This document shows, in pieces, positions 1-64,000 of a DNA stretch of 64,000 bases. The stretch covers positions 1,922,001-1,986,000 of the forward strand of contig NZ_CP061718.1 in NCBI RefSeq assembly GCF_014764365.1. Reading direction: 5' to 3'. The number at the start of each line of letters is the position of its first letter. Positions within the stretch are counted from its first letter, which is position 1. Origin of the DNA: Roseococcus microcysteis. Its GTDB lineage: Bacteria; Pseudomonadota; Alphaproteobacteria; Acetobacterales; Acetobacteraceae. Both the position numbers and the translations under genes were made by a program. The notes beneath the pieces were generated by a model. That model was given only the letters and a program-made list of their open reading frames with translations, was not told the DNA's origin and did no database searches.

Positions 1-1
1 C

Positions 2-160
2 TCCTGGTACACGCGCCGCGCCACCGTCGCCGCGATTTACGCCGCCACCCTGGCCTATTGGCTGCGTCCCCAGGCGCCGGAGCTGGAAGAAGTGCTTGAA
101 TTCCTTGATCGGCGCCTTTCGGAGCTACCCAAACCCAAGGCAAAACAACAACATGCATGA
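2..160 (+). CDS. COQ9-like protein, C-terminal end (partial)
   Basis: An open frame enters from the left edge and stops at TGA 158-160, giving the last 52 residues of a protein. It reads SWYTRRATVAAIYAATLAYW, then a leucine- and glutamate-rich helix EELEFLDRRL-like, and ends in a lysine-rich tail. This matches my memory of the C-terminal end of bacterial COQ9-family proteins, helical lipid-binding proteins that support ubiquinone biosynthesis (WYT..R followed by a YW-containing helix and FLDRR). The start lies outside the window, so length and N-terminal domain cannot be checked. The identification rests on one short segment and is moderate. Confidence 0.55.
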   Translation, partial: SWYTRRATVAAIYAATLAYWLRPQAPELEEVLEFLDRRLSELPKPKAKQQHA

Positions 161-269
161 AGAGGCTTCGCGCGGGGATGAGTTCCCTGTAAAGCTTCAG
201 CGGGATGCCGAGTCGCGTGCCCAAAGGGCGGCTTCAAGGCAGGGGATCTTTCTTTCGGGGGATAGCGCC

Positions 270-764
270 ATGGCGCGCAAATTCATGCTGTTGGGCGGCA
301 TCGCGGCCGCCATGGCGGTGCCGAGCCTGGCACTCGCAACCTGCCTTCGGCCGGCGGAAAGGACCGCCTTCGACATCCGCGCGCTGCAAAGCCAGCTGAT
401 GGTCGTGGCGCTGTCCTGCCAGCAGCACGACAGCTACAACGCCTTCGTGACGCGCTTCCGCAGCCAGCTGGGCGAGGCGCATCGCGGGGTCACGGGCTAC
501 TACCAGCGCGCCTCGGGCCGTCAGGCGCAGCGCGAGATGGACCAGTACATCACGAACCTGGCCAACAACCAGATGCAGGTCGGCATCACCCAGGGCTCGC
601 ATTTCTGCCAGAACCAGCTGCCGCTGTTCCAGCAGGCGATGGGGGCCTCCTCGCTCGCGGACCTCGCGGCCATCACGCAGCGGGCCAGCATTCCGCAGCC
701 CATCACCACCGACAACTGCCCTGTGCCGCCGGCGCGGCAGCAGCGGGCCAGCGCGACGCGCTGA
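270..764 (+). CDS. Secreted hypothetical protein with four cysteines
   Basis: Encodes 164 residues. An upstream in-frame ATG at 96 exists, but the start at 270 gives a clear signal peptide (Lys-Arg N-terminus, hydrophobic LLGGIAAAMAVPSLALA, cleavage near ALA-TC) and has a GGGGGA stretch upstream. The mature part is helical and rich in Gln and Arg. It carries four cysteines (about residues 25, 49, 109 and 150 of the precursor), compatible with two disulphides in the periplasm. A rho-independent terminator follows, so it is a single transcription unit. I do not recognise the family. Confidence 0.7.
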   Translation: MARKFMLLGGIAAAMAVPSLALATCLRPAERTAFDIRALQSQLMVVALSCQQHDSYNAFVTRFRSQLGEAHRGVTGYYQRASGRQAQREMDQYITNLANNQMQVGITQGSHFCQNQLPLFQQAMGASSLADLAAITQRASIPQPITTDNCPVPPARQQRASATR

Positions 765-804
765 GCAGGGCTTGTTCCTGAGGGGCATTTCGCCCCACGA
801 CATG

Positions 805-833
805 AAGGCGGTCCTCACGGGCCGCCTTTTTTT
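805..833 (+). terminator. Rho-independent terminator of the secreted-protein gene
   Basis: AAGGCGG and CCGCCTT arms enclose a loop and run directly into seven T residues on the plus strand. It lies 40 bases after the stop codon at 764. Confidence 0.85.
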
Positions 834-864
834 GTGCGCCTGCGGCAAGGGCGGCCTGCAAACG

Positions 865-890
865 AAAAGGGGCGCCTTTCGGCGCCCCTT
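865..890 (-). terminator. Rho-independent terminator of the OmpA-family gene
   Basis: A perfect ten-base stem (AAGGGGCGCC / GGCGCCCCTT) with a four-base loop lies just beyond the stop of the minus-strand OmpA gene. Read on the minus strand the stem ends in TTTT. Confidence 0.85.
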
Positions 891-919
891 CCCAAGTCCA
901 GCCTTGGAATTCCCTGCGA

Positions 920-2011
920 TTAGCGCAGGACGATTTCCACGCGGCGGTTCTGCGGCTCGCGCACGCCCTGGGCGGTCGGGACAAGCGGACGATCGAAGCC
1001 GAAGCCCTGGATCGTGATCTCGTTCCGGTTGATGCCACGGCGCACCAGCTCGGCGGCCACCGCCTCGGCGCGACGCACCGACAGACGCTGGTTGTAGGCG
1101 GCGGCACCGGTGCGGTCCGCGTGGCCCGAGACCTCGATGCGGGTCGAGGACACGGTGCGGGCGTTGGTGGCGGCCTCCGCGATGATCTGGCGGGCGCGGT
1201 CGGTCAGGTCGGCACGATCCCAGTCGAAGAACACCAGGAAGGTGCGGGCCGGGGCCGGGGCCGGGGCGGGCGCCGGAGCCACGACCGGCGCGGGCGCCGG
1301 CGTGTTGAAGGCGTAGCGCAGACCAACGAGCACCGAGTGGTTGTAGTTCTCGGAGCGGAAGGTGCTGCGGCTCGTCGTCACGCCCGCGTTGTTCACGGTG
1401 GCGTAGGTCAGCGACGGCGCCAGCGTGCCCATGAAGCGGTATTCGGTGGTCAGCGCCAGGCCGGGCAGCAGGGCGTCGAGGCCGACAGCGGCACCCACGA
1501 TCGCCTGGTAGGCGAAGCGGCCGTCACGGTCGTTCGAACGCAGCGAGCCGCCGGGGAAGTTGGCGCGGATGCTGCTGTTGTCGGTCCACTGGTAACCGGC
1601 ACCAACACCCACATACGGGGTGATGTTGAAGCCACCGAAGTCCATGCCCAGCGGGATGTCGTAGAAGGCATTGCCCATCACGCCATACTGGTAGCGGTTG
1701 CCCGACACGCTGCCGGCGCGCACCGCGTTGATCGCGTAGCGGTGCGGCTCGTTCCAGCGGAAGCTGCCCTCGATCTCGGCACGGATGCCGTTGCCGAAGC
1801 CCCAGCCGACGCTGCCGACCGCGACCACGCCGATGTTGTCCGAGTTGGACACGCGGACGCCGGGCGCCACCGCCGAGGAACGACCCTCGAGGAAGTTCGC
1901 GCCAACGCCGGCACCCACATAGAGGCCGGTGACCGGCATGGTCTGGGCCTGGGCGGCGGCCACGGGCAGCGACAGCACGGTCGCCGCGAGAAGGGCCTTC
2001 TTGAAGCTCAT
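920..2011 (-). CDS. OmpA-family outer-membrane beta-barrel protein
   Basis: Encodes 363 residues. The start at 2011 is chosen because it follows an AGGAG site and opens a clean signal peptide (MSFKKALLAATVLSLPVAAA, cleavage after AQA). Residues about 25-230 alternate aromatic and glycine-rich strands typical of an eight-stranded OmpA-like barrel. A proline/alanine linker (APAPVVAPAPAPAPAPA) follows near residue 240. The last ~105 residues are an OmpA/MotB peptidoglycan-binding domain, with the FFDWDRADLT opening, the SGHADRTG motif and a NRRVEI end. It probably anchors the outer membrane to the cell wall. It has its own terminator and no operon partners. Confidence 0.92.
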   Translation of the reverse strand: MSFKKALLAATVLSLPVAAAQAQTMPVTGLYVGAGVGANFLEGRSSAVAPGVRVSNSDNIGVVAVGSVGWGFGNGIRAEIEGSFRWNEPHRYAINAVRAGSVSGNRYQYGVMGNAFYDIPLGMDFGGFNITPYVGVGAGYQWTDNSSIRANFPGGSLRSNDRDGRFAYQAIVGAAVGLDALLPGLALTTEYRFMGTLAPSLTYATVNNAGVTTSRSTFRSENYNHSVLVGLRYAFNTPAPAPVVAPAPAPAPAPARTFLVFFDWDRADLTDRARQIIAEAATNARTVSSTRIEVSGHADRTGAAAYNQRLSVRRAEAVAAELVRRGINRNEITIQGFGFDRPLVPTAQGVREPQNRRVEIVLR

Positions 2012-2202
2012 CTTTGCTTCTCCTTGAAACACGCTTGTTATCCGGTCGCGGCGTGAGAGACCCATGACGAGCACCACCATCCCGCTGCGTAGTATGACAA
2101 TAACACCGGGCATCGGTTAGTTGTAGCACCCTGTCGGGCATTTCGCGCACATGTGGCAGAAACACCACAGTCATCATGGCGCCCAGGCAACAGGTGGTTC
2201 AT

Positions 2203-3329
2203 CTACCAGCCACCCGGCCGCCAGCTCTTTTCGAAGGAAGATATTTTCCCCAACGGAAGCAACAGGTTGGCGTGGCCGAGCTTACGTCCCGCCCGCGCCT
2301 CCTCCTTGCCGTACCAATGGGCCACCACCTGCGGTGCGGCGACCATCTCCGGCCAGGCGGCCAGCCCCTCGGGGCCGACCAGGTTCCGCATCACCGAATC
2401 GGCGTGCCGGGTTGCAGGGCCCAGGGGCAGCCCAACCACCGCGCGAACATGCTGCTCGAACTGCCCGCACAGGCAGGCATCCATCGTCCAATGGCCGGAA
2501 TTGTGCGGTCGCGGCGCGATTTCATTCCCCAGCAGGGTTCCATCGGCCAGCAGGAACATCTCCAGCGCCACGATTCCCACGAGGTCCAGCGACTCGGACA
2601 CGCGGCGCACATTCTCCCGCGCCGCCGCCGCCGTGGCGTCCGTCACCCGCGCGGGGGCGAAGGACAGGTCCAGGATGTGGTGGCGGTGATGGTTCTCCAC
2701 CGCGTCATAGACCACGACCGACCCATCCGCCCCCGCGCCGCGATGGCCGAGACCTCGCCCGCGAAGGGCACGAAGGCCTCCAGGATCAGCGGCTTGGGCT
2801 CCAGCCGCGCATAGGCGGGGGCGATGTCCTCCGGCGTGCGGAGCACCGCCTGGCCGCGCCCGTCATAGCCCATGCGCGTGGTCTTGAGCACGGCGGGCAG
2901 GCCGATGCGCGCCACGGCTGCGTGCAGCTCGGCCTCGCTGCCCACCTCGGCCCAGGGGGCGACGGGCACGCCGGCCTCGGTCAGGAAGCGCTTCTCCCGC
3001 ACCCGGTCCTGGCCGATGGCCAGCACGCCCAGGCCGGGGCGGCAGGGCACCCTGCCCTCCAGCGCGGCCAAAGTCGCAGCGGGCACGTTCTCGAATTCGA
3101 AGGTGACGACATCCACCTCGGCGGCGAAGCGGTGCAGCGCCGCCACATCTTCATAAGGAGCCACCGTGCGGGCGGCGGCCACCTGCATGCCGGGCGAATC
3201 GGAATCCGGCGCATAGACATGGGCGCGGTAGCCCAGGCGCGCCGCGGCCATGGCGCTCATCCGCCCCAACTGCCCGCCGCCCAATATGCCGATGGTCGAG
3301 CCCGGCGGGAGCGGTTCAGGCCGGGTCAT
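2203..3329 (-). pseudogene. purK: purK, N5-carboxyaminoimidazole ribonucleotide synthase, with a frameshift
   Basis: PurK carboxylates AIR with bicarbonate and ATP, then hands the product to PurE in purine synthesis. The N-terminal two thirds (IGILGGGQLGRM nucleotide-binding loop, FEFENVP, DGRGQAVL ATP-grasp motifs) and the C-terminal third (ENHHRHHILD, NEIAPRPHNSGH) are both excellent PurK but lie in different frames. They join at a run of five C at 2730-2734 (five G on the coding strand). One extra G restores a continuous 375-residue protein reading AARGADGSVVVYD. The start at 3329 overlaps the end of purE. Either purK is truncated here or the base is a sequencing error; no other damage is visible. 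Confidence 0.88.
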
Positions 3330-3807
3330 GCGGCACGCCCTCGGTCTGGGCCGCGCGCCAGGCGGAAAGCCGCGCCGCCAGCGCCGGATCGGACAGCGCC
3401 AGGATGGACGCCGCCAGCAGCCCCGCATTGATGGCACCCGCCCGGCCGATGGCCAGCGTTCCCACCGGAATGCCACCCGGCATCTGCACGATGGAGAGCA
3501 GCGAATCCATGCCCTTCAGCGCATGGGATTCCACCGGCACGCCCAGCACAGGCAGCGCCGTCATGCTGGCCGCCATGCCGGGCAGATGCGCCGCCCCGCC
3601 CGCGCCCGCGATGATGACCTTGAGCCCCCGCCCCGCCGCGCCGCGCGCATAGTCGAACAGGCGCTCGGGCGTGCGGTGGGCCGAGACCACCCGCGTCTCG
3701 TGCGGCACGCCGAGCGCGGTGAGCGTCTCGGCGGCGTGGCGCATCGTCTCCCAGTCGGAGCGGCTGCCCATGATGACGCCCACCAGGGGCGCGATGTCGT
3801 TGGTCAC
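3316..3807 (-). CDS. purE: PurE, N5-carboxyaminoimidazole ribonucleotide mutase
   Basis: Encodes 163 residues, normal for class I PurE, which moves the carboxylate from N5-CAIR to C4 to give CAIR in purine synthesis. The diagnostic [10 protein letters not shown] opening, SAHRTPERL active-site loop with its histidine, and [12 protein letters not shown] motif are intact. The start codon is GTG at 3807 and overlaps the stop of the upstream DUF465 gene in a GTGA. Its own stop lies 11 bases inside purK, so the two are translationally coupled. Confidence 0.95.
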
Positions 3808-4007
3808 GCGATGATATCCGGCACCAATTGGCTCTCCAGCCAGGCGATTTCGTCCTTCAGCTTCAGCTTGCGCTTCTTGAGGCGCACGAGCTGGAGCTGG
3901 TCGCCGATGCTGCCATCCAGCCGTGCGATCACCGTGTCCAGGTCCCGGTGTTCGCTGCGGAGTTCATGCAGGCGGCGCAGCAGGGCTTCGCGGTCTTCGA
4001 GCATCAC
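3804..4007 (-). CDS. DUF465 (YdcH) family small coiled-coil protein
   Basis: Encodes 67 residues, almost entirely a charged amphipathic helix. The family motif DTVIARLDG...[19 protein letters not shown] is that of DUF465/YdcH proteins, common in alphaproteobacteria and of unknown function. It is the first gene of the unit with purE and purK and overlaps purE by four bases. A second DUF465 gene lies 213 bases away on the other strand. Confidence 0.85.
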
Positions 4008-4220
4008 GTCCTGAGGCCACCCCTGGTTTCAACCGGGCCCGTTAACGCAAAAAACATCGCGCCGTGGGCAGGCTTCGGGATAGCATGCCAGGGCGGCGGT
4101 GCAACAGCAGCACTGGCCTGCACCCGGGCCGCATGGACGGTTCCGCCATGCGGCATTTCCCGCCTCCGGCCCCGCCGGCGGCGCCCCGGGAAGGAGCCCA
4201 CGGATGGAAGAGGATACGCG

Positions 4221-4391
4221 ATGATCCATGCCCCGAGGCTGAATGCCCTGGAGACCCGTCACGCCAACCTTGAGCAACGTATCGCGCAGGAAGGTGCCCG
4301 CCCGCGCCCGGATGACGGGGCACTGGCCCGTCTGAAGCGGGAAAAGCTGCAACTCAAGGAAGAAATGGAGCGTCTGCGCCGCATGAACTAG
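4221..4391 (+). CDS. DUF465 family small protein (second copy)
   Basis: Encodes 56 residues from ATG 4221, preceded by GGAAGAGG at a good distance. The sequence is a single charged helix. Near the N-terminus is LNALETRHANLEQRI, and near the C-terminus ALARLKREKLQLKEEME, the hallmark of DUF465. It is divergent from the other DUF465 gene (3804-4007). Function is unknown; these proteins are probably helical hairpin dimers. The identity of the family is clear although the gene is short. Confidence 0.75.
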   Translation: MIHAPRLNALETRHANLEQRIAQEGARPRPDDGALARLKREKLQLKEEMERLRRMN

Positions 4392-4403
4392 CGGCGCTGG
4401 GCT

Positions 4404-4982
4404 CTACTCCGCGTCGCTGGCCACCGGCAGCGGCGCGGGGACCGCCTTGCCTTCGGCCTTCAGCCGCTCCTGCGCGGCCGTCACCGCCACGTTCAGCGCG
4501 CTCTGCGTGCACAGCCCCAGGATCACGGGGTCGCGTGCCTTGATGTTCGGGCTGTTCCAGTGCGTCTTGTCCCGCACCTTCTCGATGGTTTCCTTGGTGG
4601 TGCCCAGCAGCTTGGCCACCTGCGCGATGGACAACTCCGGATGGTTCCGCAGCAGCCAGGCGATGCCGTCCGGGCGATCATTGCGCTTGGCCACCGGGGT
4701 ATAGCGCCCGCCCTTGCCCCGCGCCTTCGACTGCGGCACGGCGTTCGGCGCCAAGGAAAGCCGCGCGGAGGTATCGGCCTCGCAGCGCGCGATATCCTCG
4801 CGGGAGACCTGCCCATTCGCCACGGGGTCATAGCCGATGATGCCCTGCGCCACCTCGCCATCCGCGATGGCCTGCACCTCCAGCGGGTGCATCTGCACGA
4901 AATCCGCGATCTGCTCGAAGGAGAGGGAGGTCTTCTCGATCAGCCACACGGCGGTGGCCTTGGGCATGAGGGGTTGGGCCAT
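4404..4982 (-). CDS. trcR: TrcR, DUF1013 cell-cycle transcriptional regulator
   Basis: Encodes 192 residues, usual for the DUF1013 family found throughout alphaproteobacteria. The N-terminal half carries MPKATAVWLIEKTSLSFEQI and ADFVQMHPLEVQAIADGEV, and the second half RPDGIAWLLRNHPELSIAQV followed by AKLLGTTKETIEKVRDK. Both halves look like helix-turn-helix units. In Caulobacter the family member TrcR associates with RNA polymerase and affects cell-cycle gene expression; that role is assumed here from the family. It is monocistronic and divergent from the DUF1192 gene. Confidence 0.9.
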   Translation of the reverse strand: MAQPLMPKATAVWLIEKTSLSFEQIADFVQMHPLEVQAIADGEVAQGIIGYDPVANGQVSREDIARCEADTSARLSLAPNAVPQSKARGKGGRYTPVAKRNDRPDGIAWLLRNHPELSIAQVAKLLGTTKETIEKVRDKTHWNSPNIKARDPVILGLCTQSALNVAVTAAQERLKAEGKAVPAPLPVASDAE

Positions 4983-5150
4983 GGGTCATCCGTCAGGTCG
5001 GCGCCCGGAAAAGGACACCATCAGAATTGCTGCGCGCGCCGCGGGGCACGCACCCGAAGCAAGCACACGGGGGGGCACGCGGCCGACTGTGAGAAGCCCT
5101 ATAGTGGCAGGCCCGCATGGGGCCAAGCCCTGAAACGAAAGCCCGTCGCC

Positions 5151-5342
5151 ATGCTCGATGAAGATGCGCCCTCGAAACCACAAAAACACTTCGTCCCGGC
5201 GGCGCTGGCCGAATGGTCGGAAGCGGATCTGCGCCACTACATCACGCAGTTGCAGGCCGAGATCACGCGCGCCGAACAGGCCATCGCGGCCCGCGCCTCC
5301 CAGCGGCAGGCGGCGGAGGCCTTCTTTCGACGCGGGACATGA
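5151..5342 (+). CDS. DUF1192 family small protein
   Basis: Encodes 63 residues. The central part, ALAEWSEADLRHYITQLQAE followed by ITRAEQAI, matches DUF1192. These short acidic-to-helical proteins are of unknown function and are often found near trcR-type genes in alphaproteobacteria. The start is ATG 5151; longer in-frame starts upstream would run through trcR on the opposite strand and were rejected. The stop touches the terminator of the heat-shock gene. Confidence 0.75.
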   Translation: MLDEDAPSKPQKHFVPAALAEWSEADLRHYITQLQAEITRAEQAIAARASQRQAAEAFFRRGT

Positions 5343-5370
5343 AAAAGGCCGGGGGTCGCCCCCCGGCCCG
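5342..5370 (-). terminator. Terminator of the small heat-shock gene
   Basis: A GC-rich stem (GGCCGGGGG / CCCCCGGCC) on the minus strand is followed by TTTTTC, 14 bases after the stop of the Hsp20 gene. Its edge touches the stop of the convergent DUF1192 gene. Confidence 0.85.
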
Positions 5371-5383
5371 GTCACCTCAGGCC

Positions 5384-5845
5384 TCAGGCGGCCTGCTGTT
5401 CCAGCACCGGCCGCGCCGCCGGGGCCGCCGCCTCGATGGCGATGCGGCGGGGCTTCAGCGCCTCCGGCACCTCGCGCTTCAGCGCCACATGCAGCAGGCC
5501 GTTCTCCAGCCGCGCGCCCTGGACCACGAGGTGGTCGGCCAGGACGAAGCGGCGCTCGAAGGCGCGGCCGGCGATGCCGCGATGGATGTAGCGGCGCTCA
5601 CCCGGCTGCTCGGCCGCCTTGCCGCTGATGTGCAGCGTGTCCTCGCGCAGCACCACCTCGATGTCCTCGGGGCCGAAGCCGGCCACGGCCATGGTCAGCA
5701 CATAGCTGTCATCGCCGGTCATCTCGATGTTGTAGGGCGGGTAGGCCTGGGCCTCGGGCTGGAGGCGCGCGCCGTCCAGCATGCGGGCGAAGCGGTCGAA
5801 GCCGATCGCGGTGCGGAGAAGGGGGGAAAAATCAACAGCGTTCAT
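5384..5845 (-). CDS. Hsp20/alpha-crystallin small heat-shock protein
   Basis: Encodes 153 residues of the IbpA/HspH type, an ATP-independent holdase that binds unfolding proteins. The N-terminal region FSPLLRTAIGFDRFARMLD is the class A motif. The alpha-crystallin domain spans about residues 35-130 with YPPYNIEMTGDDSYVLTMAV and the terminal GLLHVALKREVPE. A C-terminal I-A-I stretch stands in for the usual I-x-I/V anchor. The start at 5845 follows a perfect AGGAGG. The leader carries a ROSE-like thermometer and a heat-shock-type promoter, see separate entries. Confidence 0.95.
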   Translation of the reverse strand: MNAVDFSPLLRTAIGFDRFARMLDGARLQPEAQAYPPYNIEMTGDDSYVLTMAVAGFGPEDIEVVLREDTLHISGKAAEQPGERRYIHRGIAGRAFERRFVLADHLVVQGARLENGLLHVALKREVPEALKPRRIAIEAAAPAARPVLEQQAA

Positions 5846-5960
5846 CGCTGAACCTCCTGCGAAAGCAAGGTCCGTGTTTGGCGGCCATCCGTGGCGCCCC
5901 ACCAGGGCGGCGCCGCTTCCGGTCCACGCCGGGGCCCATCAGGCACCCCGGCAACGCAGG
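5846..5960 (-). promoter_or_regulatory. ROSE-like RNA thermometer in the hsp20 leader
   Basis: On the minus strand CCTTGCT, a five-base loop, then AGGAGG (genome 5853-5870) can fold so that the whole Shine-Dalgarno is paired. Pairs are C-G, C-G, U-A, U.G, then C-G, U-A, with one bulged G. This is the diagnostic U(U/C)GCU-versus-AGGAG element of ROSE thermometers, which repress alphaproteobacterial small heat-shock genes at low temperature. Two more GC-rich hairpins can form upstream in the leader (GGCGCC...GGCGCC and CCGGGG...CCCCGG), as in multi-stem ROSE leaders. Inferred from sequence only. Confidence 0.72.
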
Positions 5961-5961
5961 A

Positions 5962-5990
5962 GGTATTTTTCCGTGCTCCCCGTTTCAAGG
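5962..5990 (-). promoter_or_regulatory. Candidate heat-shock (RpoH) promoter for hsp20
   Basis: The minus strand reads CCTTGAAAC, then an A-rich AAAAATACC about 15 bases later. The CTTGAAA block is the sigma32 -35 consensus; the -10 is weak. Its position fits a ~110-base leader that contains the ROSE element. Confidence 0.45.
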
Positions 5991-6008
5991 GGGGGCGCGC
6001 GGCGGGTC

Positions 6009-6239
6009 TTACTTCTTCTTGCCCATGCCGATGCCGGCGAACTTCTTGTTGAACTTCGCCACCTGGCCGCCGGTGTCCATGATGCGCTGCACGCCGGTCC
6101 AGGCCGGGTGGCTCTTGGGGTCGATGTCGAGGCGCAGCGTGTCGCCCGGCTTGCCCGCGCAGGTCCGGGTCGTGAAGGTCGTGCCGTCGGTCATGATGAC
6201 GTTCAGCTCATGATAGGCGGGATGGGTGTCGGACTTCAT
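6009..6239 (-). CDS. rpmE: 50S ribosomal protein L31
   Basis: Encodes 76 residues with the L31 signature [20 protein letters not shown], the SHPAWTG loop and the KFNKKFAG end. Only one cysteine is present (RTCAGK), so this is the zinc-free form usual in alphaproteobacteria. The start at 6239 aligns with family starts; the longer frame upstream adds an unrelated stretch. It is on the same strand as hsp20 and separated from it by 163 bases that include the hsp20 promoter and leader. Confidence 0.95.
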
Positions 6240-6400
6240 GGCGCGGCTCTCGGGAATGCGGCAGGCCGCGATGGCGGCCCGGCCGTGGATGGGGGGCCAT
6301 AGGACATCCCCCCGCCGCATGCAAGTCACGGCATGCGCGTGGCAGCCTTAACCAAAGCCTCACCCCTGCCAGGGCATAGCTGCCGGGGCAGGAGGTGGCC

Positions 6401-7081
6401 ATGCCGGCTGGCGCCGTGGCGAACAGGGATGAGCTGGAACGGCTGGTGGCGGCGCTGGAGCGCAGCGGCCTCGCCGAAAGCCGCGACGACATCGCGGCGT
6501 TGCTGGCGCAGTCCAAGGCCCTGCTCGGCACCCCCACCCCCCCGCCCGGCCGGCCGCGCCGCCGCGCGCGGGTCAGCGCGCGGGGCAAGCTGCGCGCCCT
6601 TGTGCTGCTGCTGCTCGATGCCGTGGCCGCCATGGCCACCCTCTATGGCGCGGCGGGGCTGGGTTTCGAGACCATGGAGGCGCTGGAAGGCGCGCTTGCC
6701 CTGGCCGCCGGGCTCGGCTGGGCCTTGTGGCGCTGGGGCGGGCTGCCCGCCCTGCTGGCCGAGGCCCTGTTCCGCCTGCGCTACGCGCTGCGCTGGGCCG
6801 GGCTCTGGCTGGCCGAGCCCTTCAGCGACCGCGCCTATGAGGCGCTGGAAACCCTGCTCGACGCGCGCGAGGTGATGCGCGGCTGGCGGGCCCATCGCCG
6901 CACCCTGCCCCCCAACCACGGCCTGCGGGATGTCGAGGCCTGGCTGCGCGCCACCTACGGCCCCCGCATCGCCATCCGCTTCGCCCGCGCGGCCGAGGAG
7001 CGCCGCGCCGGCCAGCCCGGCTGGACCCTGCGCGGCGGCCAGGCCAGCGGCCCCCGCGCCCCGTGCCGCCCAGCCGGATGA
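6401..7081 (+). CDS. Hypothetical protein with a hydrophobic central region
   Basis: Encodes 226 residues. ATG 6401 is preferred over GTG 6395 because a perfect GGAGG lies five bases before it. The N-terminal ~45 residues form a charged helix (RDELERLVAALERS). A Pro/Arg-rich linker follows, then two hydrophobic segments around residues 65-115 (ALVLLLLDAVAAMATLYGAA; LALAAGLGWALWRWGG). The rest is Arg-rich and amphipathic. It is probably a membrane-associated protein. The stop overlaps the next gene in an ATGA, so both are co-translated. I do not recognise the family. Confidence 0.65.
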   Translation: MPAGAVANRDELERLVAALERSGLAESRDDIAALLAQSKALLGTPTPPPGRPRRRARVSARGKLRALVLLLLDAVAAMATLYGAAGLGFETMEALEGALALAAGLGWALWRWGGLPALLAEALFRLRYALRWAGLWLAEPFSDRAYEALETLLDAREVMRGWRAHRRTLPPNHGLRDVEAWLRATYGPRIAIRFARAAEERRAGQPGWTLRGGQASGPRAPCRPAG

Positions 7082-7419
7082 TGCGCTGGTCCTCCCTCAT
7101 CACCCTCTTCGAGGCGACGGCCGCGGGAGGCGCGCTCTGGGCCACCGACCCGCCGCCCGCGCCACCGCCCGTGGCCCCGCCCGCCCTGCCGCCCCTCGCC
7201 GCGCCCCCTGTCGCGGCCGAGCCGCCCGAGCACCTGCAACGGCGCCTGGACCTGCGCGAATTGATCCGGAAGAAGCGCCAGGACATCACCACCGCCTATG
7301 GCTGGAAGCTCAAGACCGAGGCCGAGATCGCGCAGCGCGACAACTACCTGAACGAACTGCGCGCCGAGATCGCGGCCCTGGAGAAGGAGCTGGCCGCGCT
7401 GGGCGGCCCGCCCGCCTGA
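7078..7419 (+). CDS. Hypothetical protein with proline-rich linker and coiled coil
   Basis: Encodes 113 residues from ATG 7078, whose ATGA overlaps the stop of the upstream gene; a GTG at 7063 is an alternative. A short hydrophobic N-terminus (LITLFEATAAGGALWA) could be a membrane anchor. A 30-residue Pro/Ala stretch follows. The C-terminal ~65 residues form a strongly charged coiled coil (RRLDLRELIRKKRQD... LRAEIAALEKELAAL). Function is unknown. Context suggests that it acts with the 6401-7081 protein. Confidence 0.6.
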   Translation: MMRWSSLITLFEATAAGGALWATDPPPAPPPVAPPALPPLAAPPVAAEPPEHLQRRLDLRELIRKKRQDITTAYGWKLKTEAEIAQRDNYLNELRAEIAALEKELAALGGPPA

Positions 7420-7427
7420 CGCCCAGG

Positions 7428-8237
7428 CTACCCCTTCTTCGGCGGCGGGAAGCAATGCTCCGGCCCCGGAAAGCGGCGCGCGCGCACATCCTGGGCATAG
7501 GCCTCCGCCGCCGCCGTCACCTGGGTGGACAGCTCCGCATAGCGTTTCACGAAGCGCGGCGTGAAGTCGCGGAACAGGCCCAGCACGTCATCCGTCACCA
7601 GGATCTGCCCGTCGCAGGCGGCGGAGGCGCCGATGCCGATGGTGGGCACGGGCAGCGAAGCGGTGATGGCAGCCGCCACCGGCTCCACCGTGCCTTCCAG
7701 CACCACGGCGAAGGCGCCGGCCTCCGCGATGGCCGCGGCGTCGCGCGCCACGCCGGCGGCCTCCTCCTCCGAACGGCCGGTGGCCTTGAAGCCGCCCGCG
7801 GTGTTCACCGCCTGGGGCATGAGGCCGACATGGCCGCAGACCGGCACGCCGCGCGTGGTGAGGAAGCGCACCGTGGCCGCCATCTCCTCCCCGCCTTCCA
7901 GCTTCACCGCATCGGCGCCCGTTTCGGCCAGGATGCGCGCGGCGTTGCGGAAGGCCTGTTCGGGGCTTTCCTGGTAGGTGCCGAAGGGCATGTCCACCAC
8001 GACGCAGGCCCGCCGCGCGCCACGCACCACGGCGGCGCCATGGGCGATCATCATCTCCAGCGTCACGGGCAGGGTGCTGTCGAAGCCATAAACGACCATG
8101 CCCAGCGAATCCCCCACCAGCAGCAGGTCCACATGCGGGTCGAGCAGCTTCGCCGTCTGCGCCGTATAGGCGGTGAGGCAGACCAGGGGCTCGCCCCCCT
8201 TGCGCGCGCGGATTTGTGGCGTGGTGATGCGCTTCAT
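7428..8237 (-). CDS. panB: 3-methyl-2-oxobutanoate hydroxymethyltransferase
   Basis: PanB adds a hydroxymethyl group from 5,10-methylene-THF to ketoisovalerate, the first step to pantothenate. The protein has 269 residues, normal length, as a (beta/alpha)8 barrel. The metal and substrate motifs are intact: [14 protein letters not shown] near the start, [27 protein letters not shown] and the IGIGAS loop. The start at 8237 follows GGGAGG. It is divergent from the desaturase gene and has no panC neighbour here. Confidence 0.95.
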
Positions 8238-8379
8238 TGTGTTCCTCCCTTTGGCGTTGCCGCTTCCTTGTAGGGGGCCTGAGCCAAGCGAGACATCACC
8301 CCCGGCGCATGGGAGCCAACACCCGGTGTGGCGCGGCGCGCCGCTTGCATGGCACCCCCCGCATTGAAAGGCTTGCCCC

Positions 8380-9288
8380 ATGAGCACCACGCTCGACGCG
8401 CCCCGCCCTCGCGACATGATGCACCTGGCCACACGCTCCGATGCACGCGGGGCGGCGCGGGCCGTGGTGCACCTTGCCTTGATCCTGGGCAGCGCTGCCT
8501 TGATCGCGGTCTCTCCGGGGGTGCTGGTGGTACCGGCCATGCTGCTGGCGGGCATCATCCAGGCGGCACTCTTCGCGCCCTTCCACGAAACCTCGCACTA
8601 CACGGCCTTCAAGTCCCGCCGCGCCAATGCGGTGGTGGGCTGGATCAGCGGGCTGCCGGCTTTGCGGAACTGGCACTACTATCAGCAATTCCACCTGGCC
8701 CATCACAAGCACACCCAGGACGCGGAGCATGATCCGGAACTCATGCTGCCCCCGCCCGCCAGCTTCGGAGAGTACGTGACGCGGATGCTGGGCCTCGCCT
8801 ATTGGCGCGCGCAGTTCGAGGTCTGGCTGGCAGCCTGGCGCGGCGACATGCGCGCCTATCCCTTCCTGCATGAAGCGACGGCGCCGCGCGTCATCGCCTC
8901 GGTGCGCGCCTCCTCGGCGCTGACGGTGGCGCTGGCATTGATGGCGGGGCTGGTGTTCGGCTGGGCCGCGCTGTTCTGGTTCTGGATCGGCCCGCAGATC
9001 CTGGGGCAGGTCGTGCTGCGCCTCTATCTGCTGACCGAGCACACGGGCTGCTCGGAGGATTCGAACGGCCTGACCAACACCCGCACCATGTTGACCAACC
9101 CCGTGGTGCGGCTGCTGATGTGGAACATGCCCTACCACGCCGAGCACCACCTCTACCCCTTCATCCCCTTCCACCGGCTGGCCGAGGCGCATCACGTGCT
9201 GAAGGACCGCCTGGCCCATGTGGACCAGGGCTATGCCGCCTGGCACCGCGACCACATCCGCAAGCTCCGCGACGGAACCCACGCATGA
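8380..9288 (+). CDS. Membrane fatty-acid desaturase family protein
   Basis: Encodes 302 residues with the three histidine boxes of di-iron membrane desaturases and hydroxylases: HETSH near residue 69, HLAHHKH near 107 and HAEHH near 251. Hydrophobic segments around residues 30-60 and 175-220 provide the membrane core. The substrate (lipid acyl chain, carotenoid or other) cannot be told from sequence. The stop overlaps the start of the next gene in an ATGA, so the two products are probably made together. Confidence 0.88.
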
Positions 9289-10292
9289 CCGACTGGCCCA
9301 CCGCCCAGGGCGAATTCCACCTGGGTGATTTCCCCCTCCATCGCGGCGGCGTGCTGCGGGATGCGAAGCTGGTCTGGCGCAGCCATGGCACGCTCTCGCC
9401 CGCGCGGGACAATGTGGTGCTCTACCCCACCTCCTATTCCGCGCAGCACCCGGACCTGGAATGGCTGATCGGGCCGGAGGGCGTGCTGGACCCGACGCGC
9501 TGGTTCATCGTGATCCCGAACATGTTCGGCAACGGGCTGTCCACCTCGCCCAGCAACAGCGCGGATTGGCCGGAGCTTGTCACCTCCTGGGACAATGTGG
9601 CCGCGCAGAAGCGGCTGATGGAGGAGGTCTTCGGCGTCACGCATCTGCACGCCGTCTATGGCTGGTCCATGGGCGCGCAGCAGGCCTATCACTGGGCCGC
9701 GGCCTATCCGGAGGCGGTGTCGCGCATCATCGTGAATTGCGGCTCCGCGCGGACTTCCGTCCACAACCGCATCTTCCTGCAAAGCCTGATCGCGGTGCTG
9801 GAGGCGGCACCCGAATACCTGGGCGATGGCCGCTTCTCGTCCCATCCCGCGCGCGCCATGAACGCCTTCGGCCGCATCTATGCGAGCTGGGCGCTCAGCC
9901 AGGATTTTTACCGCGCGAACCTGCACCTGACCGCGCTGGGCGCGCCGGATCTGGAAACCTTCCTCCGCCGCGACTGGGTGGAGCGCTTCAGCCGCCGCCC
10001 CGCCGCCGACCTGCTGGCGCATCTCCGCACCTGGGAGGCCGGCGACATCGCCGATGGCGGCGACCTGCCGGCCGCGCTGCGCGCCATCCAGGCGCGCGTG
10101 CTGCTCATGCCGGGTGCGACGGACCTCTATTTCCGCGTGGCCGACAACGAGGCCGAACTGCCCCATCTGCGCCACGCCGAACTGCGGCCCATTCCCAGCA
10201 TCTGGGGCCACCGCGCCGGCAACCCCCAGCCCATTCCGGAGGACACCGCCTTTATCCGCGCGCAGGTGCGGGATTGGTTGGAAAGAAGCTAA
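9285..10292 (+). CDS. Homoserine-acetyltransferase-like alpha/beta hydrolase
   Basis: Encodes 335 residues of the alpha/beta fold. The nucleophile elbow is GWSMGAQQ (Ser near residue 131). An aspartate is in the GATD motif near 282, and a histidine in WGHRAG near 314, completing a triad. N-terminal phrases (LVWRSHGTLSPARDNVVLYP and FGNGLSTSPSN) resemble the MetX family. The usual GGSLGGMQ elbow of true MetX is replaced, so an ester hydrolase or acyltransferase with another substrate is more likely. It is coupled to the desaturase gene by a four-base overlap. The end is convergent with, and overlaps by four bases, the cyclase gene. Confidence 0.8.
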   Translation: MTDWPTAQGEFHLGDFPLHRGGVLRDAKLVWRSHGTLSPARDNVVLYPTSYSAQHPDLEWLIGPEGVLDPTRWFIVIPNMFGNGLSTSPSNSADWPELVTSWDNVAAQKRLMEEVFGVTHLHAVYGWSMGAQQAYHWAAAYPEAVSRIIVNCGSARTSVHNRIFLQSLIAVLEAAPEYLGDGRFSSHPARAMNAFGRIYASWALSQDFYRANLHLTALGAPDLETFLRRDWVERFSRRPAADLLAHLRTWEAGDIADGGDLPAALRAIQARVLLMPGATDLYFRVADNEAELPHLRHAELRPIPSIWGHRAGNPQPIPEDTAFIRAQVRDWLERS

Positions 10293-10981
10293 CCCTCGAG
10301 AATGGCGCAGGCGCGCACCGGGCTGCCGGTGCCGCCCGCGATCTTCAGCGGCAGGGCGATGAAGCGGAACCGCCCCTTGCCCACCACCTTGTCGAGGTTC
10401 ACCACGCCCTCGTAATGCGTGAAGCCCATGTCGCGGCAGACATGATGGACCTCGAAATTGTTGCGCCCCGGCCGGCCGGGGCTGACGCTCTCCACCGTGA
10501 AGGCGGTGATGCCCTTTTCCCCCAGCCAGGTGGCGCTTTCCTTCGTCAGTCCGGGGAAGTCGGTGATGTAGCCCTCGGTGCCCGCCGCGCGCGCGTAGAA
10601 GCCGGTGTAGAGCAGCACCGTGTCGCCCTTGCGGATCTCCACGCCCGCCGCGCGCTCCGCGGCTTCGAGGTGCGCGATGGTGATGTCCGTCCGGTCGGGC
10701 ACATGCGTCAGGTCGAGGCACACCGCTTCGGTGAAGAAGGTCTCCAGCGGCATCTCGTCAATCGTCTTCGCCCCCGGCCGCGCGTCGAAATGCACCGGCG
10801 CGTCCACATGCGTCCCGCCATGGTCGCCCATATGCAGCACCATGGTGGCCGAGGAGAATTCATACCCGTCCACCACGCGCTTCTCGTCATGGGTGCTGAA
10901 GGGATAGACCTCGATCGTCGGGTGGTTCACCAGGCGCTGCATCTTGTGGGTGATGGTGCGGCTGAGGTCGATCAGTTTCAT
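10289..10981 (-). CDS. Cyclase/kynurenine-formamidase-family metal hydrolase
   Basis: Encodes 230 residues. The motif DHGGTHVDAPVHF (about residues 53-65) is the metal-binding HxGTHxDxPxH signature of the cyclase family (KynB-like formamidases and isatin hydrolases). A second conserved part, GDTVLLYTGF, follows. The substrate is not clear; no kynurenine genes lie nearby. The C-terminus overlaps the convergent hydrolase gene by four bases. It lies downstream of, and on the same strand as, the LysR gene after a 67-base gap. Confidence 0.85.
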   Translation of the reverse strand: MKLIDLSRTITHKMQRLVNHPTIEVYPFSTHDEKRVVDGYEFSSATMVLHMGDHGGTHVDAPVHFDARPGAKTIDEMPLETFFTEAVCLDLTHVPDRTDITIAHLEAAERAAGVEIRKGDTVLLYTGFYARAAGTEGYITDFPGLTKESATWLGEKGITAFTVESVSPGRPGRNNFEVHHVCRDMGFTHYEGVVNLDKVVGKGRFRFIALPLKIAGGTGSPVRACAILEG

Positions 10982-11048
10982 CGCGCGGGCTCCGGAGTGA
11001 ATAGGCGCCGATGCTGGCCCCGCATCCGGTGCCGCGCAACACGGGCGC

Positions 11049-11909
11049 CTAGCCCGCCCGCAGCACCTCGCGCAGCAGCGGGTTGGGAAAGCGGCGCGGC
11101 AGCGTCACCGCATGGAAGGGCTGCACCAGGCCGGGCAGGCGCTCGCCTTCCTCCAGCTCGCCCGAGGCGAGTTCGTCACGCACCACGATGGGCGGCAGCA
11201 CGGCGAGCCCCACGCCCTCGCGCGCGAGCAGCCGCATCATGGCCATGTCATCCACCTCGGCCGCGATCTGCGGCGTCACGCCCAGCCTTTCGCGCAGCGC
11301 CTCGAAGCCCGCGCGCAGCCCGCTCTCGGGCGCGGGCAGGATCAGCGGCGCGCCGGCCAGCCGCGCCGCCAGCCCCACCCGCCCGGCAAACAGCGCGGGG
11401 CGGCCCACCAGGCTGACGGGTTCCTCCGCCAGGCGGTGCGCCACATAGGGGCCGGAAGGCGGCTCGCTGGTCAGCACCACGTCGAGGTCGAGCGCCGTGA
11501 GGTCCCGCAGCAATTCCGCCATGCCGCCCGAGCGCAGCACCACCTCCACCCCCGCCCGCCCCAGCACGGGCCGCAGGAAGGCCAGCTGGAAGTTCCGCGA
11601 CAGCGTGGCCAGCGCGCCCACGCGCAGCAGGCGCGGGCTCTGCCCGGACTGGCGCAGCGTGGCGAGCATTTCCTCGCCGGCGGCGAAGATCACCTCCGCA
11701 TGGGCCAGGGCGATGCGCCCAGCCTCGGTCAGCACCAGCCGGCGGCCGCTGCGCTCGAACAGGGCCTGCCCCAGCCTGTCCTCCAGCGCGCGGATCTGCG
11801 CGGACAGTGCGGAGGGTGCCAGGTTCAGCGCGGCGGCGGCGCGGGTCAGGTGCCCCTCGCGCGCCACGGCGCGGAAGTAGCGGAGGTGGTGGTAGTTCAG
11901 CTCGGCCAT
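11049..11909 (-). CDS. LysR-family regulator, NhaR-like
   Basis: Encodes 286 residues. The N-terminal winged helix-turn-helix (LNYHHLRYFRAVAREGHLTR, then LNLAPSALSAQIRALEDRLG) is closest to the NhaR type. It is followed by a periplasmic-binding-like effector domain from about residue 90. It is transcribed divergently from dabB-dabA with only a short gap, which is the usual position of a LysR regulator acting on the neighbouring operon. A palindrome with T-N11-A spacing begins three bases before its start codon, so it may also repress itself. No Shine-Dalgarno is visible before the ATG. Confidence 0.88.
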   Translation of the reverse strand: MAELNYHHLRYFRAVAREGHLTRAAAALNLAPSALSAQIRALEDRLGQALFERSGRRLVLTEAGRIALAHAEVIFAAGEEMLATLRQSGQSPRLLRVGALATLSRNFQLAFLRPVLGRAGVEVVLRSGGMAELLRDLTALDLDVVLTSEPPSGPYVAHRLAEEPVSLVGRPALFAGRVGLAARLAGAPLILPAPESGLRAGFEALRERLGVTPQIAAEVDDMAMMRLLAREGVGLAVLPPIVVRDELASGELEEGERLPGLVQPFHAVTLPRRFPNPLLREVLRAG

Positions 11910-11912
11910 TCA

Positions 11913-11927
11913 TTCGTTCTGAACGAA
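11913..11927. promoter_or_regulatory. Palindromic LysR-type operator candidate
   Basis: TTCGTTCTGAACGAA is a perfect inverted repeat (6-3-6) containing the T-N11-A LysR box TCGTTCTGAACGA. It sits in the short divergent gap between the lysR start codon and dabB, so a protein bound there would touch both promoters. A second, weaker near-palindrome (GTTTTGGTCGAAAC) follows. Confidence 0.55.
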
Positions 11928-11985
11928 CGTTTTGGTCGAAACAATGTCATTTTCTAAAATCTTTGCGGTTGCTACGCGGCGACCC

Positions 11986-13524
11986 ATGCCAAGCCATCTC
12001 CTTCCGCTCCTCGCGCCCCTGGCGCTGCTCGCCGCCGCCTTCCTGGCCTTCCGTGGACCTGGCCTGCGCCCGGCCGAGACCCTGCGCACCGCCCACCTGG
12101 CCAGCCTCGTGGCGCTGGGCGTGGCGGCGGCCAGCCTCGCTTTGCTGCTGGCCCAGGGGCCCGGAGCGGCGCCGTTGGCACTGGCAAGGTTGGACGCTGT
12201 CTCCGCCACCATGCTGCTGCTGGTGGGCTTCCTGGGCTGGGTCGTGCTGCGCTTCTCGGCCACCTACCTCGATGGCGAAACCCGCCAGGGCGAGTTCACC
12301 GGCTGGATGTGCGCCACGCTGGCCGCCGCCCTGCTGCTGGTGCAGGCGGGCAATTTGCCGGTGCTGGTGCTGGCCTGGCTGGGGGCGAGCCATGGCCTCG
12401 GCCGCCTGCTGCTGTTCTACCATGAACGCCCCGGCGCCCAGCGCGCCGCCCGCAAGCGCGCCCCCTTCGCCCGGCTCGGCGAGGCCGCGCTGGTCGGCGC
12501 CGCCCTGCTGCTGGCGCTCGGCCATGGCACGCTCGACATCGGCGCCATCAACGCCGCCGCGCGGGCGGGCGAGGCGCCGGGCCTCACCACCGCCGCCGCC
12601 GCTTTGCTGGCGCTGGCCGCCCTGCTGCAATGCGCGCAATTCCCCGCCCATGGCTGGCTGACCGAGGTGATGGAGACGCCCACCCCCGTCTCCGCCCTGC
12701 TCCATGCGGGCCTGGTCAACGCGGGCGGCTTCCTGCTGATCCGCTTCGCCGACGTCATGCTGGCCGCCCCCGGCGTGCTGGCGGCGCTGGCCTTGCTGGG
12801 CGGCTTCACGGCGGTCTTCGCGGGGCTGGTCATGCTGACCCAGCCCGCGGTGAAGACGGCGCTCGCCTGGTCCACCATCGCGCAGATGGGCTTCATGCTG
12901 CTGCAATGCGGGTTGGCCCTGTTCCCGCTGGCGCTGCTGCACATCGTGGCGCACTCGCTCTACAAGGCGCATGCCTTCCTGGGCGCGGGCATGGCGGTCG
13001 AGAAGGTGGCCGCCATCCGCCGCCCCGGCCCCGTGGCCGTGCCCAGCCTGCGGGCGGTGGGGCGGGCCTTCCTCGCCGCACTCGCCCTCTATGTGCTGAT
13101 CGGCGCGGGCTTCGGCTTCGCGGAGAAGTCGCCCCAGGCCATCGCGCTGGGGGCCATCCTGGTGCTGGGCGTGGCCTACCTGCTGGCGCAGGGCTTCGCC
13201 GACGCGGCCCCCGTGCCGCTGACGCTGCGCACCTCCATCGCCGCCGCCGCCGCGGCCATCGGCTACTTCACCCTGCAACGCCTGGCCGAGGCCGCCACCA
13301 CGGGCCTGCTGCCCGCGCCCCCGCCGCCCGGCGCGCTGGAATGGGTGCTGATGGCGCTCTCGGTGCTGGGCTTCGGCCTCACCGCCTTCGCCCAGGCCAC
13401 CTTCCCGCTTTGGGCGCAGCACCCCGCCGCCGCCGGGCTGCGGGTGCACCTGGCCAACGGCCTCTACATCAACGCGCTGACCGACCGGCTGCTGCGCGGC
13501 TGGTCGCGGCGGAACCCCGCCTGA
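11986..13524 (+). CDS. dabB: DabB, proton-channel-like subunit of an inorganic-carbon pump
   Basis: Encodes about 512 residues from ATG 11986; ATG 11944 and GTG 11932 in frame are alternatives that would add a short soluble tail. It is an NuoL/MrpA-type membrane protein with some 13 hydrophobic helices. The proton-transport core is visible as [20 protein letters not shown] followed by [14 protein letters not shown], and later [17 protein letters not shown] and [17 protein letters not shown]. Such proteins pair with DabA (DUF2309) to drive bicarbonate/CO2 uptake with the proton gradient. It lies directly before dabA with an 11-base gap, and divergent from a LysR gene. Confidence 0.88.
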
Positions 13525-13535
13525 GGAACGCCCCC

Positions 13536-15872
13536 ATGCCCTTCGACCTGCACGACGCCGCGCAAGGCCATGACGCCGCCCTCGACCGGGCGCTGGCCGC
13601 CATCCCGCCCGCCTGGCCGTTGGCGGCCACCGTGGCGGTGAACCCCTTCCTCGGCCAATCGGGCGAGGATTTCGCCACCGCCGCCGCGCGCCTCGCCCGG
13701 GTGGGCGGCATCGCCACCACCATGCCGCGCGAATGGTTCGCCGCGCGCATCGCCTCCGGCGCCATCACCGAGGCCGACCTCGCCGCCGCGCTGGAGGCGG
13801 CGCCCCCCGCCCACCGGCCCGAGAGCCTGGAGGCCCTGCACGCCGCCCTCGCCCGCCCGCGCCCCGCCCCGCGCGCCCTGCCCACGGTCGCGGAGCTGGT
13901 GGCGGAGATCACCGGCACCGACTGGCCCGGCATCATCGCCGACCGGCTGGGCGGTTTCGCCGCCAGCTGGTTCGACGCCGGCCAGGCGCTGTGGCCCGTG
14001 CAGCACCGGGGCGCGCTCTACGCCTCCTGGCGGGCCACGGCCCTGCGCGACCTGACGCCCGAGATCCTGGGCCTGCCCGGCTTCTGCGCCCATGTCGCCG
14101 CCACGCCCGCCGGCGCCGGCGCCGCCACCGGGCGCGCCCTGGCCGCCCTGGGCGTGCCCGCGGCCGCGCGCGAAACCCTGCTGCACCGGCTGCTGATGAC
14201 GCTGGGCGGCTGGGCACAGCTCGCCCGGCAGCGCGGTTTCGAGGCGGAGCTGGAAGGCCGCACCGACCCCACCCTCGCGGAACTGCTCGCCGCCCGGTTG
14301 GTCTGGGAGGAGGCGCTGTTCACCGCCCACGCCGAGGCCCTGGCCCCGCGCTGGGCCGAGGTGCTGGACGCCCACGCCGCCCCCGTCGCCGCCGGCCCGG
14401 AGGAGGCGCTGGACGCCATCCTCCAGGACGCCGCCGACCGCGCCGGGCAGCGCGCCCTGGCCGCGAAGCTGGCGGGGCCCCACGCCGCGCCGGCCGAGAC
14501 GCGCCCCGTGCTGCAAGCCGCCTTCTGCATTGACGTGCGCTCGGAGGTGATGCGGCGCGCGCTGGAATCCCTCGACCCCGGCATCCGCACCCAGGGCTTC
14601 GCGGGCTTCTTCGGCCTGCCCGTGGCGCACCGCGCCTTCGCCTCGGACGTGGTGGAGAACCGCCTGCCGGTGCTGCTGCGCCCCAGCCTGCGCAGCTGCA
14701 CGGCGGTGGAAGGCGAGGTGCCGGCGCGCATTGGCGCGCGGGCCAAGCGCGCCTGGGGGCGGTTCAGCCAGGCGGCCGTCTCCTCCTTCGCCTTCGTGGA
14801 AGCGGCGGGGCTGCTGCACGCGGGCGGGCTGCTGCGCGATGCGCTGGGCCTGAAGCGCACCGCCAAGGCCGAACCCCCGCCCCGCCTGCCCGAATCCCTG
14901 ACGCCCGAGGCGCGCATCGCCACGGCCGAGGCGGTGCTGCGCGCCATGTCCATGACGGAAGGCTTCGCGCCGCTGGTGCTGCTGCTGGGCCATGGCGCGG
15001 AGGTGACGAACAACCCGCATGCCAGCGCGCTGCATTGCGGCGCCTGTGGCGGGCATCGCGGCGATGTCAGCGCGCGGCTGCTGGCCCTGCTGCTGAACGA
15101 CAAGGCGGTGCGCACGGGCCTCGCCGCGCGCGGCATCGCGGTGCCGGCGGACACACTGTTTCTCGCCGGGTTGCACGACACCACGGGTGACCGCGTGACG
15201 CTCTTCACCGACGACCATCCGCCGCACCCCGCGCTGGCGCAGGCGCAATCCTGGCTCGCCCGCGCCGGAGCCCTGGCGCGCGCCGAACGCGCCCTGCGCC
15301 TGCCGCGCGCGGGGGGCGGCGAGGCCATCCCGGCGCGCGCCACCGACTGGGCCGAGACGCGCCCCGAATGGGGGCTGGCCGGCTGCCAGGCCTTCATCGC
15401 CGCCCCGCGCGCGCTGACGGCCGGCCGCGACCTCGGCGGCCGCGTCTTCCTGCACGACTATGACTGGCGGCGGGATGCGGGCTTCGGCGTGCTGGAACTC
15501 ATCCTCACCGCGCCCGTCGTGGTCGCGAGCTGGATCAGCCTGCAATACCACGGTTCGGTCGTCGCACCCGAGGCCTTCGGCGGCGGCAACAAGCTGCTGC
15601 ACAACGTCACCGGCGGCGTGGGTGTGGTCGAGGGCAATGGCGGCACCCTGCGCGTGGGCCTGCCCTGGCAATCGGTGCATGACGGCGAATCGCTGGCGCA
15701 TGAACCGCTGCGCCTGACTGTCTGCATCGCCGCCCCGCGCGAGGAGATCAGCGCCATCCTGCACCGCCACCCGGGCGTGCGCGCGCTGTTCACGAATGGC
15801 TGGCTGCACCTCCTCGCCCTGGACGAGGCGGGCCGCGCCTGGCGCTTCGGCGCCGATGGAAGCTGGAGCTGA
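13536..15872 (+). CDS. dabA: DabA (DUF2309), zinc subunit of an inorganic-carbon pump
   Basis: Encodes 778 residues, usual for DabA, a soluble protein with a beta-carbonic-anhydrase-like zinc site. The four ligands known from the Halothiobacillus protein (C, D, H, C) are all present with the same spacing: C331 and D333 in [11 protein letters not shown]486 in [11 protein letters not shown] and C501 in HCGACGGH. The C-terminal half shows HDYDWRRD and [20 protein letters not shown]. The product likely hydrates CO2 to bicarbonate at the cytoplasmic side of DabB. Start: ATG 13536 with GAGGAA ahead. A longer frame to the left overlaps dabB and is a shadow. Confidence 0.93.
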
Positions 15873-16075
15873 TCCGGCGCCGTTTCGTTCCTCACGCGGA
15901 TGATGCTGCGGTTCGCGTTGACACCAGGGGTGCCGCTCAGCGACCTTGAGCTTGCCAGGGGGAGCGAGACGCCAGGCGCCGCATGACGCGGTGATCCGGC
16001 GGGGTTTCGGCCCGATGGCTCCCTCCGGCGATCGGCAGGCCAGCTATTCCGCCAGCCTAACCGGAGGAGGCGCGC

Positions 16076-16729
16076 ATGATCGCGGAACAGGGTCTCGCAT
16101 CGCCGCCTTCCCGGCCTCTTCGCCCGCGCGAGGTGCCCCTCGCCCGCCTCGTCTATCGCAGCCGCGCCGCGCTCCCGCTGATGGGCCGGCCGCTCGCGGA
16201 GATGCTGCGCCTGGCCCGCCGCCGCAACCAGGCCGCGGGGGTGACGGGCCTCCTGGTGGCGGATGGCACCCACTACCTGCAATGGCTGGAAGGCCCCGCC
16301 GCCAGCCTCGGCACGGTGATGAACGCCATTTCGGTGGACCCGCGCCATGACCGGGTCGAGATCCTGGCCAATGCGCCGGTCGCCGCGCGCCGCTTCGCCG
16401 GCTGGGACATGCGCCTGGCCGCCGAGGGCACCCCGCACGCCGACTGCCCCGCGCTGCACCTGCCGGGCCGGCTGGTGGCCGGGCTCTGGACCGATTCGGG
16501 CCAGGAGCCCGACCTGCTGGGCAGCCTCGGCGCCACCCGACAGGTCGGCGAGGGCCGGCGCGGCACCGCGCCGCCGGCCGAGCGCGCCGTGCTGGACACG
16601 CTGCTGACGGCGCTGGCCGAAACCGGGACGGCCCTGGACTGCATCGCGCCCGCCATGCGCGGCAAGGATGCGCGCCGGCACTTCGTCACCCTCATCGAAC
16701 CCGCGGCGCGCCGCCTGGGCGATTTGTAG
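16076..16729 (+). CDS. BLUF-domain blue-light photoreceptor protein
   Basis: Encodes 217 residues. A BLUF flavin-binding domain spans about residues 20-115 (LARLVYRSRA, RRRNQAAGVTGLLVADG, YLQWLEGP, DPRHDRVEIL, RFAGWDM). The key light-switch residues are retained: Y27, N51 and Q69, with exactly the spacing of Y21, N45 and Q63 of AppA. The C-terminal ~100 residues (LGATRQVGEG..., LIEPAARRL) are an unrecognised output region. The start follows GGAGGAGG. The next gene begins directly after its stop. It lies 203 bases behind the dabBA genes on the same strand. Confidence 0.9.
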   Translation: MIAEQGLASPPSRPLRPREVPLARLVYRSRAALPLMGRPLAEMLRLARRRNQAAGVTGLLVADGTHYLQWLEGPAASLGTVMNAISVDPRHDRVEILANAPVAARRFAGWDMRLAAEGTPHADCPALHLPGRLVAGLWTDSGQEPDLLGSLGATRQVGEGRRGTAPPAERAVLDTLLTALAETGTALDCIAPAMRGKDARRHFVTLIEPAARRLGDL

Positions 16730-17227
16730 ATGCGCGATGCCATGTCGGAGGCCGAGGTCACCATGCTGCTCAGCCGGATGCAGACATGGGTGCGCCAACT
16801 CGGCCAGGGTGAGCGCGTGCCGCGGCTGCGCGCCGATGCGCCCCATGTGCTGGTGGCGCCCCTGCCGGGGGAGGTGCATGCGCTGGGCGCCGTGCTGTCC
16901 ACCGAATGGCTGTGGCTCTCCGGCTGGCCGCATGAGTTCGACATCTTCGCCTCCGACGCCGCGCTCTGCGCCCGGCTGGCCGGCGCGCCGCATGACGTGC
17001 TGGAGCTTTCGCTCAGCCCCGCCTTCCATCGGCTGGACGAGGTGGAGGCGCTGCGCCGCCGCCTCGCCGGTTTCCGCGCCGCCTCCTGCAACCGCGCGCT
17101 TCGGATTCGGCTGTCGGGGCGGCTTTTCGCGGGGCAGCCCTGGCTCGCGGGCCTCGTCGGCGCCGATACGGTGGCGGGTGGCTGCGAGGGGACGGACACG
17201 GCGCTGTGGCGGCTTGCTGCCGGGTAG
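16730..17227 (+). CDS. Unknown protein coupled to the BLUF gene
   Basis: Encodes 165 residues, starting at ATG 16730 immediately after the TAG of the BLUF gene; ATG 16742 is an alternative. There is no signal peptide or membrane segment. It has a helical N-terminus (MLLSRMQTWVRQLGQG), then an alpha/beta-looking body with LSTEWLWLSGWPHEFDIFAS and a helical Arg-rich part. I do not recognise the family. The tight coupling makes it the best candidate for a binding partner or effector of the photoreceptor. Confidence 0.65.
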   Translation: MRDAMSEAEVTMLLSRMQTWVRQLGQGERVPRLRADAPHVLVAPLPGEVHALGAVLSTEWLWLSGWPHEFDIFASDAALCARLAGAPHDVLELSLSPAFHRLDEVEALRRRLAGFRAASCNRALRIRLSGRLFAGQPWLAGLVGADTVAGGCEGTDTALWRLAAG

Positions 17228-17235
17228 CGTCTGAT

Positions 17236-17368
17236 CGCCTTTGGTGAATCGCCAAAGGCGTGAATCAGCCGCTCCGCAATGCCGCCGCCAGAGCATGCCG
17301 CGTTCACGCAGCCTGCTCTCACCTTTGTTGAGAACGGGATTCAGCGTTCTCGGTGATTCCACCTCAAC
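17236..17368. repeat. Palindromic intergenic element (two nested hairpins)
   Basis: Two inverted repeats fill the gap between convergent genes. The first is CGCCTTTGG / CCAAAGGCG (17236-17260, nine-base stem). The second is GTTGAG...CTCAAC (17327-17368) enclosing GAGAACG / CGTTCTC (17330-17351). The shared motifs TGGTGAATC and CGGTGATTCC suggest a mobile or REP-like palindrome, but it could simply act as a bidirectional terminator. Copy number cannot be judged from this window. Confidence 0.45.
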
Positions 17369-17378
17369 GCATCCCGCT

Positions 17379-18665
17379 CTAGCCCAGCCGGGCCACCAGG
17401 TTTTCCAGCCGCTCCTGCCCGCCCGAGCGCGGCCGGGGCTCCAGCCCTTCGGCCAGCGCGCGATCCGCGATCTCGGCCAGGCTGCCGGGCCAGGGCGCGC
17501 CCGCATAGCGTTCGCGCCGCGCGGCTTCCAGCCGTCCATCCTCGATGATGCGCGCGGCCCAGAGCAGCGCGGCGGCGCAGGCCTCCATGCCGCCCACATG
17601 GGCGTGCAGCAGATCCTCGGGCGCGATGGATTGCCGGCGCAGCTTGGCGTCGAAATTGAACCCGCCGCTGCCCAGGCCGCCCGCGCGCAGGATTTCCAGC
17701 ATCACCGGCACAAGCTCCTGCGTATTGGTCGGGAACTGGTCCGTGTCCCAGCCATTCTGCGGGTCGCCGCGGTTGATGTCCACGGAGCCCAGCACACCCA
17801 GCGCGGCGGCCATGCCCACCTCATGCTCGAAGGAATGGCCGGCGAGGGTGGCGTGGTTCGCCTCGATGTTGAGCTTCACCTCGCCCAGCAGCCCGTGCCG
17901 CAGGAGGAAGCCATACACCGTCGCCACGTCGCGGTCGTATTGGTGCTTGGTGGGTTCGTGGGGCTTGGGCTCGATCAACAGCGTGCCCTTGAAGCCGATC
18001 TTGTGCTTGTGCTCCACCACCAGCTTCAGGAAGCGGCCGAGCTGTTCATCCTCCCGCGCCAGATCGGTGTTGAGCAGCGTGTCATACCCCTCGCGCCCGC
18101 CCCACAGCACGTAGTTCTCGCCGCCCAGGCGTTGCGTCACCTCCATGGCGTGGCGCACCTGCACGCAGGCGCAGGCGAAGACCTCGGGGTCCGGGTTGGT
18201 GGCCGCCCCCGCCATGTAGCGCGGGTGGGAAAACAGGTTCGCCGTGCCCCAGAGCAGCTTGATGCCCGTGCGCTGCATGTGCCCGGCCAGCACATCCGCC
18301 ATGGCATCGAGGTTGCGCGCGCCCTCGCGGAGATTCGCCCCCTCCGGCGCCACGTCGCGGTCGTGGAAGCAGAAGAAGGGCAGGCCCAGGCGCTCCATGA
18401 AGGCGAAGCCGGCCTCGGCCTTCTGGCGCGCGCCTTCCATGGCGTCGGGCAGGCCTTCCCAGGGGCGGGGCAGCGTGCCCGCGCCGAAGGGGTCGGCGCC
18501 CGAGGCCACGAAGGAATGCCAATAGGCCACGGAAGGTCGCAGCCATTCGGCCATGCTGCGGCCCAGCACGGGTGCCTCCGGGCGCCAATGGCGATAGCCC
18601 AGCTCCTCCCGGCTGTCGGGGCCCAGGAAGGGCACGGGCGGGAGGGATTCGAAGATGTGGCTCAT
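17379..18665 (-). CDS. xylA: Xylose isomerase
   Basis: Encodes 428 residues, a class II xylose isomerase that converts D-xylose to D-xylulose. Active-site motifs are intact: [12 protein letters not shown] with the catalytic His, the [20 protein letters not shown] block, [16 protein letters not shown] with metal-binding Glu, [17 protein letters not shown] and the [17 protein letters not shown] metal site. It is the last gene of a 13-gene minus-strand operon. The start at 18665 overlaps the stop of xylB by four bases; no transcription stop other than the palindromic element lies beyond it. Confidence 0.96.
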
Positions 18666-20086
18666 CGGGCGGTCTCCCGCATCAGGGGCTTCAGGAGGGG
18701 GTAGAGCTGCGACCAATGCGCGCGCGCCTCGGCCAGCGCCGGTTCGGGCAGCGCCTCGCCGAGGGCGTCCGGCGGGGTGCAGGTGGCGACCGCGTCGGCG
18801 CCGGTGGCCAGCGCGGCGAGCCGCGCCGCACCCAGCGCCGGCCCCACCCCGGCATCGGCCACCAGCGTCAACGGCCGGTCCAGCGCCGAGGCCAGCAGCC
18901 GCGCCCAGAGCCCCGAGCGCGCACCACCGCCGATGAGCGAGAGGCGCGGGATGGGCCCGCCCTCCGCCTCCAGCGCGGCCAGGCCATCGGCCAGGGCGAA
19001 GGCCACGCCCTGCATTACGGCGCGCGCCATCTGGCCGCGCGTGGTGCCGGCCTCCAGCCCGAACCAGAGGCCGCAGGCGGCGGCATCGTCATGCGGCGTT
19101 CGTTCGCCGGCGAGGTAGGGCAGGAACAGCACGCGGCCGGGTTCGGCGGCTTCCGCCTCGCGCGCCAATGTGGCTTCGTCCGCGCCCAGCACCGTGGCCG
19201 CCCAGGCCAGCGCGCCCCCCGCCGAGAGGATGACGGCCATCCGGTGCCACAGCCCGGGCAGGGCGTGGCAGAAGCTGTGCACGGTGCGCGCCGGGTCCGG
19301 GCGCGGCGCCGCATCGGCCACGAAGACCACGCCGGAGGTGCCCAGCGAGACGAAGGCTTGGCCAGGTGCCACGCAGCCCAGCCCCACCGCGCCCGCCGCA
19401 TTGTCCCCCGCCCCGCCCGCCACCGGCACGCCGGCCGGGATGCCCCATTCGGTGTTGACCACCCGGCCCGAGACGGCGCTGCCCTCCACCAGGCGCGGCA
19501 TGTGGGCGCGGGTGAGGCCGGTCAGCGCCAGCATCTCCTCCGACCAGTCGCGCCGCGCGACGTCGAGCCAAAGGGTGCCCGCCGCGTCCGACATCTCGGA
19601 CACCGCCTCGCCCGTCAGGCGCAGGCGCAGCCAATCCTTGGGCAGCAGCACGCGGCGCGTGGCGGCGAAGATGTCGGGCTCCCGCGCGCGCAGCCAGGCG
19701 AGCTTGGGCGCGGTGAAGCCCGGCATGGCGCGGTTGCCCGCGATGCGCCGCGCGGCCGCGTCCAGCGCCGCGCATTCGCCGGCCGCGCGCCCGTCATTCC
19801 ACAGGATGGCCGGGCGCAGCACACGGTCCGCCTCGTCCAGCACCACCGCCCCATGCATCTGCCCGGACAGCCCCACCGCGGCGACGCGCGCGCGCAGCGC
19901 CTCGGGCAGCGCCCGAACCGCCTGGGTGGCGGCGCGCCACCAATCCTCCGGCGTCTGCTCGGACCATCGTGGATGCGGGCGCTGCACCGTCAGCGGCGCG
20001 GACGCCTGGGCCAGCACCTGCCCGCCCTCATCCAGCAGCACCGCCTTCACGGCGGAGGTGCCGAGATCCACGCCGAGGAAGGTCAC
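18662..20086 (-). CDS. xylB: Xylulokinase
   Basis: Encodes 474 residues of the FGGY carbohydrate-kinase family; xylulokinase phosphorylates D-xylulose for the pentose-phosphate pathway. It opens with the ATPase motif [20 protein letters not shown]. It shows the sugar-site block [15 protein letters not shown] and [13 protein letters not shown], and in the second half GTSGVVF and [11 protein letters not shown] (FGGY signature 2). The start is GTG 20086, overlapping the stop of the upstream oxidoreductase gene in GTGA. Position directly before xylA supports the substrate. Confidence 0.94.
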
Positions 20087-21219
20087 ACCACCGTCCAGGC
20101 GCCGCCGGCCCGCGCCGAGGCGATGGCGGCGGCCACGAAGCGCATGCCGCGCAGCCCGTCCTCGACATTGGGGGTGGCGGTGCTGAGCGGGTCGGGCGCG
20201 CGGCCCTCGCGGCGCGCCGTGATCTGCTCGGCCGCGTCACGGTAGATCTGCGCGAAGGCCTCCAGATACCCCTCCGGATGTCCGGCCGGAATGCGCGTGG
20301 CGTGGGCCGCGGCGGGGTGCAACGCGCCGACCGCGCGGGCCAGCACGCGCGGCGCCTCGCCCAGCGGGGTGTGGAGCAGCTGGTTCGGGTGTTCCTGGCT
20401 CCAGGCCAGCCCGCCCCTCTCGCCATAGATGCGCAGGCGCAGCGCGTTCTCATTGCCCGGCGCGACCTGCGAGGACCACAGCATCCCGCGCGCCCCGCCC
20501 GCGAAGCGCAGCAGCAGATGGGCGTTGTCGTCCACGCGGCGGCCTTCCACGAAGCTCTGCACATCGGCCAGCACGCTCTCGACCTGGAGGCCCGTGACGA
20601 ACTCCGCGAGATGATGTGCATGGGTGCCGAGATCGCCCAGCGAACCACCCAGCCCCGCCCGCGCCGGGTCGGTGCGCCATTCGGATTGCTTCTGCCCCGT
20701 CTCCTCCAGCCGGGTGGAGAGCCAGTCCTGCGGGTATTCCACCTGCACGACGCGGATGGCGCCGAGCTCGCCCGCGCGCACCATCGCCTGCGCCTGCCGG
20801 ACCATCGGGTGGCCACTGTAGTTGTGGGTGAGGACGAAGATGCGCCCGCTGCGCGCCACGGTCGCGACCAGATCCTCGCCCTGCTCCACCGTCAGCGCGA
20901 GGGGCTTGTCGCAGATCACGTCGAAGCCCGCTTCCAGCGCGGCCTTCGCGGGGGCGTGGTGCATGTGGTTGGGCGTGACGATGGCGACCACCTCCGCGCC
21001 ATCCTCCCGCCCGCGCTCGCCCGCCAGCATCGCCGCGAAATCCGGATAGCCGCGGATGCCGAGATCTGCCGCGCTGTCCATGGCGCGCTGCGGGTCGGAG
21101 GCCAGCGCCCCCGCCACCAGATCGAAGCAGCCATCCAGCCGCGCGGCCATGCGGTGCACGCCACCGATGAAGGCCCCGCGCCCACCCCCCACCATGGCGA
21201 GTCTGAGGCGCCGGGTCAC
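20083..21219 (-). CDS. Gfo/Idh/MocA-family sugar oxidoreductase
   Basis: Encodes 378 residues. The N-terminal Rossmann domain (LAMVGGGRGAFIGGVHRMAA) binds NAD(P). The ICDKPLALTVEQGEDL motif near residue 102 carries the family lysine. The C-terminal domain has GGSLGDLGTHAHHLAEFVTG. Such enzymes oxidise or reduce sugars, inositols and related compounds. The start is GTG 21219, overlapping the stop of the isomerase gene. Pairing with a sugar-phosphate isomerase/epimerase is a common catabolic combination; the substrate is unknown. Confidence 0.9.
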   Translation of the reverse strand: MTRRLRLAMVGGGRGAFIGGVHRMAARLDGCFDLVAGALASDPQRAMDSAADLGIRGYPDFAAMLAGERGREDGAEVVAIVTPNHMHHAPAKAALEAGFDVICDKPLALTVEQGEDLVATVARSGRIFVLTHNYSGHPMVRQAQAMVRAGELGAIRVVQVEYPQDWLSTRLEETGQKQSEWRTDPARAGLGGSLGDLGTHAHHLAEFVTGLQVESVLADVQSFVEGRRVDDNAHLLLRFAGGARGMLWSSQVAPGNENALRLRIYGERGGLAWSQEHPNQLLHTPLGEAPRVLARAVGALHPAAAHATRIPAGHPEGYLEAFAQIYRDAAEQITARREGRAPDPLSTATPNVEDGLRGMRFVAAAIASARAGGAWTVV

Positions 21220-22280
21220 GGCGCGAGGCCCAGCATGCGGCGGTTCGCCGCCTCATCCGCGCCGGAGGAGGCGAAGTCGTCGAAGGCCTTCTCCGTGACG
21301 CGGATGATGTGGTCCGCGATGAAGCGCGCCCCCTCGCGCGCACCATCCTCGGGGTGCTTCAGGCAGCATTCCCATTCCAGCACCGCCCAGCCCTCGAAGC
21401 CGAAGGCGGCGAGCTTCGAGAACACCGCCTTGAAATCCACCTGGCCATCGCCCAGCGAGCGGAAGCGGCCCGCGCGGTCCACCCAGGGCTGGAAGCCGCC
21501 ATAGACGCCGACGCGGCCGGTCGGGCGGAACTCGGCATCCTTCACGTGGAACATGCGGATACGCTCGCGGTAGATGTCGAGGAAGGCCACATGGTCCAGC
21601 GCCTGCAGCACGAAATGGCTGGGGTCGTAGAGGATGTTCGCGCGGGGGTGGTTGCCGACCGCGTCGAGGAACATCTCGAAGCTCGCGCCATCGTGCAGAT
21701 CCTCGCCGGGATGGATTTCGTAGCAGACATCCACGCCCGCCTCGTCGAAGGCATCGAGCAGCGGGCGCCAGCGCCGCGCGAGCTCCCCGAAGGCCGTCTC
21801 CACCAGCCCCGCCGGGCGCTGCGGCCAGGGATAGACGAAGGGCCAGGCCAGCGCACCCGAGAAGGTGGCGTGCGCGTTGAGGCCCAGGTTGCGCGAGGCG
21901 CGCGCCGCGAGGCGCATCTGCCCCATCGCCCATTCCTGCCGCGCCGCCGGGTTGCCGCGCACCTCGGGTGCGGCGAAGCCGTCGAAGGCGGCGTCATAGG
22001 CCGGATGCACGGCCACGAGCTGCCCTTGCAGATGCGTGGACAGTTCCGTCAGCGCCAGCCCGTGCTTCGCCAGCGTGGCCTGCACGTCCTCGCAATAGGC
22101 ACGGCTCTCGGCGGCCTTCGCGAGGTCAAACAGCCGCGCATCCCAGGAGGGGATCTGCACCCCCTTGAAGCCGAGCGAGGCCGCCCAGGCGGCGATGCCC
22201 TCCAGCGTGTTGAATGGCGCCTCATCCCCCGCGAATTGCGCGAGGAAGATGGCAGGGCCCTTGATGGTCTTCATGGTCAT
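21216..22280 (-). CDS. Sugar-phosphate isomerase/epimerase (AP-endonuclease-2 fold)
   Basis: Encodes 354 residues of the xylose-isomerase-like TIM-barrel family. Metal-binding features include CYEIHPGEDLHDG near residue 188, ILYDPSHFVLQ near 220, HVKDAEFRPTG near 250 and WECCLKHPEDGAREG near 310. The start at 22280 overlaps the stop of the quinone oxidoreductase gene in ATGA. It probably isomerises or epimerises a keto-sugar together with the neighbouring Gfo/Idh/MocA enzyme. Confidence 0.88.
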   Translation of the reverse strand: MTMKTIKGPAIFLAQFAGDEAPFNTLEGIAAWAASLGFKGVQIPSWDARLFDLAKAAESRAYCEDVQATLAKHGLALTELSTHLQGQLVAVHPAYDAAFDGFAAPEVRGNPAARQEWAMGQMRLAARASRNLGLNAHATFSGALAWPFVYPWPQRPAGLVETAFGELARRWRPLLDAFDEAGVDVCYEIHPGEDLHDGASFEMFLDAVGNHPRANILYDPSHFVLQALDHVAFLDIYRERIRMFHVKDAEFRPTGRVGVYGGFQPWVDRAGRFRSLGDGQVDFKAVFSKLAAFGFEGWAVLEWECCLKHPEDGAREGARFIADHIIRVTEKAFDDFASSGADEAANRRMLGLAP

Positions 22281-23251
22281 GGCACCAGCACCAGCGAACC
22301 CGTGGTCCGCCTCCCTTCGAGATCGGAATGCGCCTTCGCGGCATCGGCCAGCGCGTAGCGCGCCGGTGGCGCCACCTTCACGGCCCCCGAGGCCACGACG
22401 TCGAACAGCGCGCCCGCCATGCGCAGCAGATCGGGCCGCTTCGCCGTGTAATGGAACAGCACGGGGCGCGAGAGGGTCGCCGATTTCGCCGAGAGCAGCG
22501 AGGGCGCGATGGGCTCGATCGGCCCGCTGCTCTGCCCGAAGGAGACGAGGCGGCCGCACAGCGCCAGGCTCTCCATCGAATCCGCGAAGCTGTCGCGGCC
22601 GATGCCGTCATAGATGACGCGGCAGCCCGCGCCGCCCGTGATCTCCTTCACCCTGGCGGCGAAGCCTCCGCCGCGGGTGATGATGGGGTGGTCGCAGCCA
22701 TTCGCCAGCGCCAGCGCCGCCTTCTCCTCGGTGGAGACGGTGCCGATGACGGTGCAGCCCAGATGCCGCGCCCATTGGCACAGCAGCAGCCCGACGCCGC
22801 CGGCCGCCGCGTGCACCAGCACATGGTCGCCCGCGCGCACCGGCGCCGTCTCGTGCAGGAGGTATTGCGCCGTCATGCCCTTCAGCATGATGGAGGCCGC
22901 GATGTCGTCACCGATCGCGTCCGGCAGCTTCACCATCTGCGCGGCCGGAGCGAGCCGCGCCTCGGCATAGGCGCCGGTGGGCGGGCAGGCATAGGCGACG
23001 CGGTCGCCGGGCCGCAGCCCGTCCACGCCGGCACCCACCGCCTCCACCACCCCCGCGCCCTCCATGCCGATGATCGCGGGCAGGCCGGGCAGCGGGTACA
23101 GCCCGGTGCGGTGATAGATGTCGATGTAGTTCACGCCGATCGCGGTCTGGCGCAGCCGCACCTGGCCCTCGCCGGGCGCGCCGGGGTCATGCTCGGCGGG
23201 GCGCAGCACCTCGGGGCCGCCGGTCGTCTCGATCAGGATGGCCTGCGGCAT
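22277..23251 (-). CDS. Zinc-free quinone oxidoreductase (QOR, MDR family)
   Basis: Encodes 324 residues. The QOR-type pattern is clear: a GroES-like N-terminal half with VNYIDIYHRTGLYP, the GMEGAGVVEAVG loop without zinc ligands, LLHETAPVRAGDHVLVHAAA with GGVG for NADPH binding, and CTVIGTVSTEEKAALA. Members reduce quinones or activated alkenes with NADPH. It starts one base after the stop of the SRPBCC gene, so it is translated within the operon. The natural substrate here is unknown. Confidence 0.9.
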   Translation of the reverse strand: MPQAILIETTGGPEVLRPAEHDPGAPGEGQVRLRQTAIGVNYIDIYHRTGLYPLPGLPAIIGMEGAGVVEAVGAGVDGLRPGDRVAYACPPTGAYAEARLAPAAQMVKLPDAIGDDIAASIMLKGMTAQYLLHETAPVRAGDHVLVHAAAGGVGLLLCQWARHLGCTVIGTVSTEEKAALALANGCDHPIITRGGGFAARVKEITGGAGCRVIYDGIGRDSFADSMESLALCGRLVSFGQSSGPIEPIAPSLLSAKSATLSRPVLFHYTAKRPDLLRMAGALFDVVASGAVKVAPPARYALADAAKAHSDLEGRRTTGSLVLVP

Positions 23252-23252
23252 C

Positions 23253-24167
23253 TCAGCGCCCTCCGGCCAGGCGGGCGGCCACCGTCGCATAGGCCTTCAG
23301 GTAGACGTCCCGCTCGGTGTTCGGGATCAGCGAGAGGTCGTCCTGCGGGCTGGCCGCCCAGTCGCCCCACCAGGTGGCGAAGCAATGGTCCGTGTCCGTC
23401 ACGCGCCACAGGCGGGGGCCGCTGACATAGCGCACCCAGGGAAGCTCGGATTTCGTGATGTAGTAGGAGTAGCTCATCTCCTCATCGTCCAGGTGCAGCA
23501 GCACCTCGTTCAGATGGCCGGGGCCGAACATGAAGTCGCGCGTGCCGGACACCTTGTCGGGCCGCACCCCGCCCAGCATGTGCATCTTCGTGATGTCGGG
23601 GTGCCATTCGCCCATGGAGGCGAAGTCGCGGATGATGCCCCAGATGGCGCCGGCCGGCGCGGGAATGACGGTGCTGCACCAGACCTTGTTGGGCGGGAAG
23701 CCGGCCCAGAGCGGCGCCTCCACCGGCGCGCGGCCCGCAAGGGCCTGCTTCAGCGCGTCCCACCCGCCCTTGAAGACGCCGTTGGAGACGATGTCCACAT
23801 ACTTCCCCGCATCCTCCGGCGCCTCGTCGAAGGTCGCTTCCCATTCGGCGAAGGTGCGGTTCGTGTCCGTCACCGGCAGCAGCCGCACGCGGGCGCGGTA
23901 GTTCGTCACGGGGAAGGCCGGCGTCTCGAAATTGTAGGAGAAGCTGGTGGTGCGGTCGCAGAGATGCAGCAGCCGCTCACGCACCATCGTCCCGTCCTGC
24001 AGGAAGAAGCGGCGGATGCAGCCGACCACGTCGGAATCGAGCCCGTCCTCGATCTCCGACCGCGCGATGGCGGGGTGCCAGGTGGGCAGGCCGTTGAAGT
24101 CGCGGATCACGGACCAGACGGTGGCGATGTTCGCGTCGAGGATGGTGGAGGCGTAGGCGCGGGCCAT
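23253..24167 (-). CDS. Protein with two tandem SRPBCC domains
   Basis: Encodes 304 residues made of two polyketide-cyclase/Bet-v-1-type SRPBCC domains. Domain one (about 1-150) has IATVWSVIRDFNGLPTWHPA and domain two (about 165-300) AGAIWGIIRDFASMGEWHPD. Each repeats the family pattern ...W..IRDF....WHP.I. These helix-grip folds bind hydrophobic ligands or catalyse lyase/cyclase steps. GAGGGGAAC precedes the start at 24167. No partner is recognisable except by operon position, between the PEP-hydrolase-like and quinone oxidoreductase genes. Confidence 0.85.
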   Translation of the reverse strand: MARAYASTILDANIATVWSVIRDFNGLPTWHPAIARSEIEDGLDSDVVGCIRRFFLQDGTMVRERLLHLCDRTTSFSYNFETPAFPVTNYRARVRLLPVTDTNRTFAEWEATFDEAPEDAGKYVDIVSNGVFKGGWDALKQALAGRAPVEAPLWAGFPPNKVWCSTVIPAPAGAIWGIIRDFASMGEWHPDITKMHMLGGVRPDKVSGTRDFMFGPGHLNEVLLHLDDEEMSYSYYITKSELPWVRYVSGPRLWRVTDTDHCFATWWGDWAASPQDDLSLIPNTERDVYLKAYATVAARLAGGR

Positions 24168-24178
24168 GCGTGTTCCCC

Positions 24179-25009
24179 TCAGAAGCTGATCTGCTTGAAG
24201 GCGCGGGTCTGCGCCGTCAGCGCGGTCTCGGTCGGCAGGCGCTCCATGGAGGAGGCGCCGTAGAAGCCGTTGATGCCCGGCGTGTTCCGCAGCACCCAGG
24301 CGGCGTCCTCGGGCGAGGAGATGGGCCCGCCATGGCAGAGCACGATGATGTCCGGCCGCACGCGCCGCGCCGCCTCGGCCCATTCGGCGATCAGCGCCGG
24401 GCAGTCCTCCAGCTTCAGTGCCGTCTGCGCGCCGATGGCCCCGCCGGTGGTGAGGCCAAGATGCGGCACCAGGATGTCGGCGCCGGCGCGCGCCATCTCC
24501 GCCGCTTCGTCGGCGTTGAAGACATAGGGCGTGGTCAGCATGTCCTTGGCGTTGGCCATGCGGATCATGTCGATCTCATGCCCGAAGCCCATGCCGGTCT
24601 CTTCGAGGTTGGCGCGGAACACGCCGTCAATGAGCCCCACCGTCGGGAAGTTCTGGATGCCGGCGAAGCCCAGCGCCTTCAGCTCGTCCAGCAGGTGGTC
24701 CATCAGCGCGAAGGGGTCCGTGCCGTTCACGCCCGCGATGACGGGCGTGTGCTTCACCACCGGCAGCACCTCGCGCGCCATTTCCTTCACGATCTCATTG
24801 GCATTGCCATAGGCGAGCAGCCCGGCCAGCGAACCGCGCCCCGCCATGCGGTAGCGCCCGGAATTGTAGATGACGATAAGGTCTATCCCGCCCGCCTCCT
24901 CGCACTTGGCGGAAAGCCCGGTGCCGGCGCCGCCGCCGATGATGGGCTCGCGCCGCGCCACCATGTCGTGGAACTTGCGCAGCAACTCACCGCGCGTGAG
25001 GCGTTTCAT
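24179..25009 (-). CDS. PEP-hydrolase-family TIM-barrel protein
   Basis: Encodes 276 residues of the family once called TIM-barrel signal-transduction protein (PF09370 type). Motifs include [66 protein letters not shown] and the C-terminal [20 protein letters not shown]. The reaction is uncertain; annotation as phosphoenolpyruvate hydrolase is by family name only. The start overlaps the UPF0261 gene stop by one base (TGATG). In the plant and fungal Tm-1 type protein these two domains form one chain, so the two products here probably work together. A regulator with the same domain lies at 31682-33319. Confidence 0.88.
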
Positions 25010-26208
25010 CAGGCGATCTCCCGGAAGACGGCCAGCGCGGCGTCGGCGAAGGCACGGTCATTGATGGCGGCCGGCACCTCGATGAGGCGCCGGTTGGGGG
25101 CGGGCACGAAGCCCGCACGGATGGTGTCGAACAGCGCGGCATCGGCCGCCGGGTCGTGGAAGGGCATGCCCGGCACATCAATGGCCGAAACCCCGCCCAG
25201 CGGCAGCAGGAAGCGCACGGGGCCCTCCATGCGGTTCAGCCGCGCCAGGAGGAACTCCGCGATGGCGCGGTTCTCCTCCGGCGTGGTGCGCATCAGCGTC
25301 ACCTGCGGGTTGTGGACGTAGAGGTTGCGGGACTGGAAGCGCGCGGGCACCGTCTCCTTCGCGCCGAAATTCACCATGTCCACCGCGCCCACGCTGCCGA
25401 CATAGGGGAGGCGCGTGCGGATGACCGCACCCAGCCTGTCCTCCGTGCAGGGGAACACGCCGCCCACCAGGAAGTCCGGCACCTCGGTCGTCGTGATGTC
25501 GAGCAGGGCGGCGACCAGGCCGGAATCCGCCAGCTTCTCCATGCTTTGCCCGCCCGCGCCGGTGGCGTGGAAGACGTAGCATTCATGGGTGGCTTCCAGC
25601 GCCTCGCGCAGCATGGTCACGCAGGCGGTGGTGACGCCGAACATGGAAAGCCCAAGCCCGGGCTTCTCGGCGGCATCGGCGGCCGGCGGCGCGTTCAGCG
25701 CCATCCCCGCCGCCGCATGCGCCGCATTGGCGATGACGCGGCGCGAAATGGCGTTGATCCCCGCCACATCCACCACCGAATACATCATGGCGAGGTCCGA
25801 CGGCCCCACATAGGGCGCCACATTGCCCGAGGCCACCGTGCTCACCATCAGCTTGGGCGTGCCGATGGGCAGGGCGCGCATGGCCTGGGTGACGAGGGCG
25901 GTGTTCCCCGACCCGCCCATGCCCAGCACCGCGCCGATGTCGTCGCGCGCCGAGAGCCAGCGCGTCAGCGCCTCCGCCATGGCGCCCACGGCGGCGCCAC
26001 GGTCGTCGCGGCCCAGCACCGCGCCGGCGCCGTCCGGGTGGTGCGCCGCGATCTCGGCCGCGGTCACATCGGCGCCCTGCCCCGCACCGCGCGTGCCGAC
26101 ATCCACCAGGACCGGCACCGCACCCGCGCGCCTGAGGCAATCGGCCGCGAAGCGCAGCTCCTCGCCCTTCGTGTCCATCGTGCCGATGACGTAGACCTTC
26201 GCCGTCAT
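25009..26208 (-). CDS. UPF0261/Tm-1-like ATP-binding protein
   Basis: Encodes 399 residues. The opening [20 protein letters not shown] and the following [23 protein letters not shown] and [15 protein letters not shown] are the UPF0261 signature. The tomato virus-resistance protein Tm-1 has the same N-terminal domain, which binds ATP. In bacteria the biochemical role is not known to me. It is followed with a one-base overlap by its usual partner, the TIM-barrel gene, and preceded 10 bases away by livF, so it belongs to the transporter operon. Confidence 0.9.
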
Positions 26209-26218
26209 TCCATCCCCC

Positions 26219-26923
26219 TCAATGATGCCCGCCCACCGCGACGCCGAGGTAGCGGCGCTGCGTCTCGGTGTCCTCGGCCAGGGCGCGCGCCGGCATGGTG
26301 GCGGCGATGCGCCCCGTGACCATGATGGCCACATGCGCCGCGACCTCGGTCGCGACGCGCAGATTCTGTTCGACCAGCAAGAGGCGCATGCCGTCCTTCG
26401 GCAGGTCGCGCAGCACGCCGATCAGGTGGTCCACGATGACGGGGGCCAGGCCTTCGCTCGGCTCGTCCATCACGATGACCTTGGGGTTCATCAGCAGCGC
26501 GCGCGAGATGGCGAGCATCTGCTGCTCGCCGCCCGAAAGCTCGGTGCCGCCATTGTTGCGGCGCTCCGCCAGGCGCGGGAAAGTCTCGTAGACGCGCGGG
26601 ATGGTCCAGCGGCCACCGCGCTGGGCCACCAGCTTCAGATGCTCATGCACCGAAAGCGAGGGAAAGGTGCGCCGCCCCTGCGGCACCAGCGCCACGCCGC
26701 GCCGCGCGATGCGATAGGGGGCCAGGCCCGAGAGCCGCGCGCCATCCAACGTGACCTCGCCCTCGCTCGCCGCCACCAGCCCCGAGATGGCGCCGCAGAG
26801 CGTCGTCTTGCCCATGCCGTTTCGCCCGACGATGGCGAGCGGCGCCGCGCCAAGCTCCAGCGAGACGCCCTGCAGGATATGCGCCTGGCCGAAGCGGACA
26901 TGCAGGTCGCGCACGGTCAGCAT
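26219..26923 (-). CDS. livF: LivF-type ABC transporter ATPase
   Basis: Encodes 234 residues. Walker [10 protein letters not shown] near residue 35, signature [15 protein letters not shown] near 129, Walker [14 protein letters not shown], and the LLLVEQNL segment typical of LivF. It hydrolyses ATP to drive uptake through LivH/LivM. It overlaps the livG stop by one base (TGATG). The gene set at 26219-31006 is one complete high-affinity branched-chain-amino-acid-type (HAAT) importer. Confidence 0.93.
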
Positions 26924-27693
26924 CAGTGGCCGCCCCCGAGATAGATGGCCTGCACCACCGGGTCGTCCTCGATGCGGTCGGGCGTGGCTTCCACCACCAC
27001 CTCGCCATCCTTCATGACGGTGACGATGTCGGCCGCGGGCAGCGCGATGTCCATGTCGTGCTCGATCAGGATCAGCGTGAGTGTGCGCGGCAGCTCGCGC
27101 AGCAGGCGCAGCAATTCCGGCCGGTCGCCGGGGGAGAGGCCGGCCGCGGGCTCGTCCAGCATCAGCACGCGCGGATCGCCCGCCAGCGCCATGCCGACCT
27201 CCAGCTGCCGTCGCTGGCCGTGCGAGAGGTTCACCACCTCCACATCCAGCAGGTGCGACAGGCGCATGCGCTCGGCCAGCGCGCGTGCCTGCGCGAGGCC
27301 CGGATCGTCGCGGCCCGGCCGCAGGAAGGAAAAGCGGTTGGGCCGCAGCCCGCGCACCGCGATGAAGAGGTTGTCCCGCACCGACAGCCCGTTGAACAGC
27401 AACGAGGTCTGGTAGGTGCGCCCGATGCCCAGCCGCGTGCGCTGGTGCGGCTTGAGCCGCGTGATGTCCGTGCCGAAGAGCTCGATGCGGCCCGCGGTGG
27501 GCGGAAAGTCGCCGCAGATGGTGTTGAACAGCGTCGTCTTGCCCGCCCCGTTGGGGCCGAGCACGGCCCGCCGCTCCCCGGGCATGACGTCGAAGCTGAC
27601 GTCACGCACGGCCTGCAAGGCGCCGAAGCGGCGGCTGACGCCGGTCAATCGGATAGCGGGATGCACTCGGTTCTTTCCAGACAAGACAGACAT
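26923..27693 (-). CDS. livG: LivG-type ABC transporter ATPase
   Basis: Encodes 256 residues from ATG 27693. Walker A GPNGAGKTTLFNT, the LivG-typical insertion GRTYQTSLLFNGLSVRDNLF, signature LSHGQRRQLEVGMALA (LSHG in place of LSGG, normal for this subfamily), Walker B VLMLDEPAAGLSP and the IEHDMDIAL motif are present. It is separated from the binding-protein gene by 136 bases with two strong hairpins. The start codon is not preceded by a good Shine-Dalgarno; a GTG 27 bases further in is an alternative. Confidence 0.93.
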   Translation of the reverse strand: MSVLSGKNRVHPAIRLTGVSRRFGALQAVRDVSFDVMPGERRAVLGPNGAGKTTLFNTICGDFPPTAGRIELFGTDITRLKPHQRTRLGIGRTYQTSLLFNGLSVRDNLFIAVRGLRPNRFSFLRPGRDDPGLAQARALAERMRLSHLLDVEVVNLSHGQRRQLEVGMALAGDPRVLMLDEPAAGLSPGDRPELLRLLRELPRTLTLILIEHDMDIALPAADIVTVMKDGEVVVEATPDRIEDDPVVQAIYLGGGH

Positions 27694-27734
27694 TGAAGAC
27701 ACGGACGCCCAAGCCACGCGCCGCCCCCCGGTGC

Positions 27735-27786
27735 CCTCCCGAGGCTTAGCCTCGGGAGGCGGTGCCTGCCCGGCAGGACGGGCACC
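27735..27786 (-). terminator. Intra-operon hairpins between binding-protein gene and livG
   Basis: A perfect 11-base stem (CCTCCCGAGGC / GCCTCGGGAGG, loop of three, 27735-27759) is followed by a second hairpin (GGTGCC...GGCACC, 27761-27786). Neither has a T-run, so they probably stabilise the 3' end of the binding-protein message or cause partial termination. That would explain extra binding protein relative to ATPases. Inferred from structure only. Confidence 0.5.
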
Positions 27787-27829
27787 AAGCCGGGGCCCCC
27801 GCGACGGCGCGAAGCGACGTCGTGGGGAA

Positions 27830-29107
27830 CTACGAAGCCGCCGGCACGCAGCCGGGGTTGTCGCGCGAGGGCGCGCCGAGGGCGAGGAACTGCGCCTCCG
27901 GCGTGTTCAGCGTCTGGTTCACGCCCTCGGCACGGGCGAAGGCCACCACCTGCGCCCGCCCGTCACGCTCCTCGATGCGGTTGAGGAAGATGTCGGAGAT
28001 GGCCTGGCGGTTGTGGTCCAGCCGCACCGCCGCCCCCGTGGGCGCCGTGATGCGCGCGGCCGCGAGGGCGCGCTGGAAGGCCTCCTGGTTGTTGCCCAGG
28101 TCGCCATCCACCTCGCGCAGCGCGTGCAGGATGCCGTAGAGGTTGGTGGTGTAGTTCACGCCATGGATGGAGGGCGACTGGAACCCGCCCTCGTTCAGCC
28201 AGCGGCGGCGATAGCGCTCCACGAATTCGCGCCAGGTCGGGTCGTCGATCACGTCGGCGATGGGCCCGCCGGAGATCATCCCCACCATCACGCGGCGATG
28301 CGGCCCGCGCGCCGAGAGCATGGTCTGGTCCGCCATGATGGAGCCCGCGATCAGCGGCTTGTTCCCGCCCGACTGCGCGTATTGCGTCATGAAGGCGAGG
28401 CCGTCGGTGCCGCCATGCACCACGACCACGGCGCCGGCCGAGGAGCGGTTGATCTGCGCGATCTGGGCCGAGAAATCGGTGGTGCCGAGCGGCGCCCAGT
28501 AATGCTGCACCCGCCCGCCGGCGCGGCAATACTCGATGTTGAAGCCGAAGACCTGCGCGTAGGGGAAGGCGTAGTCACCGGCCGCGACGGCCACTTCGCG
28601 GATGTTCATGTTGCGGAAGACATGGTTGCCGAGGCCGGCCATCCACTGCGTGCCATCGGTCGAGAAGCGGAAGAAGTTGGGCGAGGGGTTGCGCAGCGTG
28701 GTGTCCGCGGCACCCGAGGACCCGTTGACGATGGTCTTGCCCGTCAGCGTGCGCGAATAGTCGCGCAGCGCGATGCCCTCGGCGCCCGAAAGCGGCCCGA
28801 GGATGATGTCCACATTGTCCTGCTCGATCAGCTTGCGCGCGCGGGCCAGCGCCACATCGGCCTGGGCGTTGGAGCTTTCGCGGATGAACTCGATGCGCCG
28901 GCCGCCGACGGTGGAGTTGATGCGCTCCAACTCCATCTGCACGCAGCGGAAGGAATCCTGCCCGCCGGTGGCGAAGGGGCCTTCCAGCGTGGTCAGCCCG
29001 CCCAGGCGGATGGGCGCGCGCTGCGCGATGGCGGGCGAGGCGAGGGCCGCGCCCGCAAGCCCCGCGCTACCCAGAAGCGTCGCGCGGCGGGTGGTGGTGA
29101 TGGACAT
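27830..29107 (-). CDS. Periplasmic binding protein of the HAAT transporter
   Basis: Encodes 425 residues. A twin-arginine-like signal (TTTRRATLLGSAGLAGAALA, cleavage at AIA-Q) leads into a Peripla_BP_6 domain, with IRLGGLTTLEGPFATGGQDS and the NGSSGAADTTLRNPSPNFFR block. AGGAGG precedes the start at 29107. The gene sits between livM and livG in the same operon, 38 bases after livM, so it feeds this transporter. The ligand is not evident; neighbours suggest an organic acid or sugar derivative rather than an amino acid. Confidence 0.93.
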   Translation of the reverse strand: MSITTTRRATLLGSAGLAGAALASPAIAQRAPIRLGGLTTLEGPFATGGQDSFRCVQMELERINSTVGGRRIEFIRESSNAQADVALARARKLIEQDNVDIILGPLSGAEGIALRDYSRTLTGKTIVNGSSGAADTTLRNPSPNFFRFSTDGTQWMAGLGNHVFRNMNIREVAVAAGDYAFPYAQVFGFNIEYCRAGGRVQHYWAPLGTTDFSAQIAQINRSSAGAVVVVHGGTDGLAFMTQYAQSGGNKPLIAGSIMADQTMLSARGPHRRVMVGMISGGPIADVIDDPTWREFVERYRRRWLNEGGFQSPSIHGVNYTTNLYGILHALREVDGDLGNNQEAFQRALAAARITAPTGAAVRLDHNRQAISDIFLNRIEERDGRAQVVAFARAEGVNQTLNTPEAQFLALGAPSRDNPGCVPAAS

Positions 29108-29145
29108 GTTGTTTCCTCCTTGCGTGTTGTCGTTGTGGTGGAAAT

Positions 29146-30138
29146 TCACTTGTCGGCCGCGCGGCGCGTGAGCAGGCGGCGCAGCCGCGCGCCCACCCCC
29201 AGCACCCCGTCGGGCGAGGCCAGCACGATGACCAGGAAGACAAGCCCGATCAGCGTGTTGAAGCGGTCGCGGTCGTAGATGGTGGCCGCGAAGGTGTCGA
29301 AGACCGTGAAGATGAGGGAGCCGAGGAAGGCCCCCACCGGGTGCCCCAGCCCGCCGATGACGGCCATGATCAGCACGTTCACCGTGGCCCCCAGCCCGAT
29401 CGTGCCGGGCGAGATGCCGATGTTGTAGATGGTGGCGAGCACCCCGCCGCAGCCCGCGATGAAGCCCGCCACGCCGAAGGCCGCGATGCGGTGCAGCGCC
29501 ACGTTGTAGCCCAGCGCCGAGACCCGCCGCGGATTGTCGCGGATGCCCTGCAGCACCAGCCCGAAGGGCGAGCGCACGAGATACATCACCGCCGCGAAGA
29601 GCAGCACGGCCGTGCCCAGCGTGACGTGGTAGAAGACCCAGGGGTTGCGGAAATCGAGGCCCCAGAGGCTCGGCCCCACCACGTTGCGGATGCCCTCATA
29701 GCCGTTGAACCAGGTGATGTTCGTCTCGACGAAGCGGAACACGCCCATGGACAGCGCCAGCGTGATCATCAGCAGGTAGATGTCGCGCGTGCGCACCGCG
29801 ATGGCGCCCACCAGCAGCCCCATCAGCGTCGCCGCCAGCACGCCCAGCGGAATGGCCAGCGCATAGCCCGCGCCGCCCACGATGCGCGGCACCGCACCTT
29901 CCACGAAGATGGCGAGCGTGTAGCCCGCCACCCCCGCGATCATCATCTGCGCGAGCGAGACGAAGCCGCCATAGGTGGCCAGGAAGGTCAGCGACATGGC
30001 GATGATGCCGAAGACCAGCGCGCGGCCCAGGATGTTGCCCATCCAGAACCCCGCCTGGTTGGCCGGCAGCACGGCGTGCAGCAGCCAGGGCAGCGCCAGA
30101 AGCCCCAGCGCGGCGGCAATGGCGAGCCCCCTACGCAC
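29146..30138 (-). CDS. livM: LivM-type ABC transporter permease
   Basis: Encodes 330 residues with about nine membrane helices. The BPD_transp_2 pattern is present, including GGFVSLAQMMIAGVAGYT, AIAVRTRDIYLLMITLALSM and GIRDNPRRVSALGYNV, the loop that contacts the ATPase. The C-terminal part carries AVIGGLGHPVGAFLGS. The start is GTG 30138, eight bases inside the end of livH. LivM and LivH together form the channel of the importer. Confidence 0.93.
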   Translation of the reverse strand: MRRGLAIAAALGLLALPWLLHAVLPANQAGFWMGNILGRALVFGIIAMSLTFLATYGGFVSLAQMMIAGVAGYTLAIFVEGAVPRIVGGAGYALAIPLGVLAATLMGLLVGAIAVRTRDIYLLMITLALSMGVFRFVETNITWFNGYEGIRNVVGPSLWGLDFRNPWVFYHVTLGTAVLLFAAVMYLVRSPFGLVLQGIRDNPRRVSALGYNVALHRIAAFGVAGFIAGCGGVLATIYNIGISPGTIGLGATVNVLIMAVIGGLGHPVGAFLGSLIFTVFDTFAATIYDRDRFNTLIGLVFLVIVLASPDGVLGVGARLRRLLTRRAADK

Positions 30139-31006
30139 GGCCCAGGATCCCCTGCGGGCGCAGCGCCAGCACCGCGACCATCATCACGAAGGTCAGCACC
30201 ACGGAGTATGTGGGGAACATGGCCTGGCCCAGCTGCTCGGCCAGCCCCACCAGGACGGCGCCCACCGCCGTCCCGGTGACGGAGCCCATGCCGCCCACGA
30301 TGACGACGACCAACGAGATCAGCAGGAAGCGCCCATCCTGCCCCATGGCCAGCGGCTGCGCGGTGGAGCCGATGACGCCCCCCAGCCCGCACAGCGCCGC
30401 CCCCAGCGCGAAGACGGCGACACCCACCAGCGGCACGTTCACGCCGCAGGCGCCCAGCATCTCGCGGTCATCCACCCCGGCACGGATCATCATGCCGAGC
30501 CGCGTGCGGTTCAGCAGCAGCCAGAGCCCCAGGCCCACCGCCACCGCCACGCCGATCTGCACCAGGCGGAAGGTCGGGTAGCCGCCCACCAGCGGCACCT
30601 GGGTGGAGCCGAAGATGGCATCCGGCGCGAAGAACTGTCGCGGGTTGCCGCCATAGATGGCCAGGATCTGGTCGGCCGCGATGATGGAGATGCCGATGGT
30701 GACGAGCGCCTGGCGCAGCTCCTGCCCCTGCATCCAGCCCAGCAGCACCTGTTGCAGCAGCGCGCCGAACACCGCCGCCGCCAGCACGCCCGCCGCCAGC
30801 CCCGCATACCAGGCCCACCAGAGGTCCTGGTCATAGAGCGGCTCGAACACCGCGTAGCCGACATAGCCGGCCACGAGATACAGGGTGCCATGCGCCATGT
30901 TCACCACGCGCATGAGCCCGAAGATCAACGAGAAGCCGCTGGCCACGATGAAGTAGAGGGCAGCCAGGGTCAGCCCGTTCAAGACGATGGTGGCCGCCAA
31001 TTCCAT
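30131..31006 (-). CDS. livH: LivH-type ABC transporter permease
   Basis: Encodes 291 residues of the other permease, with about eight helices. Motifs include GFSLIFGLMRVVNMAHGTLY near the N-terminus, GMMIRAGVDDREMLGACGVN for ATPase contact, and VVVIVGGMGSVTGTAVGA. It is the first gene of the 13-gene operon that runs to xylA. Its start at 31006 lies 110 bases from the divergent half-barrel gene, so the operon promoter must be in that gap. Confidence 0.93.
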   Translation of the reverse strand: MELAATIVLNGLTLAALYFIVASGFSLIFGLMRVVNMAHGTLYLVAGYVGYAVFEPLYDQDLWWAWYAGLAAGVLAAAVFGALLQQVLLGWMQGQELRQALVTIGISIIAADQILAIYGGNPRQFFAPDAIFGSTQVPLVGGYPTFRLVQIGVAVAVGLGLWLLLNRTRLGMMIRAGVDDREMLGACGVNVPLVGVAVFALGAALCGLGGVIGSTAQPLAMGQDGRFLLISLVVVIVGGMGSVTGTAVGAVLVGLAEQLGQAMFPTYSVVLTFVMMVAVLALRPQGILGRA

Positions 31007-31100
31007 GCGGTCGTTCGCTCCCCATGGCCGCTCATGCGACGGCCTGGGTTCAGCCTCGACCGGAGGCGGCCCCGGCAACAAGATGGAAATTTGTTTGTTT

Positions 31101-31117
31101 TTGGGTAAGATTGGGTA
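31101..31117. promoter_or_regulatory. Direct repeat in the divergent livH promoter region
   Basis: TTGGGTA occurs twice with ten-base spacing (31101-31107 and 31111-31117), one helical turn, within an A/T-rich stretch that stands out from the GC-rich surroundings. Tandem half-sites on one face of the helix suit binding of a dimeric regulator; the regulator at 31682-33319 is a natural candidate. The second copy overlaps the ATG of the plus-strand gene. Confidence 0.45.
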
Positions 31118-31668
31118 TGCCACCCACCTTGCACCCCGCCGCGTCTCTCGACGGCTTGCCCACCCGGCAAAGAGCGCGCCGGGTCTTCCTGCCGGCGCTG
31201 GCCCCCTTCCCGCCCGCGCTCTGGCCGCTGGTGGTGCATCTGCCGGTGCTGGACGTGAACGGGGCGCTGGTGGCCGCACTGGCGGCCCAGGCGCCCTTCC
31301 GCGCGGCCCCGCCCATCGCCGCCATCTTCGCCTGCGACCCGTTCCTGCGTCCGCGCGACATGGCCGCCAGCCTGCGCGCGGCCGGCATCACGGAGGTGGT
31401 GAACCTCCCCAGCGTCCAGGCGCATGAGGGCGAGGCGGCGGCCGCGCTGGGCGCCGTGGGCTATCGGGCGGAACGCGAATTCCGCGTGCTGCTGGCACTC
31501 GCCGAGCACGGGTTGCGACCCATCGCCTATGCCGCCCGGCAGGAGGAAGCCGAGGCCGCCCTGGCGCTGGGCCTGCGCCGCCTGCTCCTGCCCGCCGGCC
31601 CCGGTTGGGCCGAGCTGGCCAGCCATGTGGCGGTGGAGGGCGGCGAGGCGCTGGCCTGGGCGCCATGA
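31117..31668 (+). CDS. Half-length relative of the PEP-hydrolase TIM barrel
   Basis: Encodes 183 residues. The stretch from residue 67 to 162 (IAAIFACDPFLRPRDMAASL, AAGITEVVNLPSVQAHEG, LAEHGLRPIAYAARQEEAEA) aligns by eye with the middle of both the regulator (FFGAAACDPRLDLP, GIANFPTAIH, LAYAKTRAEAQAM) and the enzyme-like protein at 24179. It lacks the N-terminal NSGR loop and the C-terminal GGP and ERLP parts, so it cannot form a whole barrel of the usual kind. It is divergent from livH and ends 13 bases from the convergent regulator gene. It has no Shine-Dalgarno. It may be a decaying duplicate or an accessory ligand-binding protein. Confidence 0.65.
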   Translation: MPPTLHPAASLDGLPTRQRARRVFLPALAPFPPALWPLVVHLPVLDVNGALVAALAAQAPFRAAPPIAAIFACDPFLRPRDMAASLRAAGITEVVNLPSVQAHEGEAAAALGAVGYRAEREFRVLLALAEHGLRPIAYAARQEEAEAALALGLRRLLLPAGPGWAELASHVAVEGGEALAWAP

Positions 31669-31681
31669 CCGCGTCTGACCG

Positions 31682-33319
31682 CTAGGCCTCCAGCCCCAGC
31701 CGCCGCATCCGGTTGTAGAGCGTCTTCCGCGCGATCCCGAGGAAGGCCGCCGTCTCGCCGCGGCGGAAGCGGTGGCGGCGCAGCGCGTCCATGATCCAGG
31801 CGCGTTCGTCCAGCGCCTCGGGCGCGGCGGGCGGCTCGGCGGGGCCCAGCACCGCCTCCAGCGCCGCGACGGTCACGCGCCCGCCCGGCGTCTCGGTCAG
31901 CGTCCGCAGCAGCACCTCACGCAATTCGCGCAGATTGCCCGGCCAGGACCGCGCCATCAGCAGGCGCAGCGCGGCAGGCTCCACCGCGCTGGCGGCGCGG
32001 CCCGCCTCGCGCAGCATGGCGCGGGTGATGAGGGGGATGTCCTCCAGCCGGTCCCGCAGCGGCGGCACCACCAGGCGCTGCGCCGACAGCGCCCGCGCCA
32101 GCCCCTGCGCGCCCGGCGGGTGCACCAGCACCAGGCGCGCGCGGGGCCGGCGTTCCTCCGGCGTGCCGAAGCGCGCGAAGGCCCCGCGCTCGATCCAGTC
32201 CGACAGGCGGGCGCGCAGCACGGGCGGCAGGGCGTCCGCCTGCTCGATCACCACCGTCACCCCCTGCCGGCCCAAGAGCCCGCGCGGCGGGTCGGCCGAG
32301 AGGGCGGAAGCGATGTCCTCCCGCGCGTCCAGGAAGATCGGCCCGCCCGCGCGCCCCGCCCCCGCATGCAGCGCCCGCGCGACGGTGGAGCGGCCCGAGC
32401 CCGGCTCCCCCTCCACGACCACGGGCAACTCGGTCGCGACCAGACGGGCCACGCGCTGGGCCAGCGTCCGCGCCGCCGCCGAACGCCCCACCATGCCGCG
32501 CGGCAGGGCGGGCGAGGCCGCCTCGGCCGGGCGCAGCAGGGCCGCGGTCTTGAAGGCGGAGGTGCTCTGCATCACCGAGAGTTCCAGCGGCAGGCGGTCC
32601 AGCGTGGAGCCGCCCACATAGCCATCGGCGCGCGAGGCGTCGCAGACCTGGAGCATATGCTGCGCGTCCACGATGGGCCCGCCCTCCACCAGGCAGCGGA
32701 TGCCCGGGGCACGGCGGCGCAGGGCGGCGAAGACGCGCCGCGCGCGCTCGGCCGCGTCCTCCAGTCGCACGCCGCCGGGCACGCCCATGCTGCCGCCAGC
32801 GTTCCAGCCGAAATTGAGCACCAGGCGCTCCACCCCCGCATCGGCCATGGCCTGGGCTTCCGCGCGGGTCTTGGCATAGGCGAGGGTGGCGAGGCCCTGG
32901 GCGCGGGCCTCGGCCAGCAGGGCCACCTCGCGCCCGAAGCCCAGCCCCGCCGCCTCCAGCGCCTGGCGCAGCGCGCCGTCGAAATGGATGGCGGTGGGGA
33001 AGTTGGCGATGCCGTGATAGCCGGCCTCGCGGATGCCGGCCACGAAACGCGGCAGGTCGAGCCGCGGGTCGCAGGCGGCGGCGCCGAAGAACACGGGAAT
33101 CCGCACCCGGTCCAGGATTTCGCGCCGGGCGAAGGCGTCGGTGAAGGGGTTGCTGTCGGCGATGGGCAGCATGGCGGCGAGCGAGGGCGCGCCCATGACG
33201 CGCAGCCGGCCGGCGTTCAGCACCAGCAGGAAATCCGCCCCGCCATCGGCGGCCGCGCGGGCCGTCATGCCCAGGCCGATCGCCGCCCCCACCAGGATGT
33301 CCCGCTTCAAGCCGCGCAT
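31682..33319 (-). CDS. TIM-barrel (PEP-hydrolase-like) / AAA+ / Fis-HTH regulator
   Basis: Encodes 545 residues. Residues 1-262 are a PEP-hydrolase-family TIM barrel (LVLNAGRLRVMGAPSL near 32, ACDP 82-85, EGGPIVDAQHM near 212, GGSTLDRLPLELSVMQSTSA near 236). Residues 275-470 resemble a sigma54-activator AAA+ domain: Walker A GEPGSGRST (304-312), LRDRLEDIPL and WPGNLREL. The last 40 residues are a Fis-type HTH (FRRGETAAFLGIARKTLYNR). The GAFTGA loop and the ESELFGH block are absent, and Walker B reads VVIEQAD instead of FLDE, so it probably does not activate sigma54. It starts 13 bases behind a tRNA gene, without a Shine-Dalgarno. Confidence 0.87.
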   Translation of the reverse strand: MRGLKRDILVGAAIGLGMTARAAADGGADFLLVLNAGRLRVMGAPSLAAMLPIADSNPFTDAFARREILDRVRIPVFFGAAACDPRLDLPRFVAGIREAGYHGIANFPTAIHFDGALRQALEAAGLGFGREVALLAEARAQGLATLAYAKTRAEAQAMADAGVERLVLNFGWNAGGSMGVPGGVRLEDAAERARRVFAALRRRAPGIRCLVEGGPIVDAQHMLQVCDASRADGYVGGSTLDRLPLELSVMQSTSAFKTAALLRPAEAASPALPRGMVGRSAAARTLAQRVARLVATELPVVVEGEPGSGRSTVARALHAGAGRAGGPIFLDAREDIASALSADPPRGLLGRQGVTVVIEQADALPPVLRARLSDWIERGAFARFGTPEERRPRARLVLVHPPGAQGLARALSAQRLVVPPLRDRLEDIPLITRAMLREAGRAASAVEPAALRLLMARSWPGNLRELREVLLRTLTETPGGRVTVAALEAVLGPAEPPAAPEALDERAWIMDALRRHRFRRGETAAFLGIARKTLYNRMRRLGLEA

Positions 33320-33332
33320 GATGGGGAAGGTA

Positions 33333-33408
<76 letters not shown>

Positions 33409-33444
33409 ACACGCGGCGCCGCTTTGGGGAACGGCACGGCGGAG

Positions 33445-33494
33445 CGTTTCGCGCAGCCGCGCCCCAGTGTCAAGCTGCCCCTGTCAAGCTGCCC
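33445..33494 (-). promoter_or_regulatory. Tandem-duplicated TTGACA promoter element of tRNA-Ala
   Basis: A 14-base sequence is repeated back to back at 33468-33494. On the minus strand each copy gives a perfect TTGACA. The copy nearer the tRNA is followed after 17 bases by GAAACG, a weak -10, placing a start about 30 bases before the tRNA. The same promoter would also transcribe the regulator gene. Confidence 0.5.
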
Positions 33495-33557
33495 TTCCCC
33501 CTTGCGAGCGCGCCCCGCATCCGCGACAACCGCCCAAAGCCAGGAGCCGCCCAGCGC

Positions 33558-33869
33558 ATGATCCTCGACGCCCTCTTCTTCCTGGTCCAGGCAGGGCTGA
33601 ACCTGTTCTTCTGGGCCGTCATCCTCGCCGCCGTGCTGTCCCTGCTGGTCGGCTTCGGCGTGCTGGACACGCGCAACCGCCTGGTCTGGACCCTGTCCGA
33701 CTTCTTCTACCGCGTGACCGAACCCGCCCTGCGCCCCGTCCGCAACCGCCTGCCGAACCTGGGGGGCATAGACCTCTCGCCGCTCGTGGTGCTGCTGCTG
33801 ATCCAGGCGGCCATGCTGCTGGTGGCGGCCATCCGCGGCTATATGCTGCGGGCCGGCATCTATTTCTGA
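33558..33869 (+). CDS. yggT: YggT-family membrane protein
   Basis: Encodes 103 residues with two hydrophobic blocks ([20 protein letters not shown] and [20 protein letters not shown]) flanking the conserved loop [20 protein letters not shown]. This is the YggT pattern (VTEP.L.P.R...P). The family is widespread, linked to osmotic tolerance and, in some groups, to cell division or photosystem assembly. AGGAG precedes the start. It is followed by yggU after 25 bases, the usual order. Confidence 0.9.
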
Positions 33870-33894
33870 GTTCTGGCGGGCGGAGAAGGAAACC

Positions 33895-34167
33895 GTGCTG
33901 GTCCAGGTGCGCGTGCAGCCCCGGGCGCGCCGCGCGTCCCTGGGCGGGCTGCGCCACGGCCCGGATGGCCCCCGCCTGATGATCTCGGTCACCACCCCGC
34001 CCGAGGATGGCCGCGCCACCGAGGCCGCCTGCGCCGCGCTGGCCACGGCCCTCGGCCTTCCCCCCTCCCGCGTCACCCTCGCGCAGGGACCCACCTCGCG
34101 CGAGAAGACCTTGCGCGTGGCGGCCCCGCCCGAGGCCCTGCGCCCCCGCCTGGAGACATTGGCATGA
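33895..34167 (+). CDS. yggU: DUF167 (YggU) family protein
   Basis: Encodes 90 residues of the small alpha/beta DUF167 family, with [12 protein letters not shown] near the start, [18 protein letters not shown] and the typical [11 protein letters not shown] motif. Function is unknown. The start is GTG 33895 with GGAGAAGGAAA upstream. It overlaps folD by four bases. Confidence 0.88.
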
Positions 34168-35012
34168 CCGCCACCCTGATTGACGGCAAGGAGGTGGCCG
34201 CGCGGCTGCGCGCCGGGCTCGCCAGCCGCATCGCGGGTCTCCCCTGGGCGCCCGGCCTCGTCGTGGTTCGGGTGGGCGAGGACCCGGCCAGCGGCGTCTA
34301 TGTCCGCAACAAGGACAAGGCGGCGCGGGAGGCGGGCTTCGCCTCGCGCACCCGCCACCTGCCCGAATCCACCACCGAGGCCGAGCTGCTGGCCGAGATC
34401 GCCGCCCTGAACGCGGACCCGGCGGTGGACGGCATCCTGGTCCAGCTTCCCCTGCCCGCGCATATCCGCGCCGAGGCCGCCATCGAGGCCGTGGACCCCG
34501 CCAAGGATGTGGACGGCTTCCACCCCATGAATGCCGGGCGGCTCGCCTCCGGCCTGCCGGGCCTGGTTCCCTGCACGCCAAGGGGCGCCATGCACCTGCT
34601 GGCCGAGGCCGGCGCCAAGCTGCGCGGCGCGCGGGCCATCGTCATCGGCCGCAGCCAGATCGTGGGGCGGCCCATGGCGCAGCTTCTGCTGGGCGCGGAT
34701 TGCACCGTCACCATCGCCCATTCCCGCACGGCCGACCTGCCGGGCGAATGCCGCCGCGCCGATATCGTGGTGGCCGCGGTGGGCCGGCCCGAAATGGTGC
34801 GCGGCGACTGGATCAAGCCCGGCGCGGTGGTGATTGACGTGGGCATCAACCGGCTGGAGAGCGGCAAGCTGGTGGGCGACGTCGCCTTCGCCGAGGCCCT
34901 GCCCGTGGCCCGCGCCATCACCCCCGTGCCCGGCGGCGTCGGCCCCATGACCATCGCCTGCCTGCTGGAGAACACGCTGGAGGCGGCGCTCTCGCGGCGC
35001 GGCGGCGCATGA
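34164..35012 (+). CDS. folD: FolD, methylenetetrahydrofolate dehydrogenase/cyclohydrolase
   Basis: Encodes 282 residues, normal length. This bifunctional enzyme interconverts methylene-, methenyl- and 10-formyl-THF with NADP. Motifs: [21 protein letters not shown] with the catalytic Lys, [28 protein letters not shown], the cofactor loop [17 protein letters not shown] and the terminal [19 protein letters not shown]. The start overlaps yggU in ATGA; the stop overlaps the next small gene in ATGA. Confidence 0.97.
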
Positions 35013-35266
35013 TCCTGCACCGCACCCTGCAGGTGGTGGGCGTCCTGGCGCTGCTGATGTGCCTGAACCTCGCCTGGGGGGCCACGCCCTGGGGCGGGGG
35101 CGAGTGGTCGCGCGCGCGGATGCTCTATGCCGGGGCGGGGGCCGTCTCCGCCCTGGCGCTCATCGCCATCGGGGGGCTGGGCGTGGCGCTGAAGCGGGCC
35201 GAGGCGCGGGCCGAGGCGCTCCAGGCCGCGCTGTCCCGCATCGAGGACATGTTGCGCCGCCCGTGA
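35009..35266 (+). CDS. Small hypothetical two-helix membrane protein
   Basis: Encodes 85 residues. Two hydrophobic segments ([17 protein letters not shown] and [19 protein letters not shown]) are followed by a charged helix that looks like a short coiled coil ([20 protein letters not shown]). It overlaps folD at its start and the EamA gene at its end, so it belongs to this unit. I do not recognise the family. Confidence 0.7.
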
Positions 35267-36132
35267 ACCTGCTGCTGGGCGCCCTCTTCGTGCTGATGTG
35301 GGGCTCGGCCTTCAACGCGGCGCGGCTGGTGGCGCTGGACTGGCCGCCGCTCTGGGCGCTGACGCTGCGCTTCGCGGCCATCGTGCCGCTGCTCTGGCTG
35401 GTGTGGCGATACCGCCGCGCGGCCTTCCCCTGGGGGCCCGACGCTTGGCGCGTGGGCTGGATGGGCGTGTTCGGGATGGGCGGCTACCTGGCCTGTTCCT
35501 GGGTGGCGCTGGCCTATATCCCGGCCGGGCTGGTGGCGCTGCTGGCGGCGACCGCGCCGATGTTCGTGGCCCTCGGCGAGGCCTGGCGCGGTCGGCGCCT
35601 TGCCATGCAGGGCTGGGTGGGGCTGGCGGTGGGCTGGGTCGGCGTGGCCGTGCTGGGGGCGACGCGCGCCGTGGACGGCATGGCCAGCGCCGAGGCCTGG
35701 GGCATTGGCCTCTCCTTGTTCGGCGCCATGCTCCAGGCGACGGGGCTCTTGGCCTATGCGCCGGCGCGGGCGCGGGTGGACCCCTGGGCGGCCAATCTGG
35801 GCCAGACGGCGGCCGGCGCGGTGGTGCTGCTGGTGATCTCGGCCCTGGTGGGCGGGCCCCTGCCCACCACCGTCACCACGGGGGTGGTGGTGGGCCTGCT
35901 CTATTCCAGCCTGGTGGTGGGGATGGCGGGCTATGCGCTGTTCTTCGTGGTGATCCGAAGGCTCGGCGCCTCCAACGCGACGGCGCTGCAATTGCTGGCG
36001 CCACCGGTCGCGGCCGTGATCGGCTGGGCCGCGATGAATGAGCGCCTCTACGGCACCGACATCCTGGGCGGGGCGATCACGCTGGTCGGGCTGGCCCTGC
36101 TGTTCCGCGCCAAGACCACCCAGGCCGCCTGA
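35263..36132 (+). CDS. EamA/DMT-family transporter
   Basis: Encodes 289 residues with ten predicted helices in two EamA repeats. The first repeat begins LLLGALFVLMWGSAFNAARL; the second contains GLLYSSLVVGMAGYALFFVV and the LQLLAPPVAAVIGW end. Members export amino acids and other metabolites; the substrate here is unknown. The start is GTG 35263, overlapping the preceding stop in GTGA. Longer in-frame starts overlap the preceding gene and were not used. Confidence 0.88.
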   Translation: MNLLLGALFVLMWGSAFNAARLVALDWPPLWALTLRFAAIVPLLWLVWRYRRAAFPWGPDAWRVGWMGVFGMGGYLACSWVALAYIPAGLVALLAATAPMFVALGEAWRGRRLAMQGWVGLAVGWVGVAVLGATRAVDGMASAEAWGIGLSLFGAMLQATGLLAYAPARARVDPWAANLGQTAAGAVVLLVISALVGGPLPTTVTTGVVVGLLYSSLVVGMAGYALFFVVIRRLGASNATALQLLAPPVAAVIGWAAMNERLYGTDILGGAITLVGLALLFRAKTTQAA

Positions 36133-36141
36133 ACAAAAAAA

Positions 36142-36162
36142 GGCGGGCCCTGACAGCCCGCC
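36142..36162. terminator. Hairpin after the EamA gene
   Basis: GGCGGGC / GCCCGCC with a seven-base loop follows the EamA stop by nine bases. An A7 tract precedes the stem on the plus strand, giving a T-run on the minus strand. It therefore looks like a terminator for minus-strand transcripts and at most a weak one for the EamA unit. Confidence 0.55.
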
Positions 36163-36287
36163 CCCTCACACCCGGAAATTCCGCGCAACTAACGGTACCG
36201 CCTATCTGGCCCCTTCCGGTCGGCGCCGCGGCTTCGCCGCGGCAACGGCGAAACCTAGAAGGACCAGCACCAAACCGGGGCCCCCGG

Positions 36288-36318
36288 AAAATCTCCGGCC
36301 AAGGGCCGGAGATTTTTT
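36288..36318. terminator. Bidirectional terminator after ahcY
   Basis: AAAATCTCCGGCC / GGCCGGAGATTTTTT, a stem of about 13 bases with a three-base loop. It lies six bases past the ahcY stop and has T-runs on both strands. Confidence 0.85.
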
Positions 36319-36323
36319 GGGGA

Positions 36324-37727
36324 TCAGTACCTGTAGGCTTCCGCCTTGAACGGCCCGGCGGTCGGCACGCCGATGTAGTCGGCCTGGTCCGGGCGCAGCT
36401 TGGTCAGCTTCGCGCCCACCTTCTCCAGGTGCAGCATCGCCACCTTCTCGTCCAGGTGCTTGGGCAGCACATAGACCTTCTTCTCGTACTGGCCGGGCTT
36501 CGTCCACAGCTCGATCTGCGCGAGCGTCTGGTTGGTGAAGCTGGCCGACATCACGAAGGAGGGGTGGCCCGTGGCATTGCCCAGGTTCACCAGCCGGCCC
36601 TCGGACAGCAGGATGATGCGCTTGCCGTCGGGGAACTCGATCTCGTCCACCTGCGGCTTCACATTGTCCCACTTGTAGTTCTTCAGCGCCGCGACCTGGA
36701 TCTCACTGTCGAAGTGGCCGATGTTGCAGACGATGGCGCGGTGCTTCATCGCGCGCATGTGGTCGGCGGTGATGACGTCCACATTGCCCGTGGCGGTCAC
36801 GAAGATGTCGGCGCGCGGCGCGGCGTCCTCCATGGTGACGACCTCATAGCCCTCCATCGCGGCCTGCAGCGCGCAGATGGGGTCAATCTCGGTCACCTGC
36901 ACGCGGCAGCCGGCGTTGCGGAGGCTGGCAGCGGAACCCTTGCCCACATCGCCATAGCCGCACACCACGGCCACCTTGCCGGCCATCATCACGTCCGTGC
37001 CGCGGCGGATGGCGTCCACCAGCGATTCACGGCAGCCATAGAGGTTGTCGAACTTGGACTTGGTGACGCTGTCATTCACGTTGATGGCGGGGAAGAGCAG
37101 CTTGCCCTCCTTCGCCATGTTGTAGAGGCGGTGCACGCCCGTCGTCGTCTCCTCGGAGACGCCGCGGATCGCCTTGGCCAGCTTCGCGAACCAGCCCGGC
37201 TTCTCGCTCAGGCACTTCTTGATCAGCGCGAAGAAGACGGTCTCTTCCTCATTGGTCGCCTTGTCGAGGAAGGCCACGTCGCCCTGCTCGGCGCGCAGGC
37301 CGTAATGGACCAGCAGCGTCATGTCGCCGCCATCGTCCAGCAGCATGTTGGGCTCGCCGCCATCGCCCCATTCGAGGGTCTTGCGGACGTAGTCCCAGTA
37401 TTCCTCCAGCGTCTCGCCCTTCTTGGCGAAGACCGGCACGCCCGCGGCCGCGATGGCGGCGGCGGCGTGGTCCTGCGTCGAGAAGATGTTGCAGGAGGAC
37501 CAGCGCACATCGGCGCCGAGCGCCGTCAGCGTCTCGATCAGCACGGCGGTCTGGATGGTCATGTGCAGGCAGCCGGCCACGCGGGCGCCCTTGAGCGGCT
37601 GGGCCTTGCCGTATTCGGCGCGCGTCGCCATCAGGCCGGGCATCTCGTCCTCGGCCATGTTGATCTCCTTGCGGCCCCAATCGGCCAAAGAGAGATCCTT
37701 CACGATGTATTCAGCGGCGACGGGCAT
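36324..37727 (-). CDS. ahcY: Adenosylhomocysteinase (S-adenosylhomocysteine hydrolase)
   Basis: Encodes 467 residues. It splits S-adenosylhomocysteine into adenosine and homocysteine, clearing the by-product of methylation. Motifs: [33 protein letters not shown], the NAD-binding [29 protein letters not shown] and the C-terminal KADQADYIG-like end with YRY. The start at 37727 aligns with family starts; the internal Met at residue 24 is less likely. The leader contains an inverted repeat that may be an operator (see 37801-37818). Confidence 0.97.
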
Positions 37728-37800
37728 TCAGCGGCATCCTCAGCAGGGGCATGTTCGGTGCGGCAGGGCCTAGCACGCCCCGACGCCGACTGCAAAGAGG

Positions 37801-37818
37801 CATAAACATGTCTTTATG
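37801..37818. promoter_or_regulatory. Inverted repeat upstream of ahcY
   Basis: CATAAA-N6-TTTATG is a perfect palindrome in an A/T-rich patch 73 bases before the ahcY start and 10 bases beyond the stop of the response-regulator gene. An ArsR-type homocysteine/SAH-responsive repressor would be a reasonable binder, but this is inference. Confidence 0.45.
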
Positions 37819-37827
37819 TGCGTTGTC

Positions 37828-39201
37828 TTAAGCCTCCTTCTTCCAGGCGGCGAGCTTGCGGTAGATCGTGCTGGGGTTCACCTCCAGCAGGGCGGCGGCG
37901 CGGGGCACGTCCTGGGCGGTGTGCTCCAGCGCGGCCAGGATGGCGCGCTTCTCCACCACGGAAAGCGGCTCCACCGCCCGCGCGCGGCGTTCCACCCGCA
38001 CCGCGGGGCGCCCCCCGCTGTCGCGCGGGGTGGGCTGGATGAGCTGGGCGGGCAGCATGGCGCGCGTGACCAGCGGGCCGTCATGCAGCACCACGATGTT
38101 GCGCATCACATTCTGCAACTGCCGCACATTGCCTGGCCAGGGGGCGGAGAGGATCAGCGCCTCAGCCTCGGCGTCCAGGCCGTTGAAACCCTTGCCCTCC
38201 TCCGCGCTGAACACCTCCAGGAAGTGCCGCGCGATCAGCAGCACATCCTCGCCCCGCGCGCGCAAAGGCGGCAGTTCGAGGGGCACCACATAGAGGCGAT
38301 AGAACAGGTCCTCGCGGAAACGGCCCGCCTCCACCTCGGCGCGGATGTCGCGGTTGGTGGCGGCGATGATGCGCGCATCCACCTTTTCCAGCCTGGTGCC
38401 GCCCACCGGGGTGAAGCTGCCCAGTTGCAGGAAGCGCAGCAGCTTCACCTGCATGTCGGCCGGCATCTCGCCGATCTCGTCCAGGAACAGCGTGCCGCCA
38501 TCGGCCTGCTTGGCGGCCCCCGCGCGGTTCTCGGTGGCGCCGGTGAAGGCGCCCTTCACATGGCCGAAGATCTCGCTCTCCAGCAGGTCGCGCGGGATGG
38601 CGGCGCAGTTCAGCGCCACGAAGGGCTTTCCGGCGCGAGGGCTGGCGCGGTGGATGGCGTCCGCCGCCAGCTCCTTGCCCGTGCCGCTCTCGCCCGTGAT
38701 GAAAACGGCGGCGCGCGAGCCCGCGACGCTCTCGATGGTGCGATACACCGCCTGCATGGCGGGCGAGGCGCCCACGAAGCCGAAGAAGCTGCCCCGGCCG
38801 AGCTGGGCGCGCGCCGCCTCCAGCTCCGCCCGCAGGCGGCGGGTTTCCAGCGCGTTCTCCAGCGTGACCTGCAGGCGGGCGCGGCTGTAGGGCTTCACGA
38901 TGAAGTCCATCGCGCCCTCGCGCATGGCCTCCACCGCCGCCTTCACCGAGGCGTTCACCGTCACCACGATGAAGGCCGCGTCCACCCCCGCCTGGCGCAG
39001 CCGACGCATCAGCTCGAAGCCCGAGCCATCGGGCAGTTGCAGGTCGATCAGCACCGCGTCGGGCGGGTGGGCGGCCGCGATCTCCAGCGCCTCCGCCACC
39101 GTGCCGGCGTGGTGGCAGTCATGGCCGAAAGCGGAGAGATGCGCCCGGGCCAGCTCGGCCTCGGTCGGCGTGTCCTCGACCAGCAGGACGCGCGGGCGCA
39201 T
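37828..39201 (-). CDS. NtrC-type sigma54-dependent response regulator
   Basis: Encodes 457 residues. Receiver domain 1-120 (VLLVEDTPTEAEL, phospho-acceptor D53 in LIDLQLPDG, Lys in IVKPYS). AAA+ domain about 140-375 with Walker A GESGTGKE, SEIFGHVKGAFTGA intact for sigma54 contact, GGTLFLDEIGEMP and SAPWPGNVRQLQNV. C-terminal Fis-type HTH (DVPRAAALLEVNPSTIYRKL). The start at 39201 overlaps the Hpt gene stop in ATGA, so phosphate probably arrives from that Hpt protein, a layout like LuxU-LuxO. The sensor kinase is not in the window. Confidence 0.93.
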   Translation of the reverse strand: MRPRVLLVEDTPTEAELARAHLSAFGHDCHHAGTVAEALEIAAAHPPDAVLIDLQLPDGSGFELMRRLRQAGVDAAFIVVTVNASVKAAVEAMREGAMDFIVKPYSRARLQVTLENALETRRLRAELEAARAQLGRGSFFGFVGASPAMQAVYRTIESVAGSRAAVFITGESGTGKELAADAIHRASPRAGKPFVALNCAAIPRDLLESEIFGHVKGAFTGATENRAGAAKQADGGTLFLDEIGEMPADMQVKLLRFLQLGSFTPVGGTRLEKVDARIIAATNRDIRAEVEAGRFREDLFYRLYVVPLELPPLRARGEDVLLIARHFLEVFSAEEGKGFNGLDAEAEALILSAPWPGNVRQLQNVMRNIVVLHDGPLVTRAMLPAQLIQPTPRDSGGRPAVRVERRARAVEPLSVVEKRAILAALEHTAQDVPRAAALLEVNPSTIYRKLAAWKKEA

Positions 39202-39530
39202 CAGGGCCGCAGCAGGCGCAGCGCCTCGATGGCCGCCTTGGCCTCCAGCATCAGGCGCGGCATGACAACATGCGGCGGCTCGTGATGCGCGGGGTTCATG
39301 GCCATCCGCGCCTCCCGCTCCAGCCGGCTGGCGCCCACGGCCGAGGCCGCGCCCGCGATGCTGTGCGCCGCGCGGTGATAGCCCTCGGCATTGCCGGCAC
39401 GCCCGGCCGCCAGCAATTCCTGGGCGAGCCGGCCGATATCGGCCTCGAAGGTCGTGATGATGGAACGCAGGACGGAGGCCGGAAGCTCCTCCGCCAGCTG
39501 TCGCGCCACCTCGGTGTTGATCGTGTCCAT
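39201..39530 (-). CDS. Hpt-domain phosphotransfer protein
   Basis: Encodes 109 residues as one four-helix Hpt bundle. The phosphorylatable histidine is H56 in YHRAAHSIAGAASAVGA. The start is ATG 39530; the longer reading adds an unlikely N-terminus. It is joined to the response-regulator gene by a four-base overlap. It passes phosphate from a hybrid kinase located elsewhere to that regulator. Confidence 0.85.
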   Translation of the reverse strand: MDTINTEVARQLAEELPASVLRSIITTFEADIGRLAQELLAAGRAGNAEGYHRAAHSIAGAASAVGASRLEREARMAMNPAHHEPPHVVMPRLMLEAKAAIEALRLLRP

Positions 39531-39600
39531 CCCGGGCAAGGTTAGGCACCTTGCGCGAAGCCGCGTCAATCGGTGTTGCACCACATGCAAACACCGCCGC

Positions 39601-39629
39601 TTGACGCGGGGGCGGCGCGCAGACTAACC
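39601..39629 (+). promoter_or_regulatory. Promoter of the metZ leader
   Basis: TTGACG at 39601, a 17-base spacer and CTAACC at 39624 form a sigma70-type promoter. Its predicted start, about seven bases later, coincides with the first base-paired arm of the riboswitch. Confidence 0.55.
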
Positions 39630-39637
39630 CTTCTCCG

Positions 39638-39735
39638 CCCTCGCGATTTGTCCGGCCAGCTTGCGGCGAGGTCCCAACCGGGTCGTGCCCCGCCGTCTTG
39701 CGGAAGGGTGCGGAAAACAAGCGCGCTAAACGGCC
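39638..39735 (+). ncRNA. SAM-II riboswitch upstream of metZ
   Basis: Conserved pieces are in order. A P1 stem CCTCGC / GCGAGG encloses GATTTG and GCTTGC. Downstream comes AAAACAAGCGCGCTAAACGG with the invariant GCTAAA. The CGG after GCTAAA can pair with CCG in the P1 loop to give the pseudoknot. Between the two conserved halves is an extra ~45-base segment that can fold on its own, as in extended SAM-II members. A further hairpin (GGGACGCCC / GGGCGGTCCC, 39738-39761) lies before the coding region. SAM-II senses S-adenosylmethionine and typically lowers translation of methionine genes in alphaproteobacteria. Confidence 0.82.
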
Positions 39736-39812
39736 CAGGGACGCCCTTCGTGGGCGGTCCCTCCACCCGGACCAGGGTGCCGGACGCCTGTCAGGCTTTC
39801 GAGGTGCTCACC

Positions 39813-41024
39813 ATGACCGATTCCCGCAAGCTCCGCCCCGCCACGCAGCTCGTTCGCGGCGGCCTCAACCGCTCCAACCATGGCGAGACGGCGGAGGCGC
39901 TCTTCCTCACCTCCGGCTTCGTCTATGACAGTGCCGAGCAGGCCGAGGCCACCTTCAAGAACGAGATCCAGCACTACCAGTACAGCCGCTTCGGCAACCC
40001 CACGCTGACCATGCTGGAGGACCGGCTGGCCGCGTTGGAAGGTGCCGAGGCCTGCCGCCTGATGGCGACCGGCATGGCGGCCGTGCATTCCGCCCTGCTC
40101 TCCCACCTCAAGACCGGCGACCGGCTGGTGGCCAGCCGCGCCCTCTTCGGCTCCTGCCACTGGATCGTGTCCACGCTGCTGCCGCGCTATGGCATCGAGA
40201 GCGTCTTCGTGGATGGCGGCGACCTGGACCAGTGGCGCGCGGCGCTGTCCACGCCCACCACCATGGTGCTGCTGGAAAGCCCCTCCAACCCCATGCTGGA
40301 CCTGGTGGATGTGGAGGCCGTCTGCGAACTGGCCCACGCCGCCGGCGCGCTGGTGGTGGTGGACAATGTCTTCGCCACGCCCCTGCTGCAACGCCCGCTG
40401 GAACAGGGCGCGGACATCGTCGTCTATTCCTGCACCAAGCACATGGACGGCCAGGGCCGCGTGCTGGGCGGCGCGGTGCTCGGCCGGCAGAAATGGGTGG
40501 ACGAGGTGCTGCAGCCCTTCATCCGCAACACCGGCCCCGGCATGTCGCCCTTCAACGCCTGGGTCATCCTGAAGGGGGTCGAGACGCTGAAGCTGCGCGT
40601 GGACCAGATGTGCCGCAACGCCGCCGCCGTCGCCGACTTCCTGGCCGAGCGCGCCGAGATCGCCCGCGTCTTCTACCCCTTCCGCGCCGACCACCCGCAG
40701 CACGCGCTGGCGGTGCGGCAGATGACGGCGGGCGGCACGCTGGTGACGTTCAACATCAAGGGCGGAAAGGCGGAATGCTTCCGCTTCATGAACGCGCTGC
40801 GCCTCGTGGACATCTCCAACAACCTGGGCGACAGCAAGTCGCTGGCCACCCACCCCGCCACCACCACCCATATGCGCGTGGGCGAGGAGGAGCGCGCGAA
40901 GCTCGGCATCAGCGACGGCACGGTGCGGCTCTCGGTCGGGCTGGAGGATGTGGGCGATCTGATCGAGGACCTGGCCCAGGCGCTGGATACCCTGGCCACC
41001 CCCGCCGCGCGCGCCGCGGAATAG
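39813..41024 (+). CDS. metZ: O-succinylhomoserine sulfhydrylase
   Basis: Encodes 403 residues of the Cys/Met metabolism PLP family. It makes homocysteine directly from O-succinylhomoserine and sulphide. Motifs: HYQYSRFGNPTLTMLEDRLA, MATGMAAVHSALL, ESPSNPMLDLVD, and the PLP-lysine block VVYSCTKHMDGQGRVLGG. The C-terminal end shows THMRVGEEERAKLGISDGTV. The start is ATG 39813, the first good one after the SAM-II element. The control by a SAM-sensing leader supports the pathway assignment. Confidence 0.95.
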   Translation: MTDSRKLRPATQLVRGGLNRSNHGETAEALFLTSGFVYDSAEQAEATFKNEIQHYQYSRFGNPTLTMLEDRLAALEGAEACRLMATGMAAVHSALLSHLKTGDRLVASRALFGSCHWIVSTLLPRYGIESVFVDGGDLDQWRAALSTPTTMVLLESPSNPMLDLVDVEAVCELAHAAGALVVVDNVFATPLLQRPLEQGADIVVYSCTKHMDGQGRVLGGAVLGRQKWVDEVLQPFIRNTGPGMSPFNAWVILKGVETLKLRVDQMCRNAAAVADFLAERAEIARVFYPFRADHPQHALAVRQMTAGGTLVTFNIKGGKAECFRFMNALRLVDISNNLGDSKSLATHPATTTHMRVGEEERAKLGISDGTVRLSVGLEDVGDLIEDLAQALDTLATPAARAAE

Positions 41025-41060
41025 TGGAAAGCCGCGTCATGCCATGCTGATATCCGTGGC

Positions 41061-41162
41061 ATGACGCTCGAAGCCTGGCTCGCCTTCCTCCTCGCCTCCG
41101 CCGCGATGCTGGCCGGCCGGCTTTCCGGCGCCGTGGCGCGGCCCGCGGTGCGCCGCGCATGA
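41061..41162 (+). pseudogene. Possible remnant of a LysE/RhtB exporter gene
   Basis: A 33-codon frame reads MTLEAWLAFLLASAAM then LAGRLSGAVARPAVRRA and stops. The first sixteen residues match the typical N-terminal start of LysE/RhtB amino-acid exporters; the next helices (normally PGPTVLLV...) are missing. The stop overlaps the apaG start in ATGA. Either it is an internally deleted exporter gene or a genuine tiny membrane peptide that couples translation to apaG. Confidence 0.4.
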
Positions 41163-41560
41163 GCCCCTTCACCGCCACCACGCGCGGCGTGCGCGTCTCG
41201 GTCCGCTCCTTCTACCTGGAAGACCAGTCGGACCCCGCGGAGGCGCGCTTCGTCTGGGCCTACAAGATCGAGATCGCCAATGAGGGCCCGCTGCCGGTGC
41301 AGCTGCTCAAGCGCACCTGGCTGATCACCGACGCCCAGGGCCGCACCATGCGCGTGCATGGCGAGGGCGTGGTGGGCGAACAGCCCGTGCTCGATCCCGG
41401 CGAGGCCTTCGAATACACCTCCGGCACGCCGCTGCCGACGCCGTCCGGCTTCATGCGCGGCACCTTCCACATGGTGGTGGTGGAGACGGGCGAGGAATTC
41501 GACGCGACCGTGCCCGCCTTCTCATTGGACAGCCCGCACCAGGCGGGCGGCATCCACTGA
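41159..41560 (+). CDS. apaG: ApaG protein
   Basis: Encodes 133 residues of the DUF525 fold (beta sandwich). Motifs: VRVSVRSFYLEDQSDP near the N-terminus, FVWAYKIEIANEGPLPVQLL, RTWLITDAQGR, VVGEQPVLDPGEAFEYTSGT and FMRGTFHMV. The fold is known; in Salmonella the gene affects cobalt and magnesium handling, and the biochemical role is unclear. The start overlaps the small upstream frame by four bases. Confidence 0.95.
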   Translation: MSPFTATTRGVRVSVRSFYLEDQSDPAEARFVWAYKIEIANEGPLPVQLLKRTWLITDAQGRTMRVHGEGVVGEQPVLDPGEAFEYTSGTPLPTPSGFMRGTFHMVVVETGEEFDATVPAFSLDSPHQAGGIH

Positions 41561-41569
41561 GGCGCCGGT

Positions 41570-42195
41570 TCAGACCACAGCCTCCGTGATGACCTGCGGC
41601 ACCGGCCGCGTGGCGGCGAAGCTGGGGCGCGCCTCCAGCCGCGCGTGCATCGCGGCCAGGGCCGGGTATTCCGCCGCCCAGTCGAATTCCGGGAAGCGCA
41701 CCGCCAGGTAGCCCAGCGCCGTGCCCGCCGCGATGTCGGCCAGGCCGAAGCGGTCGCCCACCAGGAAGCCCTCGCCCACGCGCGCGGCCAGGGCGCGCAC
41801 GCCGCCCTCCACCTTGCGGCGCTGGCGGGCCATCCAGGCCTCGCTCGGCGCCTCCCGGCGGCGCTCGAAGAACAGCAGCACCACGGCGTCGCACACCCCG
41901 TCCGCGATCACCTCGATTTGCCGCGCGGCCAGCACCCCCTCCGGGTCGTCGGGCAGCAGGCGGGGGTGGGGTGCTTCACCTCCAGCCATTCCAGGATGAA
42001 GCGGCTTTCGTAGATGCCGGTGCCATCCGGCAGCACCAGCACGGGCAGCTTCTCCAGCGGGTTGTAGGCGGGGGTGGCGGTGTCGGCGTGCCAGGGCACC
42101 TCGGTCTGGAGGTCGAAGGGAATGCCCTTCTCCAGCAGCGCGATCCGCACCTTGCGCGCATAGGGCGAGGGTGTCGCGCTGATCAGCCGGTACAT
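41570..42195 (-). pseudogene. Glutathione S-transferase with a frameshift
   Basis: The thioredoxin-like N-terminal domain (MYRLISATPSPYARKVRIAL, EKLPVLVLPDG, YESRFILEWLE) and the helical C-terminal domain (FERRREAPSEAWMARQRRKV, DRFGLADIAAGTALGYL) are both intact but in different frames. They join where the coding strand has four C instead of five (41968-41971). One more C restores ...KHPHPRLLPDDPEGVLAARQ and a 208-residue protein. The start is ATG 42195. The single-base loss in a homopolymer resembles the purK case. Confidence 0.85.
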
Positions 42196-42210
42196 GCCCT
42201 GGCCCGCCCC

Positions 42211-43179
42211 TCAGCGCAGGAAGGCGTTGGTGGCGCGGACCACCTCGCCCCAGGCCTCGCGGTCGCGCCGCTGGAGTTCTCCCAGCTCCTCCGGCGTGGA
42301 GGGGGCGGGCACGGCGCCTTGCATCCGCAGCACCTCGATGAGGCTCGGCTGGCGCATGGCCTCGTGCACCGCCTGGTTCAGCCGGCGGATGACGGGGGCG
42401 GGCGTGCGGGCCGGGGCATAGATGGCCTTCCACAGCCCGGCATCGAGCGTGCCGCCCAGTTCCAGGATGGTGGGGGCGTCGGGGTAGAGCGGCACGCGGT
42501 CCCGCGCCGCCACGGCCACCACCCGCACGCGGCCATCGCGCCAGGCGCCCTCGGCGCCGCCCGCCGGCAGCGACATGCAGTCCACCTGCCCGCCCACGAT
42601 GGCGTTCATCCCGGGCGCCTGGCCGGTGAAGGGGACGTGCAGCATCTCCACGCCCTGCTGGCGCAGCACGCGCTCCATCGCCAGATGCGAGGTGGAGGCC
42701 ACCCCCCAGCTCGCGAAGGTGATCTGCCCCGGCTCGGCACGGGCGGCGGCGATCAGCGCCTGGAAGTCACGGATATTGGGCTTGGAAGGGCCGGTGATGA
42801 AGGCGAAGGGCACATTCGCCACGAAGCTGATGGGCGCGAAGTCGCGGTCGGGATCGTAGGGCAAATTGGGCATGGCCGTGGGCAGGATGGCCTGGGTGTC
42901 CACGATGCCCATCCACAGCGTGTGGCCGTCGGGCTGCGCCCGCGCCGCCATGGTGGCGCCCAGGCTGCCGCCCGCGCCCACGCGGTTCTCCACCACCACG
43001 TTCTGACCGAGGATGGGCCCCAGCACCTGGGCCATGCCGCGGCTGACGACGTCGTTCAGCCCCCCGGGCGGAAAGCCCGAGATGATGCGCACCACGCGAT
43101 CGGGAAAAGCGAGGGCGGGAGAGGCCAGCACGGTGGCACCGGCGGCGCCCAAAAGGAGGCGGCGGGAAAGCAGCGTCAT
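42211..43179 (-). CDS. Bug-family (TctC-like) tricarboxylate-type binding protein
   Basis: Encodes 322 residues. Signal peptide LLSRRLLLGAAGATVLASPA; then the Bug family pattern VRIISGFPPGGLNDVVSR, VENRVGAGGSLGATMAAR, the YDPDRDFAPISFVA block and VPLYPDAPTILELGGTLDAG. These bind carboxylic acids for a TctAB permease, which is absent nearby. The start at 43179 has AGGAT at the right distance; ATG 43185 is too close to it. Confidence 0.9.
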   Translation of the reverse strand: MTLLSRRLLLGAAGATVLASPALAFPDRVVRIISGFPPGGLNDVVSRGMAQVLGPILGQNVVVENRVGAGGSLGATMAARAQPDGHTLWMGIVDTQAILPTAMPNLPYDPDRDFAPISFVANVPFAFITGPSKPNIRDFQALIAAARAEPGQITFASWGVASTSHLAMERVLRQQGVEMLHVPFTGQAPGMNAIVGGQVDCMSLPAGGAEGAWRDGRVRVVAVAARDRVPLYPDAPTILELGGTLDAGLWKAIYAPARTPAPVIRRLNQAVHEAMRQPSLIEVLRMQGAVPAPSTPEELGELQRRDREAWGEVVRATNAFLR

Positions 43180-43252
43180 GGACATATCCTGTCTTCGTTG
43201 GCCGGCCCGGCGAATTCTCCCTTTCGTTACCTTCGCATGGCGGCGCGGCGCG

Positions 43253-43603
43253 TCAACGCCCCGCCTCCGCCGGCACATGCACCTCATCCCCCAGCATGGT
43301 CACGGGCACCGCCTCCAGCACATCGCCCAGGCAGGGGCCGGACACGCAGACGCCATCCTCCACCCGGAACCGCGCCCCATGGGCCGCGCAGACGATGAGT
43401 TCGCGCTTGCGGTCCAGGAAGCGGTCGGGCACCGGCTCCAGCGGCACGCCGATATGCGGGCAGGAATTCACATAGACATGCACCGTCTCGCCGCGCCGCA
43501 CGGCGAACAGGCCCGTGAAGCCGCCCGGCGGCGCGGAAAAGCCCCGCGCCTCGCCATCCGGAATGTCGGAGAGGCGGCAGAGCAGCCGCGTTTCCCCGCT
43601 CAA
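43253..43603 (-). CDS. Rieske [2Fe-2S] protein
   Basis: Encodes 116 residues. The cluster ligands are C48 and H50 (CPHIG) and C72 and H75 (CAAHGARF), the Rieske pattern CxH...CxxH. There is no oxygenase partner, so it is a stand-alone ferredoxin of the small Rieske type. The only start that matches the domain is TTG 43603, whose TTGA overlaps the stop of the EVE-domain gene. The two are translationally coupled. Confidence 0.8.
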   Translation of the reverse strand: MSGETRLLCRLSDIPDGEARGFSAPPGGFTGLFAVRRGETVHVYVNSCPHIGVPLEPVPDRFLDRKRELIVCAAHGARFRVEDGVCVSGPCLGDVLEAVPVTMLGDEVHVPAEAGR

Positions 43604-44010
43604 ATCCCCGCCATCCCGCACAGCAGCTTCCAATGTTCCGGGGAGATGGGCATGACCGACAGGCGCGACTGCCGCACCAGCGCGATGCCCTCCAGCTTGG
43701 GTTCGGCCTTGATCTCGGCCAGCGTCACGGGGCGCTTCACGGGCTTCACCGCCTTCACATCCACGCAGACCCAGCGCCCCGTCTCGTCCGAGGGGTCGGG
43801 GTAGGCGGTGCGCACCACCTCCACCACGCCCACAATCTCCTTGCCGATATTGGAGTGGTAGAAGAAAGCCAGGTCGCCCAGCGCCATGCTCTTCAGGAAC
43901 TTCGCCGCCTGGGCGTTGCGGACCCCCGTCCAGGGCTCCACGCCGTTCCGCACCTGGTCGTCCCAGGAGAAGACATCGGGTTCGGATTTGACCAGGAAGT
44001 GCTGCGGCAT
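43600..44010 (-). CDS. EVE-domain protein
   Basis: Encodes 136 residues. The family signature is clear: MPQHFLVKSEPDVFSWDDQV, WTGVRNAQAAKFLKSMALGD, AFFYHSNIGKEIVGVVEVV and GRWVCVDVKAV. EVE/YTH-like domains bind modified bases in nucleic acids; bacterial members are often part of restriction-type defence or housekeeping. Start: ATG 44010, aligning with family starts. It is coupled to the Rieske gene and divergent from ccmC. Confidence 0.92.
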   Translation of the reverse strand: MPQHFLVKSEPDVFSWDDQVRNGVEPWTGVRNAQAAKFLKSMALGDLAFFYHSNIGKEIVGVVEVVRTAYPDPSDETGRWVCVDVKAVKPVKRPVTLAEIKAEPKLEGIALVRQSRLSVMPISPEHWKLLCGMAGI

Positions 44011-44154
44011 GCCGGGCCCTGTGGTTGATGGGGGGCGAATTGCTCGCATATCCCGCCCCGGCTGGCCACACCCACCGGACGTTCCGCCTGCGTGGCCCTT
44101 TCACGGTGGGGCAAACGCTTTAAGTGAAGGGCCATAAAGCCTAGTGTTGCCACC

Positions 44155-44967
44155 GTGGAAAACGCCCCGACACAAGACGCACCCCGCCAGCCGGGGGCAC
44201 CGACATCGCTGCACCGCTTCGCCAACCCAGGGCGCTTCCTGCGGCTGACGGACAACTGGCTGCCCTGGCTGGCCGGCGCGGCGCTGCTCGTCCTCGGCTC
44301 GGGCGTGGCCTGGGCGCTGCTCTTCGCCCCGCCGGACTGGCAGCAGGGCGAGACGGTGCGGATCATGTTCGTCCATGTCCCGATGGCCTGGCTGGCCATG
44401 GGGGGTTACCTCGGCCTCGCCATCCTCTCCGTCATGTCCCTGATCTGGCGGCACCCGCTGGCGGACCTGACGGCGCGGGAGCTGGCGCCGGTGGGGGCGG
44501 CGGTGACGGCGCTCTGCCTCATCACCGGCAGCCTCTGGGGGCGGCCCATGTGGGGCACCTATTGGGTGTGGGATGCGCGGCTGACCAGCGTCCTCGTGCT
44601 GTTCTTCCTGTGGCTGGGGCATGTGGCGCTGGTGCGCGCCTTCGACGACCCGGAGCGGGGCGCGCGGATGGGCGCCATCCTGGCGCTGGTCGGCGTGGTG
44701 AATCTGCCCATCGTGAAGTTCTCGGTGGATTGGTGGAACACGCTGCACCAGCCGGCCTCCGTCACGCGCCTCGACGCGCCGGCCATGCATGTGGACATCC
44801 TCTACCCGCTGCTGTGGTGCACGCTGGGCTTCTCGCTGGCCTTCGCGGCGGTGGTGCTGGCGGCGACGCGCGCGGCGGTGATGGAACGCCGCGTGCGGGC
44901 CTTGCAGATGGCCGCCGCCCGCCGCGCCGACGCCGCGCCCGCCACCCTGCGCGGGGCCCGCGCATGA
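44155..44967 (+). CDS. ccmC: CcmC, haem-handling membrane protein
   Basis: Encodes 270 residues, six hydrophobic helices. The WWD haem-binding motif is present as GSLWGRPMWGTYWVWDARLT, and FVHVPMAWLAMGGY carries a haem-ligand histidine. CcmC attaches haem to CcmE. The start is GTG 44155. It begins the seven-gene operon ccmCDEFGHI, all joined by four-base overlaps. ccmA and ccmB, usually just upstream, are not in the window. Confidence 0.95.
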   Translation: MENAPTQDAPRQPGAPTSLHRFANPGRFLRLTDNWLPWLAGAALLVLGSGVAWALLFAPPDWQQGETVRIMFVHVPMAWLAMGGYLGLAILSVMSLIWRHPLADLTARELAPVGAAVTALCLITGSLWGRPMWGTYWVWDARLTSVLVLFFLWLGHVALVRAFDDPERGARMGAILALVGVVNLPIVKFSVDWWNTLHQPASVTRLDAPAMHVDILYPLLWCTLGFSLAFAAVVLAATRAAVMERRVRALQMAAARRADAAPATLRGARA

Positions 44968-45113
44968 ACACGGCCCATTGGTGGTTCATCGGCCTGAGCT
45001 GGGCCCTGACCCTTCTCGTCTTCGGCGCGCTGTCGGTGGCGGCGCTCTTGCGCCACCGCAATGCGAAGCGGCAACTCGCCCGGCTAGAGACCCGGGCCAG
45101 GGGAAAATCATGA
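44964..45113 (+). CDS. ccmD: CcmD, small haem-exporter protein
   Basis: Encodes 49 residues with one membrane helix (FIGLSWALTLLVFGALSVAA) and a charged tail (RHRNAKRQLARLETRARG), the CcmD pattern. It helps release haem-loaded CcmE from CcmABC. The start overlaps the ccmC stop in ATGA, the stop overlaps ccmE. Confidence 0.88.
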   Translation: MNTAHWWFIGLSWALTLLVFGALSVAALLRHRNAKRQLARLETRARGKS

Positions 45114-45640
45114 CTCGCAAGCGCCGGCGCCTCTATATCCTGATGCTGTGTGCGATCGGCCTGGGCTCCGCCACGGCGCTGACGCTGACGGCGTTCCAGG
45201 ACAATTTGGTCTTCTTCCGCTCGCCTTCCGACATCATGGCGGAAACCCCGCCCCAGGGCCGCGCCTTCCGCCTGGGCGGGCTGGTCGAGGCCGGCAGCGT
45301 GGTGCGCGACGCCACCTATGACGGCCGCCCCGCCATCACCTTCCGCGTGACCGATGGCGCGCACGCCATCCCCGTCGTCTTCAACGGCGTGCTGCCGGAC
45401 CTGTTCCGCGAGGGCCAGGGCGTGGTCACCCAGGGCGTGCTCGGCACCGATGGCACCTTCCGCGCGCGCGAGGTGCTGGCCCGCCATGACGAGACCTACA
45501 TGCCGCCCGAGGTGGCCGATGCCCTGAAGCGCGCCGGCCATTGGCAGCCCGAGGCCGGCGCGCCACCACCGCCCAACCAGTGGAACACGCTGCGCGGCAA
45601 CCAGCCGGCCGCCCCCACCCCCGCGAGGACCGGCTCATGA
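45110..45640 (+). CDS. ccmE: CcmE, periplasmic haem chaperone
   Basis: Encodes 176 residues. An N-terminal anchor (LYILMLCAIGLGSATALTLT) leads to the OB-fold with FRLGGLVEAGSVVRD, VVFNGVLPDLFREGQGVV and the haem-attachment motif LARHDETYMPPEV, whose histidine forms the covalent haem bond. The C-terminal tail is Pro-rich and disordered. Normal length for the family. Confidence 0.95.
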   Translation: MTRKRRRLYILMLCAIGLGSATALTLTAFQDNLVFFRSPSDIMAETPPQGRAFRLGGLVEAGSVVRDATYDGRPAITFRVTDGAHAIPVVFNGVLPDLFREGQGVVTQGVLGTDGTFRAREVLARHDETYMPPEVADALKRAGHWQPEAGAPPPPNQWNTLRGNQPAAPTPARTGS

Positions 45641-47637
45641 TCCCCGAGATCGGCCATTTCGCCCTGATCATGGCGCTGATGCTCAGCGTCGCGCAGTCCG
45701 TGCTGCCGCTCTGGGGGGCGCATCGGGGCGATGCGCGGTTGATGGCCACGGCCTCGCCGCTCGCCTTCGCGGGGCTGGTGGCCGTGGGCGTGGGCTTCGG
45801 CGCGCTCGTCTGGTCCTTCGTGGTGAATGACACCACGGTGATGAACGTGGTGCAGAACAGCCACTCGGCGAAGCCCCTGATCTACAAGATCACGGGGACC
45901 TGGGGGAACCATGAGGGTTCCATGGTGCTCTGGGTGCTGACGCTCTCCATCTGCGCGGCCGCGGTGGCCGGCTTCGGGCGCGACCTGCCCTCGGGGCTGA
46001 AGTCGCGCGTGCTGGCGGTGATGGGCATGATCTCGCTGGGCTTCCTGGCCTTCACGCTGTTCACCTCCAACCCCTTCGACCGCGTCTGGCCGCCGCCGCC
46101 CGATGGGCAGGGGCTGAACCCGCTGCTGCAGGATATCGGCCTCGCGATCCATCCGCCGCTGCTCTATGTCGGCTATGTCGGCTATGCCGTGACCTTCGCC
46201 TTCGCCGTCGCGGCGCTGATCGAGGGGCGCGTGGACGCGGCCTGGGGGCGCTGGGTGCGGCCCTGGTCGCTCGCCGCCTGGGCCTTCCTGACCATGGGCA
46301 TCGCGATCGGCTCCTGGTGGGCCTATTACGAGCTGGGCTGGGGCGGCTTCTGGTTCTGGGACCCGGTGGAGAACGCCTCGCTGCTGCCCTGGCTGGTGGG
46401 TGCCGCGCTGCTGCACAGCGCCATCGTGGTCGAGAAGCGCGAGGCGCTGAAGGTCTGGACCGTGCTGCTGGCGCTGCTGGCCTTCGCGCTGTCGCTGCTG
46501 GGCACCTTCCTGGTGCGCTCGGGCGTGCTGAACTCGGTGCATTCCTTCGCTTCCGACCCCGCGCGCGGCGTGTTCATCCTGGGGCTGCTGGCCGTCTATG
46601 TGGCCGGCGCCTTCGCGCTCTTCGCCTGGCGCGCGCCGGCCATGGCGCCGCAGGGGGTCTTCGCGCCCATCTCGCGCGAGGGCGGCATCGTGCTGAACAA
46701 CCTGCTGCTGTGCTCCATCACGGCGGTGGTCTTCGTGGGCACGCTCTATCCGCTGTTCCTGGATTTGCTCACGGGCCAGATGATCTCGGTGGGCCCGCCC
46801 TTCTACAACATGGCCACCGCGCCGCTCGCTTTCCCGCTGGTCGTCGCCATGGCCATGGGGCCGCTGATGGCCTGGAAGCGCGCGGCCTTCTGGCCCGTGC
46901 TGCAACGCCTGTGGTGGGCCGCCTGCATCGCGCTGCTCGCCTTCATCCTGGCGCTGGTGCTGGGCGGGTGGAACGCGCTGCCGGCGCTGGGCTTCGCCTG
47001 CGGCTTCTGGCTGCTGGCGGGTGCGGTGGTGGACATCGGCGACCGCGCGGGGCTGGGGCGGACGAAGCTCGCCAGCGTGTTCAACCGGGCGCGCCACCTG
47101 CCGCGCGCCGCCTGGGGGGCGGCCATCGCCCATGCCGGCATGGGCGTCACCATCCTGGGCATTTCCGGCATGGGGCTGGCGACGGAGCGCCTCATCGCCC
47201 TGCCCGCCGGTGGCACCACGCAGTTCGCGGGCTATGAATGGCGCCTCGACGGCGTGCGGGATTTCCAGGGCCCCAACTGGACCGCGCGCAAGGCCAGCAT
47301 CACCGTCCTGCGCGACGGCCAGGTGCAGTTCGTTATGGAGCCCTCGCGCCGCTTCTTCCCCGTGGGCCGCATGACGACGACCGAGGCCGCCATCCGCACC
47401 AACCTGGCGCGCGACCTCTACGCCGTGCTGGGCGAGGAGCGCGACGGCCCGACCGGCCAGCGCGAGGCCGTGCTGCGCCTGCACCACAAGCCGCTGGCGC
47501 CCTGGATCTGGATCGGCGCGGGCATCATGGCGCTGGGCGCGGGGCTTTCGCTCAGCGATCGTCGCGTGCGCATCGCCGCCCCCAACCGCCGCCGCCGCGA
47601 GGCCGAGGAAGCCGCCCGTGCCGGAGCCACCGCATGA
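45637..47637 (+). CDS. ccmF: CcmF, cytochrome c haem lyase subunit
   Basis: Encodes 666 residues with about 14 membrane helices. The WWD motif is present as WWAYYELGWGGFWFWDPVEN, with HEGSMVLWVLTL, IHPPLLYVGYVG and HSAIVVEKREALKVW carrying haem-ligand histidines. CcmF with CcmH and CcmI joins haem to apocytochrome c. The start overlaps ccmE in ATGA. Confidence 0.97.
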   Translation: MIPEIGHFALIMALMLSVAQSVLPLWGAHRGDARLMATASPLAFAGLVAVGVGFGALVWSFVVNDTTVMNVVQNSHSAKPLIYKITGTWGNHEGSMVLWVLTLSICAAAVAGFGRDLPSGLKSRVLAVMGMISLGFLAFTLFTSNPFDRVWPPPPDGQGLNPLLQDIGLAIHPPLLYVGYVGYAVTFAFAVAALIEGRVDAAWGRWVRPWSLAAWAFLTMGIAIGSWWAYYELGWGGFWFWDPVENASLLPWLVGAALLHSAIVVEKREALKVWTVLLALLAFALSLLGTFLVRSGVLNSVHSFASDPARGVFILGLLAVYVAGAFALFAWRAPAMAPQGVFAPISREGGIVLNNLLLCSITAVVFVGTLYPLFLDLLTGQMISVGPPFYNMATAPLAFPLVVAMAMGPLMAWKRAAFWPVLQRLWWAACIALLAFILALVLGGWNALPALGFACGFWLLAGAVVDIGDRAGLGRTKLASVFNRARHLPRAAWGAAIAHAGMGVTILGISGMGLATERLIALPAGGTTQFAGYEWRLDGVRDFQGPNWTARKASITVLRDGQVQFVMEPSRRFFPVGRMTTTEAAIRTNLARDLYAVLGEERDGPTGQREAVLRLHHKPLAPWIWIGAGIMALGAGLSLSDRRVRIAAPNRRRREAEEAARAGATA

Positions 47638-48206
47638 GCACCGCCACCTCCCGCCGCAACCTGCTGATCTTCGCGCCGCTGGGCGTGGCGCTGGCCGGCG
47701 GCACCGGTTTCTATCTGATGCTGCGCGGGTTGCAGGATGGCAGCTTCAACCCGCGCGGCGTGCCCTCGGTGCTGATCGGCCGGACCGTGCCGGAATTCAG
47801 CCTGCCGCCGCTGGAGACCTCGGGCCTGCCGGCGCTGGCCTCCGGCGACCTCGGGAACCTCCCCGGCCCCGTGGTGGTGAATTTCTGGGCCAGCTGGTGC
47901 GTGCCCTGCATCATCGAGCATCCGCACCTCATGGCGCTGCACCGCCGCGGCGTGCCGGTCTTTGGCGTGAACTACAAGGACCGCGCGAATGACGCGCAGG
48001 CCTTCCTGACACGCCACGGCAACCCCTACACGCGGCTGGGCGTGGACCAGCCGGGACGCGTGGCCATTGACTGGGGCGTCTATGGCGTGCCCGAGACCTA
48101 TATCCTGGACCGGCAGGGCGTGGTGCGCTGGCGTTGGGCCGGGCCCATCACGCCCGAACTGATGAGCCAGGAAGTGAACCCGCTGCTCGACCGGCTGCGC
48201 GCATGA
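47634..48206 (+). CDS. ccmG: CcmG/DsbE thiol:disulfide interchange protein
   Basis: Encodes 190 residues: an N-terminal membrane anchor and a periplasmic thioredoxin domain. The active site is WASWCVPCIIEHPHL; the cis-proline region is YGVPETYILDRQG. It reduces the haem-binding cysteines of apocytochrome c. It overlaps ccmF and ccmH by four bases each. Confidence 0.95.
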   Translation: MSTATSRRNLLIFAPLGVALAGGTGFYLMLRGLQDGSFNPRGVPSVLIGRTVPEFSLPPLETSGLPALASGDLGNLPGPVVVNFWASWCVPCIIEHPHLMALHRRGVPVFGVNYKDRANDAQAFLTRHGNPYTRLGVDQPGRVAIDWGVYGVPETYILDRQGVVRWRWAGPITPELMSQEVNPLLDRLRA

Positions 48207-48691
48207 GGCGGTTGGCCCTTGTCCTCGCGCTGCTGGCCGCTCCGGCCTTCGCGCAGATCGGCGACACCACCTATCGCCTGGAAGACCCCGCCCAGGAACA
48301 GCGCGCGCGCGAGATCGGGCGTGAGCTGCGCTGCCTCGTCTGCCAGAACCAGTCCATCGAGGACAGCGACGCCTCCCTGGCGCGCGACCTGCGCCTCTTG
48401 GTGCGCGAACAGATCGCGGCCGGCGCCTCCAATGACGAGGTGATGCGCTTCGTCCATCAGCGCTATGGCGACTTCGTGCTGCTGCGCCCACCCGTGAACA
48501 CGGCCACCATCCTGCTCTGGGCCACGCCGGTGCTGGCGCTGGCGGGCGGGCTCTTCGCCATCTGGCGCATCCGACGGCGCGGCGCCGCGGCAGGCGCCGG
48601 CGTGGGCGAGGTGGAACTGACCGAGGCGGAACGGGCGCGCCTCGCGCGGATCGTGCCCGCACAGGATTCGAAAGGCGACCATCGCGCGTGA
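48203..48691 (+). CDS. ccmH: CcmH (CcmL-type) thioredoxin-like maturation protein
   Basis: Encodes 162 residues. A signal peptide (LALVLALLAAPAFA) precedes the three-helix domain with the redox motif RCLVCQNQSIEDSDASLARD. A C-terminal membrane helix (ILLWATPVLALAGGLFAIW) follows. It holds or reduces apocytochrome thiols next to CcmF and CcmG. Confidence 0.95.
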   Translation: MRRLALVLALLAAPAFAQIGDTTYRLEDPAQEQRAREIGRELRCLVCQNQSIEDSDASLARDLRLLVREQIAAGASNDEVMRFVHQRYGDFVLLRPPVNTATILLWATPVLALAGGLFAIWRIRRRGAAAGAGVGEVELTEAERARLARIVPAQDSKGDHRA

Positions 48692-49482
48692 CCTGGGTGG
48701 CTTTGGCGATCGTCGCCGCATTGATTCTCGCACCGCTGTTCTATGCCTTCCTGCGCCCCGCCAATCCGCGCGGGCGCGGCGAGGCGGATCGCGCGCTGTT
48801 CGAGGCGCAGCTCGCGGAACTGGAACTCCAGCGCGCCGAAGGACGGCTGGACGATGTGGCCTTCCGCGCCGCCACGGTGGAGGTGCAGCGCCGCCTGCTG
48901 GCCGCCCCCGCGCCCGAGAGCTTCCGCGCCCCGCCCCGCCCCTCCGCGCTGGTGCTGGCGGCGCTGGTGCTGGTGCCGGTGGCCGGCGTGGGCGCCTATA
49001 TCTGGCGCGGCACGCCGGAGATGCCCTCGGCCACGCTGGAAATCCGGCAGGCCATGGGCGCGCAGGAGGATGAGCTGCTGAACCGCCTGCGCGAGCGGCT
49101 GGCCACGCAGGACCCCAACACCGAGATCGGCCGCCAGGGCTTCATCCTGCTGGGCAATGCGGAACGCAACCGCGGCCGCTGGACCGAGGCCGCCGCCGCC
49201 TGGGAACGCGCCCAGGCCATCCGCTTCGATGTGGGCCTGGCGGGCGATCTGGCCGAGGTCAAGATCGAGGTGGGCGACACCGACCAAGCCCGCCGCTGGA
49301 TCGAACGCGGCCTGGCGGTGGACCCCGGCGACCCGCGGCTGCGCTTCCTGGCGGGCCTGTCCGAGGCACGGGCCGGGCGCAACGAGGTGGCCCGCGCCAC
49401 CTGGACTGCCCTGCTGGCCGAAGCCCCCGCGAACGCGCCCTGGCGCGACATCGTGGAGCAGCGGCTCAGGGCGCTGCCCTGA
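48688..49482 (+). CDS. ccmI: CcmI, apocytochrome c chaperone
   Basis: Encodes 264 residues. Two membrane helices near residues 4-22 and 85-105 are followed by a periplasmic part with TPR-like repeats (GFILLGNAERNRGRWTEAAA, LAEVKIEVGDTDQARRWIER, and AGLSEARAGRNEVARAT). It binds apocytochrome c C-termini. The start is GTG 48688 overlapping the ccmH stop. Last gene of the ccm operon, ending 10 bases from the convergent binding-protein gene. Confidence 0.9.
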   Translation: MTWVALAIVAALILAPLFYAFLRPANPRGRGEADRALFEAQLAELELQRAEGRLDDVAFRAATVEVQRRLLAAPAPESFRAPPRPSALVLAALVLVPVAGVGAYIWRGTPEMPSATLEIRQAMGAQEDELLNRLRERLATQDPNTEIGRQGFILLGNAERNRGRWTEAAAAWERAQAIRFDVGLAGDLAEVKIEVGDTDQARRWIERGLAVDPGDPRLRFLAGLSEARAGRNEVARATWTALLAEAPANAPWRDIVEQRLRALP

Positions 49483-49492
49483 AGGGGCCACG

Positions 49493-50515
49493 CTACCGCA
49501 GCGGCATCCCATAGAGCAGCCCGCCGCGCGTCCACTGGTCGTTCAGCCCGCGCTCCATGCCGAAGACCGAGCCCTCGCCCAGGTTGCGCTCGAAGATTTC
49601 GCCGTAATTGCCCACGCCCAGGATCACGCGCGCGCCCCAGTCGTCGGGCAAGCCGAGGCCCGCGCCGAAGCCTTGCGCCAAGCCCAGCACGCGGCGGATG
49701 CGCGGATCGGGACTGGCCAGCATCTCGGGCAGGCGGGCGGAGGAGATTTCATTCGCCTCGGCCGTGATCAGCATCTGCATGGTCCAGAACACGATGTCGC
49801 GCCACTGCTCATCGCCGGCCCGCACCCAGGGGGCGAGGGGTTCCTGGGAGATCACCTCGGGCAGCACCGCCCAGTTGTCAGGGTCCGGGAAGTCGGTGAC
49901 GCGGCGGGTGGCGAGCGCCCCCTGGTCGGCCACGAAGGCGTGGCAGTCGCCGCCGCGCATGGCGACCACCACCTCGGGCGGTGACGCGAAGCGGCGCACC
50001 GTCCAGACCTTGCCCAGGCGGCGGCCGAAATCCTCGATGGCGAGGCCCGTGGCGCCGCCCTCCGCGCCGGCCCAGCACAGCGTGCGGCCATCCAGGTTGC
50101 GCGGGCTGGAAACGCCGAGCGAGGTGGGCACCAGGAAGCCCGCCCCGTCGAAGAACATCACCGGGCCCGGCGCCAGGGTGCGGCGGCTGGCACGGCTGAG
50201 GGTGATGGTGGTGTTGCGCGCCAGCAGGTCTATCCGGCCTTCCTCCAGCGCCGCGAAGCCGTCCTCGGGCGTGGCCTGCGTCACGAAGGCCACGCGCGTG
50301 GGGTCGGCCAGTGCGGCGGCGGCCACGGCGCGGCAGAGGTCCGCGTCGAAGCCGCGCATCACCCCCTGCGGGTCCGGCGCGGAGAAGCCGGGCAGGCCGC
50401 CATTCACGCCGCAGCGCACCTCGCCCCGCGCGCGCACCTGGTCCAGCAGGCTTTGCGCCGTCGCGGGCGTGATGGCGAAAAGGGATAGGCCAAGGACGGC
50501 GAGCCAACGGCGCAT
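49493..50515 (-). CDS. AapJ-type amino-acid ABC transporter binding protein
   Basis: Encodes 340 residues. A signal peptide (RWLAVLGLSLFAITPATAQ) precedes an SBP_bac_3 domain of the AapJ/YhdW type, with RGEVRCGVNGGLPGFSAPDP, GFDADLCRAVAAAALADPTR, the LLARNTTITLSRA pattern and GVGNYGEIFERNLG at the C-terminus. Its permeases and ATPase are not here. ATG 50548 in frame is an alternative start, but 50515 gives the better signal peptide. Confidence 0.92.
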   Translation of the reverse strand: MRRWLAVLGLSLFAITPATAQSLLDQVRARGEVRCGVNGGLPGFSAPDPQGVMRGFDADLCRAVAAAALADPTRVAFVTQATPEDGFAALEEGRIDLLARNTTITLSRASRRTLAPGPVMFFDGAGFLVPTSLGVSSPRNLDGRTLCWAGAEGGATGLAIEDFGRRLGKVWTVRRFASPPEVVVAMRGGDCHAFVADQGALATRRVTDFPDPDNWAVLPEVISQEPLAPWVRAGDEQWRDIVFWTMQMLITAEANEISSARLPEMLASPDPRIRRVLGLAQGFGAGLGLPDDWGARVILGVGNYGEIFERNLGEGSVFGMERGLNDQWTRGGLLYGMPLR

Positions 50516-50553
50516 CAAGCGAACTCCGGGAAGGGGTTTGGGTGTCATGGCGG

Positions 50554-51447
50554 TCAGCATCCGGCGGCCACGACGCGGCATTGCACGCCGGGGCCCTCGG
50601 CGCGGCGGCAGGCGTCCAGCGCGGCCTCCTCGGCGGCGTTCTGGGTCGCGCCCTCGCCTGTGGCGGCGAGGTTCAGCACCTGGGTCGAGATGTCGGAGGT
50701 CATGGCCAGCGCGCGCGGGTGGCGGCTGATGGCGAAGGCGAGCGCACCGCAGCGGTTCACCAGCTCGCCCTGGAACTTGCACTGCACGGGCCCCGCCATG
50801 GCCTGGCAGGCGCGCACCGCCTGCATGTTGATGGCCAGGCGGTCGGTCCCGCCATTGGCGAAGCCGAAGGCGGCCAGCGGGTTGTCGGTGTGGTAGAAGA
50901 CGCCGAAGCGGCTGCCGGGGGGCAGGGTGTCGGCGGTCTGCGCCCCGGCCCGCACCCCCGACCCGCCCACGCAGCGCTCCACGCATTGGTTCTGCGCCGC
51001 CTGGGGCTGGCGGGCGCAGGTGGCCTGGCAGGATTGGGCGGTCTGCGCGGCATGGCCCTGCGCGCCCACACCGGCCGCCACCGGCTGGAAGCAGGGCCCG
51101 CCCTGCGGCACGGGGGCGGCGGCGCCGCAGCGCAGGAAGGCGGGTTGGCCGAAGCGCTCGGCCGGGATGCGCGTGCGGTAGGAGGTGCCCTCGGTGCAGC
51201 GCACATCCCAATAGGCGCTGCGCTGCGCGTCGAGCCCGGCGGGGTAGAGCAGCGCGATGTTGTTGCAGGCATTGCCCGTGCCGCGCAGCCCCTGGAGGAA
51301 GAGCAGCCGGCGTTCCTGCTCGCCCCGCGCCGAGAGCGCGTCATGCGTAGGGTTGCCCGTCTGCGCCTGCGCCGCCGCCGGAAGGCCGAGCCAGAGGCCC
51401 AGCAGCGCAAGAAGCCACCAGGGCGCAGGTCCCGCACGTCCAGCCAT
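50554..51447 (-). CDS. Secreted Cys-rich protein, copy A
   Basis: Encodes 297 residues. A signal peptide (WWLLALLGLWLGLPAAAQAQ) precedes a repeated core shared with the neighbouring gene: TGNPTHDALSARGEQERR, AYWDVRC near residue 79, QGGPCF, RFGVFYHTDNPLAAFGFANG, VNRCGALAFAISRHPRAL and a C-terminal CRVVAAGC. The C-terminal half resembles DUF4189. This copy has a longer linker than copy B with extra cysteines (QSCQATCARQ, NQCVERCVGG). Exported to the periplasm; function unknown. Confidence 0.8.
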   Translation of the reverse strand: MAGRAGPAPWWLLALLGLWLGLPAAAQAQTGNPTHDALSARGEQERRLLFLQGLRGTGNACNNIALLYPAGLDAQRSAYWDVRCTEGTSYRTRIPAERFGQPAFLRCGAAAPVPQGGPCFQPVAAGVGAQGHAAQTAQSCQATCARQPQAAQNQCVERCVGGSGVRAGAQTADTLPPGSRFGVFYHTDNPLAAFGFANGGTDRLAINMQAVRACQAMAGPVQCKFQGELVNRCGALAFAISRHPRALAMTSDISTQVLNLAATGEGATQNAAEEAALDACRRAEGPGVQCRVVAAGC

Positions 51448-51534
51448 GTCGCCGCCCCTCTCCCTGTGGTTGCGTGAGGCTAGACGGATGCGAACGAATG
51501 CGCCACGGAATAGCGGCGGGAAAACCACCTGAGG

Positions 51535-52320
51535 TTAGCAACCCGCCGCCATGATGCGGCAATTCCCCCCTTCCCGGTCGGCGAGGCGGCAGGCCTCCAT
51601 CGCGGCCGCCTCCGCCTCGGCCTGGGTGCCGCCCTGGCCCGTGGTGGCGAGGTTCTGCGCCTGGGTGCGATGGTCGCGCAGCACCTCGCGCGGGTTGCGG
51701 GTCAGGGCGAAGGCCAGGGCGGCGCAGCGGTTGATGATCTCGCCACGGAACTGGCAGGGCGCGCCCTCGGCCATGCCCTCGCAGGCGCGCAGCGCCGCGA
51801 GGTTCACCGCCAGCCGGTCGGTGCGGCCATTGGCGAAGCCATAGGCGGCGCGCGGCTGGTCGGTGGTGTAGATGGCGCCGAAGCGCGCGCCGGGCGGGGG
51901 CGCGGTGGCCGGGCTCGCGGTGGCGCGGGGCTGCGCGCCGGCCGGCGCAGCCGCCACCGCCTGGAAGCAGGGGCCGCCCTGGGGCGCGGGCGCGCCCGCG
52001 CCACAACGCTGCAGGCTGGGCTGGGCGAAGCGCTCGGCCGGCAGGCGGATCCGCCATTGGCCGCCATCGGCGCAGCGCACATCCCAATAGGCCCCGCGCC
52101 GCGCGTCGAGCCCGGCGGGAAAGAGCCGGGCCACGCTGCCGCAGCCCTGCCCCACCGCGCGCAGCGCCTGCAGGATGATCTGCCGGCGTTCCGCCTCCGG
52201 CCGGGCGGACAGCGCGTCATGGGCCGGGTTGCCGGTCTGCGCCGGGGCCGCGGGGGCGAGGGCCAGCCAGAGGCACAGCCCGCCCAGCAACCACAGGCCG
52301 CGCGTGGCAAATGAGGTCAT
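51535..52320 (-). CDS. Secreted Cys-rich protein, copy B
   Basis: Encodes 261 residues and is a clear paralogue of copy A, in tandem 87 bases upstream on the same strand. Shared blocks: QTGNPAHDALSARPEAERR, AYWDVRCADGGQWRIRLPAE, PQGGPCFQAV, FGAIYTTDQPRAAYGFANGR, INRCAALAFALTRNPREVL and the end NCRIMAAGC. A signal peptide (LWLLGGLCLWLALAPAAPAQ) is present. Six to eight cysteines are conserved between copies, which suggests a disulphide-linked fold. Start: ATG 52320; the longer reading was not used. Confidence 0.8.
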   Translation of the reverse strand: MTSFATRGLWLLGGLCLWLALAPAAPAQTGNPAHDALSARPEAERRQIILQALRAVGQGCGSVARLFPAGLDARRGAYWDVRCADGGQWRIRLPAERFAQPSLQRCGAGAPAPQGGPCFQAVAAAPAGAQPRATASPATAPPPGARFGAIYTTDQPRAAYGFANGRTDRLAVNLAALRACEGMAEGAPCQFRGEIINRCAALAFALTRNPREVLRDHRTQAQNLATTGQGGTQAEAEAAAMEACRLADREGGNCRIMAAGC

Positions 52321-52462
52321 GACCACCTCCCGTTCATCGGGGGGAAGTCTGGCGTGGCTTCCTCCATCCACCAAGCCCGGCGGCGCGCGAACGCGCTTCC
52401 GCTTCGCGAACCGATGCGATAGACGCCATTCAGAAACTTTCCCGCAGGGAGGATTTTCCGCA

Positions 52463-53554
52463 ATGAATCGCCGCATCATCCTGGGCGCCGCCGCGGCGGC
52501 CGCCCCCATGGCCTTGGCCGCCCCGGCGCTGGCCCAGGCCAACCCCGAGGTCCGCTGGCGCTTCCAGTCCAGCTTCCCGCGCAACCTGGACGTGCTGTTC
52601 GGCACCGCCGAGCGCATCGCCAGCCGGGTCGCGGCGCTGACCGACAACCGCTTCCGGATTTCCGTCTTCCCGGCGGGCGAAATCGTGCCCGGGCTGCAGG
52701 TGCTGGACGCGGTGCAGGCCGGCACCATCGAGGCCGGGCACACCGCCTCCTACTGGTATATCGGCAAGGAGCCGGGCTTCGCCTTCTTCACCTGCATGCC
52801 CTTCGGCCTGAACACCCGCCAGCTGACGGCCTGGCTGCGGCATGGCGGCGGCAACCAGCTGGGCGACCAGCTCTTCGCCGACTACAGCATCCAGGCCTTT
52901 CCGGCGGGCGACACGGGCGCGCAGATGGGCGGCTGGTTCCGCAACGAGATCCGCAGCCAGCAGGACGTGCAGGGGCTGAAGTTCCGCATCTCGGGCCTCG
53001 CGGGCCAGGTGTTCCAGCGCATGGGCGCCGCACCCACGCTGATCGCCCCGGCCGACATCTACCCGGCGCTGGAGCGCGGCACGATCGACGCGACCGAGTT
53101 CACCGGCCCGCATGACGATGAGCGCCTGGGCTTCTTCCGCGTGGCGCGCTTCTACTACGCGCCGGGCTGGTTCGAGCCGGCCGCGCGCCTGCACATGATG
53201 ACCAACAAGCGCGCCTATGACGCGCTGCCGGACGCCTACAAGGCCGCTATCCAGGTGGCCTGCGCGGAAGCCGACAGCGAGATGACCAGCCGCTACGACC
53301 ACCTGAACCCTATCGCGCTGCGGCGCCTGGTGGCCGCGGGCGCCCAGCTGCGCTTCTTCCCGCGCGAGATGATGCAGGCCGCCTGGACCGCCAACGAAGC
53401 CCTGATGGCGGACCTGGCCGGCCAGAACCCGCGCTTCCGCACGCTGTGGGACAGCTACCGCCCCTACCGGAACGAGCTGTTCCAGTGGTTCCGCGTGTCG
53501 GAGAACAGCTACGACAACTTCGCCTTCCCGGCGGCGGCCGCGGCGGCGCGCTGA
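52463..53554 (+). CDS. TRAP transporter binding protein (DctP family)
   Basis: Encodes 363 residues. The N-terminal signal is of twin-arginine-like type (MNRRIILGAAAAAAPMALA). The DctP domain shows WRFQSSFPRNLDVLFGTAER, FPAGEIVPGLQVLDAVQAGT, PFGLNTRQLTAWLRHGGG, GLKFRISGLAGQVFQRMGA and GTIDATEFTGPHDD, typical of the mannitol/keto-acid branch. DctQ and DctM are not nearby. GGGAGG precedes the start. Confidence 0.93.
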   Translation: MNRRIILGAAAAAAPMALAAPALAQANPEVRWRFQSSFPRNLDVLFGTAERIASRVAALTDNRFRISVFPAGEIVPGLQVLDAVQAGTIEAGHTASYWYIGKEPGFAFFTCMPFGLNTRQLTAWLRHGGGNQLGDQLFADYSIQAFPAGDTGAQMGGWFRNEIRSQQDVQGLKFRISGLAGQVFQRMGAAPTLIAPADIYPALERGTIDATEFTGPHDDERLGFFRVARFYYAPGWFEPAARLHMMTNKRAYDALPDAYKAAIQVACAEADSEMTSRYDHLNPIALRRLVAAGAQLRFFPREMMQAAWTANEALMADLAGQNPRFRTLWDSYRPYRNELFQWFRVSENSYDNFAFPAAAAAAR

Positions 53555-53562
53555 ACGAGATC

Positions 53563-53592
53563 GGTAAGGCGGGCCTCGCGGCCCGCCTTACC
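53563..53592. terminator. Hairpin between convergent genes
   Basis: A perfect twelve-base stem (GGTAAGGCGGGC / GCCCGCCTTACC) with a six-base loop, nine bases past the TRAP gene stop. No true T-run follows; ATCTTAC repeats do. It likely ends both convergent transcripts. Confidence 0.65.
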
Positions 53593-53630
53593 ATCTTACT
53601 ATCTTACCGGTTGGGCTTATCCGCTGGGGC

Positions 53631-54641
53631 TTACCGGAACATCGCCCGGATCGCGGTGTGGTCCACCTCTTCCAGCGTGGCGGGGGTCCAGGAGGGGCTG
53701 CCATCCTTGTCCACGAGCACGCTGCGCACGCCCTCCCGGAAGTCCGGATGATCGTGCACCACCACGCGCGTCAGATGCAACTCCTCATCGAGGCAGCCGC
53801 GCAGATCGAGCGCCGCGCCGCGCTTCAGCAGTTCCAGTGACACGCAGAGGCTGGTGGGCGACATGCGCCGCAGCACCTTCACCTGCGACGCGGCCCATTC
53901 CGTTCCCTCGGCCTCCAGCGCGCGGATGATGTCCAGCACCGAGGGCTGGCTGAAGCAGCGGTCAATGGTTGCGCGGTGCTCGGCGAAGCTGGGCGCGGGC
54001 GGGGCTTCGGCGAAGCGGTCCACCACCGCGGCATCGCCCGTCTCGACCAGGGCGGCGCGGAGTGCGGCCAGCTTCTCGCGCGGGACATAGTGCGTGGCCA
54101 GGCCCGCATGCACCGCATCCGCGCCCGAGAGCCGCGCGCCGGTCAGCGCCAGCCAGGTGCCCAGCGCGCCGGGCAGGCGCGGCAGGATGTGGCTGGTGCC
54201 GACATCCGGAAACAGCGCGATGGCGGTCTCGGGCATGGCGAGCAGCGCGTGCTCGCTCACCACGCGCGGGCCGTTGTGGATGGCCAGCCCGATGCCGCCG
54301 CCCATGCAGATGCCATCAATGATGGACACCCAGGGCTTGCCGAACAGCGCGATGCCCTCGTTCACCGCGTATTCCTCGGTGAAGAAGGCCTCGACCGGGG
54401 CGCGGTTGCCCTCGATGGCGGCCTGGCGCACGGCGCGCACATCGCCGCCGGCGCAGAAGGCGCGGCCACCGGCGCCTTCGAGAATGACCAGCTTCACCTC
54501 GGCCGCATGGCGCCACTGGCCGATGGCATGGGCGAAGTCGCGGATCATCTGGATGTCCAGCGCGTTCAGCGCCTTGGGCCGGTTCATCAGGATGGTGCCG
54601 GCATGGCCCTCCCGGTTCAGGATGAGGCTCGGTTCGCTCAT
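53631..54641 (-). CDS. 3-hydroxyisobutyryl-CoA hydrolase (crotonase family)
   Basis: Encodes 336 residues, the length of the HIBYL-CoA hydrolase branch, which acts in valine breakdown. Motifs: ILMNRPKALNALDIQMIRDF, EGAGGRAFCAGGDVRAV for the oxyanion hole, SIIDGICMGGGIGLAIHNG, and MPETAIALFPDVGTSHILPR with the catalytic Glu. The second half LATHYVPREKLAALRAALVE and MSPTSLCVSLELLKRGAALD is diagnostic for the hydrolases. The start at 54641 follows AAGGAG. Confidence 0.92.
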   Translation of the reverse strand: MSEPSLILNREGHAGTILMNRPKALNALDIQMIRDFAHAIGQWRHAAEVKLVILEGAGGRAFCAGGDVRAVRQAAIEGNRAPVEAFFTEEYAVNEGIALFGKPWVSIIDGICMGGGIGLAIHNGPRVVSEHALLAMPETAIALFPDVGTSHILPRLPGALGTWLALTGARLSGADAVHAGLATHYVPREKLAALRAALVETGDAAVVDRFAEAPPAPSFAEHRATIDRCFSQPSVLDIIRALEAEGTEWAASQVKVLRRMSPTSLCVSLELLKRGAALDLRGCLDEELHLTRVVVHDHPDFREGVRSVLVDKDGSPSWTPATLEEVDHTAIRAMFR

Positions 54642-54737
54642 GGACATTCTCCTTTGCCGTTTCGGGCGGTAGCGCGGGCAACCCGGGCTGTCCAGGCGGG
54701 TTGGACCCCGAACAGCCTCACGCGAAGGAAGCGCGCC

Positions 54738-55445
54738 ATGCCTCACCTCCACCGCCGTTCGCTGTTCCTGACAGCGGGACTGGGCCTCATCGCCGCCGCG
54801 CCCGCCCGCGCGCAGGAGGGGCCGCACCGCCTGCCCGACCTGCCCTATGGCCTCGACGCCAACGAGGCCGCGATTGATGCGCGCACCATGGAGCTGCACC
54901 ATGGCGGCCATCATCGAACCTATGTGCGGCAGCTCAATTCCGCGCTGGAAGGCCATGACACGCTGGCCCGCCTGCCGCTGGAACAGCTTCTGACGCGCAT
55001 CGAGCAGGCGCCGTCGGACATCCGCACCAAGCTGCGCAACAATGGCGGCGGGCATGCGAACCACAGCATGTTCTGGCACATCATGGGCGGCGACGGCGAA
55101 GGCCCGCGGGGTGAGCTGCGCGCGGCCATTGACCGCGACTTCGGCAGCATGGAGCGCTTCCGCGAGCAGTTCGAGGGCACCAGCAGCGACGTCTTCGGCT
55201 CCGGCTGGGCCTTCGTGACGGTGAACCGCGAGGGCGCGCTGGCCATCACCCGCCGGCCCAACCAGGACACGCCGCTGATGCAGGATGAGCGCGTGCTGAT
55301 GGGCAATGACCTCTGGGAGCACGCCTACTACCTGCGCTACCAGAACCGCCGCGAGGAATACATCAAATCCTGGTGGCAGGTGCTGCATTGGGGGCGCATC
55401 GGCGCGCGCTACGCGGCCGCGAAGTCGGGCCGTCTGGGCGTGTAG
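54738..55445 (+). CDS. Exported Fe/Mn superoxide dismutase
   Basis: Encodes 235 residues. Unlike most SODs it begins with an export signal (HRRSLFLTAGLGLIAAAPARA), probably twin-arginine type. The SOD domain follows: LPYGLDANEAAIDARTMELH, HHGGHHRTYVRQLN with the first metal His, GGGHANHSMFWHIMGG with the second, and MGNDLWEHAYYLRYQNRREE with the Asp and the last His. It likely removes superoxide in the periplasm. AAGGAA lies nine bases before the start. Confidence 0.92.
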   Translation: MPHLHRRSLFLTAGLGLIAAAPARAQEGPHRLPDLPYGLDANEAAIDARTMELHHGGHHRTYVRQLNSALEGHDTLARLPLEQLLTRIEQAPSDIRTKLRNNGGGHANHSMFWHIMGGDGEGPRGELRAAIDRDFGSMERFREQFEGTSSDVFGSGWAFVTVNREGALAITRRPNQDTPLMQDERVLMGNDLWEHAYYLRYQNRREEYIKSWWQVLHWGRIGARYAAAKSGRLGV

Positions 55446-55469
55446 CGCGGCGCCCCAAGCCTCGGCATA

Positions 55470-55494
55470 CTCCCTGGAAACAAACTCCAGGGAG
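55470..55494 (+). promoter_or_regulatory. Shine-Dalgarno-sequestering hairpin, first acyl-CoA synthetase
   Basis: CTCCCTGGA / TCCAGGGAG form a perfect nine-base stem with a seven-base loop. The 3' arm contains AGGGAG, the only Shine-Dalgarno for the ATG at 55502, so in the folded state the ribosome site is hidden. The second acyl-CoA synthetase gene at 62463 has the same layout. Confidence 0.6.
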
Positions 55495-55501
55495 AACATC
55501 C

Positions 55502-57126
<1,625 letters not shown>

Positions 57127-57130
<4 letters not shown>

Positions 57131-57738
57131 CATCTTTGCTTCGCGTGCTGGTGGGCTTCACCGTCATCCTGGCGGTGCTGGCCCTGCCCTTCGCGGTCGC
57201 CGTGGTGGTGGCCAGCGGCCACAAGGTGATGGAGGACGGTGCCTGGCTGCGCGGGGCGGGGCTGGCCGTGCTGGCGGTCTTTCCCGTGGTGGCGGTGGTG
57301 CTGGCCTGGGTGGCCTGGCGGCGGCGGGAGACGCCCCGTGCCGGCTTCGCGCGGCTGGCGGGCGTGCCGGTATGGGGGGCGCTGGGCGCCGCGCTGCTGG
57401 TGGTGGCGCAACTCACGGCGCCGCCCGCCGCCCCGGTGGCCCGCCCGCCGGAGGATCTCCGCGCCCTGGCCGGCTTCCTGGCCGACCCTTCCGCGCCGCT
57501 GGTGCTGGATCTGCGCGGGCGCGGGCTGCGGCACATCCCGGACGCCGTGCTGGCGGACCGCCGCCTGCATGAGCTGGACCTGCGCGACAACAACCTCACC
57601 GCCCTGCCCGACGCGCTGAAATCCAACCCCGCGCTGCGGCTGGTGCGGATCGGCGGCAACCCCATCCCGCCCGAGGAGGTGCGGCGCTTCGGGCTTGCGC
57701 TGCTGGCGGCGGACAACCGGATGGTGATCTCCAACTGA
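57127..57738 (+). CDS. Membrane protein with a leucine-rich-repeat tail
   Basis: Encodes 203 residues. Three hydrophobic segments near residues 5-30, 40-62 and 80-100 are followed by a short LRR region: LVLDLRGRGLRHIPDAVLAD, RRLHELDLRDNNLTALPDAL and NPALRLVRIGGNPIPPEE, two to three repeats of the bacterial LPx type. The N-terminal part is of unknown family. The start overlaps the ligase stop in ATGA, so the two are co-translated. Confidence 0.78.
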
Positions 57739-57801
57739 CCTTGCGGCGAGGCGCGTTTCGCCGATCATGCGCGGGCTGAAACCTGAAACAGGAACGCCCG
57801 C

Positions 57802-58140
57802 ATGCTGGTCGACATCCGCATCTACACCGCCGCCCCCGGCAAGCTGCCCGCCTTCGTGAAGCTCTATGAGGAGAAGGCTTGGCCGCTGCAGAAGAAGTAC
57901 CTGGAGAATTGCCTCGGCTGGTACGCCACCGCCGAGGGTGAGTTGAACACCGTGGTCCATATCTGGGGCTACAAGGACATGGCGGACCGCGACGCGCGCC
58001 GCAACGCCATGGCGGCGGACCCGGAATGGGGCACCTACCTCAAGGCGATGGCCGAGGCCGGCGTGCTGGTGAAGATGGAAAACCGCCTGGCCCGCCCCAC
58101 CGGCTTCTTCGCCGAATTCCAGGCGGCCAAGAAAGGCTGA
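57802..58140 (+). CDS. NIPSNAP-family protein
   Basis: Encodes 112 residues. The whole protein is one ferredoxin-like NIPSNAP/dimeric alpha-beta barrel domain: LVDIRIYTAAPGKLPAFVKL, ENCLGWYATAEGELNTVVHI, and WGYKDMADRDARRNAMAADP. Bacterial members are small dimers of mostly unknown function; some are monooxygenase-like. It stands alone between two stop-separated units, with CAGGAA before its start. Confidence 0.88.
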   Translation: MLVDIRIYTAAPGKLPAFVKLYEEKAWPLQKKYLENCLGWYATAEGELNTVVHIWGYKDMADRDARRNAMAADPEWGTYLKAMAEAGVLVKMENRLARPTGFFAEFQAAKKG

Positions 58141-58277
58141 CACGCGACGCGGCGTGGCGCCAACGGGTTGACACCCGGGGCGCCCCGCCGGACCCTTCCT
58201 CGCACGATAAGAGACTGAGACGCCAAGGGAGCGGCGCAGCCACGGGCACCTGAATCCATTTCATGGAGTGCCACATC

Positions 58278-59867
58278 ATGCACCGACGTCACCTGCTGCC
58301 CGCGCTCGGCGCGGGCGCCATGGCCGGGCTTGCCGCGCCATCCGCGCTGCGCGCGCAGGCCGCCACCACGCTGCGCTTCACCCCGCAGCAGGATCTGGTG
58401 ACGCTCGATCCCGTCACGACCACGGCCTATGTCAGCCGCAACCATGGCTACATGGTCTTCGACACGCTCTACGGCATGGACGGCAACTACCAGGCCACAC
58501 CGCAGATGGTGGACGGCCATACCATCGAGAATGACGGCAAGCTGTGGAACCTGACCCTGCGCGAGGGGCTGCGCTTCCATGACGGCACGCCCGTGCTGGC
58601 GCGGGACTGCGTGGCCAGCATCCGCCGCTGGGCACGGCGCGACCCCTTCGGCGCCACCCTGCTGGACGCGACGGATGAGCTTTCGGCCCCCGATGACCGC
58701 ACCATCCGCTTCCGGCTGAAGCGCCCCTTTCCGCTGCTGCCCATCGCGCTCGGCAAGGCCTCGGTGCCGGTCTGCGCGATGATGCCGGAGCGGCTGGCCA
58801 ACACCGACCCCTTCCAGCAGGTGCCGGAGCTGATCGGCAGCGGCCCCTTCCGCTTCAAGGCGGATGAGCGCGTGCCCGGCGCGCAATATGTCTACACGAA
58901 GTTCGAGCACTATGTGCCGCGCCGCGACGGCGCCATCTCCTGGACCGCGGGCCCCAAGGTCGTGCATTTCGACCGCGTGGAATGGCGCGTCATGCCCGAC
59001 ATCGCCACCGCCACCAACGCGCTGATGGCGGGTGAGCAGGATTGGCAGGAATACGCCTATCACGACATGCTGCCCATGCTGCGCCGCGCGCGGCAGATCG
59101 AGGTGCGCGTGCTGGACCGCTCGGGCTTCGTCAGCATGGTGCGCGTCAATCACCTCCAGGCGCCCTTCAACAACCCGGCCATCCGCCGCGCGCTGTGGGG
59201 CGCGATTGACCAGGCCTCCTGCATGCAGGCTTTGGTGGGGCAGGACCGCAGCCTCTACCACGTGCCGCTCGGCTTCTTCGCGCCGGGCACGCCGATGGCG
59301 TCCGATGCCGGGCTCGCCCCCCTGACCGGCCCGCGTGACTATGACCGCGTGCGCGCCGAGCTGCGCGCGGCCGGCTACAATGGCGAGACGGTGCTGCTGA
59401 TGATCCCTTCCACCTCGCTGCCCAACGCCACGGTGGGCGCGGTGGTCGAGGACCAGTTCAAGCGCGCGGGCATGAACGTCGAGGTCTACTCGGTCGAGTT
59501 CAACGCCATGCTGCAGCGGCGCAACCGCCGCGGCTCGGTCGCCGAGGGCGGATGGAGCGCCTTCGTCACCAACTGGGCCGGCACGGATTGGCTGAACCCG
59601 GCCGGCCACATCGCGCTGCGCGGCAATGGCGATGCGGGCTATGCCGGCTGGGCGAACATGCCGCGCATCGAGCAGCTGCGTCAGGACTGGTTCACCGCCC
59701 CGGACGAGGCCGCGCAGCAGGCCATCTGCCGCGACATCCAGCTCGAGGCGATGCGCGAGGTCCCCTACTACCCCACCGGGCAATATCTCCAGCCCACCGC
59801 CTTCCGCCGCACCTTGACCGGCGTGAATGACGGCTTCGCCACCTTCTGGAATGTGAGGCGCGCATGA
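58278..59867 (+). CDS. Oligopeptide/dipeptide-type ABC binding protein (SBP_bac_5)
   Basis: Encodes 529 residues. The N-terminal signal (HRRHLLPALGAGAMAGLAAP) is followed by the SBP_bac_5 fold: LRFTPQQDLVTLDPVTTTAY, GLRFHDGTPVLARDCVASIR, TNALMAGEQDWQEYAYHDML and FNNPAIRRALWGAIDQASCM. It binds a peptide, nickel complex or amide. GGAG lies before ATG 58278; ATG 58263 is the alternative. It overlaps the M20 gene by four bases, so binding protein and hydrolase are co-translated. Its permeases are not in this window. Confidence 0.93.
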   Translation: MHRRHLLPALGAGAMAGLAAPSALRAQAATTLRFTPQQDLVTLDPVTTTAYVSRNHGYMVFDTLYGMDGNYQATPQMVDGHTIENDGKLWNLTLREGLRFHDGTPVLARDCVASIRRWARRDPFGATLLDATDELSAPDDRTIRFRLKRPFPLLPIALGKASVPVCAMMPERLANTDPFQQVPELIGSGPFRFKADERVPGAQYVYTKFEHYVPRRDGAISWTAGPKVVHFDRVEWRVMPDIATATNALMAGEQDWQEYAYHDMLPMLRRARQIEVRVLDRSGFVSMVRVNHLQAPFNNPAIRRALWGAIDQASCMQALVGQDRSLYHVPLGFFAPGTPMASDAGLAPLTGPRDYDRVRAELRAAGYNGETVLLMIPSTSLPNATVGAVVEDQFKRAGMNVEVYSVEFNAMLQRRNRRGSVAEGGWSAFVTNWAGTDWLNPAGHIALRGNGDAGYAGWANMPRIEQLRQDWFTAPDEAAQQAICRDIQLEAMREVPYYPTGQYLQPTAFRRTLTGVNDGFATFWNVRRA

Positions 59868-61459
59868 GCACCCCCCGCGACACGGCCCTGAACTACATCA
59901 CCGCGACCGAGGCGCGCTTCTCCGCCTTCTGCTCCCGCATCTGGGACCATGCGGAACCCGCCTGGCGCGAATACCGTTCGGCCGCCGACTATGTGGAATT
60001 GCTGCGCGCGGAGGGCTTCGAGGTGGAGGCCGGTTCGGGCGGCATGCCCACCGCCTTCGTCGCCACCTGGAAGAACGGCAATGGCGGGCCGGTGCTGGCC
60101 GGCTTCTCCGAATATGACGCGGTGCCCGGCAACTCGCAGCAGGTGGTGCCCTACAAGGCCCCGCGCGAGGGGCTGCACCCCTACACGGCCGGCCACACGG
60201 ACCCGCATTCCATGCTGGGCACGGCGTCCCTGGCGGCCACGCTGGGCGCACGGGAGGCGATGCGCCAGCACAACATCCCGGGCACGCTGAAACTGTTCGG
60301 GGAGCCGGCGGAGAAGGTCTGCGGCTCCAAGCCCATCCACGCCGCGAAGGGCTATTATGACGGCCTGGATGCCGCCGTGGTCTGGCACCCCTGGCCCTAC
60401 AACACGGTCACCAGCGAGACGCATTTCGGCGCCTATTGGAGCGCCATCATCACCTTCGAGGCCGAGAGCCCCGAGACCTGGATCGACCCGACGCTGGTGC
60501 CCATCGAGGGCGCGCACGCCGCCGCGCGCTGCCCCGGCGCGCTGGACGCCCTGTGCCTGATGTACACCACGACGAAATACACCAAGGAGGCGATGTTCCC
60601 GCACGCCGGGTCCTGGACGCTGAACGAGTTCGTCCTGGGCGATGGCGGCGCCACCTCCGACAATTTGCCGCCGCGCTTCGCGCAGATCCAGTATTCCTGG
60701 CGCTCCTCCTCCCTCGGCATCCAGGAGCAGATCTGGCGCGTGCTGGCCAACAACGCCCGGCACGCGGCGGGCAGCACGGGCTGCCGCGCCTTCGTGCGCT
60801 GGGTGACCAAGACGCGCGTGGGCGTGCCCAACACGGCGCTGACGAACCTGACCTGGAAGAACCTCCAGGCCGTGGGCGCCCCCGTCTATGGCGAGGAAGC
60901 GCTGGAATTCGGCCGCGAGATGCAGCGCAACCTCGGCGTCGAGCCCATGGCGGACCCGTTCAACCCCGAGGTCTCGACCCTGATGCCGCCGGAGGTCTTC
61001 GAGAGCCGGCTGCGCGCGGGCCTGCCCTCCTGGCAGAAGCATCTCAGCGCGGATGACTATGTGGAATTCTCCTGGCACGCGCCCACGGTGCGGCTGCTGG
61101 CGGGGCGGCCGCGGCTGCGCCCGCCCTCGCGCGGCCATGCCTATCCGGCCTGGGCCTACAACGCGCTGAGCGGCCTGCCCGGGGCCATCGATCCCGGCAT
61201 GTTCGTCGCCGCCAAGACGATGGCGCTGACGCTGGTGGATCTGGCGACGGAGCCCGACACCCTCGCCGCCGCCCAGGCCGAGTTCCGCGAGCGCAGCGGC
61301 GGCGGCGTGGGCGGGCCCGGCTGGGTGCCGCCCTTGCTGCCCGCCGATTTCGTGCCGCCGGTGGATCTGCGCTGGCCCGAATACGTCACCACCCCGCGCG
61401 GCACCGAATGGTGCATGCCCACCCCCATGGAGGGCACGGGCGCGGGCGAGCCGCTCTGA
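59864..61459 (+). CDS. M20-family amidohydrolase (AbgB-like)
   Basis: Encodes 531 residues. Metal and catalytic features: GFSEYDAVPGNSQQVVPYK in the AbgB-like position, AGHTDPHSMLGTASLAATLG with the conserved His, GEPAEKVCGSKPIHAAKGYY with the metal-binding Glu and Cys, and WHPWPYNTVTSETHFG. AbgB cleaves p-aminobenzoyl-glutamate; other relatives cleave N-acyl amino acids. The C-terminal tail of ~60 residues (GVGGPGWVPPLLPADFVPPV) is longer than in AbgB. The linked binding protein suggests that it degrades an imported amide. Confidence 0.9.
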   Translation: MSTPRDTALNYITATEARFSAFCSRIWDHAEPAWREYRSAADYVELLRAEGFEVEAGSGGMPTAFVATWKNGNGGPVLAGFSEYDAVPGNSQQVVPYKAPREGLHPYTAGHTDPHSMLGTASLAATLGAREAMRQHNIPGTLKLFGEPAEKVCGSKPIHAAKGYYDGLDAAVVWHPWPYNTVTSETHFGAYWSAIITFEAESPETWIDPTLVPIEGAHAAARCPGALDALCLMYTTTKYTKEAMFPHAGSWTLNEFVLGDGGATSDNLPPRFAQIQYSWRSSSLGIQEQIWRVLANNARHAAGSTGCRAFVRWVTKTRVGVPNTALTNLTWKNLQAVGAPVYGEEALEFGREMQRNLGVEPMADPFNPEVSTLMPPEVFESRLRAGLPSWQKHLSADDYVEFSWHAPTVRLLAGRPRLRPPSRGHAYPAWAYNALSGLPGAIDPGMFVAAKTMALTLVDLATEPDTLAAAQAEFRERSGGGVGGPGWVPPLLPADFVPPVDLRWPEYVTTPRGTEWCMPTPMEGTGAGEPL

Positions 61460-61515
61460 CCCGCCGGGCCGCCCTTCACGGGGCGGCCCCCATCCCCAGA
61501 CAAGGAGAAACGCCC

Positions 61516-62415
61516 ATGCCCGACATTCCCCCACCCGCCCGCGTGGCCTTCGTGGGCCTTGGCATCATGGGGGCGGCCATGGCCGCCAACCTCAAGCGCG
61601 CCGGCTTCGACCTGGCCATCCACAGCCGCAGCCGCGGCAAGGCGGCCGAGCTTGAGGCCATGGGCGCCCATTGGTGCGACACGGGCGCCGAGGCGGCGCG
61701 GGAGGCGGGCATCATCGGCCTCTGCGTGCCCGACACGCCGGATGTGGAACTGGCCCTGTTCGGACCTGGCGGCATCGCGGAGGGGGCCGGGGCGGGTTCC
61801 GTGGTGATCGACTTTTCCACCATCTCCGCCCAGGCGACCCAGGGCTTCGCGGCACGCCTGGCGGAGCAGGGCGTGACGCTGCTGGACAGCCCCGTCTCCG
61901 GCGGGCCGCAGGGCGCCATTGACGGCACGCTGACCTGCATGGTGGGCGGCGATGCCGCGGGCTTCGCGCAGGCCGCCAGCTATTTCGCGGCGGTGGGCAA
62001 GACCATCACGCATCTGGGGCCGTCCGGCGCGGGGCAGATCTGCAAATCGGCCAACCAGCTCATCATCTGCGCGACGCTCACGGCGGTGAGCGAGGCGCTG
62101 GCCATGGGCCGCAAGGCCGGGCTGGACCCCGAGACGATGCGCACCGCGCTGTCCGGCGGATCGGCGGACAGCTTCGTGCTGCGCAACCACGCGAAGCGCA
62201 TCATCACCGGCAACTTCACCCCGGGCTTCCGGGCGGAGCTGATGCGCAAGGACATGCGACTGGCTGCCGCCGCCATCCGTGACCATGGCGTCTTCGGCCC
62301 CGCCACGGCCATGGCCGCGCCCCTGCTGGAACTTCTGGTGAACCAGGGCGCGGGGAAAGAGGACCTCTCCGCGCTGGGCCGCCTGGTGGCGGAGCTTTCT
62401 GGCCTGGAAGGCTAG
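61516..62415 (+). CDS. NAD(P)-dependent 3-hydroxyisobutyrate-dehydrogenase-like enzyme
   Basis: Encodes 299 residues of the beta-hydroxyacid dehydrogenase family. The N-terminal motif VAFVGLGIMGAAMAANLKRA binds the cofactor. The substrate motif is LLDSPVSGGPQGAIDGTLTC. Catalytic Lys lies in GAGQICKSANQLIICATLTA. The closest group is the 2-hydroxy-3-oxopropionate (tartronate semialdehyde) reductases and 3-hydroxyisobutyrate dehydrogenases. AAGGAG precedes the start. A 3-hydroxyisobutyryl-CoA hydrolase lies 7 kb upstream. Confidence 0.93.
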   Translation: MPDIPPPARVAFVGLGIMGAAMAANLKRAGFDLAIHSRSRGKAAELEAMGAHWCDTGAEAAREAGIIGLCVPDTPDVELALFGPGGIAEGAGAGSVVIDFSTISAQATQGFAARLAEQGVTLLDSPVSGGPQGAIDGTLTCMVGGDAAGFAQAASYFAAVGKTITHLGPSGAGQICKSANQLIICATLTAVSEALAMGRKAGLDPETMRTALSGGSADSFVLRNHAKRIITGNFTPGFRAELMRKDMRLAAAAIRDHGVFGPATAMAAPLLELLVNQGAGKEDLSALGRLVAELSGLEG

Positions 62416-62430
62416 GCGGAATTCCCGCTA

Positions 62431-62453
62431 CCCTCGGGGAAAATCCCCGAGGG
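62431..62453 (+). promoter_or_regulatory. Shine-Dalgarno-sequestering hairpin, second acyl-CoA synthetase
   Basis: CCCTCGGGGA / TCCCCGAGGG form a perfect ten-base stem with a three-base loop. The 3' arm contains GAGGG, the only Shine-Dalgarno for the ATG at 62463. No T-run follows the stem, so it is not a normal terminator. Confidence 0.6.
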
Positions 62454-62462
62454 AAACATCCA

Positions 62463-64000
62463 TGACCACCACGGCATTCCGCGCGGCGCGGGACCTGCTG
62501 CTCGGCCATCGCGGCGACTATGCCGCCGCGCGGCGGGAGTTCCGCTGGCCGAAGCTGGACCATTTCAACTGGGCGCTGGACTGGTTCGACGCGGAGCTCG
62601 CACGCGGCTCGCTCGGCAATTCCACCGCGCTGCGCATCGCGGGCGCGGGCGAGGCGACGCTGAGCTTCGCGGAGCTTTCGGCGGAATCCTCGCGGCTGGC
62701 GAATGGGCTGCGCGAAGCCGGCGTGAAGCGGGGTGATCGCATCCTGCTCATGCTCGGCAACACCGTGCCGCTGTGGGAGACCATGCTGGCCGCGATGAAG
62801 CTGGGCGCCGTGGTGGTGCCGGCGACCACGCTGCTGACACCCGCGGACCTCGCCGACCGCTTCGCGCGTGGGCGCGTGCGGCATGTGGTGACGGGCAGCG
62901 CGGATGCGGCGAAGTTCGAGGGGCTGGACAGGTCCGTGACGCGCATCGCGGTGGGCGGCGCGCCGGGCTGGATGGAATATGACGCGCTGAAGGACCCATC
63001 CGCGCAGTTCACGCCCGAGGGCGTCACGCGCGCGACGGACCCGCTGCTGCTCTACTTCACCTCCGGCACCACGGCGAAGCCCAAGCTCGTGCTGCACGAC
63101 CAGCAATCCTACCCCGTAGGGCACCTGGTCACGATGTACTGGCTGGGGCTGCAACCGGGCGACATGCATTTGAACATCTCCTCGCCGGGCTGGGCGAAGC
63201 ACGCCTGGTCCTGCTTCTTCGCGCCCTGGAATGCGGGGGCCGGCGTCTTCGTGAACAACCAGCCGCGCTTCGACGCGCGCAACACGCTGGAGGTGCTGGC
63301 GCGCGAGGGCGTGGACAGTTTCTGCGCGCCGCCCACCGTCTGGCGCATGCTGGTGCAGCAGGACATGGGGCCCTTCCGCGGCCAGCTGCGCGAGCTGTGT
63401 TCCGCCGGCGAACCGCTGAACCCGGAGGTGATCGAGCATGTGCGCCGTGTCTGGGGCATGACCATCCGCGAGGGTTATGGCCAGACCGAGACCACCTTGC
63501 AGATCGGCTACTTCCCGGGCCAGGAGGTGAAGCCCGGCAGCATGGGCGTGCCCGCGCCGGGCTACAGCATCAAGCTGCTGGCGCCCGACGACACGGAGGT
63601 GGAGGAAGGCGAGATCGCGCTGATGCTGGACGAGCCGCCGCTCGGCCTCATGCGCGGCTACCAGCAGGAGGATGGCACCTCCGCGCCGCTGGGTGACATT
63701 GCCTACCGCACCGGCGACGTGGCGACGCGCGACGCCGAAGGCCACTTCACCTATGTCGGCCGCGCCGATGACGTGTTCAAGGCGTCCGACTACCGCATCT
63801 CGCCCTTCGAGCTGGAGAGCGTGCTGGTCGAGCACGAGGCCGTGGCGGAAGCGGCCGTGGTGCCGGCGCCGGACGCGGTGCGCCTGGCCGTGCCCAAGGC
63901 CTTCGTGGTGCTGGTGGAGGGCGTGGAGCCGGAGCGCGAGGTGCTGCTCTCCATCTTCCGCCACCTGCGCGCACGCCTCGCCCCCTACAAGCGCATCCGC
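62463..64000 (+). CDS. Acyl-CoA synthetase, AMP-forming (partial at right edge)
   Basis: The frame is open from ATG 62463 to the window end (512 codons), so the C-terminus is missing. Motifs: the P-loop LYFTSGTTAKPKLVLHDQQS, the NISSPGWAKHAWSCFFAPWN block, EGYGQTETTLQIGYFPGQEV, and AYRTGDVATRDAEGHFTYVG followed by RADDVFKASDYRISPFELES. This is the medium-chain/acetyl-CoA-synthetase-like branch (GWAKHAWS is typical). It comes 47 bases after the dehydrogenase gene and is preceded by a sequestering hairpin like that of the ligase at 55502. Confidence 0.92.

Follow-up and report, generated by a model that had tools for sequence, protein, structure and literature searches.

The 64,000-nucleotide window of Roseococcus microcysteis analysed here (NZ_CP061718.1, positions 1,922,001 to 1,986,000) raises the question of what joins three relatives of one TIM barrel to the transporter operon between them. 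PF09370 has three matches in the whole 4.2 Mb genome, every one inside the window. These are the enzyme form (24179-25009, minus strand, 429.8 bits), residues 7-258 of a regulator (31682-33319, minus strand, 244.4 bits), and a shortened form, here called the mini-barrel (31117-31668, plus strand, 35.4 bits with a cut-off of 33.8), as the sequence-only reading had recognized. The common fold that it claimed is also borne out, as all three match the solved structure 2p10, the enzyme form via its sequence (E 4.6e-122) and the regulator and mini-barrel via predicted structure. Hydrolase activity on phosphoenolpyruvate or a similar compound is a prediction carried by the family name of PF09370 (PEP_hydrolase, PEPH).

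Thirteen minus-strand genes run from livH to xylA, overlapping or nearly so with the start codons chosen by us, on which these overlaps and gaps depend; the widest gap, of about 160 nt, is between livG and the binding protein gene. These include two BPD_transp_2 permeases, livH (30131-31006) and livM (29146-30138), a periplasmic binding protein (Peripla_BP_6; 27830-29107), whose PDB relatives are a mixed set as to specificity, and the two ABC ATPases livG (26923-27666) and livF (26219-26923), all recognized by Pfam, so that both the contiguous run and the complete LIV-type transporter described earlier were confirmed. The next gene encodes a protein with both UPF0261 domains (25009-26208), a relative of the PDB Tm-1 chains (3wry, E 2.6e-88), and adjoins the enzyme-form PEPH gene, which is followed by a two-domain SRPBCC (Polyketide_cyc2) protein (23253-24167) and an MDR enzyme of the quinone-oxidoreductase type (22277-23251), variable among loci. 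The run ends with a recurring sugar cassette, consisting of a xylose-isomerase-like TIM barrel (AP_endonuc_2; 21216-22274), a Gfo/Idh/MocA oxidoreductase (20083-21219), xylulokinase xylB (18662-20086) and xylose isomerase xylA (17379-18665), the last two above their NCBIfam cut-offs.

Comparison of 79 named loci, with flanks of at most 10 kb that seldom reach the far end of the operon, shows that regulator, mini-barrel, UPF0261 and PEPH co-occur at all regulator loci with enough sequence, apart from one mini-barrel exception. UPF0261 and PEPH are both present in 72 of these loci, the remaining seven being cut on the relevant side, and the mini-barrel is present in 75; contig ends cut three of the four misses, and in the fourth (L116) the neighborhood is visible and the mini-barrel absent. 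Among sampled family genomes, the mini-barrel was found in 11 of 11 having the regulator and in 0 of 238 lacking it. It was also found in 8/8 further class loci, and there is a weak match adjoining the regulator of G661 (sequence not retrieved). The proposed link between regulator, half barrel and UPF0261/PEPH therefore stands where the regulator exists, but not as one constant system, since 39 of the 50 PF09370-bearing family genomes lack both regulator and mini-barrel, which makes these two an add-on to the enzyme. PF09370 also occurs without such a regulator in 31/40 genomes of the class draw and 23/27 of the phylum draw, and there the enzyme must be under other control. The LIV transporter, taken earlier as the center of the system, is ruled out as its constant core, with livH, livM and livF in 47 of the 79 named loci, the binding protein in 45 and all five LIV genes in 39, this last count at an identity of 38% or more (some loci are cut). 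What stays constant is the set of regulator, mini-barrel, UPF0261 and PEPH, and the importer varies, being either LIV or a type that we take to be CUT1 from its MalK-type ATPase and SBP_bac_1 domains.

The mini-barrel is a real gene. Its product has 183 aa, compared with 276 aa for the enzyme form, and a sequence search for solved structures gave no credible match to it. In AF2 it folds into a compact barrel of seven strands, at a confidence from fair to high (pLDDT 85.4 and pTM 0.85 in the best model, pLDDT 67.5-80.0 in the other four). Because of these seven strands it is a shortened barrel and not a half barrel; thus, of the "divergent half-length form" seen earlier, the relationship to PF09370 holds and the half length does not. 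Aligned with the enzyme, it is missing the glycine motif of the first strand, the NSGR loop and the GAS..RLP motif of the eighth strand; N71, D98, N120, P122 and E145 are retained. Purifying selection was found in 16/16 pairs (dN/dS 0.11-0.37), which together with the co-occurrence rules out a chance ORF or a decaying gene. In most loci the mini-barrel is divergent from the operon, across the putative promoter; in L041, L043 and five named loci it is co-directional with the regulator and precedes it, with an overlap of 7 bp in L041, given a chosen GTG start.

The regulator combines its PEP_hydrolase-type barrel with Sigma54_activ_2, Sigma54_activat, AAA_lid_14 and HTH_8 domains, all above cut-off, that is, with a sigma54-type AAA+ domain, degenerate in the window, and a Fis-type HTH. 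Four polar residues, E37, Y48, H183 and H226, are invariant in an alignment of 69 enzyme forms, and in the window the set is complete only in 24179-25009; the regulator has A, L, N and E at these positions and the mini-barrel L, L, P and a gap. Across 78 regulator barrels the substitutions at the four positions are near-fixed on a retained scaffold, which is why this barrel is probably a pseudo-enzyme sensor, and the earlier idea of an enzyme-derived sensor domain gains support.

The window regulator lacks the GAFTGA motif, as do 69 of the 78 named loci that could be assessed. The motif is present in nine named loci and in L041; Billgrantia and Chelativorans include GAFTGA-intact strains. A sigma54 -24/-12 promoter precedes the operon in 9/9 of the GAFTGA-intact named loci and 0/66 degenerate ones, with a promoter pattern made tight only after the results of an earlier promoter scan had been seen, and L041 is a tenth case of the motif with the promoter. 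The GAFTGA-intact loci form one tree cluster, with one GAFTGA-less row (L043) inside it, so the match does not represent ten independent events. Three degenerate loci (L080, L052 and L096) also hold promoter-like sites seldom equalled by shuffles. The strict -24/-12 pattern was not found in positions 10001-38000 of the window. Loss of rpoN was considered as the cause of GAFTGA loss and ruled out for the family, with sigma54 present in 11/11 regulator-bearing genomes, including that of the window.

An operator-like repeat, TTACCCAaTnTTACCCA, is conserved upstream of the mini-barrel in 73/75 regions, scored by a matrix trained on the same regions, with sequence beyond plus or minus 700 bp as background. 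As a second measure, its seed pattern was observed in 48 of the 75 regions against 0.34 expected. In the window it takes the form of the direct repeat TACCCA-N4-TACCCA (minus-strand reading; 31102-31117), the only site in the genome with at most one mismatch (a reversed control pattern also has one match). On the plus strand it ends on the base that opens the mini-barrel start codon, so regulator binding there could also limit mini-barrel expression. The repeat faces the operon side in most loci. Toward livH, a CTTG (31079-31082, minus strand), possibly a -35 element, stands 19 nt from the repeat, and this spacing is kept in most close relatives. Extra copies of the repeat precede CUT1 importers in L110 and L128. 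From these patterns, the TTACCCA repeat would be the regulator's own candidate site rather than that of another factor, and the matching promoter and operator-like sites lend support to the earlier claim that the regulator controls the operon. Second regulators occur at some loci, a GntR in L044 and a LacI in L079.

Here it is proposed, as a likely reading of these comparisons, that the locus serves the UPF0261/PEPH enzyme pair as a local sensing module. The pseudo-enzyme barrel of the regulator would bind a substrate, intermediate or product of the UPF0261/PEPH reaction, and the ligand-bound regulator, engaging the TTACCCA direct repeat with its Fis-type HTH, would switch on the operon for importer, UPF0261 and PEPH. 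The GAFTGA form would act as a sigma54 activator at the -24/-12 promoter. In the window lineage, which lacks both the GAFTGA loop and the sigma54 promoter, the probable contact of the regulator is with sigma70 polymerase, and the promoter would lie downstream of a site of this type. By its linkage, the mini-barrel would most likely be a dedicated partner of the regulator, either a co-sensor or an antagonist made from the fold that both share; the repeat usually lies between it and the operon, with the two transcribed in opposite directions. In a more specific scheme, which is less likely than not, a sensory system of three parts may have grown out of the enzyme: the enzyme itself, a transcription factor whose fused pseudo-enzyme reads the metabolite, and a reduced barrel. 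This last part would dock onto the regulator barrel via the enzyme's subunit interface, holding the regulator off or passing it the ligand, and regulator and reduced barrel may have persisted together through a change from sigma54 to sigma70 control at an operator of unchanged type.

Other readings of the regulator and the mini-barrel must be weighed against the sensing module. The window regulator could be a repressor or a decaying regulator instead of a sigma70-type activator, which we consider rather unlikely. The erosion of Walker B along with the loss of GAFTGA in the window lineage, the loss of Walker A in L044-L049 and its unrecognized state in 14 complete named regulators all speak for it, and repression of genes is also on record for a GAFTGA-less NtrC (PMC10274813, in the available part of that paper); but the HTH and barrel are strongly conserved, and the whole-regulator dN/dS is 0.03-0.19 in 16 pairs. 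An activator usually sits upstream of the -35 element, and most close relatives have the repeat in just that position, at a constant distance from the -35-like CTTG toward the operon. That the regulator barrel is an oligomerization scaffold without sensing is very unlikely: the enzyme crystal 2p10 does have six chains (A-F) and sigma54 activators work as hexamers (PMC7175178, in the part available), but 78/78 regulators retain R52, R54, N71, N120, E145, GGPI (227-230), S253, R257 and P259, seemingly beyond the needs of a scaffold. Equally outside the sensing module, the mini-barrel could be metabolic in its own right, for instance by serving the UPF0261/PEPH enzyme as an accessory subunit. Four of its retained residues (N71, D98, N120 and E145) are invariant in enzymes, F100 is present in 73/76 mini-barrels, with R at that position in 52/78 regulators, and in most loci the putative promoter separates it from the operon. 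This is nevertheless distinctly unlikely, since it follows the regulator and not the enzyme, being absent from all 39 family genomes with PF09370 and no regulator, and lacks most glycine and C-terminal motifs of the enzyme.

The compound could also be sought in the cassette, if the 13 genes formed one pentose-related pathway in which a compound that contains or resembles xylose enters through the importer and is then processed by UPF0261/PEPH, Gfo/Idh, the isomerase-like barrel, XylA and XylB. Their contiguity favors this, and in three other genera the cassette again lies next to the regulator: in full, by Pfam, directly before the regulator and after a CUT1 importer in L061, and as its xylAB part in the same position in L063, while in L079 the copy stands between the mini-barrel and the regulator. 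With these loci, a restriction of xylAB to the genus, drawn from ten longer loci, was withdrawn. The operator copies at the CUT1 importers point the same way, and L128 also holds PfkB, SDR and HAD genes. Against it, xylAB was found in only 3 of the 79 named loci, a count partly uninformative because many could not show xylAB within 10 kb flanks, and it is absent from six of the ten longer loci (L035, L036, L038-L041), where coverage extends over several kb. No operator-like site was found before the cassette in L061, L063 or L079, the last of which has its own LacI, and L044 has FAA-hydrolase and alpha/beta-hydrolase genes in its place. A single pentose pathway is unlikely; the sugar guess of the sequence-only reading gains some support from the cassette and operator copies, and the sensed compound is perhaps sugar-like, on weak evidence.

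For the sensing module, a regulator built from an enzyme, together with a candidate operator, would offer a route to the metabolite by ligand screening on the regulator instead of substrate guessing. Apparently made from an altered copy of the neighboring enzyme, the regulator also gives a handle on an enzyme pair that plants carry as well. Its family is a natural series for a change of sigma factor by an activator with the site retained, and the mini-barrel shows a TIM barrel conserved in shortened form next to a regulator.

In the searched literature, no paper was found combining sigma54, TIM barrel, regulatory domain and enhancer binding, and the open-licence part gave no function for UPF0261/PEPH (TBST). 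According to the available part of PMC5028733, where TBST is named a signal transduction domain, UPF0261 is present in 491 of 504 TBST-bearing bacterial genomes, and the two accompany each other in bacteria and form a fusion in plants. The same two proteins (PF06792/PF09370) of the plant Tm-1-like fusions are adjacent in the window, which additionally holds enzyme-like, regulator-fused and shortened forms of the barrel together. Mll9387 (2p10, titled putative phosphonopyruvate hydrolase) is the closest solved structure found for the three barrels, and compared with this type of enzyme the regulator and mini-barrel lack several invariant polar residues. As in known LIV-type and CUT1-type ABC importers, permeases, ATPases and a binding protein are present, with one type or the other per locus. 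The GAFTGA-less NtrC of Rhodobacter capsulatus and Caulobacter, a bEBP branch, combines loop loss with action at sigma70 promoters (PMC10274813, in its available part) and shares AAA+ and a Fis-type HTH with the regulator. It differs in having a receiver as sensor, where the regulator has a PEP_hydrolase-type barrel; unlike this NtrC, the regulator has a mini-barrel companion gene, and its family spans intact and degenerate forms with matching promoter types.

The window genome is a single contig of 4.2 Mb, and its PF09370 matches lie at exactly the three places where the sequence-only reading had put related TIM barrels: the enzyme form PEPH (24179-25009, minus strand; 429.8 bits, with a cut-off of 33.8), the barrel of the regulator (31682-33319, minus strand; 244.4 bits) and the adjoining short form (31117-31668, plus strand; 35.4 bits). 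After its barrel, the regulator has a sigma54-type AAA+ domain and then a Fis-type HTH (Pfam). The 13-gene operon described in the same reading was likewise recovered on the minus strand, from livH (30131-31006) to xylA, every gene having a Pfam or NCBIfam identity. Its binding protein (27830-29107) has weak similarity to 4zpj as top PDB relative, followed by 4ey3 and 4evq, which we take to be Rhodopseudomonas aromatic-acid binders. Past the operon end, a BLUF blue-light sensor protein is encoded at 16076-16729. Among the best 80 of 315 relatives, the closest named ones by regulator sequence are Roseococcus thiosulfatophilus and R. suduntuyensis (97% identity).

PF09370 was found in 50 of the 249 genomes of the family sample; a regulator-length match occurs in 11 of these, and it is these 11 that have the short form, the remaining 39 having enzyme-form or fragment matches alone. 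The short-form profile was trained on those 11 cases and hence recovers them by construction; it gave no extra case in the other 238 family genomes, where it matched only the enzyme form and, in G069, one fragment of 23 bits. Two same-genus genomes (G175 and G216) have no PF09370 match, and L019, a locus without a regulator-length match, has a UPF0261/PEPH pair close to that of the window (84% and 88%). The class draw (385 genomes) added eight regulator loci, all eight with the short form, and in the phylum draw (398 genomes) the regulator of G661 adjoins a weak short-form match (27.4 bits).

A scan of named species with 18 regulators as queries, retaining the best 80 of 315 relatives, gave 79 loci, presumably of alpha- and gammaproteobacteria from their species names. 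Within this best 80 of 315, the short form was found in 75 of the 79 named loci, UPF0261 (25009-26208 in the window, minus strand) together with PEPH in 72, livH, livM and livF each in 47 and the binding protein in 45 (tblastn with window proteins), and all five LIV parts at at least 38% identity in 39. Of the loci missing the short form, contig ends truncate L081, L104 and L106, and L116 lacks it in a visible neighbourhood; in those without both UPF0261 and PEPH (L056, L071, L078, L079, L081, L104 and L106), the sequence stops before their place in relatives, as read from the locus ends. In 53 loci the short form and regulator are close together on opposite strands, and in 15 they are on opposite strands but farther apart; five loci have them close together on one strand, and two have them apart on one strand. 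The claim that barrels and importer co-occur as a single system thus held for the regulator with its short form and for the UPF0261/PEPH pair, but not for the 39 PF09370 family genomes lacking regulator and short form, nor for the LIV set. Judged by gene content, the constant set is the regulator, short form, UPF0261 and PEPH, and the importer and other enzymes are swapped between loci.

After the operon, xylAB are found in the same-genus L033 and L034 (two of ten longer loci) and are absent from six of these ten, with several kb covered. In the 79 named loci from the best 80 of 315, xylA and xylB are present in L061, L063 and L079. L061 (1746-9956) has a CUT1 importer, an isomerase-like barrel, Gfo/Idh, xylB and xylA directly before the regulator, and L079 (3761-9805) has the same four enzymes and a LacI regulator between the short form and the regulator. 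This sugar cassette hints weakly at a pentose-containing or sugar-like compound. L044 has a flotillin gene (13858-15927) between the PEPH and SRPBCC genes (Pfam), where L045-L049 have a gap of similar size, as well as a GntR/FCD regulator between the short form and livH; downstream it carries FAA-hydrolase and alpha/beta-hydrolase genes. Downstream of its main UPF0261/PEPH pair, L046 (246-11398) has a second, divergent PEPH (45% to the window enzyme), another UPF0261 match and a partial third PEPH, beside one regulator. L050 and L128-L130 carry a divergent paralogous set, with UPF0261 and PEPH at ~35-39% to the window and their own regulator and short form, which in L128 adjoins a CUT1-type importer, a PfkB kinase, an SDR and a HAD hydrolase.

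The AlphaFold2 model of the short form (11 sequences; best pLDDT 85.4, pTM 0.85) has seven strands, and the chains of 2p10, six in number, take the top six places among its PDB matches (rmsd 4.7-5.8, TM 0.64-0.70 by query length). An eight-strand barrel is present in the model of the regulator (pLDDT 80.5, pTM 0.61), with TM 0.80-0.81 to 2p10 by target length; for the enzyme form, the match to 2p10 is at the sequence level (E 4.6e-122). The suggested kinship of the three barrels is borne out in that all match 2p10, two by model and one by sequence, each having been compared with 2p10 rather than superimposed on the others. Over 16 pairs, with dS saturated in one, dN/dS was 0.11-0.37 for the short form (all 16), 0.03-0.19 for the regulator and 0.02-0.12 for the enzyme; these ratios indicate purifying selection on the short form, though with faster evolution than the regulator and enzyme. 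In L037, L038 and L042, the short-form and regulator genes converge and share ~36 bases, which places the short form's RRRIRL-type tail antisense to HTH codons.

When 69 enzyme forms were aligned with 78 regulators and 76 short forms (window enzyme numbering), E37, Y48, H183 and H226 proved invariant across the 69 enzymes and are taken as putatively catalytic because of this. The regulators have replaced them (E37 by A in 76/78, Y48 by L in 78/78, H183 by N in 73/78 and H226 by E in 75/78), and all 78 keep R52, R54, N71, N120, E145, GGPI (227-230), S253, R257 and P259. Short forms retain N71 (75 of 76), D98 (75), N120 (73), P122 (76), E145 (74) and H183 (44).

A non-coding block between the short form and livH, common to nine close loci, consists of TTACCCA repeated directly at ten-base intervals. 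Of 75 named target regions, 48 contain the seed CCC[ACT]-N4-TACCC, compared with 0.34 matches expected from the remainder of the same loci. A weight matrix, trained on the same regions it scores, gave 13 bits or more in 73 of 75 regions (74 named and the window), compared with 26 matches in 1.36 Mb outside; the misses are L113, which has strong matches elsewhere in its locus, and L115. Sites in loci with an intact GAFTGA, the AAA+ loop, are weaker (13.4-23.2 bits) and occur in both orientations. In L110 and L128, the two loci whose genes were checked by Pfam, an outside match lies where a CUT1-type importer operon begins, and there are matches at comparable places in L100, L103, L105, L111, L112, L129 and L130; others lie ~85-115 nt before the regulator match (L119-L122 and L124), and no operator-like site was found before the sugar cassette in L061, L063 and L079. 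With up to one mismatch, the pattern has a single, exact site in the window genome (31102-31117), and the reversed control pattern likewise has one match.

The window regulator lacks GAFTGA, which nine of the 79 named loci from the best 80 of 315 have (78 assessable, L081 being cut before that part); among 19 aligned regulators from unnamed loci and the window, L041 alone has it. Weighted -24/-12 scores covered the 700 bp upstream of the short form and were compared with 100 shuffles; for every one of the nine intact loci, at most one shuffle equalled the best operon-facing site. Many degenerate loci, in which GAFTGA is lost, also reach 13.1, mainly via TGGCGCAYGGCTCGCT-like strings read as livH coding sequence (MAHGSL); high scores are also reached by L080 (14.1) and L052 (14.0), and L096 exceeds all its own shuffles. 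The tighter pattern TGGCAYG-N5-TGCW, fixed after the weighted scores had been seen, is found no more than 500 bp from the short form in 9/9 intact and 0/66 degenerate loci (effectively 65, L071 being cut there), and 17 times across all 79 named loci (1.49 Mb). L041 also has it and had first emerged with a different pattern. All 11 family genomes carrying the regulator have sigma54. In a tree from barrel and HTH columns (a short search, with flags on several long branches), the ten intact rows group together, and L043, which lost the motif, falls among them; since regain of GAFTGA is unlikely, several losses within the family are implied, the root not being known. L072 and L092, without GAFTGA, have TGGCACG followed by TTGTA/TTGCA at 12-base spacing on the downstream side of the operator-like repeat; this may be a sigma54 promoter that has been converted.

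In the open-licence literature, including portions of PMC5028733, PMC2364660 and PMC6867892, no function was found for UPF0261, nor any functional study of the PEPH domain under other names, including in a portion of PMC8508112. Here it is proposed, as the simplest account of these sequence patterns, that a regulator with a pseudo-enzyme sensor barrel would read a metabolite of the UPF0261/PEPH pair and act at the TTACCCA repeat. From its linkage, we infer that the short form would be a partner of the regulator. Because GAFTGA and the sigma54 promoter are both absent and the repeat is kept, a shift of the activator to sigma70 is suggested, which would resemble NtrC, for which a move to sigma70 is reported in Rhodobacter capsulatus and argued in Caulobacter (PMC10274813).
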